A stretch of DNA of 47,690 nt, taken from positions 1 through 47,690 of the forward strand of contig JAJUGZ010000023.1 of NCBI GenBank assembly GCA_029265715.1. Direction: 5' to 3'. The stretch is from Bacteroidota bacterium. Lineage in GTDB: Bacteria > Bacteroidota > Bacteroidia > Bacteroidales > Prolixibacteraceae. The stretch's first letter is position 1. Each line of letters opens with the position of its first letter. Below are positions 1 to 47,690 of this stretch, piece by piece. Under the pieces are notes generated by a model. It had not been told where the DNA came from. It worked only from the letters and a program-made list of their open reading frames with translations, and searched no databases. Made by a program: the position numbers and the translations under genes.

Positions 1-144
1 TATTAAACATTGCTCTGAACGATAAATCTGTTTTTCTATTACGCTTCTAAAGTACTAATAATCAACAACTAAAACAAATACAAGATAAAGAATGCCAACG
101 AATTGTGCACATTTTTCTAATCTGTTAAAGTAGAATTAAATTAA

Positions 145-927
145 TCATTGCCTTACCTTTTTTGCGATAAAAAATACATAGCCGTAAAACTCTTTATACT
201 TGCCGTATAATTCTTCTTCATAACTTTGGGATGTAATGAGTTCTTCGGCGGCTTTATTTTCTGCATATTTATTAAGAAAAATCTCCCGGGCTTTATTTTT
301 TAGAGCAAAGTAATGCTCTGTCCAACAAGTTTCAGGAAAAATAAACGTAGCGACAGGAAGATAACCCGCTTTATGTATCTTGGCTACCTGATTAGGAATT
401 GTATCTATTTCAGGATACGCATCCATCCAAAAGTCGTTGATTTCAGCAGGGCGTTCGTCTGTAAACCACGAACTCTCAGAAACAGCGATATAACCCCCTG
501 GTTTCAAATATTTACGCCACTCGTTCAACCCCCGTTCAAAGCCGATATTATAAATAGCACCTTCCGACCAAATCAGGTCTAATTCCTCTTTTTGAAATGG
601 AAGGTCGTCCATTGAGCCGGTAATTCCATGTACTCTATCTTGAAGGTTTAGTTTCATGGCATTAGCATTGAATTGGTCGATAAACCTTGGGAAAAGGTCA
701 AGACCTGTAATGCTTCCCGGTGCGTGCTGAGCCAAAACCATTGTCTGACCGCCTGTTCCGCAACCAATGTCGGCAATATAGGATTTGTCGCTAAGGTTGT
801 CTATAAAACTCAAGGCTTTGAGTGTTACTTCGGGACTACCGGGCCCCTGACGTTCCATATAGGAGAAGAATTCGCAGATTAAATTAAAATCGAAATCGTG
901 TATGGATTTATTATTTTCGTTACTCAT
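145..927 (-). CDS. class I SAM-dependent methyltransferase
   Basis: A 260-residue cytoplasmic class I methyltransferase. The SAM-binding motif I, D-I-G-C-G-T-G-G, lies at residues 53-60, followed by an acidic strand end at GLDLF (75-79) and a motif-IV-like stretch [13 protein letters not shown] near 118-130. The fold and the UbiE/YcgJ-like layout are clear, but the substrate cannot be read from the sequence. It stands alone: tRNA-Pro lies upstream on the same strand and no gene is visible downstream. The long leader (928 to about 1200) holds two strong hairpins, described separately, so expression may be controlled after transcription starts. The locus is more A+T-rich than the trxB region, which may hint at transfer but is weak evidence. 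Confidence 0.85.
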
Positions 928-1011
928 GATGGTTAAAATAATAGAGGAACCATTTGCATGAAATGCATAGCAAAGGCTCTAATGTTAATGATAATATGTA
1001 AATAAAAATAT

Positions 1012-1033
1012 TCCTGACAAGAATATGTCAGGA
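1012..1033 (-). promoter_or_regulatory. perfect hairpin in methyltransferase leader
   Basis: TCCTGACA and TGTCAGGA form an 8-bp perfect stem with a 6-base loop. On the minus strand it is followed by an A/T-rich stretch with a short T run, like a weak intrinsic terminator. It lies about 85 bases before the start of the methyltransferase gene and could act as an attenuator; the function is inferred. Confidence 0.45.
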
Positions 1034-1044
1034 CAAAAGAAGGC

Positions 1045-1075
1045 GATAATCCAGAAGTATTCTCCTGTGATTATC
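1045..1075 (-). promoter_or_regulatory. long imperfect hairpin in methyltransferase leader
   Basis: GATAATC at 1045-1051 pairs with GATTATC at 1069-1075, and the stem continues inward through CAG/CTG and AG/CT, with one bulge and one G-T wobble, to an AATA-type loop. It lies just upstream of the 1012-1033 hairpin on the same transcript. The rest of the 336-base gap (928-1263) shows no ORF that looks real. Confidence 0.4.
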
Positions 1076-1205
1076 TACATTACAATATCCGAAGTAATTT
1101 TAAACATCCATTAATTTAGGTGGGTGAAATTAATGATTTATTTGATATCAAATGCAAATACACAAAAAAGCAAGAGCTAAAGTTTTGTTTGCAGCCTCAA
1201 AAATG

Positions 1206-1236
1206 AAAAAACCTGCAAATCATGCAACTTGCAGGC
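1206..1236 (-). terminator. intrinsic terminator of tRNA-Pro
   Basis: CCTGCAA (1212-1218) pairs with TTGCAGG (1229-1235). On the minus strand the stem is followed by six T. It begins about 27 bases past the 3' end of the tRNA gene. Confidence 0.75.
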
Positions 1237-1263
1237 TTTCAATTTGAGTTGAAATTTTTTCTG

Positions 1264-1337
1264 TCGGGGTGATCCGACTCGAACGGACGACCACTTGCAC
1301 CCCATGCAAGTACGCTAGCCAACTGCGCCACACCCCG
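1264..1337 (-). tRNA. tRNA-Pro (anticodon GGG)
   Basis: The minus strand folds into a full cloverleaf. The acceptor stem CGGGGTG/CACCCCG is perfect, the D arm is GCGC...GCGT, the anticodon stem is CTTGC/GCAAG with loop ATGGGGT (anticodon GGG), and the T arm is GTCCG-TTCGAGT-CGGAT. The first acceptor pair, C1-G72, is typical of bacterial tRNA-Pro. The discriminator base is A and CCA is not encoded. It has its own promoter (1399-1429) and terminator (1206-1236), so it is a single-gene unit. Confidence 0.96.
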
Positions 1338-1398
1338 GACAATGTCAGGACTGCGTTTCACTGGTTTCGCTCAACCAACCGCTTTCCTGTTTGTGCTG

Positions 1399-1429
1399 CA
1401 AAAGTAACCATCTTTCGGTTCTTTCCAAA
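1399..1429 (-). promoter_or_regulatory. promoter of tRNA-Pro
   Basis: On the minus strand TTTG (1426-1429) is separated by exactly 19 bases from TACTTTTG (1399-1406), which fits the Bacteroidota -33/-7 consensus. It predicts a short leader of about 55 bases before the tRNA. Confidence 0.7.
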
Positions 1430-1507
1430 AAATGATTTTGTTTTTTTGCAATGTTCGCAGATAGCTTTCTTCTATCTTGGATTCATTATTATTGATTAGA
1501 CGGCTCA

Positions 1508-1537
1508 TTGTGTTCCCCGCGATGTTTTGTAGTTTTG
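1508..1537 (+). promoter_or_regulatory. promoter of trxB
   Basis: TTG (1508-1510), 19 bases, then TAGTTTTG (1530-1537), matching the Bacteroidota -33/-7 pattern. The trxB start codon follows 32 bases later. Confidence 0.7.
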
Positions 1538-1569
1538 TTTCAGAATAAAGAAAAGTAAAATTTTACATC

Positions 1570-2568
1570 ATGTTTAAACCATTAGATCTTAGCGAAAACG
1601 ACAATCATAATCAAAGCGTTTCTTCCGAAGTGGAACGGGTAAAATGTTTAATAATCGGTTCAGGTCCAGCTGGTTATACCGCGGCAATCTATGCGGCCCG
1701 GGCCAATCTGGCCCCTGTTATGTACGAAGGGCTGCAGCCCGGAGGCCAGTTAACAACCACAACCGAGGTAGAGAACTTTCCCGGTTATCCGGAAGGGGTT
1801 ACTGGCCCGGTTTTGATGGAAGACCTGAAAGCACAAGCCAAACGTTTTGGTACAGATATTCGTTGGGGGATTGCTACTAAAGTTGATTTTTCCGGCGAAA
1901 TCCACAAGGTTTGGATTGACGAGAAAAAGCTTATTGAAGCCGAAACGGTGATTATCGCGACTGGCGCAACTGCCAAATATCTGGGGCTCGAAGATGAAAA
2001 AAAATATGCTGGTAGCGGGGTTTCGGCTTGTGCAACCTGCGACGGGTTCTTCTACCGGGGAAAAGATGTAGCTGTTGTGGGTGGTGGCGATACTGCAGCC
2101 GAAGAAGCCATCTACCTGGCAGGCTTGGCCTCGAAAGTGTACCTGATTGTACGCCGTAACGAATTGAGGGCCTCTAAAGTGATGCAGGATCGCGTGTTCC
2201 GGACTAAAAACATCGAAGTGCTTTGGGAGCATCAGACTAAAGCTTTGTTTGGCGATGGGGTTGTTGAAGGGGCTGTTCTATGGAAAAAGAAAGGTACTCC
2301 GGAAGAGGAAGAGGTAAAAATCAAAATCGATGGGTTCTTCCTTGCCATTGGGCACAAACCAAACTCTGATTTTGTGAAGGACTTTATTGATACCGACGAA
2401 GTTGGCTATATTAAGACGATTCCGGGAACTTCAAAAACTAACGTTCCTGGAGTATTTGCCTGTGGCGATGTACAAGACCCGGTTTACCGTCAGGCTGTGA
2501 CAGCCGCTGGCTCTGGTTGTATGGCAGCCATTGATGCCGAACGTTATTTGTCAGAAAAGCACGGATAA
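1570..2568 (+). CDS. trxB: thioredoxin-disulfide reductase
   Basis: A 332-residue flavoenzyme that transfers electrons from NADPH through FAD to thioredoxin in the cytoplasm. The FAD-binding motif GSGPAG is at 30-35, the redox-active CATC at 154-157, the NADPH-binding GGGDTA at 171-176, and the C-terminal FAD motif GDVQDPVYRQA near 299-309. The protein carries about 20 extra N-terminal residues, rich in Asn, Asp and Ser, before the usual start of the family, so a start a little further in is possible. It has its own promoter and a terminator, so it is probably monocistronic. Confidence 0.96.
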   Translation: MFKPLDLSENDNHNQSVSSEVERVKCLIIGSGPAGYTAAIYAARANLAPVMYEGLQPGGQLTTTTEVENFPGYPEGVTGPVLMEDLKAQAKRFGTDIRWGIATKVDFSGEIHKVWIDEKKLIEAETVIIATGATAKYLGLEDEKKYAGSGVSACATCDGFFYRGKDVAVVGGGDTAAEEAIYLAGLASKVYLIVRRNELRASKVMQDRVFRTKNIEVLWEHQTKALFGDGVVEGAVLWKKKGTPEEEEVKIKIDGFFLAIGHKPNSDFVKDFIDTDEVGYIKTIPGTSKTNVPGVFACGDVQDPVYRQAVTAAGSGCMAAIDAERYLSEKHG

Positions 2569-2589
2569 AAAAAGTATAACAATAACAGT

Positions 2590-2624
2590 ATCCCGGGAGA
2601 GAATAACTTTATCCGGGATTTTTT
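2590..2624 (+). terminator. intrinsic terminator of trxB
   Basis: A TCCCGG/CCGGGA stem (2591-2596 with 2613-2618) extended by A-T, followed by a T run. Its 3' side overlaps the region where the -33 element of the ridA promoter would lie. Confidence 0.8.
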
Positions 2625-2631
2625 ATGCTTA

Positions 2632-2639
2632 TATCTTTG
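2632..2639 (+). promoter_or_regulatory. -7 box of the ridA transcript
   Basis: TATCTTTG matches TAnnTTTG. A TTA lies 20 bases upstream where TTG would be expected. Transcription from here would give a leader of about 360 bases made almost entirely of the two repeat modules; without them the leader would be only about 30 bases. Confidence 0.5.
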
Positions 2640-2676
2640 TAGCTTTAGCAGCGAAAATTTTTAAAACGAAATAACG

Positions 2677-2861
2677 ATGAAATAGCCATGTGTGCCAAAG
2701 TTCACACCAACCGAAAATGTACAAATGGCTATTCGCTTCGCGGATTTCACTGCGTGGATCTTTGCTGCGCTCCGATTCGCAAGCTCAATTCCATACCGGT
2801 GCGAATTTTATTGAAAAGCAAAAGCTGTTACGAAAATTGTACGAACCAACATTGAATACGA
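2677..2861 (+). repeat. ATGA-bracketed leader module, type A (copy 1, expanded)
   Basis: It begins ATGAAATAGCCAT and ends just before the ATGA that opens the next module. The type A arms AATAGCCAT and ATGGCTATT (9 bp) are intact, and the tail keeps TTACGAAAATTGTA. Compared with the two 135-base copies at 15538 and 31909 it is 50 bases longer, the extra sequence lying between the 3' arm and the tail and being richer in G+C. The first ORF, ATG AAA TAG, is only two codons long. Confidence 0.8.
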
Positions 2862-3004
2862 ATGAAACGAACATGCCACGGTAACAAAATTTATGGTGGT
2901 GGCACCAAAGGCCATGTAAATATTATTAGAGAAACTAATTCTCATGGCATGGAGTTCCATAAGTACATACCTAAATTTCAATATTTTAACAACAATATTT
3001 ACTT
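2862..3004 (+). repeat. ATGA-bracketed leader module, type B (copy 1)
   Basis: 143 bases lying exactly between two ATGA sites, the second being the ridA start. It is about 94% identical (9 substitutions, no gaps) to 35954-36096 in front of ugd. It contains an ORF of 48 codons (2862-3008) starting MKRTCHGNKIYGGG, whose TGA stop overlaps the ridA ATG as ATGA. CATGCCA near the start can pair with TGGCATG, and AATATT...AATATT forms a small hairpin just before the start codon. Confidence 0.85.
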
Positions 3005-3382
3005 ATGAAACGAGTGATTAATACATCCGAAGCTCCGGCTGCAATTGGTCCATATAGTCAGGCAATAGAAGTAAACGGAACGCTATATATCTCCGGACAA
3101 ATTCCGCTTGACCCTGCCACTGCAACAGTCGTTGAAGGTGGTATCAAAGAGCAAACCCTACAAGTGATGAAGAACATTGGCGCCATATTGAAGGCTGCGG
3201 GTTACGATTACAGCGACGTGGTAAAATCGACCTGCCTGCTGAGCGATATGGGCAATTTTAAAGCGATGAACGAGGTTTACGGAACTTTCTATCTGGAGAA
3301 TTGCCCGGCCCGTGCAGCGTTTGCAGTCAAAGAATTGCCGTTGGGAGTTTTGGTCGAAATAGAAACTGTGGCTGCCAAATAG
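3005..3382 (+). CDS. ridA: RidA family reactive enamine/imine deaminase
   Basis: 125 residues, the full length for the RidA/YjgF/TdcF family, which hydrolyses 2-aminoacrylate and related imines released by PLP enzymes. The conserved ISGQIPLDP stretch is at 29-37, the catalytic arginine in CPARAAF is R103, and the C-terminal LPLGVLVEIE is at 111-120. The start follows directly on a type B leader module, and the ATG overlaps the stop of that module's ORF, so translational coupling is possible. The downstream gene is convergent. Confidence 0.95.
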   Translation: MKRVINTSEAPAAIGPYSQAIEVNGTLYISGQIPLDPATATVVEGGIKEQTLQVMKNIGAILKAAGYDYSDVVKSTCLLSDMGNFKAMNEVYGTFYLENCPARAAFAVKELPLGVLVEIETVAAK

Positions 3383-3395
3383 GTTGCACGATGGT

Positions 3396-3443
3396 AAAAA
3401 AATCCCGCCGGATGTAAGGTGAGAGGTTTCATTTTCCGGCGGG
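3396..3443 (-). terminator. terminator of the S9 peptidase gene (convergent with ridA)
   Basis: CCCGCCGGA (3404-3412) pairs perfectly with TCCGGCGGG (3435-3443) around a 22-base loop. On the minus strand the stem is followed by a T-rich run. The same hairpin may also stop ridA transcription, though without a T tract. Confidence 0.75.
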
Positions 3444-3494
3444 GCTAAGTTTATAATTCGAACCAATTGCAAATTTAGCAATTAGTTCCGTTTC

Positions 3495-5588
3495 TTATTC
3501 ACTCTTAAGCCATTTGTCAAGCCATTGTTTAAATACGCGTTGCCATAAAATTCCGTTCTGGGGCTGTAAGACCCAGTGGTTTTCTTCGGGAAAATACAGG
3601 AACTGGGCCGGGATGTCGCGCATTCGGGCAGCATTGAACGCTCCCATTCCCTGGGTAACAGGTACGCGGTAATCTTTCTCTCCATGAATGACCAGGATCG
3701 GAGTATCCCATTTTTCAACGAACTTGTGGGGGGAGAAGGAGTACGAGCGCTGAGCTGCTGCATTTGCTTTGTCCCAATAAGCGCCGCCCAGGTCCCAGTT
3801 GGCAAACCACATTTCCTCGGTCGTTGAATATTGTTGTTCAAAGTTGAAAATTCCGTCGTGTGCGATAAAGGCTTTGAAGCGTTTGTTGTGGTGACCGGCC
3901 AGGTAATAAACCGAGAACCCGCCATAACTGGCGCCAACTGCTCCTAAATGGTCATTATCCACAAATGGTTCGGACGCAACGTTGTCGATGGCGCTCAGGT
4001 AGTCCTGAATGTTTTGTCCTCCATAGTCCTTGCTGATTTGTTCAAGCCACTCTTGTCCAAATCCGGGTAATCCGCGCCGATTGGGTGCCACTACAATATA
4101 TCCGTTGGCTGCCATCATCTGGAAATTCCAGCGGTACGACCAGAACTGGCTGACAGTTCCCTGCGGGCCTCCCTGGCAATACAAAATAGCCGGGTATTTT
4201 TTGCTGGCGTCGAAATGGGGCGGGTAGATAACCCAAACCAGCATTTCTTTGTTATCGGTTGTTTTTACCCAGCGTTTCTCGACTTGGGCCAGTGTGAGTT
4301 GGTCGAGAATGGCTTTATTTACAGCGGTCAGTTGTTCGTCTTTTCCGGTTACAGCATCTACTTTGTAAATATCAACCGGGTACGACATCGATTCTTTCAT
4401 TGCAATCAGGCAGCCGTCGGCTTCTTCAACCGAGCGGAAATCGTGGGTTCCGTCAGTTAACCGTTGGATAGAGCCGTCAGCAAGGTTAAGTTTGTAAATT
4501 TCTTCGGTAGCATGAATATCGCTGATAAAATAAATTGATTTTGAATCGGAAGCCCAGCTCAGTCCGTTCGAGTTCTGGTCGAAGTTGGCAGAATAATCAG
4601 TTTTTTTACCGGTTTCAAGATCGGCTACAAATAGCCGTACTTTGTCCGATTCGTAGCCATCACGTTCCATGCTTTCCCAAGCCAAGTACTTTCCATTCGG
4701 AGAGAAAACCGGGTGTTTATCGTAGCCCATCATGCCTTCGGTAAAGTTTCTTGTTTCTCCGGATTCGAGGTTATACATATAAATATCGACGTTAGTCGAT
4801 ATAGCATACGCTTTTCCGGTCAGTTTTTTACTGGTATAAGCCAGCGTTTTTCCGTCGGGGCTCCAGGCTAACTGTTCAATTCCGTCGAAGGGGCGGTCTG
4901 GTGCGTCAAACATTTCGGCGTCCATGATGTCTTTTCCTTCCCCGATTTTTCCATTCTCGTACGGTGCAATGAAAACATGGCTGTGTGTATAATCCTGCCA
5001 GCTATCCCAATGCCGGTACATCAGGTCGTTTTCAAGCCGGGCGTTGGCTTTGGGCAGATCGGGAAATAAATCGTGAATATCTTTTTCCAGCTTGATGTCG
5101 CGGGTGTAGGCAATGTGTTTCATATCGGGTGAGTACAGAAACCCGGTGATTCCGCCTTCGATATTCGAAACTTGCGTCGGTTCAGTCCCATCTGGGTTCA
5201 TTTCCCAAAGCTGGGTTGCTCCGGATTTGGACGAAAGATACCCGATCTTTTTGCCGTCGGGCCTCCAGGCTGCGCCCGATTCTTTTTCCGGAGTGTCGGT
5301 AATTTTTGTTGGTTCGCCACCCGAAACAGGTACGGTATACAAATCGCGGTACGACTTATTTTCTTCGATATGAATACTTGTCAGCGAGAATAAAACTGTT
5401 TTTTTGTCAGGCGAAACAGTGGCATCGCTCAATCTTCTGAAACTCCATAAAACCTCCGGGGTCATAATGTCCGAAGTTAATTTGGGAGCAGCAGCTTCAT
5501 CTGGTTTTATCATGTTTTGTTTTGTTTCGTTTTGTGTACACGCGATGGTGATTGCCAGTAAGGCAACCGGATAGAATAACCTTCTCAT
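3495..5588 (-). CDS. S9 family serine peptidase lipoprotein
   Basis: A 697-residue prolyl-oligopeptidase-family (S9) peptidase. It has a lipoprotein signal peptide (ITIAC, lipidated Cys17), so it is probably anchored in the cell envelope. Residues about 50-420 form a beta-propeller with repeated S-P-D/N-G-K motifs (for example at 243-247 and 296-300). The alpha/beta hydrolase domain carries the catalytic triad: Ser554 in GASYGG, Asp639 in HGEKDYRVP and His671 in EENHW. The family includes dipeptidyl and acylaminoacyl peptidases; the exact specificity cannot be read. It is flanked by terminators on both sides, so it is a single-gene unit. Confidence 0.92.
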   Translation of the reverse strand: MRRLFYPVALLAITIACTQNETKQNMIKPDEAAAPKLTSDIMTPEVLWSFRRLSDATVSPDKKTVLFSLTSIHIEENKSYRDLYTVPVSGGEPTKITDTPEKESGAAWRPDGKKIGYLSSKSGATQLWEMNPDGTEPTQVSNIEGGITGFLYSPDMKHIAYTRDIKLEKDIHDLFPDLPKANARLENDLMYRHWDSWQDYTHSHVFIAPYENGKIGEGKDIMDAEMFDAPDRPFDGIEQLAWSPDGKTLAYTSKKLTGKAYAISTNVDIYMYNLESGETRNFTEGMMGYDKHPVFSPNGKYLAWESMERDGYESDKVRLFVADLETGKKTDYSANFDQNSNGLSWASDSKSIYFISDIHATEEIYKLNLADGSIQRLTDGTHDFRSVEEADGCLIAMKESMSYPVDIYKVDAVTGKDEQLTAVNKAILDQLTLAQVEKRWVKTTDNKEMLVWVIYPPHFDASKKYPAILYCQGGPQGTVSQFWSYRWNFQMMAANGYIVVAPNRRGLPGFGQEWLEQISKDYGGQNIQDYLSAIDNVASEPFVDNDHLGAVGASYGGFSVYYLAGHHNKRFKAFIAHDGIFNFEQQYSTTEEMWFANWDLGGAYWDKANAAAQRSYSFSPHKFVEKWDTPILVIHGEKDYRVPVTQGMGAFNAARMRDIPAQFLYFPEENHWVLQPQNGILWQRVFKQWLDKWLKSE

Positions 5589-5693
5589 TTGTTTCCGAAA
5601 TTTAATGATCCCTTTTTTTTGACGTTGGGAAATTAAAGATTGTTTGTCAATAAAAAAAAGGATCGTGTGGCAACCGTAATGAGATTGACCGAT

Positions 5694-5727
5694 AAAAGAA
5701 TACCTGCCCTCATGTGTGAGCAGGTAT
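5694..5727 (-). terminator. terminator of the NigD-like gene
   Basis: ATACCTGC (5700-5707) pairs with GCAGGTAT (5720-5727) in an 8-bp stem, followed on the minus strand by TTCTTTTAT. Confidence 0.65.
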
Positions 5728-5762
5728 CGGGTGATAAATTTATTTATGGAATAGATTGATTG

Positions 5763-6458
5763 TTAATTATTCCCGTATTTGTAAGTTCCGTTGTATTTAA
5801 AATCAGCTCCTTCATACTCGGTCGAGGTAACGGTGTATTTTACCGAATCGAGGCCAGAAATCTGTATCGAACTAAGGTCAAACGTTACAACTGTTGTGAT
5901 CGGGATTCGTTTGGCATCGCCATTATCATTGTGACGAAATTCGAGCTGAATGGGTTGGTCAGCAGCAGTCAGAGTGCCGGGCTCTTTCACTAAATTGATG
6001 TAGTGGATTTTGTAATCGCCATAATACCTGATTTCAAAATTCAGCATATTGCGTACCTGCCAGGCTCTTTTAATGTGTATCGGATCGTGCCCGATGCTGT
6101 CTTCGGTTGCCGGCGTGATGTCAAAAATACCTTTGTAAAGTACTTTGTCGATCCGGTTAATCCTGACGTAGTATTCTTCCTGGTTGTTCGAATTTGTTTT
6201 TTCGCCCAGGATGGTAAAGTTTACTAATACGCGCTGGTTATTGTCAAATTCAAAATACGGGTTTGCATTGGCTACCGGATAAATGGTTGCTCCATCATCG
6301 AGCTTGATTGACAAGATGTTGTGACTGCCGTTTTCAGTCGTAACGATTCCCAGGTCCAACCACATGTCGCTCAGCGAATAACCATCATCATCCAAATCGC
6401 ATCCGGAAAATATTCCCAACATCCCTATAAACAGGATAATTAAGATATCCTTTTTCAT
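5763..6458 (-). CDS. NigD-like lipoprotein
   Basis: About 231 residues from the preferred start. An upstream ATG at 6494 would add 12 residues, but the start at 6458 gives a clean lipoprotein signal peptide ending in IFSGC. After the cysteine comes an acidic stretch (DLDDDGYSLSD), then a beta-rich body and a C-terminal domain with EFRHNDNGD. This order fits the NigD-like family of Bacteroidota envelope lipoproteins, whose function is not established. It is a single gene with its own terminator, and the neighbour on the right is divergent. Confidence 0.75.
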   Translation of the reverse strand: MKKDILIILFIGMLGIFSGCDLDDDGYSLSDMWLDLGIVTTENGSHNILSIKLDDGATIYPVANANPYFEFDNNQRVLVNFTILGEKTNSNNQEEYYVRINRIDKVLYKGIFDITPATEDSIGHDPIHIKRAWQVRNMLNFEIRYYGDYKIHYINLVKEPGTLTAADQPIQLEFRHNDNGDAKRIPITTVVTFDLSSIQISGLDSVKYTVTSTEYEGADFKYNGTYKYGNN

Positions 6459-6794
6459 CCCCAAATAATTTGTTTTTAAATATGCTCGTTTCATATTGGT
6501 TAGATTTTAATAGTTTAATATTCACTTCCCCAGTTACCAGTTAATAGATTAAACCGTTATTGAAAAGGTTGCGTTGATTTTTCCAGTCAGGATGATTTTA
6601 TGCCGGGTGCTTAAATTGTGGTATAAAAATTGATATATCCATATATATTTATATTTGAAAAATTATTAATTTTAACCGATTTGAAACAGAACTTATCTGA
6701 TTGGCGATGAAATGATTAATCCGTTGTTTTGTAGGTTTTTGTCGTTTGTAACTCCAATTCTAAAAGTCTGAATGTCGGAACAAAATTTAGATCG
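6459..6794. other. intergenic region between divergent genes
   Basis: 336 bases, strongly A+T-rich, with an alternating TATATA-type tract around 6631-6660. It must hold the promoters of the NigD-like gene and the thioredoxin lipoprotein, but no site matches the -33/-7 consensus well on either strand. No small ORF or stable hairpin stands out. Confidence 0.5.
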
Positions 6795-7313
6795 ATGAGA
6801 AAAATATTTTTAGCCATCGCAGCATTTTCAGTCATTTTTGCTTCATGTGAAAATGCTACCGGAAAACAATCCGGAGATAGTAATTCGAAGCCAGGATCCT
6901 CGGTTTCTGTAAATCAGGATAGTAATGCCGGAGGGAGTGTGTTGTTAACGAAAGCCGTCTTTCTTCAGAAAGTATGGAATTACGAGCAGTCGCCAAAAGA
7001 GTGGAAGTATCTGGGCGATAAACCGGCCATCATTGACTTTTATGCCGACTGGTGTGGTCCGTGCCGGATTGCATCGCCGATCCTGGAAGAGGTCAGCCAT
7101 GAGTTTGCCGGGAAAATAAATGTTTATAAGATTGACACGCAGCGGGAACAAGAGTTGGCCCAAGTGTTTGGTATTACTGGCATTCCGGCCTTTCTGTACA
7201 TTCCGACGGGAGGGGCAAAACCGGTGATGATGTCGGGGATTGCCCGTTCGAAAGAAGAAACAAAGGCCATGTTCATCGACAATATTGAGAAAATTCTTCA
7301 GGTAAAGAAATAG
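6795..7313 (+). CDS. thioredoxin-fold lipoprotein
   Basis: 172 residues. A lipoprotein signal peptide ends at FASC (lipidated Cys18), followed by a Ser/Gly/Asn-rich linker to about residue 48 and then a thioredoxin domain with the redox motif WCGPC at 86-90 and the cis-proline loop GITGIPAF. It is probably attached to the periplasmic side of a membrane, where it would reduce or exchange disulfides. The intact CxxC contrasts with the cysteine-less relative at 9283-10695. It is a single gene with a strong terminator 80 bases downstream. Confidence 0.9.
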   Translation: MRKIFLAIAAFSVIFASCENATGKQSGDSNSKPGSSVSVNQDSNAGGSVLLTKAVFLQKVWNYEQSPKEWKYLGDKPAIIDFYADWCGPCRIASPILEEVSHEFAGKINVYKIDTQREQELAQVFGITGIPAFLYIPTGGAKPVMMSGIARSKEETKAMFIDNIEKILQVKK

Positions 7314-7394
7314 AGCTGTCAGGACCTGACATTCTGGCGCAATTTCAATAGAACTGTTTGGGTAATTGTTTTTTGATTTGGATTCATGACTGAG

Positions 7395-7425
7395 AAAGGC
7401 TGTCCTTTTGGGGAACAGCCTTTTT
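7395..7425 (+). terminator. terminator of the thioredoxin lipoprotein gene
   Basis: AAAGGCTGT (7395-7403) pairs with ACAGCCTTT (7415-7423) and runs into a T tract. It lies between convergent genes. Confidence 0.8.
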
Positions 7426-7441
7426 CATATATGGTCGATTT

Positions 7442-7891
7442 CTATCTGTACGGTAATTTTGCCAGGGTTTCTGCCAGTTGGTTAACTCCTTTTTCAAGTT
7501 TACCCCCAATCATCATTTTTACCATCATACTCATTTCGGCCTGCAGGGTTAACCGCATCTTGGTTTCGTAGGCTGCAACCGGAAGCAGTTGTATCCACAA
7601 AATGATTTCGATCGGCATGCTCCCGCTGCTGACAATTTTGATTGTTTTGAACGGCTCGCGTTCGATGATCGAAATTCCGGCCTGACCCAGTCCACTGATG
7701 TTGAACCGGCACGAATCACGATCTGATTCAAAATCGGTGATCTTAATTTGCGGAACCTGTTCGGTTAGCTTTTCAAGGATTCCTTCGTTTACATATTTCG
7801 ACAGGTTTTCGAAATTCGAAAGATAATTAAAGATAATCTCCTGATTATTATTTATAAATTGTATTTCGCTTATGTACTTGCTTGCACCCAT
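7442..7891 (-). CDS. SRPBCC (START-like) superfamily protein
   Basis: 149 residues from the ATG at 7891; the longer reading frame would need a TTG start. The pattern of an N-terminal strand (SKYISEIQFINNN), a helix (IIFNYLSNFENLSKYV) and a long C-terminal helix (MVKMMIGGKLEKGVNQLAETLAKL) fits the SRPBCC helix-grip fold, which binds hydrophobic ligands. The ligand is unknown. It lies downstream of pyrE on the same strand, but a terminator separates them. Confidence 0.7.
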   Translation of the reverse strand: MGASKYISEIQFINNNQEIIFNYLSNFENLSKYVNEGILEKLTEQVPQIKITDFESDRDSCRFNISGLGQAGISIIEREPFKTIKIVSSGSMPIEIILWIQLLPVAAYETKMRLTLQAEMSMMVKMMIGGKLEKGVNQLAETLAKLPYR

Positions 7892-7898
7892 GATTTTC

Positions 7899-7929
7899 AA
7901 AAAAAAGCCCCTTCCTTTTCAGAAAGGGG
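7899..7929 (-). terminator. terminator of pyrE
   Basis: CCCCTT (7908-7913) pairs with AAGGGG (7924-7929). On the minus strand the stem is followed by a single C and a run of eight T. It sits between pyrE and the SRPBCC gene, so the latter may depend on read-through. Confidence 0.75.
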
Positions 7930-7968
7930 AGGTTTTTTATCTGATTTCGAAATGTAAGTTCGCGGTAT

Positions 7969-8604
7969 TTATTTTCCCCAAGTTTCCGGAGATTCGCGCC
8001 ATTTATTTAGGCTCTCAACCTGATCTTCGGTAATATCGCCCGATTCGAGTGCCAGATCAATCAGTTTCTGGTATCGGGACAGGGCTGTTAGTTCAAGTCC
8101 TGCTTCTTCAAAGTTTTTGCGAGCAACCGGGAAGTTATAAGTAAAAATGGCTACCATTCCCAAAACTTCGCCGCCGAAGTTTGTGATGGCGTCAGCTGCT
8201 TTCAAACTGCTAATCCCGGTTGAAACCAAGTCTTCGATAACAACCACTTTCTGGCCGGTTTTCATATCGCCTTCAATCAGGTTTTCCAGGCCGTGATCTT
8301 TGGGTTTCGAGCGCACGTAAATAAACGGAAACCCCAACTCCTGGGCAACCAAAACACCATGGGCAATCGCTCCGGTAGCAACTCCGGCAATTACTTCGGC
8401 TTGCGGATATTTTTCTCGGATTACTTTGACGAACTGATCGCGGATAAATGTGCGTTCTTCCGGGTAAGATAAGATCTTACGGTTGTCACAGTAAATTGGC
8501 GATTTCCATCCAGAGGCCCAGGTAAACGGATTTGATGGTTGGATTTTTATTGTGTTAATTTGTAGTAATCTCTTTGTAACTTCAACTTGAATTTGTTCGA
8601 TCAT
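7969..8604 (-). CDS. pyrE: orotate phosphoribosyltransferase
   Basis: 211 residues. It converts orotate and PRPP to orotidine monophosphate in pyrimidine synthesis. The PRPP-binding motif VVVIEDLVSTG is at 120-130, the family motif FTWASGWKSPIYCDNR is at 27-42, and the flexible loop VRSKPKDHG is at 97-105. Only 32 bases separate its start from the divergent Nudix gene, so the two promoters must overlap each other or the opposite coding region. Confidence 0.96.
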   Translation of the reverse strand: MIEQIQVEVTKRLLQINTIKIQPSNPFTWASGWKSPIYCDNRKILSYPEERTFIRDQFVKVIREKYPQAEVIAGVATGAIAHGVLVAQELGFPFIYVRSKPKDHGLENLIEGDMKTGQKVVVIEDLVSTGISSLKAADAITNFGGEVLGMVAIFTYNFPVARKNFEEAGLELTALSRYQKLIDLALESGDITEDQVESLNKWRESPETWGK

Positions 8605-8636
8605 AATGCTTATTGTTTAACTGAAAAACTGGACAA

Positions 8637-9275
8637 ATGTACAAAGTTTTTTTCAATGACCTGATTATACTATTCAGCACAAAACGCGAAAATTCATTTA
8701 AAAATAATACTTACCAAGTTGTTGAATTTGAGAGTGTTGATTGTTTGGTTGAGCAAATGTTCATTTGCGAACACCAGAAACAGCCGAACCTTTTTGTTTT
8801 TTATCATCCGGACTTTTTGGAAGCCTGGGATCAATTTAGGCGGCGGTTTGTTGGCATTGATGCAGCCGGAGGAATCGTAAAAAATAGCCACGGACAAGTT
8901 TTGTTTATCCGGAGGTTTGGGAAATGGGATTTGCCCAAGGGCAAGGTTGAAAAACGGGAAAGCATTGAACAGGCTGCTGTTCGGGAAGTTGAAGAAGAGT
9001 GCAACATATCGGGATTGCTCATTGGAAGAAAGCTACCTTCTACGTTTCACATCTATCGTTCGCCTTTTTTACAGGCTCCGGAAAATCTCGTCTTAAAAGA
9101 AACTCATTGGTTTGAGATGTTTTATCCGGGAAATGATATCCCCAAGCCCCAGGAAGAAGAGCAGATCGAGGAGGTTCGTTGGTTCAATGCCGGCAAAATC
9201 GACGAAGTTTTAGCCAATACTTATCCCAGCCTGAAAGATCTGTTCCATTCGGAAAGCTTAAAGCAGTATATATAA
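8637..9275 (+). CDS. Nudix hydrolase
   Basis: 212 residues: an N-terminal segment of about 70 residues without a recognised domain, then a Nudix domain. The Nudix box is at 102-124 (G102, E108, R116-E117, E120-E121) with the usual glycine near its end replaced by Asn123; the metal-binding glutamates are intact. Nudix enzymes hydrolyse nucleoside diphosphates linked to another group; the substrate cannot be inferred. The divergent pairing with pyrE hints at a nucleotide-related role. Its stop codon is 7 bases from the end of the convergent gene. Confidence 0.88.
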   Translation: MYKVFFNDLIILFSTKRENSFKNNTYQVVEFESVDCLVEQMFICEHQKQPNLFVFYHPDFLEAWDQFRRRFVGIDAAGGIVKNSHGQVLFIRRFGKWDLPKGKVEKRESIEQAAVREVEEECNISGLLIGRKLPSTFHIYRSPFLQAPENLVLKETHWFEMFYPGNDIPKPQEEEQIEEVRWFNAGKIDEVLANTYPSLKDLFHSESLKQYI

Positions 9276-9282
9276 TCCAGGC

Positions 9283-10695
9283 TTATTTGTTTTCGCGCAT
9301 TTGCCTGATCCGTTCGGTATTTACCAGCTGGCTGAACTGGCGTTCAAATCCGTCGAGTGGGTTCGGGGCTGGCGAAAATTGCAATTTCCCGTTTTTGCCA
9401 ATCAGGTACGAAACCGGGAAGGTTCTTACCTTGTATAGTTTCTCTATATCGTCGGTTGTTGTGGTAAAGATGCCTGCCCAACCGGCTTTTGATACCTGCG
9501 CGGCAGCTGTTGACGGAATTACATTGACGATTACTAGTTGAGGGTAGTTTGCGGCAATCTTTTTCAGAAAGTCGAGGTGTTGCCGGCTGATCGGGTTGTT
9601 GGGGTCGGTAAAGTGGAGGTAAACCCATTTATCCTGGAACGATTCAAGGCTGACAGGTTTTCCCTGTAAGTTTTTCAGGTGGATGGCGGGCGGAGTGCTT
9701 CCTTGTGCCAGATAGGTAATCTGGGCGTACAGGTATTGGGCGGTTTCTCTGTCGGCAGTGGGCCAGTTTGTTTGTTGACTGGCTTCATGCAGCATGCGAA
9801 GGATCGATTTTTTATCAAACTGGTTGCTGTAATAAGCATCTTTCAGTCCCAGCAGGGTAATCAACCGGGCGGTGGCTTCCGGAAAATGTTTATTTGTTCT
9901 GAGAAAGTTCATTAATTCGGCCAGGTTGCCTGAATTTACCAGCTCCCGCACCTGGTCGCCATCGGGGTTTGTTGCCGAATAACGGAAATAGTTCCCGAAT
10001 TGTTGTTTGAAAACAGTGCAGTAGGTGGGAACGTTGGGCTGGGGCTTTGTTTCGATAAAACGGGATTTGACAAATGCCTGATTTTTACCCTGATGAAGGG
10101 CGTATTCGAGTGTTGAGAGCCGAAATGTTTTGTAGGTTTCGAAATACGGATTGGTTGTTCGTGGAAACTGAACGGCCAGTTTATTTTTTATGGTATCGAT
10201 CAGCGCCTGGCTTTTATTCAGGAAAATTCGTTCGAAATATTTGCTTTCAAGATTCCCGCAGGCATTTTCAAATGCTTCGATCTGGTGGTTCAATTCATTT
10301 GGATCGGGCGACTCCACGCCCAAAAAAACGGGATCTGGCTTAAAAAACGGGTTTCGTTTCTCTGTCTCGGTCAGAACCCGTTTGGGCGGAAATATTAGTT
10401 TGTAGTTTTGCCCGGGCTCTGCGAAAAACTGAGCCAGGTAACCATCAAATTCGCTGTAAATTACGTTGGTTTCGGTGATGGTGATTTGTGTCGAAAACGA
10501 TCCGTCGGCAGAGAACCTGATTTGGGCAACAGGTATTTTTTCTCCGGATATAAAATCATGCAAAACGTATAGTTCAATGGTATTTCCACGATATTCAGGA
10601 GCTTTCCCGCTGATTGAAATGGTAGCAGCCACCAGTTTCCCGGCATGGATAAGTAGAAAAAACGGGATCAGGGCAATGAAAAATACTTTTAACAT
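9283..10695 (-). CDS. TlpA-like thioredoxin-fold protein without redox cysteines
   Basis: 470 residues with an N-terminal signal peptide (ending near LVAA). Residues about 25-105 form a beta-rich domain resembling DUF4369, a helical middle follows, and a C-terminal thioredoxin fold begins near 335. In the place of W-C-x-x-C the protein has NNPIS (366-370), so both redox cysteines are missing, while the cis-proline loop RTFPVSYLIG (Pro427) is kept. It is therefore unlikely to be an oxidoreductase and may bind or scaffold in the periplasm. It lies 47 bases downstream of coaD and may share its transcript. Confidence 0.8.
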   Translation of the reverse strand: MLKVFFIALIPFFLLIHAGKLVAATISISGKAPEYRGNTIELYVLHDFISGEKIPVAQIRFSADGSFSTQITITETNVIYSEFDGYLAQFFAEPGQNYKLIFPPKRVLTETEKRNPFFKPDPVFLGVESPDPNELNHQIEAFENACGNLESKYFERIFLNKSQALIDTIKNKLAVQFPRTTNPYFETYKTFRLSTLEYALHQGKNQAFVKSRFIETKPQPNVPTYCTVFKQQFGNYFRYSATNPDGDQVRELVNSGNLAELMNFLRTNKHFPEATARLITLLGLKDAYYSNQFDKKSILRMLHEASQQTNWPTADRETAQYLYAQITYLAQGSTPPAIHLKNLQGKPVSLESFQDKWVYLHFTDPNNPISRQHLDFLKKIAANYPQLVIVNVIPSTAAAQVSKAGWAGIFTTTTDDIEKLYKVRTFPVSYLIGKNGKLQFSPAPNPLDGFERQFSQLVNTERIRQMRENK

Positions 10696-10742
10696 GGCAT
10701 TAAATGTTTCCCAACTTAAGCAAAAACGATCGATAGGCGTGT

Positions 10743-11234
10743 TTATTCTTCAGAAAGGCCTTCGGTTGTAAATTCATCCATGTTGAGAGCCGAAGGTAAA
10801 AATAAACTGGCGTCGCCGCCGTGCAAAATGATGTCTCTGACAATGGTTGATGTGACCGGGGTGTGTTCGGGCATTGTCAACAGGAATACCGATTCGATTT
10901 GTGGGTGCATCTTTTTGTTGATCTGGGCAATGGCCCGTTCGTACTCAAAGTCGGCCGATGTGCGCAGCCCGCGCAAAATATATTGGGCGTTCATTTTTTT
11001 GCAGAAATCAACGGTCAGGCCTTCGTGACTTTCGACGCTTACCTTAGGCTCGTTTTTAAAAACCTGCCTGATCCATTTTACCCGTTTTTCGACCGGGAAA
11101 AATGATCGTTTGTTCGAGTTGTAACCAACCATGACTACAATTTGATCAAACATCGGGAGGGCACGTTTGACAATGCTTTCGTGTCCAATTGTAAAAGGAT
11201 CAAACGATCCGGGGAATATGGCAACTCGTTCCAT
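10743..11234 (-). CDS. coaD: pantetheine-phosphate adenylyltransferase
   Basis: 163 residues, the full family length. It catalyses the fourth step of coenzyme A synthesis, joining 4'-phosphopantetheine to ATP. The nucleotidyl-transfer motif TIGH is at 15-18 after the characteristic PGSFDPF, the substrate-binding LRGLRTSADFEYE is present, and TSTIVR corresponds to the family ISSxxR motif. It is probably the first gene of a two-gene unit with the downstream thioredoxin-like gene. Confidence 0.96.
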   Translation of the reverse strand: MERVAIFPGSFDPFTIGHESIVKRALPMFDQIVVMVGYNSNKRSFFPVEKRVKWIRQVFKNEPKVSVESHEGLTVDFCKKMNAQYILRGLRTSADFEYERAIAQINKKMHPQIESVFLLTMPEHTPVTSTIVRDIILHGGDASLFLPSALNMDEFTTEGLSEE

Positions 11235-11387
11235 CTCTATTTTATTTCAGCTATTCGAAAGCGTAAAGATACAGTTTATCTGATCGCATCGGGTATTTTG
11301 CCTGATTAATTGAAAATCGCCGCCAGAAAAGGCACTATTTTTTTGAAGTGACCGTTTGGTTTAATCACTAAGCATAACTATTTTTTC

Positions 11388-11395
11388 TACTTTTG
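11388..11395 (+). promoter_or_regulatory. -7 box of the first glycosyltransferase block
   Basis: TACTTTTG matches TAnnTTTG, 27 bases before the ATG at 11423. No clear TTTG is present 19 bases upstream. The box overlaps a possible TTG start at 11393, which is one reason to prefer the ATG at 11423. Confidence 0.5.
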
Positions 11396-11422
11396 CCTGT
11401 CCGACAATCTGAAACTAAAAAA

Positions 11423-12175
11423 ATGAACCGAACGCTTTCCATTATAATTCCCATTTACAACGAGGAAAAAACGATTACAGCCATTTTGGACAAAGTACGT
11501 GATGTTGAACTCTTTTATGGTGTTTCCAAAGAAATAATCATGGTGAACGATTGTTCTTCGGATAATTCGGCCGGGGTTATTGAGCAATACATGAAGGCAT
11601 ATCCTGACGTGAACATGCGGTTGTTTCACCAACCGGTGAACATGGGAAAAGGGGCAGCGCTGCACCGTGGCATAAAGGAAGCTACCGGCGATTTTCTGAT
11701 CATTCAGGATGCCGACCTGGAGTATGACCCGCGTGAATACAACGACCTGCTGAAGCCTATGATTGAGGGTTTTGCCGATGTGGTGTATGGCTCGCGGTTT
11801 ATGGGCGGGAACCCGCACCGCATCCTGTTTTTCTGGCATTCGATCGGGAATAAGATGCTGACGTTTTTTTCGAACATGTTTTCGAACCTGAACCTGACTG
11901 ATATGGAAACCTGTTATAAACTGTTCAGGTCAGACATTATCAAACAGATCAACCTGAAGGAAAAGCGGTTTGGATTTGAGCCCGAGGTAACGGCCAAAAT
12001 AGCGCGCATTCCGGGTATTCGTATTTATGAAATCGGGATATCGTATTATGGGCGAACCTACGCCGAAGGGAAAAAAATTAACTGGAAAGATGGGTTCAGG
12101 GCACTGTGGTGTATTTTGAAATACAATTTATTTGACCATAAGTACCTCAAAACGGATGTGGAACGATCAGAATAA
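11423..12175 (+). CDS. GT2 polyprenyl-phosphate glycosyltransferase (DPM1-like)
   Basis: 250 residues. A GT-A fold glycosyltransferase with the opening motif [22 protein letters not shown] at 41-49 and the metal/nucleotide motif DAD at 96-98. The absence of a C-terminal membrane domain and the stretch [24 protein letters not shown] (continuous, split here by sense) fit the DPM1-like group, which loads a sugar onto polyprenyl phosphate. It probably makes the donor for the GT-C proteins downstream. The next gene overlaps it by 20 bases, a sign of an operon. Confidence 0.85.
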
Positions 12176-14024
12176 GAGGATTGCTCTGGTATTATCCGGG
12201 ATTTTTATCCTTCAGGCATTTCTTATTTTTAAAAGTTCCGGAATCTATGGAGGGGCCGATAACATCAACCATTTCCGGATCGCCCGGTTTGCTTGGGTTC
12301 ATCCGTGGTTGTTGCTCGATCATTGGGGCAAGCCGGTATTTACAGTTTTGTTGTTGCCCTTTACTCTGTTCGGGATACAAGTAGCTCGCTTGTTTAATGT
12401 CGCAGTCGGACTTGTTACCATTGTTTTTACACTTCGCCTGATAAAGAGAGACAATAAATACCAAGGATTTGTCCCGATCGTTTTTATTGCCTTTTCGCCG
12501 ATGTATTTTCTTCTTATGCAAAGTTGCCTCACCGAAATTTTATTCAGTTTGGTGTTAATATTATCGGTTTGGCTTTTTCTTCGGAATAATTCAATCGGGG
12601 CTGCCATCATGCTTTCATTCATTCCATTCGTTCGTACAGAAGGAATTGTGGTATGGCCCATTTTCCTGATCGCTTTTATTGGTTGCAAAAATTACCGGGC
12701 AATCCCTTTTTTGTTAATTGGTTCATTGTTTTACAGTGTTGTTGGGTATTTTCATTATCACGATTGGCTTTGGATATATCATGAGATGCCTTATTCAATG
12801 GGGAAAAGCATATATGGGAGTGGCAGTTTGTTTCATTTTATATTGGAAAGTCCCCAAATATTCGGGGAACCATTCCTGATATTTTTAGTACTCGGATTGA
12901 TTCGTTGGACCATACAAATTGTAAAATCTCGAAAATTCTCGGGGGATGCATTCTGGACGTATTGGCTCGTAACAGGAAGTTTTGTGGTTTTCTTTGCAGC
13001 TCATTCGTATGTTTGGTGGAAGGGAACGGGAGGCTCATTGGGGCTTATCCGTGTTATTGCCGGGGTCATTCCATTGGGGGCGATCATTGCGACTAATGGT
13101 TTTTTGGGGGTCTTGTCGGCAATTAAGCGTAACGTTTATCAGAATGTATGTATGGGAAGTGTGATTGTGCTACAAACGATCATCCCTTTTTTGCAACATC
13201 GACTGCCGGTCAGGCTGGAACCAACCCAGGAGCTTATCGCCAAGTCGGCCAACTATATAAAACAACTCGATAACCCATCGAAGATTTATTATTTTGATCC
13301 ATATCTGGTCCATTTTTTAAAGCTGGACCCATTTGACCAGGAACGTTCAAATTGGGGCGTTGCCGACAAGGTTCAGCCTTCGAATACGATGAATGTTGGG
13401 GATATTTTGGTTTGGGATGCACATTTTGGCCCTAACGAAGGGGGCGTTAAGCTGACCGACTTATTGGCAGATCCTTATCTTCAATCCATCAAAGTTTTTT
13501 TCCCGAAAGAAAAATTTACGGTACTGGGTGGTTATGAATATGCTGTTTATGTATTCTGTAAAGTTCAGAACAAAACAGTTTCAGAACAAAAGCCTGCCAT
13601 AATCAGGTCGTTAACTTTTGATAATCCGGGAATGGAGCATTGCCTGATTATTGATAACAAGACCGTATTCAGGTTAGGTTCATCGGTTGAATATAGTCCG
13701 GCCATCCGGGTTCCATTGCAGGAAGTTGCGTATCATGATTACATCGATTTACAAGCTTCTGTCAGTTTTTTGCCACAGGAACTAATTTCTTCAGACGAGG
13801 TTTTGTTGGTTGTGTCTGTTGACCTTGACGGGAAACCGGTAAGTTATAACAAGGTCGAATTGGTGGCAGCATTCGAAAATATAGGCTCTTGGCAGGCGTT
13901 GTCGCTTCCTCTGAAAATTGCGGTTGATTTTCCTGAAAGAGCAGTTATTTCGGTGTATGTCTGGAATAAGGAGAAAAAGAGCCTTCTTCTTGATAATCTT
14001 CAGATTAATATAAACGGGGTATGA
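12156..14024 (+). CDS. GT-C family membrane glycosyltransferase with C-terminal soluble domain
   Basis: 622 residues from the ATG at 12156; a TTG start at 12132 would lie deeper in the upstream gene. The N-terminal ~360 residues hold many hydrophobic spans. The first outer loop carries an acidic residue in [14 protein letters not shown], the usual place of the catalytic Asp in PMT/ArnT-like GT-C enzymes. The last ~250 residues are mostly soluble and beta-rich towards the end (about 490-622). Such enzymes move a sugar from a polyprenyl-phosphate carrier to an acceptor outside the membrane; the acceptor is unknown. It overlaps both neighbours (20 bases upstream, ATGA downstream). Confidence 0.75.
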
Positions 14025-15376
14025 AACGAAGAATTTCGCTGATACTCTGGATCGTTGTTGCGTTGGTTGCCGTGAAGCTGACATTAAACCTGCATCCCTG
14101 GAACCGGAAGGCCATTGTTGATCATGATGTTGTTTTTTATTATGGCTATTTGCCTGCAACATTTATATACCACGACTGGAGTTTCAAATTTGCCGACAAC
14201 CCATCTTTTTCGGGCAAAGTTTGGAGTTTACCGCTTGCCGATGGCAACAGAGTTCAGAAAATGACCATGGGGCTTGCATTTTTATATGCTCCATTTTTCT
14301 TTATGGCCCATGCATATACCCTTTTAACCGGAGGTGTTGCTGATGGGTATTCGGTAACATATCAGGGGGCCTTGGTATGGGCCGGGCTGTTTTATTACAT
14401 TTTAGGCTTGTTTTTAGTCAGGAAGATATTATCCTGCTGGTTTGAAGATTGGGTTGTGGCATGCGTAATTGTAATATTGGGATTAGGGACTAACCTTTTC
14501 AATTATGCAACCTGGGATGGGGCGATGTCGCACGGTTACAGTTTTTGTTTGTTTGCCGGTACCCTCCTGGTTTTCCAAAAATGGATAACCGGGACGAATT
14601 GGTGGCTGACAATCTTATTGGGTTTATGCGCCGGATTAATTGTATTGATAAGGCCAACCAATATTTTGTTTGTTATTTTTTTAGCCCTTTTGTTTTGGTT
14701 TCAGGAAATACCATTCTCTGAAAAACTGAGATTTTTACGTGCTTTAAGGTGGAAGTGGGTTTTGCTGGTGGGGAGTGGTTTGCTGGTTTGGCTTCCACAA
14801 TTGGCATATTGGAAAATGAATACCGGCCATTGGTTCTTTTATTCATATATTGGTGAGCCGTTCTTTTTTAGTCGCCCGCAGATTTTGAACGGGTTGTTTT
14901 CATATCGGAAGGGGTGGCTGGTTTATACACCGGTTATGATCTTTTCTTTAGTCGGCATTTGTTTGCTTCGCAATCGGGTCAAAACTTTTTTTTGGCCTGT
15001 TTTGATCACCATCGGCCTGGCGATTTATGTGATCTATAGCTGGTGGTGCTGGTGGTATGGCGGAAGTTTTGGCTCACGGGCGATGATTGAGTTTTATGTG
15101 GTGTTGAGTATCCCGTTGGCGGCATTTATCCACACGGTATTTCAGAAAAAACGTAATTGGTTGCTGAAAAGCCTGACAAGTGTAATTCTGGTGTTTCTTG
15201 TCTGGCTTAATTTGTTTCAGACAACGCAATATCGCGGGCAAGTCATTCATTTCGACAGCATGTCGAAAAAAGCCTATTGGTCTGTTTTTTTGAAGAACAA
15301 GAAACCAGAAAATTATCAGGAATTACTGATCCCGGCAGATGCCGGGGAAACTCTGCAAAGGAGTACGAAGAATTGA
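14021..15376 (+). CDS. GT-C family membrane glycosyltransferase
   Basis: 451 residues with roughly ten hydrophobic spans and a first outer loop containing VDHDVVFYYGYLPATF, an acidic-His-acidic motif in the position of GT-C catalytic residues. Tryptophan-rich loops (WWCWWYGGSFGSR, about 341-353) are typical of this group. The start ATG overlaps the upstream stop as ATGA, so the pair is translationally coupled. It is likely the second transferase using lipid-linked sugar made by the GT2 enzyme. The exact family (GT39/GT83-like) is uncertain. Confidence 0.72.
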   Translation: MKRRISLILWIVVALVAVKLTLNLHPWNRKAIVDHDVVFYYGYLPATFIYHDWSFKFADNPSFSGKVWSLPLADGNRVQKMTMGLAFLYAPFFFMAHAYTLLTGGVADGYSVTYQGALVWAGLFYYILGLFLVRKILSCWFEDWVVACVIVILGLGTNLFNYATWDGAMSHGYSFCLFAGTLLVFQKWITGTNWWLTILLGLCAGLIVLIRPTNILFVIFLALLFWFQEIPFSEKLRFLRALRWKWVLLVGSGLLVWLPQLAYWKMNTGHWFFYSYIGEPFFFSRPQILNGLFSYRKGWLVYTPVMIFSLVGICLLRNRVKTFFWPVLITIGLAIYVIYSWWCWWYGGSFGSRAMIEFYVVLSIPLAAFIHTVFQKKRNWLLKSLTSVILVFLVWLNLFQTTQYRGQVIHFDSMSKKAYWSVFLKNKKPENYQELLIPADAGETLQRSTKN

Positions 15377-15415
15377 TTTTCATCTCGTTGTGAATTTTAT
15401 TGAAGACCAATGGGA

Positions 15416-15537
15416 ATGAAGATAAAAAGGAACAACATTAAAAATTTATACGAAATATTTGCTTGGGTAAACATCATCCGAGAAGGCAATGCAAGCATGG
15501 ATATTCAAATTGACCATAAAAACCAAATTATTTACAG
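15416..15537 (+). repeat. ATGA-bracketed leader module, type C
   Basis: 122 bases between two ATGA sites, carrying a 41-codon ORF (15416-15541, starting MKIKRNNIKNLYE) whose TGA overlaps the ATG of the following type A module. The peptide contains VNIIRE, also found in the type B ORF. The DNA tail AACCAAATTATTTACAG resembles the tails of other modules. The 15377-15415 stretch just before it holds CATCTCGTTG, a piece of a type A module. Confidence 0.6.
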
Positions 15538-15672
15538 ATGAAATAGCCATAAAAGCTGAAGCTTATGCCAACCGGGAATGTATAAATGGCTATTCCATCT
15601 CGTTGAAAAACTAGTTTGAAAAACAGAAATAGATACGAAAATTGTAAGAAATAACTTTGAAAATTTATACGG
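15538..15672 (+). repeat. ATGA-bracketed leader module, type A (copy 2)
   Basis: 135 bases, ending directly before the start codon of the GT-C gene at 15673. It is 89% identical (15 differences, no gaps) to 31909-32043 on the other strand. The 9-bp arms AATAGCCAT/ATGGCTATT are identical in both, the loop between them carries most differences, and the tail of about 75 bases has only three. The tail includes TAACTTTG, which fits a -7 box and could start transcription next to the ATG. Confidence 0.85.
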
Positions 15673-17208
15673 ATGAATGTGTTGCATAAAAAGAGCATCG
15701 GGTATTTAATTTTTGGTGTCGCATTGGGGGCTTTTTTCCTATTATTTCATTTGAACCAATATATTTTTTTGCGGCCGCAGAGTATTCATATTTGGCGACA
15801 AACGGATTGTTTGTCAATTACGCAACGTTATTTTCAGGATAAAACGTCTTTCTGCGAGCCCGAAATTTATAATCATTTGGCCGATGGGGGGCATACCGGA
15901 AAGTCAGCCGGAGAATTCCCGGGGTGGTATTATTTAATGGCTCAGTTCTGGAAGCTGTTTGGCAAGCACGAATGGCTTTATCGGGCGATGGTTTTTGTTG
16001 TTTTCTCGGGGGCATGCCTCGCTCTGTTTAAAATGGCTATACGGACGACTCAGAACATCGCTCTTTCAATATTCTTTTCTTTGCATTTGTTTACATCGCC
16101 GACTATCGCATATTATTCCATAAGTTTTCTGACCAATATCCCCGCGCTCTCTTTTGTGATAATAGGTTGGTTGTTTGTTTATCGGTTTTATGAATCAAAG
16201 AAGAATATTCATCTAGGTATTGCCATGTCGTTCTTCACAATAGGGATGTTGCTGAAAGTGACGGTTGGAATTAGTTTTGTCGCTCTGTTGGGATGGTGTG
16301 TTCTCGAGCTGTTTCTAAAAACAAAAGAAAAATTGTTTAACGGAAAGTTCATCTATTTCGTGTATTTTTTGATTTCCGCAGTTATTGTTTTCGGGTGGTA
16401 CTGGTACGCTGAACATTATAATTCCATACATCAGGGAAAGTATACGTTCAATGGGATTTGGCCGATTTGGGACGTTTCATCTGAAAAAATGGACACAATC
16501 CTGAATCATGTAAATAAAATCTGGATGAAAGAATATTATCATCAATCACTTTTGTACTTAACTGGTCTGGTTTGGGTCTTTTTACTCATGCAACCCCGGA
16601 AAATCCCGGCATTTTTATATTATCTTCTGATTGTAATGCCTTTGGGCGGAGCGATATATCTGCTACTTTGGTTCCAGGCGCTGGAAAGTCATGATTATTA
16701 CCTGATTGACTTATTTATCCTGATCATTTTAGTATGGGCCGTATTTTTGTTTCGTTATCGGGAACAACGATGGATGAAGTCCCGGTTTACTTCGCTGTTG
16801 TTTGCCGTGTATCTGGTTTTTCTTGGGTTTAATTGTCGCAAACGCATAGATGAACGTTATAACGGCTGGATGAACGATTGGTACAAAACAAAGCTCGAAG
16901 CAGTTGGTGAGTTAGAGCCTTACTTGGAGCGGTGGGGTGTAACAAAAGATGATTTGGTGATTTCAACTCCGGATAACACCATTAATGGGACACTTTATCT
17001 GATGAACCGCAAAGGGTTTAATAACTACGGAAATGATTTGTCGCAACCTGCGACTTTTTCACGTTTGATCTCTTTGGGAGCCAGATACCTGGTTGTAAAC
17101 GACACAACGATCGTACACGACGAACCGATTAAGCATTATACGGCCTATCCGGTTGGAACTTATCGAAATGTGTCTGTGTTTGATTTAAGGCCTTTCGGTC
17201 AGAAGTGA
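15673..17208 (+). CDS. GT-C family membrane glycosyltransferase
   Basis: 511 residues with many membrane spans. After the first span comes SIHIWRQTDCLSITQRYF (about 36-53), where the Asp lies in the usual catalytic position of PMT-like GT-C enzymes; a soluble tail of about 110 residues follows the last span. It is separated from the preceding GT-C gene by 296 bases made of leader modules, so it may be expressed separately. Its 3' end overlaps the 3' end of the convergent gene by 24 bases. The sugar and acceptor are unknown. Confidence 0.75.
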   Translation: MNVLHKKSIGYLIFGVALGAFFLLFHLNQYIFLRPQSIHIWRQTDCLSITQRYFQDKTSFCEPEIYNHLADGGHTGKSAGEFPGWYYLMAQFWKLFGKHEWLYRAMVFVVFSGACLALFKMAIRTTQNIALSIFFSLHLFTSPTIAYYSISFLTNIPALSFVIIGWLFVYRFYESKKNIHLGIAMSFFTIGMLLKVTVGISFVALLGWCVLELFLKTKEKLFNGKFIYFVYFLISAVIVFGWYWYAEHYNSIHQGKYTFNGIWPIWDVSSEKMDTILNHVNKIWMKEYYHQSLLYLTGLVWVFLLMQPRKIPAFLYYLLIVMPLGGAIYLLLWFQALESHDYYLIDLFILIILVWAVFLFRYREQRWMKSRFTSLLFAVYLVFLGFNCRKRIDERYNGWMNDWYKTKLEAVGELEPYLERWGVTKDDLVISTPDNTINGTLYLMNRKGFNNYGNDLSQPATFSRLISLGARYLVVNDTTIVHDEPIKHYTAYPVGTYRNVSVFDLRPFGQK

Positions 17209-18825
17209 ATCACTCCGGATGATTGGGACCTGGTAAATAATTTCATGGTTTCGGGGATTGAGAAAGAGCGTATCGATCGGGCCCGTATGATATGGTTTTC
17301 CGTCAAAAAATTTGACCAGTGTTTTCTTTAGCAGGTCGGGCGAGTCGTTTTCTGCATAAATGATCAGCTTTTCGCCATTGGCCGGATCAAAATCTGCGCC
17401 CCAATACTTAATCGTATTATCCCAGGTGAAGAATTGATAAGTTCGCGGATAGATTTTAGCCAATCGTTCGCGGTAATCCGGAACAACGGGCCCGGCCACG
17501 CAAAAGCTGTGCATGATGGCGTATTCATGAAACGGGCATCCATAATCCTGAGTAACGATGATTTTGTAACTATCTTCGGGCAAAGTGGCAACCGTGTGGC
17601 GGCTTTGGATGCGGGCCTGCATTTGTTCGCCGATGTATTGTGTCCGTAACTGAATGGATGGAATTTGAATATACAGAAATCTCACCAGCGCAAATATGAG
17701 TAAAACTGAAACTACAACATATATGTTCCGGTTTTTAAATGTCTGGATGATTTGTTCGCCGATCAGGATGAGAATAAATGGGGAGAACAATAAAACGGGG
17801 ACAAAATACCGGTAGGCATATTGTTTACAAATCAGGAATGTCTGGATAAAGAGTAATAAGGTAATTCCGGCAGCAATGCGATGAGGTATCGTTTGGTTTT
17901 TCCGATTTATTTTAAAAACCAGGATTACAAGGCTGGTTAAAATAAGCATTCCGGTTGTGTAATAGATAAACTGTTCGGAATGAAATATTTCCCTTAGGTT
18001 CTGTATAAATTCGTCTGGTTTTATTACGTTCGGTTGTCCGGTACCATACGTTCCGCTGTGAACCAAAAGCCCTTTCATCCAATGCCAGTATCGGTCGAGG
18101 TGCAGTGTTACCGGAAGGGCCAAGATCAGGTAAAACAAGATGGAAAAGAGAACATAGCGTAACATGGACTTGCCTTTCTTTAAAACAAAAAACGGTAAAA
18201 CAGCAACCGGGAAAAAGGTTGCTTTGGTTGCCAGTCCGAAGGCAACAGCAAATGCGAACCAGCCGGGCGATGGTATTTCTTCTTGCTGATAAAGACTTTT
18301 AAAGAGTAAAGCAACGATGATAAAAATGGGGATCGGCAGTAACAATTCCGGATAAATCCGGCCAATGATATCGTATAAAATGTTGGGTAAAAACGGGCTT
18401 GACTGAATTAAAAGAGCGTAGACTAATTTCCCGCTAATTTTAAAAATAACGTTTCCGGCTATTAAGATCGAGATTGAAATAATTGTTGTTAGTGTCAGGT
18501 TAGCTACCGAAAGGTACATATCTGAATTGATGATCACATCTTCGAAATAAGGCTGGGTGTTTCCTCGAAATAAATAGACAATCCGAAAAATGATTGCCAG
18601 AATGATTTGCAGGGTCGTTCCCGGATGATCAATGTTTGCCTGATTAAATTTCCCAACCGAGATAGCTACCCCGCTCAGAAAGTGCATATAATCCGGATCG
18701 ACAGAACGAAGCGACAGGTCGCCAAACAGATATCTGAAGTAGGCTCCGATTAAAAAATAAAGAACCGGGATGATGGCTAAGAAATAGAAATTGTATTTAT
18801 CTGCGATCTTCTTTAAGATTTTCAT
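17185..18825 (-). CDS. GT-C family membrane glycosyltransferase
   Basis: 546 residues with about ten membrane spans in the first ~410 residues and a soluble tail of about 130. The first outer loop holds RSVDPDYMHFLSGVAI, with the acidic residues expected in GT-C enzymes, and the HPGTT motif follows. It is the last gene of the leftward block and its start lies inside the end of the upstream GT-C gene (29-base overlap), so both are surely on one transcript. It converges with the rightward block. Confidence 0.72.
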   Translation of the reverse strand: MKILKKIADKYNFYFLAIIPVLYFLIGAYFRYLFGDLSLRSVDPDYMHFLSGVAISVGKFNQANIDHPGTTLQIILAIIFRIVYLFRGNTQPYFEDVIINSDMYLSVANLTLTTIISISILIAGNVIFKISGKLVYALLIQSSPFLPNILYDIIGRIYPELLLPIPIFIIVALLFKSLYQQEEIPSPGWFAFAVAFGLATKATFFPVAVLPFFVLKKGKSMLRYVLFSILFYLILALPVTLHLDRYWHWMKGLLVHSGTYGTGQPNVIKPDEFIQNLREIFHSEQFIYYTTGMLILTSLVILVFKINRKNQTIPHRIAAGITLLLFIQTFLICKQYAYRYFVPVLLFSPFILILIGEQIIQTFKNRNIYVVVSVLLIFALVRFLYIQIPSIQLRTQYIGEQMQARIQSRHTVATLPEDSYKIIVTQDYGCPFHEYAIMHSFCVAGPVVPDYRERLAKIYPRTYQFFTWDNTIKYWGADFDPANGEKLIIYAENDSPDLLKKTLVKFFDGKPYHTGPIDTLFLNPRNHEIIYQVPIIRSDSLLTERP

Positions 18826-20278
18826 ACAGGCTGGTTTCTGTTGTTTGGTAATTGATTTTTGTCAGGTAGTAGCGGGCTTCGTTTGGTTTTATGCTGTCGT
18901 TAAACGTGTATATGTAGTTGTCGTTTTCTTTTATCCCTTCCCGGTCGACAGGTGCGAGCCAATCCATTTTTTTGACAACTCTGTAAAAGTTGATAGTAGG
19001 CTCAAATAGCCAGCAAATACCCAGATGGGTTTGCTGTTCATTTTGTCCCGATAGCTCCACGGTTTGTCTTAGGTCAGTTAACATATTTTTGGTATTCATA
19101 TCATATTTCCAATCAGGATACCATTGGGTGTTAAGGCTTCGGGCCAGGTTCCATGAAACCAAGGGAATAATGAGGATACTCGTGATTAGAACGACAACCC
19201 TATATCGGGTTGAATAGAGATATGCAAACAGGTAAAATGCATTGAAAACAAACAGCGGATGCAAAAAAAGCGAAAACCGCCCAATGAAATAATCATTCCC
19301 GATAAGAAAATGTTGAACAATGCTTTCTATCAGAATTAAAAGCGTTAAAGAATTCACGATTATCAATCCGTTTTGCTGGGCAAAAAACAAGGCATCTTTT
19401 TTCAGGAGATGAGATACAATAATGAAAAGGTTTGTCAATAATATGAGAGCTAGTATGGTTGAGCCAACCTGGTTGACTGATTGGATATTAACCCCGTACA
19501 GAAAATTCTGGACTTGTGAATGTAAGGTTTCGGTTATTTGTGCCCCTCCAAAATCAAGTCCTTTGGTTTTCATAAGTTTTCTGATTGGTTCAAATAAGAT
19601 AACGGCTGATATCGTGACGGCAATGAAGTTTATACGGTTGTGTTTAACAAAAGATGCCTTGTAGTTATGCCCGAAATTTTTCAGGAAGATTATCAAATTG
19701 AATGAGATCAGGGCTGCAGCATAGTAATTTAGCAGTGTAAAATTAGCTAAAGATGCCAAAAGGGCGCCGGCATTGAAGAATATCAGGTCTGACTTGTTTT
19801 TTTCATGCAGACAGTAGTTGATCAGAAAAAAGAGGCTTGCAACCATGAGCCCAATTGAAAGTCCGTAACCGCGGGCCAGCCCGAAAAAGTCAAGCAGATA
19901 GGGGTTGAAGACTGACAAGAGAAAGAATGGGATCAACAACGGAGCCGACGTTTTTTTTAAAAGCAGAAACGAAAAGACCAGGTAAAACGCAAAGGCAATA
20001 ATATTGGGGAGCCTGAGTACCAATTCTGATGAGCCCAGCAATGCTTCAAAATATTTCATCAAAATCGAATTCAGAATATGGTTATTGGTGAAGGCATTTT
20101 TGAAAGAGATAATGTGCATAAAGCTCGAATGAACATATCGCAAGTAGGTAAAACTTTCGTCATGGGTAAATGATGTTACAGAGGCTTTGTAAATAACAAA
20201 AAATAGTAATGCCAGGCTGATTATGACGATTATCCCATATTGAATCAGGGTGCTGGTCTTTTTATTTAAATTGCTCAT
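18797..20278 (-). CDS. GT-C family (PMT-like) membrane glycosyltransferase
   Basis: 493 residues, many membrane spans. The first outer loop contains THDESFTY (about 34-41), the Asp-Glu pair that marks catalytic loop 1 of PMT/ArnT-like GT-C enzymes, followed by NNHILNSILMKYFEALLG, a stretch typical of the same family. A soluble tail of about 100 residues follows the last span. It overlaps the upstream GT2 gene by 17 bases and the downstream GT-C gene by 29, forming a tight three-gene unit. Confidence 0.8.
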   Translation of the reverse strand: MSNLNKKTSTLIQYGIIVIISLALLFFVIYKASVTSFTHDESFTYLRYVHSSFMHIISFKNAFTNNHILNSILMKYFEALLGSSELVLRLPNIIAFAFYLVFSFLLLKKTSAPLLIPFFLLSVFNPYLLDFFGLARGYGLSIGLMVASLFFLINYCLHEKNKSDLIFFNAGALLASLANFTLLNYYAAALISFNLIIFLKNFGHNYKASFVKHNRINFIAVTISAVILFEPIRKLMKTKGLDFGGAQITETLHSQVQNFLYGVNIQSVNQVGSTILALILLTNLFIIVSHLLKKDALFFAQQNGLIIVNSLTLLILIESIVQHFLIGNDYFIGRFSLFLHPLFVFNAFYLFAYLYSTRYRVVVLITSILIIPLVSWNLARSLNTQWYPDWKYDMNTKNMLTDLRQTVELSGQNEQQTHLGICWLFEPTINFYRVVKKMDWLAPVDREGIKENDNYIYTFNDSIKPNEARYYLTKINYQTTETSLYENLKEDRR

Positions 20279-21002
20279 TATGAAGTATCCCCCATTTCTG
20301 AAGCCTGAATTGAATGGCCGTTTTTAATACTCCCAGTCCGTAAATTGTACTGTTTTTAAGGTTGATGCTCGAAGCATCGTTGAAATACTTGGTTGGGCAG
20401 GTAATTTCTGCTATCTCGAAGCCTGCATACCAGATTTGTGCCAGCATCTGATTGTCGAACACAAAATTGTCGGAGTTGGCATTGTAATTCACTCTTTCCA
20501 ACACTTTTCGCGAAAATGCCCGGTAGCCTGTATGGTATTCCGAAAGTTTAGTGTTCATCAGGATGTTCTGGAAAAGGGTCAGCATCCGGTTTGCCAGGTA
20601 TTTGTACCTGGGCATACCTCCCTTCAGCGCTCCTTTGCCCAGAATGCGAGACCCGAGCACTACATCATAAAGCCCGCTGGCAATCAGCTGGCTCATCGAT
20701 GGAATTAATTTGGGCGTGTATTGATAATCGGGATGAAGCATAATGACAATGTCGGCTCCCAACTCGAGCGCTTTGTTGTAACAACTCTTTTGATTTCCGC
20801 CGTAACCCTTATTTTGTTCGTGAACAATGATGTGCTTAATTCCTAATTTATACGCGATTTCTATCGTGTTATCTTTACTTTGGTCGTCAACCAGGATGAC
20901 GTCGTCCACAATCGAAAAATCTATTTCGTTGTAGGTCATCTCCAAGGTTTTAGCCGCATTGTAGGCAGGCAGGACAACGACGATCTTCAGATTATTCAAC
21001 AT
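20262..21002 (-). CDS. GT2 polyprenyl-phosphate glycosyltransferase (DPM1-like)
   Basis: 246 residues. GT-A fold with VVLPAYNAAKTL near the start, VDDQSKDNT, and HPDYQYTP in the place of the DxD-containing strand. SEYHTGYRAFSRKVLE matches the polyprenyl-phosphate mannosyl/glucosyl transferase group. It opens the leftward block and probably supplies lipid-linked sugar for the two GT-C proteins that follow. The start codon lies at the edge of a near-palindrome (see 21001-21073), which suggests control of translation. Confidence 0.85.
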   Translation of the reverse strand: MLNNLKIVVVLPAYNAAKTLEMTYNEIDFSIVDDVILVDDQSKDNTIEIAYKLGIKHIIVHEQNKGYGGNQKSCYNKALELGADIVIMLHPDYQYTPKLIPSMSQLIASGLYDVVLGSRILGKGALKGGMPRYKYLANRMLTLFQNILMNTKLSEYHTGYRAFSRKVLERVNYNANSDNFVFDNQMLAQIWYAGFEIAEITCPTKYFNDASSINLKNSTIYGLGVLKTAIQFRLQKWGILHNEQFK

Positions 21003-21073
21003 GATCTTTTTTTAGTAAAAATAAGATCATTTCCGGGAGCGGCAAATATGGGTTCGTGTTTTTACTAAAAAAA
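21001..21073 (-). promoter_or_regulatory. competing inverted repeats at the GT2 start
   Basis: TTTTTTTAGTAAAAA (21007-21021) and TTTTTACTAAAAAAA (21059-21073) are a perfect 15-bp inverted repeat. The first arm is also part of a local near-palindrome (21001-21030, ATGATCTT with AAGATCAT plus four more pairs) that covers the start codon of the GT2 gene. The two folds exclude each other. A weak -7 box, CATATTTG on the minus strand (21043-21050), lies between the arms, so a DNA-level operator is the other reading. Confidence 0.5.
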
Positions 21074-21183
21074 ACCTCTGATTTGCAGACAGTCAAAATC
21101 AAATTTCACTCCCGAAGGATAAATTTCTAAATACGCCATGACAATAACAGAAACTGCCCGAAACCAGAGGTTATATCAAAATC

Positions 21184-21207
21184 CAATTAAGTTTCTCGGT
21201 TTAATTG
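21184..21207 (-). terminator. possible terminator of the response regulator gene
   Basis: CAATTAA (21184-21190) and TTAATTG (21201-21207) form a 7-bp stem about 70 bases past the stop codon, with a T-rich but interrupted tail on the minus strand. The surrounding region (21074-21277) shows one more widely spaced inverted repeat, AACCTCTG/CAGAGGTT, and no gene. Confidence 0.35.
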
Positions 21208-21277
21208 AATTTCTATAACAAACGAACCAGGCAGATGTTTTTACGAATTGAAAATTACCTGTTTTTAATCCCCGACT

Positions 21278-22441
21278 TTATTTCAGTGGAGCTGCAAAGT
21301 TCAGTACATCCTCGGCGGTGATTGTTTTATCGCAAAGAATGATCAGTCGTTCTATCACATTCCTGAATTCGCGGATATTACCGGTCCAGTGTATTTTTTG
21401 AAGCTCGGCAATGGCTTCCGGAGTTAGTTTTTTTAGCGGCATCCCGTATTCGGTACATATTTGTTCGGTAAAATGGTCGGCAAGCAGCGGGATATCCTCC
21501 GGACGGCTGTTCAGGTCGGGAACATGGATCAGGATAACGCTGAGCCGGTGGTATAAGTCTTCCCGAAAATTGTTTTTCTCGATTTCTTCCGAAAGATTTT
21601 TATTGGTTGCGGCTACTACGCGCACATCAACTTTGATGGGTGAATCGCCGCCAACGCGTGTAATCTCGTTTTCCTGAAGGGCCCGCAGTACTTTGGCTTG
21701 TGCCGACAGGCTCATATCGCCAATCTCGTCGAGGAAAAGGGTGCCGCCGTTGGCTTGTTCAAACTTGCCTTTCCGTTGTTTAATGGCTGAGGTGAAGGCT
21801 CCTTTTTCATGGCCGAAGAGTTCGCTTTCGATTAGTTCTGATGGGATTGCAGCACAGTTAACTTCTACAAACGGCCCCGATGCGCGGTTGCTTTTGTCGT
21901 GTAAGCGTCGGGCTACCAGTTCTTTACCTGTTCCGTTTGCTCCGGTGATCAGTACGCGGGCGTCGGTTGGCGCCACGCGGTCGGCCATGTCTTTTACTTT
22001 TTTAATGGCTGCCGACTCGCCGATGATTTCGTATTTTTTATTGACCTTCTTTTTCAACGTTTTGGTTTCGGTAATCAGCGTCGATTTGTCCATGGCATTC
22101 CGGATGGTAATCAGCAACCGGTTTAGGTCGAGTGGTTTTTCGATAAAATCGAATGCTCCTTTCTTGATCGATTCGACAGCGGTGTCGATATTTCCATGCC
22201 CCGAAATCATTACGACCGGCGTGTCTGGTTTTAGTTCTTCAATTTTCTGAAGAACCTCGATCCCATCCATTCCCGGCATTTTTATATCGCACAAAACCAC
22301 GTCAAAATCGTGGTTTTTTAATGTTTCAAGTCCCTGAAGGCCATCCTCGGCCAGCTCAACCTGGTATTTTTCGTATTCCAGGATATCTTTCAGTGTATTG
22401 CGGATGCTGCGTTCGTCGTCGATTACCAAAATGCGTGACAT
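21278..22441 (-). CDS. sigma-54-type response regulator lacking a DNA-binding domain
   Basis: 387 residues. An N-terminal receiver domain with phospho-acceptor Asp52 (VVLCDIKMPGMDG) and Lys102 is followed by an AAA+ sigma-54 activator domain: Walker A GANGTGKE (167-174), the sigma-54 contact loop GAFTSA (214-219), Walker B TLFLDE (234-239) and GNIREFRNVIER. The protein ends about 25 residues after this, so the usual C-terminal Fis-type helix-turn-helix is absent. Truncated regulators of this kind are known in some lineages and must act without their own enhancer site. It follows the Ppx/GppA gene by 32 bases, probably on one transcript. No partner kinase lies in the window. Confidence 0.88.
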   Translation of the reverse strand: MSRILVIDDERSIRNTLKDILEYEKYQVELAEDGLQGLETLKNHDFDVVLCDIKMPGMDGIEVLQKIEELKPDTPVVMISGHGNIDTAVESIKKGAFDFIEKPLDLNRLLITIRNAMDKSTLITETKTLKKKVNKKYEIIGESAAIKKVKDMADRVAPTDARVLITGANGTGKELVARRLHDKSNRASGPFVEVNCAAIPSELIESELFGHEKGAFTSAIKQRKGKFEQANGGTLFLDEIGDMSLSAQAKVLRALQENEITRVGGDSPIKVDVRVVAATNKNLSEEIEKNNFREDLYHRLSVILIHVPDLNSRPEDIPLLADHFTEQICTEYGMPLKKLTPEAIAELQKIHWTGNIREFRNVIERLIILCDKTITAEDVLNFAAPLK

Positions 22442-22473
22442 AATTGTTTTTTTTAGTGAAACAAAGCCCGAAT

Positions 22474-23403
22474 TTAATTATAAATCAGATCGTATAAAAC
22501 TCCTTCCCGAAGGGCGTAGTCGGTTTGGCATATTTTTCTGATCTGAAGTTTTTCAAGGATCAGTTTGATGAAAATGATTGCCGGGACTATCATTTCAACA
22601 CGGATTGGTTCCATGCCTTTCATTTTCAGGCGTTCGGCAGATGTTGATGAAATCAGTCGCGAGTAGGTTGCCGAAAACTCTTCGGGGGTGATTTCCTGGA
22701 ATTTCCGGCGCTTTGTCCCCGGAACGGTTTCGTCTATCAGGTCGACGATGGTGTCAAAGGCTCCAGAACATCCAATGAGCAAGGGTATTTGGGTGCCATC
22801 CAGATGTTGCCAGAGCGATTTTAATCCATTTTGGTACCAATCGGTTATCTTCTTAATTTCTTCCGGAGTAGCAGGGTCGGATGGAGGCATTTGTTCGACA
22901 ACCCGGGCCATCCCGAGTGGAAAGCTTTCTTTCCAGATTGGTTGGCCGTTGCGGCAAAGGATAAATTCGTTGCTCCCGCCGCCAATATCAAGGATCAGCG
23001 AATTGTCTTCGGGCCTTCCAAAAGCCAGCAGCACTCCTTTAAAAATCAGCTCGGCTTCCTTTTCTCCGGAAATAACAGTCAGGTCGATGCCGGTGTGGTG
23101 TTTTATTTGTTGCTGAAACTCATCTTGATTGGATGCATCGCGTACAGCCGACGTGGCTATTGCGATTATGTTCTGAACGCCGTAAGCCAGCATGGTTTGC
23201 TGATGTTTTTGCAGCGAGGCGATGGCACGCCGGGTTGCATCCGGAGTGATTGTGCGCTTGTCGATACCACCTTTGCCAAGTTTGACGGCTTCTTTCCCTT
23301 GATATAGAATGGAATATCCGGATGAATGATGGGAAGCAATCAGCAAATTGCAGGTATTGGTCCCAAGGTCGATGATGGCAATTTTGTTTTCAGGGAGCAA
23401 CAT
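22474..23403 (-). CDS. Ppx/GppA family exopolyphosphatase
   Basis: 309 residues from the ATG at 23403; the reading frame runs 20 codons further up, but the family begins at KIAIIDLGTNTCNLLI. The ASKHA phosphate-binding loops are visible: DLGTNT near the start, the catalytic GEKEAELIFKGV, and LDIGGGSNEF. The family degrades polyphosphate and/or (p)ppGpp; which one applies cannot be decided. There is no C-terminal HD domain. It is probably co-transcribed with the response regulator gene. Confidence 0.9.
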   Translation of the reverse strand: MLLPENKIAIIDLGTNTCNLLIASHHSSGYSILYQGKEAVKLGKGGIDKRTITPDATRRAIASLQKHQQTMLAYGVQNIIAIATSAVRDASNQDEFQQQIKHHTGIDLTVISGEKEAELIFKGVLLAFGRPEDNSLILDIGGGSNEFILCRNGQPIWKESFPLGMARVVEQMPPSDPATPEEIKKITDWYQNGLKSLWQHLDGTQIPLLIGCSGAFDTIVDLIDETVPGTKRRKFQEITPEEFSATYSRLISSTSAERLKMKGMEPIRVEMIVPAIIFIKLILEKLQIRKICQTDYALREGVLYDLIYN

Positions 23404-23492
23404 TTGATGCGGTTGTTTGATTTGCCGGCAAAGATACAGAATCTGAAAACGTAGAGGGTACAAAAAAGAATACGGGCATCCGGGATGTCGTC

Positions 23493-23519
23493 AAAAAAAG
23501 AAAGACCTGTGGCGGTCTT
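23493..23519 (-). terminator. terminator of cysK
   Basis: AAGACC (23502-23507) pairs with GGTCTT (23514-23519); on the minus strand a T-rich run follows. It lies within 55 bases of the cysK stop codon. Confidence 0.65.
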
Positions 23520-23544
23520 CCCTTTTTTGTCAGGCGCTGGGTAG

Positions 23545-24456
23545 TCAGAATAAACCTTCAATTGACAAGTATCGTTCGCCAGTGTCGTACGAGAACGTCA
23601 GTATCTTTGAGCCTGCCGGCAATTCCTGAATTTTTTTAGCGACGGCGGCCAGTGAGGCCCCGGATGAAATTCCGACGAAGAGCCCTTCTTCTTTGGCTGC
23701 ACGCCGGGCATATTCGAACGCTTCATCTTTCGAAATCTGGATTGTACCGTCAACAAATTGGGTGCGCAGGTTGGCCGGGATGAAACCGGCCCCGATACCC
23801 TGGATGGGGTGAGGACCCGGCGAGCCACCACTGATCACGGGTGAAAGTTCAGGTTCGACGGCAAATGTTTTCAGGTGGGGCCATTTTTGTTTCAGGACTT
23901 CGCTCACGCCGGAAAGATGCCCGCCTGTACCAACACCGGTGATCAGATAGTCAAACCCTTCCGGGAAATCGTTAATGATTTCCTGTGCCGTGTTTTGGCG
24001 ATGGGCCTGAATGTTGGCTTCGTTGTCGAATTGCGACGGTATCCACGAGTTGGGTATTTCTGCAGCCAGCTCCTGAGCCTTGGCGATGGCGCCTTTCATG
24101 CCTTGTTCGCGCGGGGTCAGCACCAGTTCGGCCCCATAAGCTGTCAGGATACGGCGGCGTTCAACGCTCATCGATTCAGGCATTACCAGGATCAGACGGT
24201 ACTGTTTAACTGCCGAAACCAGGGCCAATCCAATCCCTGTGTTTCCTGATGTGGGTTCGACCAGTACGCTGCCGGGCTTCAAAATACCTTTTTGCTCGGC
24301 ATCTTCCACCATCGACAAGGCAATGCGGTCTTTGATGCTTCCGCCCGGGTTCGTCTTTTCCACTTTGGTGTAAACGGTATATCCTTCCGGATATAAATGG
24401 TTGATTTTTACCAGCGGACTGTTGCCAATCGTCTCTAAGATGTTGGTTACTCTCAT
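23545..24456 (-). CDS. cysK: cysteine synthase (O-acetylserine sulfhydrylase)
   Basis: 303 residues. A fold-type II PLP enzyme that joins O-acetylserine and sulfide to give cysteine. The PLP lysine is Lys42 in [22 protein letters not shown] binds the substrate, and [11 protein letters not shown] binds the phosphate of PLP. It could be CysM rather than CysK; the neighbourhood does not decide. The gene is preceded on its own transcript by a short ORF with a Cys-Met-Cys-Cys-Cys run and then an intrinsic terminator, which points to attenuation by cysteine supply. A terminator follows the gene. Confidence 0.95.
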
Positions 24457-24536
24457 AATTGTAATTTTTAAAGTTATTGAATTTGTTATTGTTGTTTTTG
24501 TTTTTTCAGTTGTTTCCTTTCGTTGCCTGGTACCGC

Positions 24537-24568
24537 AAAAAAAAGAGCCTTCCGGTGAGGGAAGGCTC
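24537..24568 (-). terminator. attenuator terminator upstream of cysK
   Basis: GAGCCTTCC (24545-24553) and GGAAGGCTC (24560-24568) form a perfect 9-bp stem with a 6-base loop, followed on the minus strand by eight T. It lies between the leader peptide stop codon (30 bases upstream) and the cysK start (80 bases downstream). There is no other gene between the leader ORF and cysK, so it can only act as an attenuator. Confidence 0.8.
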
Positions 24569-24598
24569 CTGTTATGTTGTGTGGATGTTTAATTCATA

Positions 24599-24676
24599 TC
24601 AGCCTTGAACATACCTTCCCCCCTCTGTCTCGAAGCAGCAACACATGCACATGTATGGGAAAGCGGTATAGTTCAT
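24599..24676 (-). CDS. cysteine-rich leader peptide of cysK
   Basis: A 25-codon ORF starting MNYTAFPYMCMCCCFE: four cysteines and two methionines fall in positions 9-14. It ends 30 bases before an intrinsic terminator that precedes cysK. This is the classic arrangement of ribosome-mediated attenuation: stalling at the Cys codons when charged tRNA-Cys is short would alter folding and let transcription reach cysK. A -7-like TATACTTG on the minus strand (24690-24697) would place the transcript start only a few bases before the ATG. No alternative antiterminator stem has been worked out here. Confidence 0.65.
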   Translation of the reverse strand: MNYTAFPYMCMCCCFETEGGRYVQG

Positions 24677-24740
24677 CTGTTATTTTTTGCAAGTATAAAT
24701 AAAAAAAACAAATAAAATACTTTTTTGTCTTTTTTTGTTT

Positions 24741-26084
24741 TTAATTTTTATATCGGAGCCATTTGATGATTTCCTTTAGGTTTACTTTTTTCCCATACAT
24801 CAGGATTCCGGTCCGGTATATTTTGCCGGCTATCCAGATCGTTCCCATGATTGTGGCGAGCAGGGTTACGATCGACACAACAAGTTCCCACCAGGCAACC
24901 CCGAACGGAATGCGTACCATCATGATGATAGGCGAGGTGAGCGGAAAAATTGATGTCCAGAAGGCAAAAGCGCCTTCCGGATTTTTGATAACGGGGAAGA
25001 GTATGGTGATTGAAAAAATAAGCGGGAACATAACCGGGAACATCATTTGCTGGGCATCTTCATCGTTGTCGGTTGCGGCGCCTATCGAGCCCATGAGCGA
25101 CGCATACAGAATAAACCCGGCAACGAAGTAGAAAATGAAGCAGGAGATAATCAGGACTAAATTGAGGTTCCCGATGGCGTCAAGAACCTGAAGTACCTGG
25201 TTATTGCTTGCAACCTGGGTTCCAGCCTGGTTCATTACTTCGGGGGAAACGATGCTTTGAGCCCGGGCGGCAGAACCAGCTCCGGCGCCTCCGAAAAATA
25301 CGTGTATTCCGGTTGAAATGCTAAAGCCCAAAACCACCCATATTGCTACTTGTGTCAGGCCGACTAAGCCGATGCCAACGATTTTTCCAAACATAAGCTG
25401 GAATGGTTTTACAGATGAAATAATCACCTCGACAATTCGGCTTGATTTTTCTTCCATTACCCCACGCATGACCATCATGCCGTACATCAAAACAAACATG
25501 TAAATAAGGAAGCCGGAAATATAGCCTACTGTCATGGCCATTTCGGTTGAACCTTTTATGGCTTTCCCTTCTTCTCCCAATTTGATGGTGGAAAGGTTGA
25601 TGTTGGTCCGGGTGGCGCTCAGGCGTTTGTCTAAGTCAGGGATGCCTGATTCGGCAATAATTTGCTGGCGTTTGTCGTTCTCAATGAGTTTGTTCAGGCG
25701 GTTCTCAATCAGGTTTTTGATATCAATGGTCACCTGCTTGTCCGAGATCAGACTGGCTTGGTTGATACTCAAGATATTGATCGGAATGTGTAATACCGCA
25801 TAGTAGTTTCCCGATTTGAAATCAGCTTTTAATGCATTGTATTCATCCTCCGGAATGTAATGAAACCGGGTGTACTGGGTTTCTTCCATCCGGTTGAGAA
25901 ACAAGCTTGTTTCGTCGTAAACTGCAATTGTGCGTTGTTGTTCATCATCCATTGTCGAAAGGTAGATGGGCAGAACGGTAAAAAGCACCATCATAAACGG
26001 AACCAGCAGGGTCATGATTATAAACGATTTTTTTTTGACCCGGGTTAGGTATTCGCGTTTGAGTATGAGCAGCGATTTGTTCAT
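24741..26084 (-). CDS. ABC-2 type transporter permease
   Basis: 447 residues. One membrane span near the N terminus (SFIIMTLLVPFMMVLFTVLP), a large outer domain of about 150 residues, then five or so spans in the C-terminal half. This NatB/YhaP-like layout belongs to ABC-2 export permeases, and the motif SRIVEVIISSVKPFQLMFGKI is typical of it. It lies 3 bases downstream of the ATPase gene, and the two form a transporter. The exported substrate (sodium, lipid or peptide) is unknown. Confidence 0.88.
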   Translation of the reverse strand: MNKSLLILKREYLTRVKKKSFIIMTLLVPFMMVLFTVLPIYLSTMDDEQQRTIAVYDETSLFLNRMEETQYTRFHYIPEDEYNALKADFKSGNYYAVLHIPINILSINQASLISDKQVTIDIKNLIENRLNKLIENDKRQQIIAESGIPDLDKRLSATRTNINLSTIKLGEEGKAIKGSTEMAMTVGYISGFLIYMFVLMYGMMVMRGVMEEKSSRIVEVIISSVKPFQLMFGKIVGIGLVGLTQVAIWVVLGFSISTGIHVFFGGAGAGSAARAQSIVSPEVMNQAGTQVASNNQVLQVLDAIGNLNLVLIISCFIFYFVAGFILYASLMGSIGAATDNDEDAQQMMFPVMFPLIFSITILFPVIKNPEGAFAFWTSIFPLTSPIIMMVRIPFGVAWWELVVSIVTLLATIMGTIWIAGKIYRTGILMYGKKVNLKEIIKWLRYKN

Positions 26085-26087
26085 GGA

Positions 26088-27011
26088 TTAATGATTTTTT
26101 TGGTTGTATTGTTCGACAACTTGAATGAATACTTCGTTCATCGACGGGATAATCTCCCGGAACGACAGAACCTCCGTTTCGTTCATGAAGATTTTTAGAA
26201 GATCATTGTTGGTCATGTTGTCCTGTTGCTGGATCCGGATTTTTCCGGTCTCGCCGTTTTGTTCGGATTCCAGGACCCTGATTGACGGAGGAAGTTTTAA
26301 TAGCTGAAGATTTCCCAGAAACTCGAGTTCGAAAATATGGCTTTTGTAGGTCTGCTTAATTTCATTGACCGGGCCGTCAAGAATTTTTCTGGACTGATTG
26401 ATCAGGGCAATGTGGTCGCATATTTCTTCAACCGAGGCCATGTTATGGGTCGAGAAGATAATGGTGGCACCTTCTTTCTTCAGGTCCAGAATTTCGTTTT
26501 TCAGCAGATTGGTGTTTATGGGGTCGAACCCGCTGAATGGTTCGTCGAAAATCAGGAGTTTGGGTTTATGGATGACGGTTGTTACAAACTGCACTTTCTG
26601 CGCCATTCCTTTCGAGAGTTCTTCGACTTTTTTGTTCCACCATGGCTGAATTTCAAATTTTTCGAACCAATATTTTAGTCCTCGGAGCGCATCTTTTCTC
26701 GAGAGTCCCTTAAGTTGCGCGAGATACAACGCTTGTTCCCCGACTTTCATCTTTTTGTACAGGCCACGTTCTTCAGGCAGGTATCCAACCTTTTGGATAT
26801 CATCGGCTTTAAGTGGTCGGCCTTCGAAAAAGAGTTCTCCGCTGTCCGGGGCAGTTATTTGGTTGATGATCCGGATTAAAGTTGTTTTTCCGGCGCCGTT
26901 GGGCCCCAGTAAGCCGAAAACAGATCCTTCTTTTATATTGACGCTTACATTGTCGAGCGCTTTCTGGCGCGCGTATTCTTTATGAATATTTCTGGCTTCG
27001 AATAAATTCAT
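26088..27011 (-). CDS. ABC transporter ATP-binding protein
   Basis: 307 residues from the ATG at 27011; the frame is open for 18 more codons, but MNLFEARNIHKEYA is the normal family start. Walker A is GPNGAGKTT, the signature is degenerate (ELSKGMAQK), Walker B is LLIFDEPFSGFDP, and the H-loop is STHNM. A C-terminal extension of about 80 residues resembles the NatA/YhaQ group. It works with the permease gene that follows. Confidence 0.92.
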   Translation of the reverse strand: MNLFEARNIHKEYARQKALDNVSVNIKEGSVFGLLGPNGAGKTTLIRIINQITAPDSGELFFEGRPLKADDIQKVGYLPEERGLYKKMKVGEQALYLAQLKGLSRKDALRGLKYWFEKFEIQPWWNKKVEELSKGMAQKVQFVTTVIHKPKLLIFDEPFSGFDPINTNLLKNEILDLKKEGATIIFSTHNMASVEEICDHIALINQSRKILDGPVNEIKQTYKSHIFELEFLGNLQLLKLPPSIRVLESEQNGETGKIRIQQQDNMTNNDLLKIFMNETEVLSFREIIPSMNEVFIQVVEQYNQKNH

Positions 27012-27096
27012 GATCAATAATTGAGCGGTAAAAATTAATAGATACGTCAGAACCGGGGTATGCAAATTACACGATTCTTGCTAAAACAGTACTTTT

Positions 27097-27630
27097 TTAA
27101 GCCTGAAAGAGACTGAAATGAACGCTGCCATATTTCCGGAGTTCCAGAAACGATGGGTGTTTCGAAAAATCATGTGAAGACGAATGTTCCAATACAAATA
27201 ATCCGCCTTCCTTCAACAAATTATTGTTGAAAATCAGGTCGGGGACTTCTGCAAATTTGGGATGATCGTATGGCGGATCGGCAAAAATAAAGTCGAACTG
27301 TTCTTTGATCCGTTCAGCGAAAACAAACACGTTCGACTTAACAAGCCGTATATGGGTTTCTCCCAGTTTTTCGATCACCTGTTTGATGAACTGGACATGG
27401 GGCAAATGGAGTTCAACGCAGGTTACATCGGTGCACCCGCGCGAAGCCAGCTCATAGCTGATGCTCCCGGTACCTCCAAACAAATCGAGGGCGCGAATGG
27501 TCTCAAAATCAATGCGGTTGTTTAATACATTAAACAGGCTTTCTTTGGCCATATCGGTCGTTGGCCGGGCTTTAAATGTTTTTCCGGGGGTGAACATTCT
27601 TCCCCGGTATTTTCCGCCTACAATTCGCAT
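27097..27630 (-). CDS. rsmD: 16S rRNA (guanine966-N2)-methyltransferase
   Basis: 177 residues. The catalytic motif DPPYDHP and the SAM motif LDLFGGTGSISYE, together with the N-terminal RIVGGKYRGR, identify RsmD, which methylates G966 of 16S rRNA. It overlaps the end of the DUF3822 gene by 13 bases, a pairing common in Bacteroidota. Confidence 0.95.
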   Translation of the reverse strand: MRIVGGKYRGRMFTPGKTFKARPTTDMAKESLFNVLNNRIDFETIRALDLFGGTGSISYELASRGCTDVTCVELHLPHVQFIKQVIEKLGETHIRLVKSNVFVFAERIKEQFDFIFADPPYDHPKFAEVPDLIFNNNLLKEGGLFVLEHSSSHDFSKHPSFLELRKYGSVHFSLFQA

Positions 27631-28463
27631 TCAATACTATTTAAAAGGCTGACAAAATAGTGCTGAGGTATACGGTCGAACGTGTAGCTGTAAAAATAAT
27701 CGGGGTCCGGGGTCAGAAACCGAATTGATGCCCAGTATTTTTTCAGTTGGCGGATGTATGGCGAATCCGGGGCCATATAGCCGCCAATCAGTAACTCGTC
27801 TTTTTCGGGATCGAGATTAAGCTGGGAACAAACATTCAGGGTGTAGTATAAAAAGTCGAATTCATTTTTATAATAAAAGCTGTTAAAGAATTCAATCTTT
27901 TCGTTCTTGAAAACGATCATCCGGAAATATTTCCGTTCAAAATTCAGCAGGATTGAATTTTTGCTGTTTTTTTCTTTCAAAACGGTGGCAATGAGGGCTA
28001 CCGATTTGTGTTTGAGGGTGTACGATGAAAATTTTGCATTGAACAGTTCACGGATATCTTTCGGATAGGCATATACGATATACTGTCCGATCGATTTCAT
28101 CGGCGATACCTCGATATCTTCGCAACGGTCGATTTCGTGAAGCCGCTGAAGCACTTCTTTCGTCTGTCGTTCGTCAAAAAACTCGGTAGGGACAAGCGTT
28201 GACTTATTGGTTGAATAGGTAATGTTAACACCTTTGTAGGTGGCCTGTAGTTTCGGTTCCTGCTCAAAAATTGCTTCAATTTTTTTTGACAAGAACTGAA
28301 TTTTTCCAACAATCAGAGGATAGTGTTGGAGTACTACGTATTTCTTTTGCAGCTTGTCCAGTATACAAAAAGAAAATCCATCCAGGCTTACCTGGATGGA
28401 TAAATTATATTCAGATGAAAAGTTTAAATCAAAAGTTTCGTCAATGAGCGAAATTTCATGCAT
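27618..28463 (-). CDS. DUF3822 family protein
   Basis: 281 residues, matching the Bacteroidota-specific DUF3822 family by length, by its place beside rsmD and by sequence style (LSIQVSLDGFSFCILD near the start, LIGGYMAPDSPYIRQLKKYW near the end). The fold resembles actin-like/ASKHA proteins; the function is unknown. It is translationally linked to rsmD by a 13-base overlap and lies 9 bases behind the upstream gene, so the three form one operon. Confidence 0.75.
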   Translation of the reverse strand: MHEISLIDETFDLNFSSEYNLSIQVSLDGFSFCILDKLQKKYVVLQHYPLIVGKIQFLSKKIEAIFEQEPKLQATYKGVNITYSTNKSTLVPTEFFDERQTKEVLQRLHEIDRCEDIEVSPMKSIGQYIVYAYPKDIRELFNAKFSSYTLKHKSVALIATVLKEKNSKNSILLNFERKYFRMIVFKNEKIEFFNSFYYKNEFDFLYYTLNVCSQLNLDPEKDELLIGGYMAPDSPYIRQLKKYWASIRFLTPDPDYFYSYTFDRIPQHYFVSLLNSIECEL

Positions 28464-28472
28464 AGTTGCTGC

Positions 28473-29105
28473 TTACTCCCAGTTACCGGCATTGTTGTTT
28501 GTCTCAGTTAATGAGCCCACTTTCAATCCTGGATATTTACCATTGGTCCTTTTTTGGTCATTCAGGTTTATAACCAATTGTTTGTCAAGGTTTTTCAGAA
28601 TGGTATTGTTGTGAACGCGTGCTTCGAACACAGGAACTTTAATTCCGGAACCAGTAACAACTGTCCCGGCGCCAAGGAAGAACTGAGCTACGGTGTCTTT
28701 TACCGGAACCATTTTTAATTCTTCAGCTTTGAAGTCTTTTCCGAAGATCGTGTCTTTTACGCTCACTAAAATCGTATCACGAATGATAAGGCCTTGTTTC
28801 AATGCTTTTGCTTCGGTCCAGCCGGCATCGATCATGCTGTCGGTCAACATACCGATTTTGCGAACGATAGGTAATTTACCTGTATTTACAAAGTTGATTA
28901 AGGTATCAAAACTTCCGGTGAATTTTCCATGAACGTCCTTGTATGCCAATTCTGCTTTCCGAATATCTTTTAACCGCTGAATGGTCGCATCATATCTTGC
29001 TTTACGTTCCTGTTCAAAATCAATTGGTTTGCGGATACTGGAGTAAATCTGGAATGCTAAAAGGATAGCAGCAACAATGAGGACTACCTGAAATACTGTT
29101 TTCAT
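28473..29105 (-). CDS. conserved membrane-anchored protein of unknown function
   Basis: 210 residues. One N-terminal membrane span (VFQVVLIVAAILLAFQIY, 4-21) followed by a basic, possibly coiled segment (FEQERKARYDATIQRLKDI) and a soluble domain, probably outside the cytoplasm. The conserved KVPVFEARVHNNTILKNL and NDQKRTNGKYPGLKVG look like a Bacteroidota-specific family seen upstream of DUF3822 and rsmD. No catalytic motif is visible. It is the first gene of the operon; a TAAATTTG -7 box lies on the minus strand at 29141-29148. Confidence 0.7.
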   Translation of the reverse strand: MKTVFQVVLIVAAILLAFQIYSSIRKPIDFEQERKARYDATIQRLKDIRKAELAYKDVHGKFTGSFDTLINFVNTGKLPIVRKIGMLTDSMIDAGWTEAKALKQGLIIRDTILVSVKDTIFGKDFKAEELKMVPVKDTVAQFFLGAGTVVTGSGIKVPVFEARVHNNTILKNLDKQLVINLNDQKRTNGKYPGLKVGSLTETNNNAGNWE

Positions 29106-29197
29106 CTTATGATTTTTAAGATTAGTTTTTTGTTTGCATGCAAATTTATAAAAAAAAATTATTTAGCATCTTTGGTCTACTTTTATTTTAGGAGCAA

Positions 29198-30619
29198 ATG
29201 CTAAAAAATCACCTTCACTCTGAAATCATTGTCAGCATTGGGAAATCGCCTACTTCAGGGCAGAATGAACTGGCCGGTTTGTTAGCTTCCTTTGTCCTTG
29301 ATAATGATCAGGATTCAGTATTTGTTTTGAAAGGATATGCCGGAACGGGAAAGACCTCGATGCTGAATGCTTTTGTAAAGGCATTGGACAAGTTTCGGAT
29401 CCGGTCGGTGCTTTTGGCTCCTACCGGAAGGGCGGCCAAAGTATTGGCTACCTATACCAATAAAAATGCTTACACCATTCACAAACATATATACCGCCAG
29501 CAATCCTCAACTGATGGGATGGGGCGTTTTGTTTTAAACAAAAATCTGTTTCACGATACGTTTTTTATTGTCGATGAAGCTTCGATGATTTCCAACTCGT
29601 CAACTGATTCGTCGATATTTGGTTCGGGTTGTCTATTGGACGATTTATTGGAATACGTTTATACCGGCGATAATTGTAAGTTGTTACTGGTTGGCGATAC
29701 GGCTCAGTTGCCTCCGATCGGGCTTGATATCAGTCCGGCTTTATCGCCTGAAGAGCTGGAAGTTTCGACCGGAATGCATGTTATCTCATACGAGTTGACC
29801 GAGGTTGTCCGGCAGGCTGAAAATTCTGGGATTTTGTACAATGCGACCCACCTTCGGAATATGATTGCAGATGAAGTGGTGGGCGGATATTTTCCCATTG
29901 AGCTTGAAAACTTTGTGGATATCCGGCGAATTGGCGGGGCTGAACTGCTCGAGGAGCTATCATCCTGTTATTCGACTTTTGGAGAGATGGAAACCATTGT
30001 GGTAACCCGTTCGAACAAACGGGCCAATAAGTTTAACCAGGGAATCCGGAGCACTATCTTATACAAAGAGGAGCAGATTACAGTGGGCGATTTGCTGATG
30101 GTGGTTAAAAATAATTATTACTGGCTGGGCGAAAACGAACATGTCGATTTTATTGCCAATGGAGATATTGTCGAGATCCGGAAGATTTACAAGTATGAAT
30201 CGTTATACGGGTTCCGGTTTGCCAATGTATGCATCCGGTTTGTCGATTATCCGGAGCTTGAAGTGGACTGTAAAATTCTGCTTGATACGCTTCATATTGA
30301 GGCGGCAGCCTTGACCAGCGATGAGAACCGGAAGTTGTTTGACGAAGTTTCTGCCGATTTTGCTGATATCCGGAGCAAGGAAAAACGCTGGGAGAAAGTT
30401 CGGGAGAACCCGTATTTTAATGCGTTGCAGGTGAAATTTGCTTACGCGGTTACCTGTCATAAAGCACAGGGGGGGCAGTGGAAAGCTGTTTTTGTCGATC
30501 AGGGATATTTGACCGAAGACATGCTGAACACCGAATACCTGCGCTGGTTGTACACCGCTTTTACCCGCCCGACCGAGCGGCTTTACCTAGTTAATTTTAA
30601 TAAGGAATTTTTTGAATAA
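29198..30619 (+). CDS. RecD-like ATP-dependent DNA helicase
   Basis: 473 residues, an SF1 helicase of the RecD/Dda type. Walker A GYAGTGKTS is at 46-54, Walker B is FIVDEASMIS, and motifs V and VI appear as TCHKAQGGQW and YTAFTRPTERLYLV. It lacks the N-terminal domains of full RecD and RecD2, so it is a compact stand-alone helicase, probably in repair or recombination. No RecB or RecC partner is nearby. It diverges from the rsmD operon. Confidence 0.9.
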   Translation: MLKNHLHSEIIVSIGKSPTSGQNELAGLLASFVLDNDQDSVFVLKGYAGTGKTSMLNAFVKALDKFRIRSVLLAPTGRAAKVLATYTNKNAYTIHKHIYRQQSSTDGMGRFVLNKNLFHDTFFIVDEASMISNSSTDSSIFGSGCLLDDLLEYVYTGDNCKLLLVGDTAQLPPIGLDISPALSPEELEVSTGMHVISYELTEVVRQAENSGILYNATHLRNMIADEVVGGYFPIELENFVDIRRIGGAELLEELSSCYSTFGEMETIVVTRSNKRANKFNQGIRSTILYKEEQITVGDLLMVVKNNYYWLGENEHVDFIANGDIVEIRKIYKYESLYGFRFANVCIRFVDYPELEVDCKILLDTLHIEAAALTSDENRKLFDEVSADFADIRSKEKRWEKVRENPYFNALQVKFAYAVTCHKAQGGQWKAVFVDQGYLTEDMLNTEYLRWLYTAFTRPTERLYLVNFNKEFFE

Positions 30620-30622
30620 GAA

Positions 30623-30642
30623 ACGGGAGCCGAAACTCCCGT
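30623..30642. terminator. hairpin between convergent helicase and peptidase genes
   Basis: ACGGGAG/CTCCCGT, a 7-bp perfect stem with a 6-base loop, directly past both stop codons. It has no long T run on either side. Confidence 0.55.
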
Positions 30643-30645
30643 TGG

Positions 30646-31908
30646 TTACATGTTGTTATTCCCGAATTTTTTCAGGATGTCTTTTACTGCATCTTTGTGG
30701 ATGGTGAATCCCATCATTTTCAGTTTCACGTAATCTTCGCTGAAGAAGTAGTATCCGAATTCTGGTGCCTGGGGGTCGTTGTTGCGCGATCCGGACCCTG
30801 AGTCCTTGATTAGGTACCAGTCTTTCCCGTCGCCGTTGAAGTTTTCCACGTAGCCAATCAGGTGAATGCCGTGGTCGTCGGTTGTGGTTTTGTTGGCAAA
30901 TCGGAAAGCCCGCGAATCTTCGGTAATGTAGGCCGACGGAATATCGAAGTCGGGAACCATGGCGCACTGGGTTTCGCGTATGAACCCCGGTTCGGAGGTA
31001 TCGCCTCCAATGCTCATGGTATAACCTTTCCGGATAGCGTCTTTGATGATTTGCATGAAAACGTCGAGCGGAACATTGTAATAATCGTTGCTGTGCCACC
31101 AGTTGTCCGGAACGGTATATTCAACTTTTTGCCAGTAAGGTTTTTGTTTATATGAAAGGATCTCTACAAAATCGTCGGGGTTAATTTTTAATGAAGCAAA
31201 GTACGATTGGGGGGTGAAATCTTTTCCATCGACCATGAAACGGGTTGGAGGAACGCCCATGTAATGGTTCATAATGTCGCGGATTGTAGCCAATACGGCT
31301 TCTTCATTCCACGAGTTGGTTGTTTTGACCGATTCCAGATAGGCTTTCATTTCGGCCACCATGGGTTCGTGGTTGTGAAATTTGCGGCCATTGATTAACC
31401 CGCTATAGACTGATTCGGGCATCATGCCATACGTTTTTGCCAGGCGGGCAACGGCATTTCCTTCAGAACCTTCGTCGAAAACAGAGTTTCCCCGTTCGGC
31501 AACATAGCGGCGTGCTTTTTCAATATATTCGCAGTAAGCCAGGTACATTTCAGAGAGTTTGACTTTTTTCCCGGTAGTCCGGTAGATTTCCGATTCAAAA
31601 AACGACAGGGTTGAAAAATCCCAGCATGTTCCGGTGTTCCCCTGTGAAATAGGCGGGTTGGCCCATTGTGATTTGTACAGGCTTATTTTGTTTGGAAGTT
31701 TATAACCCGATTGGTCCATACTGAGCCTGAATTCTGGTTCTTTTTTATTGATTGAATCGTCAACATTCCGGATGTCTTTCAAGATAGTTTGAAAGTAATA
31801 GCCTTCTCCCTGGGGGATTTCAATCAGGTTGGCTTTATCCTTCGGTTGTGCCATGATCGCGCTGCAACCGAAAATCAGGCAGGCCGGGAGTAAAAGAATC
31901 TTTTTCAT
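30646..31908 (-). CDS. C1 family (bleomycin hydrolase-like) cysteine peptidase, exported
   Basis: 420 residues with an export signal; either signal peptidase I after SAIMA or a lipobox at LIFGC is possible. The papain-like active site is present: Gln89 and Cys95 in SQGNTGTCWDFS, and His349 in DDHGIHLIGYVENF. At the third catalytic position the usual Asn of NSW is Asp369 in IKDSG, which may change activity. Length and insertions fit the PepC/bleomycin hydrolase group of aminopeptidases. The start is directly preceded by two leader modules (31909-32161) on the same strand. Confidence 0.85.
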   Translation of the reverse strand: MKKILLLPACLIFGCSAIMAQPKDKANLIEIPQGEGYYFQTILKDIRNVDDSINKKEPEFRLSMDQSGYKLPNKISLYKSQWANPPISQGNTGTCWDFSTLSFFESEIYRTTGKKVKLSEMYLAYCEYIEKARRYVAERGNSVFDEGSEGNAVARLAKTYGMMPESVYSGLINGRKFHNHEPMVAEMKAYLESVKTTNSWNEEAVLATIRDIMNHYMGVPPTRFMVDGKDFTPQSYFASLKINPDDFVEILSYKQKPYWQKVEYTVPDNWWHSNDYYNVPLDVFMQIIKDAIRKGYTMSIGGDTSEPGFIRETQCAMVPDFDIPSAYITEDSRAFRFANKTTTDDHGIHLIGYVENFNGDGKDWYLIKDSGSGSRNNDPQAPEFGYYFFSEDYVKLKMMGFTIHKDAVKDILKKFGNNNM

Positions 31909-32043
31909 CTGTATAAATTTTCAAAGTTGTTTCTTACAATTTTCGTATCTATTTCTGTTTTTCAAACTAGTTTCTCAACGAGATGGAATAGCCATTTGTA
32001 CATTTTCGGTTTGTATGATCGATGGCTCTTATGGCTATTTCAT
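31909..32043 (-). repeat. ATGA-bracketed leader module, type A (copy 3)
   Basis: 135 bases, the same length as copy 2 at 15538, ending directly at the start codon of the C1 peptidase gene. The arms AATAGCCAT/ATGGCTATT are intact, and a second AGCCAT inside the loop gives an alternative 5' arm. In frame with the end of the module, the reading frame is open for 18 codons after an internal TGA and closes at the TGA overlapping the gene's ATG. Confidence 0.85.
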
Positions 32044-32161
32044 GTTATAAATAATTAGTTTTTAAGGTACTATGTCTGCTTGCCGGCAGACAGGGAACTC
32101 CATGTTGCTGAAAAATTATTATCATGGCACTGGGTGCGTTGACGCAACATATTTGTTTCAT
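32044..32161 (-). repeat. ATGA-bracketed leader module, type D (copy 1)
   Basis: 118 bases carrying a 38-codon ORF (MKQICCVNAPSAM...) that stops with TAA one base before the next ATGA. It shares CAGCAACATGG and GTTCCCTGT with the copy at 35832. ATGTTGC near the start pairs with GCAACAT about 45 bases later, and TGTCTGC/GCAGACA forms a second perfect 7-bp stem. The remaining 129 bases up to rnz (32162-32290) show no gene. Confidence 0.75.
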
Positions 32162-32290
32162 TGTAATGTGTTTTTCAGAATTATTTTGTCCGAAGTTTAT
32201 CCAATTGGCAGTTAAATGGTATCTGGGCTGGCAAATAAATTACAGAGAAACCGAATAATTTCACGTTTGCAGGAATCCGCAAATCCGGAA

Positions 32291-33211
32291 TCAGACGGAG
32301 ATTGTCAGGCCTTCTTCGGCGATGATCGTATCCGGGAATATCAATAGGGCTTCGTCAAGTATTGCTGATTGGTCCTTATACCTGGCCGAAAAATGTCCGA
32401 TTAATAATTTTTTGACTTCTGCTTTTCGTGCAATAGTGGCTGCATCTTTCCCGGTTGAATGGTAAGTGGCTGTGGCCAATGCCCGATTATCTTCGGCAAA
32501 AGTGGCTTCGTGATACAGCAAATCGACATTCCGAACGTTTTCTGCAATAGTCTCCAGGAAGGCCGTGTCGCTACAAAATGCATACGACCGTCCGGGCTTT
32601 TGCGGATGAACCAGCAGGTTGTTGGGAATAACTTCTCCGGTTTCGGTTGTAAAGTCGTCGCCTTCTTTGATGCGTTGCATTTCGCGGATCGGGATCTTAA
32701 AGTGTTGAATCTGCTCCTTAATCAGGTTGGGAAGTGGAGGTCTCTCGTCGAAACGGAATCCGCAGGTTGCGATCCGGTGATTGAGTGGAAATGATTTGAT
32801 TGTGAGTCGTTTGTCTTCAAAGATAATTTGTTCTTTTTTGAAGTTGAGCGGGTGAAAAACCAGTTTGAAAGGTATGGGGTCGGCAGGGTATAAAAAATCG
32901 AGCTGAAATTGCAGGAACCGTTGAAGTTCGGAATGGGCATAAATGTGCAGGTCTTTTTTTCGGCCTAACAGGTTCATGGTCGATAGCAGGCCAATTAGTC
33001 CAAAGATGTGGTCGCCGTGTAAATGAGAAATCAGGATATGATCGATACGGGAAATGCTGATTTTGTATTTGCGCATTTGCATTTGCGTCCCTTCTCCGCA
33101 ATCGATCAAAAAAAACCGCCCAAGTACGTTAAGTACCTGAGCGGTTGGGTATCTGTTAGATGTTGGTAATGCTGAACTTGTTCCCAGTATGGTCAGTTGA
33201 AACGGCATCAC
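32291..33211 (-). CDS. rnz: ribonuclease Z
   Basis: 306 residues. A metallo-beta-lactamase-fold endonuclease that trims the 3' end of tRNA precursors. The metal-binding motif HLHGDH is at 63-68; further histidines appear in CSDTAF and in LLYHEATFAED, and GHFSARY matches the family. Useful here because the window's tRNA-Pro does not encode CCA. It follows the STAS gene by 18 bases and is probably co-transcribed with it. Confidence 0.93.
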   Translation of the reverse strand: MMPFQLTILGTSSALPTSNRYPTAQVLNVLGRFFLIDCGEGTQMQMRKYKISISRIDHILISHLHGDHIFGLIGLLSTMNLLGRKKDLHIYAHSELQRFLQFQLDFLYPADPIPFKLVFHPLNFKKEQIIFEDKRLTIKSFPLNHRIATCGFRFDERPPLPNLIKEQIQHFKIPIREMQRIKEGDDFTTETGEVIPNNLLVHPQKPGRSYAFCSDTAFLETIAENVRNVDLLYHEATFAEDNRALATATYHSTGKDAATIARKAEVKKLLIGHFSARYKDQSAILDEALLIFPDTIIAEEGLTISV

Positions 33212-33229
33212 TTTTCCGTAGTAACCGGT

Positions 33230-33583
33230 TTAAAGGTTTGCTTTTTCTTTCAGGAAGTTTTCTGCTTCTTCAACAGTTTTGGTTATAATTAAAACTGTGT
33301 GCAGCATCGAGATCCTGATTATCTGTTCCACATCTGGTTGCAGGCCAGTTAAAATAAATGTACCGATTGCATCTTCACACAGACGGTTCGCTACCAGAAT
33401 AGCGCTTAATCCGGACGAATCGCAATATTTACAGCTGCTTACATCGAGAACAATGTTTTTTTCTCCTTCACTGTTTATCAGCACAAGCTCTGATTTCAGG
33501 TCAGGAGCACTGTTCGTGTCGAGCCGGTCTCTCAGTACTTTAACCAGCGTATAGTTTGCTTTTTTTGTTATTTCGAAATCCAT
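33230..33583 (-). CDS. STAS domain protein (anti-sigma factor antagonist type)
   Basis: 117 residues, a single STAS domain. The phospho-acceptor motif CDSSGLS lies at 54-60 (Ser56 or Ser57), which in SpoIIAA-like proteins is phosphorylated by a serine kinase. No anti-sigma kinase or phosphatase gene is in the window, so its partner is elsewhere. It sits between rpsA (44 bases upstream) and rnz (18 bases downstream) on the same strand. Confidence 0.88.
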   Translation of the reverse strand: MDFEITKKANYTLVKVLRDRLDTNSAPDLKSELVLINSEGEKNIVLDVSSCKYCDSSGLSAILVANRLCEDAIGTFILTGLQPDVEQIIRISMLHTVLIITKTVEEAENFLKEKANL

Positions 33584-33627
33584 AGATGCAATTTATGAAA
33601 TTCTCATGGATTTGTACTATACCAAAA

Positions 33628-35499
33628 TTAATTTTCTTTTTGCTCGTCAGCTTCCATTTGCGATTTCAAAGCTGCCAGTTCGGAAATATCGCCAAGGGTT
33701 GTTTTTTCCATGGTGTCTTTTGCCGGCTTAGCTGCTTTTTTCGGAGCTGCCGGCTTAGCTGCGCCACCGGCTGCCTGTGCTTTTTTCTTGGCTGCATCTT
33801 CTGCTTTTTTGTCATCTTCGAACACGCGCGAGTGTGAAAGGATGATGCGTTTGGCAGCTTTCGAGAATTCGATAACCTTGAATTCGAGTTTTTCTTCCAG
33901 TTGGGCTTGCGATCCGTCTTCTTTTACAAGGTGACGCGGAGTGGCAAAACCTTCAACACCGTAAGGAAGCGCGATGGTTGCACCTTTGTCGAATAGTTCA
34001 ACAATTGTCCCTTCGTGGATTGAATCAACCGAGAAGATTGTTTCGAATACATCCCATGGGTTTTCTTCCAACTGTTTGTGCCCGAGGCTCAAACGGCGGT
34101 TTTCCTTGTCGATGTCAAGAACAACAACTTCGATTTCAGCGCCGATTGATGTGAATTCTGAAGGATGTTTGATTTTTTTGGTCCAACTCAGGTCTGAGAT
34201 GTGGATCAAGCCGTCAACACCTTCCTGGATTTCAACAAATACGCCAAAATTGGTGAAGTTGCGAACAGTTGCTTTGTGTTTGGTTCCAACACCGAATGTT
34301 TTTTCGATGTCTTGCCATGGGTCTTGGCGAAGTTGTTTGATACCCAGTGACATTTTGCGTTCGTCGCGGTCCAGGGTCAGGATTTGGGCTTCTACTTCAT
34401 CGCCAACTTTCAGGAAATCTTGGGCACTGCGCAGGTGCTGTGACCAGCTCATTTCTGATACGTGGATCAAACCTTCAACTCCCGGAGCGATTTCAACAAA
34501 TGCACCATAGTCGGCCATAACAACAACTTTACCTTTTACCGAATCGCCAACTTTCAGGTTCGGATCCAGGTTATCCCACGGGTGAGGAGTCAACTGTTTC
34601 AGGCCAAGGGCGATACGTTTCTTGTCGTCATCGAAGTCGAGGATAACTACGTTGAGTTTCTGATCCAGTTCAACGATTTCGTTCGGATGGGTAATGCGTC
34701 CCCAGCTCAGGTCGGTGATGTGGATCAATCCGTCTACGCCGCCCAGGTCGATGAATACACCGTACGAAGTGATATTTTTAACAGTTCCTTCGAGTACCTG
34801 GCCTTTTTCAAGTTTCGAGATGATGTCTTTTTTCTGTTGTTCGAGTTCTGCTTCGATGAGGGCTTTGTGAGAAACAACCACGTTGCGGAATTCATGATTG
34901 ATTTTAACCACTTTGAATTCCATGGTTTTCCCGACAAACATATCATAGTCGCGGATAGGTTTCACATCAATTTGTGAACCTGGCAAGAATGCTTCAATTC
35001 CAAATACGTCTACAATCATACCACCTTTTGTGCGGCATTTGATGTATCCTTTGATAATTTCGTCACGTTCCAAAGCTTCGTTAACACGATCCCAAGAGCG
35101 CATTGCACGGGCTTTTTTGTGAGATAAAATCATTTGACCTTTCAGGTCTTCGAGGCTTTCGATGTAAACTTCTACTTTTTCGCCTACTTTCAGGTCCGGA
35201 TTGTAACGGAATTCGTTTAAGCTGACAATACCGTCAGATTTGTAACCGATGTCAACAACAACTTCACGTTTGTTGAGCGAAATAACAGTTCCTTCAACAA
35301 CTTCTTTTTCCTGAACAGTTGTTAAAGTCCTGTCGTAAAGGGCTGCCTGGTCAACTTTAGTTTTACCGGCAAAGCCTTCATCTTCCTGGATAAGAGTATC
35401 CCAGTCAAATTCTGCAGCTGTTTCAACAGCTGGTTTTACAGCAGCTGCCTGCTGTTCGTCAACCTTCATTTCAAGGTTTTCTGAATTGTTTTCTACCAT
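33628..35499 (-). CDS. rpsA: 30S ribosomal protein S1
   Basis: 623 residues. Six S1 (OB-fold) repeats are recognisable from recurring motifs such as GLIHVSEMSW, GLIHISDLSW and DKRIALGLKQL. A Bacteroidota-type acidic N terminus of about 50 residues precedes them, and an Ala/Lys-rich tail of about 60 residues follows. S1 brings mRNA to the ribosome, which may matter more in this phylum because Shine-Dalgarno sequences are rare. A consensus promoter lies 52 bases upstream. Confidence 0.97.
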   Translation of the reverse strand: MVENNSENLEMKVDEQQAAAVKPAVETAAEFDWDTLIQEDEGFAGKTKVDQAALYDRTLTTVQEKEVVEGTVISLNKREVVVDIGYKSDGIVSLNEFRYNPDLKVGEKVEVYIESLEDLKGQMILSHKKARAMRSWDRVNEALERDEIIKGYIKCRTKGGMIVDVFGIEAFLPGSQIDVKPIRDYDMFVGKTMEFKVVKINHEFRNVVVSHKALIEAELEQQKKDIISKLEKGQVLEGTVKNITSYGVFIDLGGVDGLIHITDLSWGRITHPNEIVELDQKLNVVILDFDDDKKRIALGLKQLTPHPWDNLDPNLKVGDSVKGKVVVMADYGAFVEIAPGVEGLIHVSEMSWSQHLRSAQDFLKVGDEVEAQILTLDRDERKMSLGIKQLRQDPWQDIEKTFGVGTKHKATVRNFTNFGVFVEIQEGVDGLIHISDLSWTKKIKHPSEFTSIGAEIEVVVLDIDKENRRLSLGHKQLEENPWDVFETIFSVDSIHEGTIVELFDKGATIALPYGVEGFATPRHLVKEDGSQAQLEEKLEFKVIEFSKAAKRIILSHSRVFEDDKKAEDAAKKKAQAAGGAAKPAAPKKAAKPAKDTMEKTTLGDISELAALKSQMEADEQKEN

Positions 35500-35550
35500 T
35501 TAATAATCAATAAATTAATAAATTAGACATTATAATTTTTTAATGCGCGG

Positions 35551-35581
35551 CAAAATTAGGACTATTCGGGTTTAAAACAAA
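35551..35581 (-). promoter_or_regulatory. promoter of rpsA
   Basis: On the minus strand TTTG (35578-35581), 19 bases, then TAATTTTG (35551-35558): a full match to the Bacteroidota consensus. Confidence 0.75.
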
Positions 35582-35767
35582 GATTTTCAATGTTTTTTTT
35601 ATCTTTCGGCAGATTTTTTGGCACTTGCCTGTTTTGACTTTAACTATGCCATATTTTGACCGGATTGTTTTAAGTTTGTACCTGAAATTAAATTTTGGCT
35701 ACAAATTTTATCGTGAACCTGAATCCTTAAAAATTTATCGTAATATTAATTTGGTGGCTGAATTTGA

Positions 35768-35775
35768 TAATTTTG
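35768..35775 (+). promoter_or_regulatory. -7 box of the ugd operon
   Basis: TAATTTTG, a consensus -7 box with no good -33 partner. Downstream of it AGACT...AGTCT can form a small hairpin at the start of the leader. The transcript would then run through the type D and type B modules before reaching ugd. Confidence 0.45.
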
Positions 35776-35831
35776 GAAGTCATTTTTAGACTAAAGACCT
35801 TTAAGTCTGATAACAATAAACAGTTAGGAAT

Positions 35832-35953
35832 ATGAAACGGACATGTTGCTCCACAACACTTTCATGGCATGATGATAATTTTCAGCAACATGGTGTTCCC
35901 TGTTTGCCGACATCAGGCATACTGCATATTATTAAAAAACAAATCATTATAGT
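35832..35953 (+). repeat. ATGA-bracketed leader module, type D (copy 2)
   Basis: 122 bases with a 41-codon ORF (35832-35957, starting MKRTCCSTTLSW) whose TGA overlaps the ATG of the following type B module. CATGTTGC near the start pairs with GCAACATG (8 bp) around a loop of about 35 bases. It shares FQQHGVPCLP with the ORF of the other type D copy. The first 13 bases, ATGAAACGGACAT, resemble the type B opening. Confidence 0.8.
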
Positions 35954-36096
35954 ATGAAACGAACATGCCACGGTAACAAAATTTATGGTGGTGGCACCAA
36001 AGGCCATGTAAATGTTATTAGAGAAGCTAATTTTCAGGACATGGCGTTCCATAAGTACACGCCTAAAATTCAATATTTTAACAACAATATTTACTT
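35954..36096 (+). repeat. ATGA-bracketed leader module, type B (copy 2)
   Basis: 143 bases, gap-free partner of 2862-3004. Its 48-codon ORF (35954-36100) ends in a TGA that overlaps the ugd ATG. All nine substitutions between the two copies change an amino acid. The stem CATGCCA/TGGCATG of copy 1 is weakened here. Confidence 0.85.
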
Positions 36097-37431
36097 ATGA
36101 AAATTTCAGTTGTAGGAACTGGGTACGTTGGATTGGTTTCCGGAACATGCTTTGCCGAAACAGGAATTAATGTAGTTTGTGTTGATATAGACCAACGCAA
36201 AATCGACATGCTCAACAATGGAAAAATCCCGATCTATGAGCCGGGGTTGGAGGACATTTATAAACGGAATGTTGAAAAGGGCCGTCTTTCGTTTAGTACC
36301 AGCCTTAAAGACAGCCTGGTGGATGCGGATGCTGTTTTTATTGCCGTTGGGACTCCTCCCGATGAAGACGGAAGCGCCGATCTGAAATATGTTTTGGGCG
36401 TTGCCCGCGAAGTGGGCCGCAACATGGACCACTACATGGTTGTTGTTACAAAAAGTACCGTACCGGTAGGGACATCGAAAAAAGTGAAAGCCGCTATTCA
36501 GGAAGAATTGGAAAAACGGGGAAGTAACGTTCCGTTTGACGTTGCTTCAAATCCGGAGTTCCTGAAAGAAGGAAGCGCGGTGGAAGATTTTCTGAAACCC
36601 GATCGGATTGTAGTGGGAATTGAATCGAAAGAAGCTGAAAAGGTTATGCAGCGGCTGTATAAACCGTTTCTGTTGAATGGCCATCCGATTTTGTTTATGG
36701 ATATTGCCTCGTCAGAAATGACCAAGTACGCGGCAAACGCCATGCTGGCAACCAAGATCAGCTTTATGAACGATATTGCCAATTTGTGCGAACTGGTTGG
36801 CGCCGATGTAAGCATGGTCCGGAAGGGAATTGGTTCCGACCCCCGGATCGGTAACAAGTTTATATATCCGGGAACCGGTTACGGAGGTTCCTGTTTCCCG
36901 AAAGATGTCCAGGCTTTGGTCCGTACGGCTGATGAGTATGGGCATTCTCTCGACATTCTGAAAGCCGTTGAAGCGGTGAATTATCGCCAAAAGTCGGTAT
37001 TGGTTGGTAAAATCCTGAAGCATTTTGGCGGTGATATTAAAGGAAGGAAATTTGCCATGTGGGGATTGGCCTTTAAACCGAAAACCGACGATATGCGCGA
37101 GGCCCCTGCTCTGGTAATAATCGATCATTTGCTGCAAAAAGGTGCTTCGGTAGTGGCTTACGATCCGGTTGCCATGGAGGAAGCACGTCGGATTGTTGGA
37201 GATCGGATTGGGTATGCAAAAGATGAATACGATGCCTGTGTCGATGCAGACGCCTTGATTTTAGTGACCGAATGGCCCGAATTCCGTATGCCGAACTTCA
37301 GGGTGCTGGGGAAATTACTGAAATCGAAAATCATATTTGATGGGCGAAACATATACGAACCGGAAGAAATGGCCGAAAATGAATTTACTTACTATAGTAT
37401 TGGCCGGAAACCGGTATTAAACCAGGAATAA
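36097..37431 (+). CDS. ugd: UDP-glucose 6-dehydrogenase
   Basis: 444 residues. It oxidises UDP-glucose to UDP-glucuronate with two NAD+. The NAD-binding GTGYVG is at 7-12, and the catalytic cysteine is Cys266 in [10 protein letters not shown]. It opens a six-gene nucleotide-sugar operon (genes 1-18 bases apart); its product is the substrate of the next enzyme. The start codon overlaps the stop of a type B leader ORF. Confidence 0.95.
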
Positions 37432-37432
37432 G

Positions 37433-38374
37433 ATGAAGCGGATATTGGTTACCGGCGGCGCCGGATTTGTCGGGTCCCACCTGTGTGAACGGTTGCTGAA
37501 CGACGGTCATGAAGTGGTTTGTCTGGATAATTTCTTCACCGGCAAGAAACAGAAAATCGTGCATCTGCTCGATAATCCGTATTTTGAGCTGGTTCGGCAC
37601 GATGTGATCATGCCCTATTATATCGAGGTCGATGAAATATACAACCTGGCTTGCCCGGCTTCACCGGTACATTACCAGTACAACCCCATCAAAACCATTA
37701 AGACTTCGGTGATGGGGGCCATCAATATGCTGGGGTTGGCCAAACGGATTAAAGCTAAAATCCTGCAGGCATCAACCAGCGAAGTGTACGGCGACCCGAA
37801 TGTTCACCCCCAGCCCGAGAATTATTGGGGACATGTAAACCCGATTGGCATCCGCTCGTGTTATGACGAAGGAAAGCGCTGCGCCGAGTCGTTGTTTGTC
37901 AACTATCATGCGCAAAATAATGTGCGGATTAAAATCATCCGGATATTTAACACCTACGGTCCAAAGATGGAGCCCGACGATGGCCGGGTGGTTTCAAACT
38001 TTATTGTTCAGGCTTTGCAAAACAAGGATATTACAATTTTTGGCGATGGGACCCAAACCCGCAGTTTTCAGTATGTCTCTGATTTGGTTGAAGGCATAGT
38101 TCGAATGATGGGAACTCCGGATGATTTTACGGGACCGGTCAATATTGGAAATCCGGGAGAATTCACGATGCTGGAGCTGGCCGAGAATATTCTGGATTTG
38201 ACCGGGTCGAAGTCGAAAATTATTCATTTACCTTTGCCTGCCGACGATCCGGCACAGCGCCAGCCAGACATTACGCTGGCTAAAGAAAAGCTGGGAGGAT
38301 GGGAACCCAAGGTGCAACTTCGCGATGGCTTGGCCCGGACCATTGAATATTTTGATCAACTGTTGTCAGAATAA
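37433..38374 (+). CDS. UDP-glucuronate decarboxylase (UDP-xylose synthase)
   Basis: 313 residues, an extended short-chain dehydrogenase. The NAD motif GGAGFVG is at 8-14, the catalytic Tyr-x3-Lys lies in [11 protein letters not shown], and the family signatures [15 protein letters not shown] and STSEVYGDP...HPQPE separate it clearly from RmlB. It converts UDP-glucuronate from ugd to UDP-xylose. One base separates it from ugd. Confidence 0.92.
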
Positions 38375-38390
38375 TAAAAAACAATAGAAA

Positions 38391-39272
38391 ATGAAGGGAA
38401 TAATTTTAGCCGGTGGGTCCGGGACCCGCTTGTACCCGATAACAAAAAGCATCTCAAAACAAATCATCCCGATTTACGACAAGCCGATGATTTATTATCC
38501 GCTTTCGGTTTTGATGCTGGCCGGAATCCGTGAAATTCTGATCATCTCTACCCCCAAAGATATTCATCTGTACCAGGAGTTGCTGGAAGACGGGAGCCAG
38601 CTGGGGATTCAGCTCGAGTATGCGGTCCAGCCTTCGCCCGACGGATTGGCCCAGGCTTTTCTGATTGGAGAAAATTTTATCGGCCCCGATTCGGTGTGTA
38701 TGATTCTGGGCGATAATATCTTCTACGGATATAATTTCAGGTCTATACTTGAAGATGCCGCTTCGCTGACTTCAGGAGCAACTGTTTTCGGATATTATGT
38801 GAATGATCCGGAACGATATGGCGTGGCCGAGTTCGACGCTGACGGCAAAGTTCTTTCACTGGAAGAAAAACCGGCCAAACCGAAGTCGAATTATGCGGTA
38901 ACCGGCCTTTATTTCTACGACAATACCGTTGTTGAAAAAGCCAAAAGCCTGAAACCATCGGCTCGTGGCGAATTAGAAATTACCGATTTGAATAAAATTT
39001 ATCTGGAAGAGGGGACCCTGAATGTGAAGTTGTTAGGGCGGGGGTTTGCCTGGCTCGACACTGGCACCCACGAAAGTTTGATGCAGGCCTCGAACTTTAT
39101 TTCGACCATCGAGCAACGACAGGGGCTGAAGGTCTCCTGCATCGAGGAGATTGCCTTCAAAAAGGGATATATCGACCGGGAACAATTACTAAAGCTGGCC
39201 GAGCCGTTAAAAAAGAACCAGTACGGCGAGTATCTCATCAAGCTTGCCAATAACCAGATACAGTCGTTCTAA
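38391..39272 (+). CDS. rmlA: glucose-1-phosphate thymidylyltransferase
   Basis: 293 residues. It makes dTDP-glucose from dTTP and glucose 1-phosphate. The pyrophosphorylase motif [13 protein letters not shown] is at 6-18, with [18 protein letters not shown] following, and the metal site is in LGDNIFYG. First of the three dTDP-rhamnose genes in this operon. Confidence 0.96.
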
Positions 39273-39290
39273 ACATGCTAAAACGTTAAA

Positions 39291-39845
39291 ATGAAGATAT
39301 TTGAAACTAAAATCCCGGGTCTTTTAATTGTTGAGCCCCGGGTTTTTGCTGATGAACGGGGTTATTTTTTCGAGAGCTATAGTCAGAAAAGTTTTGCGAC
39401 CCGCCAGATTGATACGGTTTTTGTTCAGGACAACGAATCGAAATCGGTTAAAGGAGTCATTCGGGGGTTGCACTATCAGTTAGGCCCGTTTTCACAGACC
39501 AAGCTGGTCCGGGTCATCGTAGGGGTAGTTTACGACGTCGCTGTTGATTTACGGAAAGGTTCGCCAACATTTGGGCAGTGGGTTGGCGTTGAGTTGAGTG
39601 CTGAAAACAAACTCCAGTTTTACATTCCGCAGGGATTTGCCCACGGCTTTTCGGTATTGAGCGAAACCGCCATTTTTGCTTACAAGTGCGATAATCTCTA
39701 CAATCCACAAGCCGAACGCGGAATTTTATTCAACGATCCGGCCCTGGGGATTGACTGGAAGGTAGCGCCCGACGAAGCAATTATTTCCGGAAAAGATTTG
39801 AAAAACCCGTTGTTTGCCGAAGCCGAGATGAATTTTACGTTTTAA
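39291..39845 (+). CDS. rmlC: dTDP-4-dehydrorhamnose 3,5-epimerase
   Basis: 184 residues, a cupin-fold epimerase. The catalytic histidine lies in GVIRGLHYQ, followed by the typical KLVRVIVGVVYDVAVDLRKGSPTFG (shown as family signature in two parts: KLVRV and DVAVDLRKGSPTFG), and the sugar-binding FYIPQGFAHGF. It acts on the product of RmlB, which is not encoded nearby. Confidence 0.95.
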   Translation: MKIFETKIPGLLIVEPRVFADERGYFFESYSQKSFATRQIDTVFVQDNESKSVKGVIRGLHYQLGPFSQTKLVRVIVGVVYDVAVDLRKGSPTFGQWVGVELSAENKLQFYIPQGFAHGFSVLSETAIFAYKCDNLYNPQAERGILFNDPALGIDWKVAPDEAIISGKDLKNPLFAEAEMNFTF

Positions 39846-39856
39846 TCTGAATCGAA

Positions 39857-40732
39857 ATGGGTACAAAAATATTGGTTACCGGAGGAAATGGACAATTAGG
39901 TTCTGAACTTCGCGAGCTGGCGCAGGAATTTCCTTCGTTTGAAATGGTTTTTACCGATGTGGCTGAGCTGGATATTACAAACGCAGGTGCTGTTCAGAAA
40001 ATAATGCAGGCGGAAAAACCAGCCTACCTTATTAATTGTGCTGCTTATACTGCAGTCGATAAAGCTGAAGCCGAGCCGGAGATGGCGCGAAAGCTAAATG
40101 CGCTGGCCCCGGGAATTCTGGCAACCGAATCGTTCAAAGCCGGATGCCGGATGATCCATATTTCGACTGACTATGTTTTTGATGGTACCAATCACACACC
40201 TTACACCGAAGACGAACCAGCGAACCCAGCCTCGGTATATGGCCGGACAAAGCAGGAAGGCGAGCAGTTCTGTCTCGGGAACAACCCTCGATCTATAATT
40301 ATCCGGACAGCTTGGTTGTATTCGGCATTCGGGAATAATTTTGTGAAGACAATGATCAGGCTGGGGCAGGAGCGCGACCAGCTCGGCGTTATTTTCGATC
40401 AGGTAGGGACGCCGACCTATGCCCAAGATCTGGCTCGGGCAATTCTGCAAATTGTCGCAAAAACGGCTTCCGGAGAAAAGGAATTCGTGGCAGGTATTTA
40501 TCATTTCTCTAACGAAGGGGTTTGCAGCTGGTACGATTTTGCCAGAGCCGTACTCGAAATGTATGGAATTGACTGCATGGTAAATCCGATCCACACAATC
40601 GATTACCCAACACCTGCTAAACGTCCGCACTACAGCATTTTAGATAAATCGAAAATAAAGACTACTTTTGAACTTCAGATTCCGTACTGGCGAAACAGTC
40701 TAACGAAATGTATTGAGAAACTAAAATCCTAA
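39857..40732 (+). CDS. rmlD: dTDP-4-dehydrorhamnose reductase
   Basis: 291 residues, a reductase that uses NAD(P)H for the final step to dTDP-L-rhamnose. The nucleotide motif GGNGQLG is at 9-15, STDYVFDG and YGRTKQEGE hold the catalytic Ser/Thr and Tyr-x3-Lys, and RPHYSILDKSK is typical of the C-terminal part. Confidence 0.95.
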   Translation: MGTKILVTGGNGQLGSELRELAQEFPSFEMVFTDVAELDITNAGAVQKIMQAEKPAYLINCAAYTAVDKAEAEPEMARKLNALAPGILATESFKAGCRMIHISTDYVFDGTNHTPYTEDEPANPASVYGRTKQEGEQFCLGNNPRSIIIRTAWLYSAFGNNFVKTMIRLGQERDQLGVIFDQVGTPTYAQDLARAILQIVAKTASGEKEFVAGIYHFSNEGVCSWYDFARAVLEMYGIDCMVNPIHTIDYPTPAKRPHYSILDKSKIKTTFELQIPYWRNSLTKCIEKLKS

Positions 40733-40744
40733 AAATAATTGGTT

Positions 40745-42484
40745 ATGTCAGATTTGTTGGAAATGGTTAAAGGAAAAGCCCAACAGTGGCTGAGCGATGT
40801 TTATGACGAACAGACCCGGGCCGAGGTGAAACGCATGCTGGAAAATAAAGATCCGACCGAATTAATTGATTCGTTTTATAAAGATCTTGAATTTGGAACT
40901 GGTGGCTTGCGCGGCGTGATGGGGGTTGGAACCAACCGAATGAACATCTATACCGTTGGCGCAGCAACTCAGGGGCTGAGCAATTACCTGAAAAAAGTGT
41001 TTGCCGATCAGCCGGAAATTAAAGTGGCCATTGGTCACGATTGCCGTAACAACAGCAGGTTGTATGCCGAAACCAGCGCGCAGATCCTTTCAGCCAATGG
41101 CATTAAAGTATATCTGTTTGAGGATTTGCGCCCAACGCCCGAATTGTCGTTTGCGATTCGCGAGCTCGGTTGCCAAAGCGGGATTATCTTGACTGCTTCG
41201 CACAATCCGAAAAAATACAATGGTTACAAGGCCTATTGGACCGATGGGTCACAATTGGTTGCGCCTCACGATGAAAATGTGATTGCCGAGGTAAATAAAG
41301 TGAAGGCAGAGGATATCCTTTTCAACGGGAACGACGATCTGATTACGATCCTGGGCGATGAAATGGACCGCAAGTTCATCGAAAAGGTAAAAACCGTGTC
41401 GATTTCTCCGGATCTGATAAAAAAGCATGCCGATCTGAAGATCGTTTATACCCCGATTCACGGAACCGGCGTGAAATTGGTGCCGATGGCATTGGAGGCG
41501 TTCGGTTTTAAAAACATAATCCATGTGCCTGAGCAGGATGTTGTGAGTGGCGATTTCCCGACGGTTATCTCACCCAATCCAGAAGAACCGGCCGCAATGG
41601 AAATGGCTGTTAAAAAAGCAAAAGAAGTAGATGCCGATGTGGTTATGGCTTCAGACCCCGATGCCGATCGCATTGGCGTGGCCGTGAAAAACCTGAAAGG
41701 TGAGTATGTGATTATAAATGGGAACCAGACTGCCTTGTTGTTCATCTATTACATCATCACCCGGATGAAGCAGAACAACGCGTTGAAGGGCAACGAATTT
41801 ATTGTTAAAACCATTGTTACAACCGAAAAAATTGCAGAAATCGCACGCCGGAATGGCATTGAATATTACGATGTTTTTACCGGATTTAAATTCATTGCCG
41901 AGATTATTCGCGAATTGGAAGGCGTGAAAAAGTACATCGGCGGGGGCGAAGAAAGTTTTGGTTTCATGCCGGCCGACTTTGTGCGTGACAAAGACGCTGT
42001 TTCGTCGTGTGCCCTGATGGCCGAAATTGCAGCCTGGGCCAAAGACCAGGGCAAATCGCTGTACGAAATGTTGCTCGATATCTATCTGGAATATGGTTTT
42101 TCTCGCGAAAAAATGAAATATGTAGTTCGTGAAGGAAAATCAGGAGCCGAAGAAATCGAACAAATGATGGTGAACTTCCGCAACAACCCGCCGAAAACAT
42201 TGGGTGGTTCGGTTCTTCGTATCGTGAAAGATTATGAAACATTGGTTGAAAAGGATCTGGTGACCGGAGCAGAAAGGCCGATTAACCAAAAAATTACATC
42301 CAATGTGCTTCAATTCTTTACCGAAGACGGAACAAAAATTTCGGTTCGTCCTTCAGGGACAGAGCCAAAGATTAAGTTCTATTTCGAAGTTGCCGCCGAG
42401 CTGAAAAAACGTGAGGATTTTGATGCCGTTGAAGCAAAAGCCGATGCCAGGATCGAAAGCATCATGAAAGAATTGGATTTGTAG
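40745..42484 (+). CDS. phosphoglucomutase/phosphomannomutase
   Basis: 579 residues from the ATG at 40745 (a TTG two codons earlier is less likely). An alpha-D-phosphohexomutase with the phosphoserine loop TASHNPKKYNG (Ser152), the metal-binding loop DPDADRIGV, the sugar-binding GGGEESFGF and the phosphate-binding RPSGTEPKIKFY. Length fits the PgcA-like long form. It supplies glucose 1-phosphate for RmlA and for UDP-glucose, which explains its place at the end of the nucleotide-sugar operon. Confidence 0.93.
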   Translation: MSDLLEMVKGKAQQWLSDVYDEQTRAEVKRMLENKDPTELIDSFYKDLEFGTGGLRGVMGVGTNRMNIYTVGAATQGLSNYLKKVFADQPEIKVAIGHDCRNNSRLYAETSAQILSANGIKVYLFEDLRPTPELSFAIRELGCQSGIILTASHNPKKYNGYKAYWTDGSQLVAPHDENVIAEVNKVKAEDILFNGNDDLITILGDEMDRKFIEKVKTVSISPDLIKKHADLKIVYTPIHGTGVKLVPMALEAFGFKNIIHVPEQDVVSGDFPTVISPNPEEPAAMEMAVKKAKEVDADVVMASDPDADRIGVAVKNLKGEYVIINGNQTALLFIYYIITRMKQNNALKGNEFIVKTIVTTEKIAEIARRNGIEYYDVFTGFKFIAEIIRELEGVKKYIGGGEESFGFMPADFVRDKDAVSSCALMAEIAAWAKDQGKSLYEMLLDIYLEYGFSREKMKYVVREGKSGAEEIEQMMVNFRNNPPKTLGGSVLRIVKDYETLVEKDLVTGAERPINQKITSNVLQFFTEDGTKISVRPSGTEPKIKFYFEVAAELKKREDFDAVEAKADARIESIMKELDL

Positions 42485-42492
42485 CAGATCGC

Positions 42493-42527
42493 GATTGACT
42501 GCAGGCGCCAACTACCTGCAGTTAATC
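42493..42527 (+). terminator. hairpin after the nucleotide-sugar operon
   Basis: GATTGACTGCAGG and CCTGCAGTTAATC form a 13-bp stem with one G-T wobble around a 9-base loop, 9 bases past the phosphomutase stop codon. It has no T run, so it may protect the mRNA end or act as a partial terminator. Two smaller hairpins, ATCCG/CGGAT and AAAGGG/CCCTTT, follow before the next gene. Confidence 0.5.
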
Positions 42528-42598
42528 CGTCTATCGGATAGAAGTGAAAGGGGAATCGACCCTTTAATTATGTGTTTAACCTAAATCAATTTTTACCG

Positions 42599-43357
42599 AT
42601 GAACAAACAACTTGTTTGGGCGGCAATTGGCGTATTCGCTTTTTCCGCAAGTTTTGGGCAGCAACCTGCCGATTTTCCGATGAAACCTGAAATGACCGAA
42701 ATCTGGGACCCTGAAGTCCCTGTGGTTACGCCGGGTGAAACTCCGATGGATGCCCCTTCGGATGCCATTATTCTTTTTGATGGCAAAAACCTGAATGCCG
42801 AGTGGACCAATGCCGATGGGAAAGAACCCGGCTGGAAAGTTGCCGATGGTTGTGTGACGGTGGTCAGAGGAGCTGGCATTATTCAAACCAAACGCAGTTT
42901 TAACGATTTTCAGCTGCACATTGAATGGCGTACTCCCGCAGAAGTAGTTGGCGAAAGTCAGGGCCGCGGCAACAGCGGGATATTCCTGCAATCGCTCTAC
43001 GAAGTTCAGGTCCTCGACAACTACAAAAACCGCACTTATCGCAACGGACAGGCCGGCAGTTTGTACAAACAACACGCTCCGCTGGTAAATGCGTGTAAAG
43101 GTCCCGGCGTTTGGCAGGTGTATGACATTATTTATACCGCGCCCCGGTTTAACGCAAACGGCACATACTTTACACCGCCTTACGTAACTGTTATCCAGAA
43201 TGGCGTGCTGGTGCAAAACCATGTCGCCCTGCGCGGGCCAACCGAATACATCGGGATTCCTGAATATTTTGTGAAACCTCACGGGGCGATGCCAATCCAG
43301 TTGCAGGACCATGGCAACCCGGTAAGCTATCGCAATATCTGGATTCGCGAATTATAA
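42599..43357 (+). CDS. 3-keto-disaccharide hydrolase/DUF1080 domain protein, exported
   Basis: 252 residues from the ATG at 42599; an in-frame ATG nine codons earlier would spoil the signal peptide, which reads NKQLVWAAIGVFAFSASFG before QQ. The DUF1080 domain (concanavalin-like fold) starts at AIILFDGKNLNAEWTN and includes DFQLHIEWRTP, GNSGIFLQ and YEVQVLDNY. Members hydrolyse 3-keto-glycosides or bind sugars. It is followed by a strong terminator. Confidence 0.85.
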   Translation: MNKQLVWAAIGVFAFSASFGQQPADFPMKPEMTEIWDPEVPVVTPGETPMDAPSDAIILFDGKNLNAEWTNADGKEPGWKVADGCVTVVRGAGIIQTKRSFNDFQLHIEWRTPAEVVGESQGRGNSGIFLQSLYEVQVLDNYKNRTYRNGQAGSLYKQHAPLVNACKGPGVWQVYDIIYTAPRFNANGTYFTPPYVTVIQNGVLVQNHVALRGPTEYIGIPEYFVKPHGAMPIQLQDHGNPVSYRNIWIREL

Positions 43358-43370
43358 CTTACCATTCGAG

Positions 43371-43402
43371 AGGCTGAACCAACTTGGTTCAGCCTGTTTC
43401 TT
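43371..43402 (+). terminator. terminator of the DUF1080 gene
   Basis: AGGCTGAACC (43371-43380) pairs perfectly with GGTTCAGCCT (43386-43395), followed by a T-rich run. Confidence 0.85.
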
Positions 43403-43425
43403 TTAGCTAACTACAAACCTGAACC

Positions 43426-45033
43426 ATGACTATTACCTGGCGAAATATTGTATCGCTCGCTGCTTTATTATTTGTCTTCGCACAGACGTTACGGGGGCAG
43501 AATTTTTCTTCCGAATTGCCTCTGGTTCTGATTAATACCAATGGTCAAACCATTGTTGACGAACCTAAAATCTTAGTCCAGATGGGAATTGTCTGGAATG
43601 GTGCCGGCAAACTGAACCGTTCAACCGATACCCCGAACAACTACAACGGGAAAGTTGGGATTGAAATCAGAGGTTCATCGTCTCAGAGTTTCCCGAAAAA
43701 GAGCTATGGCTTCGAAACAAAATCCAACGACGGGCAGGATATGAATGCCTCCCTGCTTGGGCTTCCTGCCGAAGAAGATTGGATTTTATATGGCCCGTAT
43801 TCCGATAAATCATTAATCAGAAATGTGCTGACTTTTACATTAGATGCTACCCTGGGACATTATTCGCCGCGTTGCCGCTATGTCGAATTGTTCCTGAACG
43901 GAGGTTATCAGGGAGTGTATGTGCTGATGGAAAAAATTAAACGCAATAAAAACCGGGTGAGTATTGCCAAGTTAACAGCCGACGAAACGGCAGCCGCAGA
44001 TATTTCCGGAGGGTACATCATCAAGATCGACAAAACCACTGGCGCTACTTCGGGCGGTTGGTATTCGTCGTTTGCAAACACGACCTACGGGCGTACGTAT
44101 TATCAGTACGATTATCCAAAGCCTGAAGAGATTAATGGCGTACAAAAAAATTATATCCAGAATTATGTGTACCAGTTTGAGAAAGTGCTTTATTACGAGC
44201 AGTTTAAAGGAACAGGTGCTTATACCGAATTTATGAATGATTCGTCGTTTGTCGATTTTTTTCTGATTAATGAACTGACAAAAAATGTGGACGGTTACCG
44301 TTTGAGCTCGTACTTGTTTAAAGATAAAAATGGCAAACTGAATTGCGGGCCAATCTGGGACTACAACCTTGGCTGGGGAAATGCCGATTATTATGAAGGA
44401 TATGCAACCTCGGGGTTTCAGTATAAAATGAACATCGGGCAGGATAACTGGCAGGTCCCGTTTTGGTGGAATAAGCTGATGCGGGATGCCGCGTTTACCG
44501 GGAAAATTAAATGCCGATGGAACGAATTACGCCAAAAACAATTGTCGACCGAGCGCATTTTATCGGTTGTTGATAGTTTGACTTTTTTGTTGAGGGATGC
44601 CGAGGCAAGAAATTTTCAGCGCTGGCCGGTGCTTGGTTTGTATGTTTGGCCGAACTACTATGTAGCTTCAACCTATGAGGCCGAGATCGCCTGGACTAAA
44701 AACTGGATCCGCAATCGCCTGGACTGGCTTGATAACAATATGATCGGGACTTGTACGGTAACCGGTATGCCAGAACTTGCAGCAGAGGCATCGTGCCGGG
44801 TTTATCCAAATCCGTTTATTGACCGGATATCGGTATCAATGAATCAACGTTGTTCCGGCAAAACACGGTTCTTGCTCTACAATACTTCCGGCGTATTGGT
44901 GGCACAGTCATCCGGAGTGATTGTAGATGGTTACACAGAACTGGATTATTCCGGATTGACGGAGGGGATCTACTTCCTGAAAATAGTAGATGGTTATCAG
45001 GTTACTGCAACACACAAGCTTGTGAAACATTAG
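43426..45033 (+). CDS. CotH family protein with type IX secretion sorting domain
   Basis: 535 residues. A signal peptide ends near LRGQ; the CotH kinase-like domain covers about 25-410 with GIEIRGSSSQSFPKKSYGFE near the start and the later GPIWDYNLGWGNADY, where the conserved DxNxxxG-like motif lies. CotH proteins are atypical kinases that can phosphorylate proteins. The last ~80 residues (VYPNPFIDRISV ... GIYFLKIVDG ... HKLVKH) are a type A sorting domain of the type IX secretion system, so it is sent to the cell surface. Confidence 0.88.
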   Translation: MTITWRNIVSLAALLFVFAQTLRGQNFSSELPLVLINTNGQTIVDEPKILVQMGIVWNGAGKLNRSTDTPNNYNGKVGIEIRGSSSQSFPKKSYGFETKSNDGQDMNASLLGLPAEEDWILYGPYSDKSLIRNVLTFTLDATLGHYSPRCRYVELFLNGGYQGVYVLMEKIKRNKNRVSIAKLTADETAAADISGGYIIKIDKTTGATSGGWYSSFANTTYGRTYYQYDYPKPEEINGVQKNYIQNYVYQFEKVLYYEQFKGTGAYTEFMNDSSFVDFFLINELTKNVDGYRLSSYLFKDKNGKLNCGPIWDYNLGWGNADYYEGYATSGFQYKMNIGQDNWQVPFWWNKLMRDAAFTGKIKCRWNELRQKQLSTERILSVVDSLTFLLRDAEARNFQRWPVLGLYVWPNYYVASTYEAEIAWTKNWIRNRLDWLDNNMIGTCTVTGMPELAAEASCRVYPNPFIDRISVSMNQRCSGKTRFLLYNTSGVLVAQSSGVIVDGYTELDYSGLTEGIYFLKIVDGYQVTATHKLVKH

Positions 45034-45116
45034 TTTTTTGTCGGTCTGGCATTTTACCAATTTCTTACATCTTTATCGTACGATCGTGAAGCAGTTATGC
45101 GCTATTCATTTTTGTC

Positions 45117-45124
45117 TATCTTTG
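45117..45124 (+). promoter_or_regulatory. -7 box of guaA
   Basis: TATCTTTG matches TAnnTTTG; TTA lies 19 bases upstream in the position of TTG. The guaA start follows after 25 bases. Confidence 0.6.
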
Positions 45125-45149
45125 CGGCAACCAAAAAAACATACGATTC

Positions 45150-46679
45150 ATGCAGGAAAAAATTCTTATTCTTGATTTTGGTTCGCAGTATACGCAGCTT
45201 ATCGGTCGAAGGGTCCGCGAGTTAAATGTGTATTGCGAAATCTATCCGTTTAACCATTATCCAGAGATCGACGAAACGGTTAAAGGGGTGATTTTGTCCG
45301 GAAGTCCGTATTCGGTACGCGACGAGAATGCCCCGAAACCTGATTTGTCGGCCATAAAGGGCAAGATGCCATTATTAGGCGTTTGCTACGGGGCGCAATA
45401 TTTGTCGCACTTTTTTGGAGGAGAAGTGCTTCCGTCGAACTCACGCGAGTACGGTCGGGCCAACCTTGAGTTTATCGATCAAAACAATATCTTGTTTAAA
45501 CAGATCAGCCGGCATACTCAGGTTTGGATGTCGCACGGCGATACCATCGATCGGCTGCCTGAATCGTATAAAATTATTGCCAGCACTGCCGATGTAAAAA
45601 ATGCGGCATTTGTGGTCGAAGGCGAACAAACGTTTGGAATACAGTTCCATCCTGAAGTTTATCACACCACCGAAGGGACACAGCTCCTGAAAAACTTCGT
45701 GGTAGATGTGTGCGGTTGCAAACAGGACTGGACTCCGGATTCGTTTATTGAAACGACAGTTGCCGAGCTGAAAGCCAAACTGGGCGACGACAAAGTGGTA
45801 CTGGGCCTTTCGGGCGGTGTCGATTCGAGTGTGGCTGCGGTATTACTGAATAAGGCAATCGGTAAAAACCTGACCTGTATCTTCGTTGATAACGGGTTGC
45901 TCCGGAAGGACGAATTTGCCAGTGTTATCGACTCATACCAGCACATGGGACTGAATGTGATTGGCGTCGATGCCCGTCAGAAATTCTGGAACGACCTGGC
46001 CGGTGTGACCGATCCGGAGAAAAAACGCAAAATCATTGGCCGCGACTTTATCGAAGTGTTCGACGAAGAAGCGCACAAAATACAAGATGTAAAATGGCTG
46101 GGACAAGGGACGATTTATCCCGATGTCATCGAGTCGGTTTCGGTAAACGGTCCGTCGGCCACCATCAAATCGCACCACAACGTGGGGGGGCTTCCGGAAA
46201 AAATGAAACTGAAAGTGGTTGAACCGCTGAAGCTTTTGTTTAAAGATGAGGTCCGTCGCGTGGGTAAGGCCCTTGGCATTAAGCCCGAATTGCTGGGCCG
46301 TCACCCGTTCCCGGGGCCAGGTCTTGGCATCCGTATCCTGAGCGATATTACCCCGGAGAAAGTTCGTATTTTGCAGGAAGCCGACGCGATTTTTATCAAC
46401 GGGTTGCGCGAGTGGGGCCTGTACGACAAAGTCTGGCAGGCTGGCGTGATGTTGCTGCCGGTCCAGTCGGTGGGCGTGATGGGCGATGAACGTACTTACG
46501 AAAATGTAGTGGCGCTGCGGGCTGTGGCTTCAACCGACGGGATGACTGCCGACTGGGTGCACCTGCCATACGAGTTTTTGGCCAAAATGTCGAACGAGAT
46601 TATTAACAAAGTGCGGGGGATTAACCGCGTTGTTTACGACATCAGCTCAAAACCGCCGGCAACCATCGAATGGGAATAA
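45150..46679 (+). CDS. guaA: GMP synthase (glutamine-hydrolysing)
   Basis: 509 residues. It converts XMP to GMP using glutamine and ATP. The N-terminal class I amidotransferase domain has the catalytic Cys in LGVCYGAQY and the His-x-Glu in FHPEVYH; the ATP pyrophosphatase loop is [12 protein letters not shown], and the C-terminal dimerisation domain ends with the typical PPATIEWE. It has its own promoter. A degenerate leader-type module and a very strong hairpin follow. Confidence 0.97.
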
Positions 46680-46690
46680 TTCTTTCAAAA

Positions 46691-46778
46691 ATTAAACAGC
46701 TGTAAGAGCCATCGCTCATACACACCGAAATGAACAAATGGCTTTCCATCTGACAACTTAAAAACAAATTATTTACGG
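46691..46778 (+). repeat. ATGA-bracketed module, type A (copy 4, shortened)
   Basis: 88 bases that align with copies 2 and 3 but lack about 47 bases of the tail; the opening ATGA has become ATTA. It ends just before ATGA like the others, but what follows is the guaA terminator hairpin and not a gene. The outer 5' arm is degraded while the inner AGAGCCAT can pair with ATGGCTTT, so a stem is kept. Confidence 0.65.
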
Positions 46779-46785
46779 ATGAATA

Positions 46786-46833
46786 ACGCACAAAAGGGGA
46801 ACTCGATAACCGGGTTTCCCTTTTGTGCGTTTT
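46786..46833 (+). terminator. strong terminator between guaA and the lipoprotein gene
   Basis: ACGCACAAAAGGGGAAC (46786-46802) pairs with GTTTCCCTTTTGTGCGT (46814-46830): 17 bp with one G-T wobble, then TTT. It lies between convergent genes and may serve both directions. Confidence 0.85.
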
Positions 46834-46880
46834 GAGTGATTAACCCGATGAGCGTTGAATCATCGGATCAATAGCAAAAA

Positions 46881-47690
46881 CTACCGGATTCGGATCTCTC
46901 TGCTTTGGTCGCCGATGGTTAAAGTAGCCAGATTGTCGCATTCGCCATTGCCGTAATCAATAGTCCAGCTGTGATTATTGCTGGTCTGGAACGTAATGAT
47001 GCCGCTGACAATATGGTGGCACGAGGTTTTGAACACCAACGGGTCGTTTGCGCTGACCGTTTTGGTTACTTCTGTCCCCGACATGCGCGTAAACGCAACG
47101 GTTCCCCAGCTTACAATCTGGTTGTCGGAGCGGCCGGGCATTCCTTTGTCGTATTCGCGGGTGAGGTTTGCCACCCGGTGTGCCGAACCGGTATTATTCG
47201 GGAACGAGATGGTTACATCTTCGCTGATTTGGGCTGTGCGGACGTGATTCTCATAGTCTTTTGAGATTGTCTTGGTGATATTGCCATTCACTTTTTTACC
47301 ATCGACATAGAAATTGTCAAACGTTTTGTCGCGAACCGAAGGGAAAGTTGTAAATGATTCTGACGAGACAATAATTTTTCCGGAGCGTACTTTCCCGTCT
47401 TTCCCGGTGCAGGCGGTACCAAAATCGATGGTCAGCACCTGGGGCGACGATTGGGTGTTGATGGTAATTACCGGACAATTGGTAATATAGAAATCACCTT
47501 CGAGGGCAGCCGACTTCAGTTCGCCGGAATTAAGGTCAATCGCTTCATCAACCAGTCCGTCTATATCCAGCATCACTTCTTCTGCAACCGATTCCTGTTG
47601 CGACAGGATGATGTCGTTATCATTCGACGAACTGTCGTCTTTCTGGCAGGCCGGCGTTAGCAACAGCATTAACCCCATGGCAAAAAATAA
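46881..47690 (-). CDS. lipoprotein of unknown function (5' end outside window)
   Basis: At least 265 residues; the frame stays open to the window edge, and the hydrophobic run LFFAMGLMLLLTPAC shows that the true start lies just beyond 47690. The lipobox TPAC is followed by an acidic linker (QKDDSSSNDND) and a beta-rich body with no recognised domain. VITINTQSSPQVLTIDFGTAC and the repeated theme at SNNHSWTIDYGNGECDN (each about 17-21 residues, here only named) suggest two similar beta domains, each with an I-D-Y/F-G-x-x-x-C motif. It is probably a surface or periplasmic lipoprotein of Bacteroidota type. Confidence 0.65.
   Translation of the reverse strand, partial: LFFAMGLMLLLTPACQKDDSSSNDNDIILSQQESVAEEVMLDIDGLVDEAIDLNSGELKSAALEGDFYITNCPVITINTQSSPQVLTIDFGTACTGKDGKVRSGKIIVSSESFTTFPSVRDKTFDNFYVDGKKVNGNITKTISKDYENHVRTAQISEDVTISFPNNTGSAHRVANLTREYDKGMPGRSDNQIVSWGTVAFTRMSGTEVTKTVSANDPLVFKTSCHHIVSGIITFQTSNNHSWTIDYGNGECDNLATLTIGDQSREIRIR

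Follow-up and report, generated by a model that had tools for sequence, protein, structure and literature searches.

Hairpin modules inserted at ATGAA start words in Bacteroidota, possibly transposase-less elements whose foot tracks the target

Insertion sequences of the IS200/IS605 type, such as IS608 and ISDra2, and their transposase-less derivatives carry a hairpin and enter a fixed short target that is left single, as passages of PMC6006769 and PMC5934647 describe. The guides of IS608 and their re-targeting are treated in parts of PMC5934647 and PMC8266576. For REP elements, sections of PMC3733652 and PMC8266576 assume that a Y1 protein moves them in trans. A section of PMC6006769 gives Y1 subclass 1.2 the signature Y---Q--HH and describes its members as mostly without the usual terminal structures. 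Here we describe short hairpin modules that resemble IS200/IS605 elements in carrying a hairpin and leaving their target single. They were met in a window of 47,690 nt, the whole stretch of DNA analysed, from a Bacteroidota bacterium of the Prolixibacteraceae. We give a probability of roughly 60% to the reading that the modules are non-autonomous mobile elements working like single-strand transposons of the IS200/IS605 kind. Judged from the sequences, this likeness in working is the best but an unproven account, and we do not file the modules as members of that group.

The initial annotation had placed nine modules in the window, and the coordinates of all nine were confirmed. Seven are recognised by the genome-wide profile models. 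Five of these matches are full-length, that of 32044-32161 falls a little short of a whole type C module, and 2677-2861 is matched as two halves, being split by another palindromic repeat nested within. The remaining two stretches are less well preserved than that annotation implied, 15416-15537 being degenerate and 46691-46778 decayed. The nine stretches are as follows.

2677..2861, + strand: type B2 module with a nested palindromic repeat at about 2738-2786 (partial model matches 2677-2737 and 2787-2857)
2862..3004, + strand: type A module ending at the start codon (3005) of a ridA-like gene (PF01042); full model match
15416..15537, + strand: degenerate stretch with uncertain module boundaries; a decayed type B tail at 15378-15452 crosses the first ATGA
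15538..15672, + strand: type B module ending at the start codon (15673) of a glycosyltransferase-like gene (PF13231); model match
31909..32043, - strand: type B module ending at the start codon of a C1 peptidase-like gene (30646-31908, - strand; gene by Pfam); model match
32044..32161, - strand: type C module; model match to positions 1-93 of 98
35832..35953, + strand: type C module; model match
35954..36096, + strand: type A module ending at the start codon (36097) of a ugd-like gene (by Pfam); model match
46691..46778, + strand: decayed module behind a GMP synthase-like gene, its closing ATGA not a gene start; partial match 46738-46778

By eye, the closing ATGA of 46691-46778 opens a short frame within a terminator-like hairpin and is therefore not regarded as a start codon. 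Elsewhere in the window, the end pattern TTTACAGATGA occurs at 25408-25418 within a predicted gene with no adjoining module, probably by chance.

Each module consists of a hairpin head of about 55-100 nt and an A/T-rich tail of about 25-75 nt. In all head types the two feet read ATGAAA and TTCCAT, with differing stems (ATAGCCAT/ATGGCTAT in type B, ATGCCA/TGGCAT in type A, ATGTTGC/GCAACAT in type C). Folding gives one clear hairpin per module, with energies for single sequences that are unremarkable (z from +0.1 to -1.7 as RNA). Across 25 B-type heads (23 distinct, from several genomes), compensatory changes occur in four of the five pairs of the inner helix, and the outer helix hardly varies. 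Heads and tails are found in several combinations, which indicates that recombination between modules does happen. A search of the window against Rfam gave no family at gathering score, and in 12 loci no module was matched with a meaningful score up to an E value of 5; one weak rli47 match (20.8 bits, the cut-off being 200) overlaps the module of L097.

Several heads contain a further palindromic repeat, GCTTCGCGGATTTC...GATTCGCAAGCTC, lying between GGCTATTC and their TTCCAT foot; examples are 2738-2786 of the window and other G000 modules, among them those in the C62, C73 and C82 pieces. The type A modules at 2862-3004 and 35954-36096 hold a 48-codon open frame whose TGA overlaps the next ATG (ATGA), and this frame is kept in 26 of 31 type A copies. 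A conserved peptide is not supported, as differences show no third-position excess: counts at codon positions 1/2/3 are 11/4/7, 14/9/14 and 12/9/9 in three species pairs, and 20/23/29 when 23 equal-length type A copies are compared with their consensus.

The modules are a large dispersed family. In the 4.2 Mb genome of the window, the end pattern TWTACRGATGA has 155 matches versus 2 for its reversed control, and the pattern ATGAAAYRNNCATG has 126 versus 1. Queries of the same genome returned 36 matches for type A (35 of them long), at least 56 for type B (40 of 211 candidate regions scored) and 23 for type C, some of which are pieces of one copy. Pattern and similarity searches also detect relatives in other Bacteroidota, one of them a module of Gaoshiqia sediminis (L310). 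Viral contigs searched with one head pattern and plasmids searched with one type B query gave no match.

For closer counting, 80 stretches around the first-listed pattern matches, ordered by contig, were combined with loci from earlier searches into a sample of 110 pieces (0.586 Mb). Five class profile models gave 247 matches in this sample, 173 of them full-length. Joining split halves yields 233 modules: 173 full, 14 split by a nested palindromic repeat or similarly, and 46 partial. These form 151 arrays (86 single modules, 52 pairs, 10 triples, 2 quadruples and one of five); halves split by nested repeats are joined in this count and were counted as two in an earlier grouping of 147 arrays. 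The same class meets at 8 of 82 module-to-module junctions, or at 14 of 82 if B and B2 are merged, so most arrays look like successive insertions rather than one unit duplicated. Many draft contigs start or stop within modules (L005, L010, L022, L041-L043, L045, L057, L258-L260 and L262), as expected if near-identical copies break assembly.

Comparison with sister species makes it close to certain that the modules are true insertions. At ridA, 13 of 13 sister loci lack a module, with the same upstream gene running to the start codon, and the ugd locus is empty in six of six. The C1 peptidase locus is empty in eight of nine, G011 having a different module before the same start. The glycosyltransferase (GT-C) gene had no sister match covering the gene, and hence allowed no empty-site comparison. 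Between the sisters G011 and G017, an exact 87-nt insert stands before the same start codon, with flanks identical at 58 of 60 bases before it and 193 of 200 after it. This filled/empty pair has no variable target duplication, and empty sites hold a single [A/G]TGAA word; modules thus insert beside a fixed short word without duplicating further bases. Another module (L114:1919-2052, in G000:C73) lies within the 3' end of the genome's only detected Y1 gene and alters its C-terminus, and the Y1 homologues in G024 and G018 are uninterrupted at this place. The repeated insertion suggested by the initial annotation is accordingly upheld by the empty sites at ridA and ugd and by the exact G011/G017 pair.

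The proposed insertion site, ATGA, turned out to be part of a longer word. Among the 173 full modules, 158 begin with ATGA and 161 are followed by it, although part of the sample was chosen with an ATGA-containing pattern, which favours both figures. Type A copies, most of which were found by similarity, have ATGA at 25 of 31 right ends, with GTGA at two, other words at two and two cut by contig ends. The 102 arrays with ATGA at their end continue with A at base 5 in 101 cases and at base 6 in 89; among the 35 of them away from ORF starts, base 5 is A in 34. From these counts the target is ATGAA(A), with GTGAA taking its place for hairpins that have the other foot.

The position directly before a start codon, which the initial annotation had noted at four loci, is the commonest site but one of several. 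Ends could be placed for 108 arrays, namely the 147 of the first grouping without the 37 whose last module is partial or split and the 2 that reach the end of a piece. Of these ends, 67 coincide with the exact first codon of an ORF of at least 60 aa. Another 25 are intergenic with the next gene on the same strand and 9 with it on the opposite strand, 3 lie inside or overlap a gene, and 4 have no downstream gene in the piece. Control sites outside modules and coding cores open such an ORF at 360 of 1221 ATGA and 86 of 217 ATGAAA words, against which 59 of 88 ATGAAA-matched array ends do so (p ~2e-5). Genes in this genome commonly start with ATGAAA, and by this matched comparison roughly a quarter to a third of the excess at start codons is put down to the longer word; the rest may reflect survival, benefit or targeting. 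A head pattern neutral on the right end found at least 61 loci in public Bacteroidota contigs, overlapping the sister genomes G008, G012, G013, G017, G018 and G024, and 48 of 61 end at an ORF-opening ATGAA. Inspection of the other 13 by eye shows four that continue into another module head, one that starts an ORF with ATGATA, one truncated at the end of its locus and at least one too close to such an end to be judged.

The word at the right end varies with the foot of the hairpin. In type A modules of G018 the foot TTCCAC replaces TTCCAT, and several of these stand at GTGA. A strict automatic count assigned TTCCAT feet to ATGA in 163 cases and to GTGA in one (57 without a call), and TTCCAC feet to ATGA in one and to GTGA in eight (11 without a call), two of these 20 TTCCAC feet looking like chance matches. 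The association has a Fisher p of 5e-12 with kinship ignored.

An order-wide TTCCAC-foot pattern, neutral on the right end, located at least 21 loci in 11 of 393 genomes, seven of the 21 being judged chance (L369, L370, L374, L375, L377, L378 and L381). The other 14 comprise six at GTGA (L373, L380, L383, L384, L387 and L389), four at ATGA (L371, L376, L379 and L386) and four without a call (L372, L382, L385 and L388); L376 and L379 failed the stem rule and are thus doubtful modules. Further hand-read TTCCAC cases stand at GTGA (L259, L264, L266, L282 and L362) or ATGA (L258 and L261). The total by hand is 11 GTGA and 6 ATGA, and these copies are not independent, the TTCCAC/GTGA cases coming from six genomes or contigs and five of the 11 from G327. 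At L263 a TTCCGC foot stands at GTGA, and foot and target also match in another family of the order. Counted in the window's genome by itself, TTCCAT feet stand at ATGA in 143 cases and at GTGA in two; the supply of words outside coding cores there is 550 ATGAA and 216 GTGAA.

Between L258 and L259, copies identical up to that point, the A/G of the right word is the first difference, and all 31 type A copies have ATGA as their left word. By this divergence and this constancy, the right word is part of the target and the left one part of the element. Taken together, these counts suggest that the hairpin foot likely chooses the target. The tracking of the target by the foot is new here.

In the mechanism that we propose, the 3' foot, which reads TTCCAT or TTCCAC on the strand of the gene and ATGGAA or GTGGAA on its complement, would be a guide that pairs with a target on the strand opposite the gene, TTTCAT or TTTCAC. 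By sequence, the left ATGA moves along with the element, and the right [A/G]TGA is the target's own. We assume an enzyme acting in trans, for which a protein with the Y1 subclass 1.2 signature is a candidate. Because each copy would bring a new ATGAAA, arrays could grow head to tail, and most surviving copies would lie at start codons because ATGAAA is a common gene start in the lineage and insertion there keeps the frame whole. The opposite strand, read 5' to 3', presents first the target TTTCA[T/C] and then the element, which has the guide [A/G]TGGAA at its hairpin's 5' foot and finishes in TTTCAT. Wobble at the target fits this strand, since GTGGAA can pair with both GTGA and ATGA sites and ATGGAA with ATGA only. 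Within the stems, G.T on the gene strand occurs 37 times versus 16 for A.C (28/12 in the inner helix, 9/4 in the outer); the fourth pair is A.C in 162 of 166 heads, a count for which 7 of the 173 heads were set aside because their base four is not A. This in-stem G.T excess would fit pairing of the gene strand or of RNA, against the strand favoured here.

Transposition of the IS200/IS605 type, raised as a candidate in the initial annotation, gains from the covariation of foot and target, but a Y1 locus with matching ends was not found among the 31 + 20 scanned with the module models. The sole match in the 31 was the module inserted in L114, and the 20 further loci gave none; a motif scan left several Y1 loci unparsed. 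A model built from at most 29 Y1 proteins detected no further Y1 gene in 1.8 million letters (overlaps counted). In the only Y1 gene detected in the genome, the motifs DHLH, WQ and YIQNQEHHH fit the subclass 1.2 signature as given in a section of PMC6006769. This gene is flanked by other palindromes, as are its relatives in G011, G018 and G024. The clade near the interrupted gene occurs in four genomes, each with modules (G000, G011, G018 and G024), and was not seen in module-bearing G013 (its one Y1 match read) or G017 (seven of eight read), so we claim no correlation between clade and modules. The Y1 genes of L114, L142, L390 and L394 (65-80% identical to L390) have the common flanking palindromes CCCAAGGC... 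and GCCCTTTCAGGGC, and longer words of the Y1-flank palindromes seldom occur in the part of the window's genome that was sampled.

Cis-regulatory RNA leaders, in which the mRNA foot UUCCAY would pair with an AUGAA or GUGAA start and control translation, the modules being kept and spread for that reason, are an unlikely alternative when both sides are weighed. The modules do occupy the leader in the orientation of the gene, their inner helix covaries, G.T exceeds A.C in the stems on the gene strand, and start codons are enriched beyond the target word. Yet RNA pairing would tolerate UUCCAU with GUGA, seen in one case, and would not tolerate UUCCAC with AUGA, which is found once in the strict count and six times by hand; moreover, 35 of 102 ATGA-ending arrays lie off ORF starts with the same target word, and neither the window nor the 12 loci matched Rfam.

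About as improbable is membership in another known class, either DDE-type MITEs with a preferred target or tyrosine-recombinase folded-strand cassettes. Such a class would suit modules that are short, numerous, structured and without a gene of their own, and would suit the lack of a partner among the Y1 loci scanned, but the G011/G017 pair is free of variable target duplication, and to our knowledge a foot that covaries with its target is a feature of neither DDE-type MITEs nor tyrosine-recombinase cassettes. A third alternative, that homologous recombination or gene conversion copied a leader cassette with no transposition step, would account for the several combinations of heads and tails, which do attest recombination between modules. 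It is nevertheless very improbable, given the exact ATGA boundaries with flanks otherwise unchanged in the filled/empty pair, the module inside the 3' end of a coding gene, and the match of foot and target in another family of the order. Beyond the preferred reading of single-strand transposition, we see an even chance that the modules are widespread transposase-less elements of Bacteroidota whose foot is a natural DNA guide for the ATGAA or GTGAA start, sparing the gene. Under this wider proposal the guide would have switched between ATG and GTG in evolution, and the elements would be moved in trans by a Y1 subclass 1.2 protein or an unknown enzyme.

If these readings are true, they would explain how many unrelated genes can gain structured leaders and stay unbroken. 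The modules would then be a testable substrate for Y1 subclass 1.2 proteins, and a single change in the foot should shift insertions from ATG to GTG starts. Among the titles of the literature matches listed, which include few subscription papers, none concerns start-codon-targeted hairpin elements.

The modules share with REP elements and their TnpA-REP (RAYT) proteins the many short palindromic copies, mostly extragenic, as described in parts of PMC3733652 and PMC8266576. Whereas REPs have the tags GTAG or CGTC, the module foot is ATGA / TTCCA[T/C]; head-to-tail dimers, said in the passages on REPs to be absent or under-represented, are the rule for modules; and modules do not flank the Y1 genes scanned. 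The subclass 1.2-like Y1 gene of the genome likewise has other palindromes as its own flanks and holds a module in its 3' end. Unlike IS200/IS605 elements, which have a hairpin near each end, each module has one hairpin, its target is a six-base word containing a start codon, and no transposase gene or partner with module ends was found at the 31 + 20 Y1 loci. As in that group, the modules would use a guide beside the hairpin foot to pair with the target, and on the strand opposite the gene the order of target, guide and end site is that of IS608, as far as passages of PMC6006769 and PMC5934647 set it out. The modules would provide natural guide switching in DNA-guided insertion, for which the IS608 case, in the parts of PMC5934647 that report it, is one of engineering.
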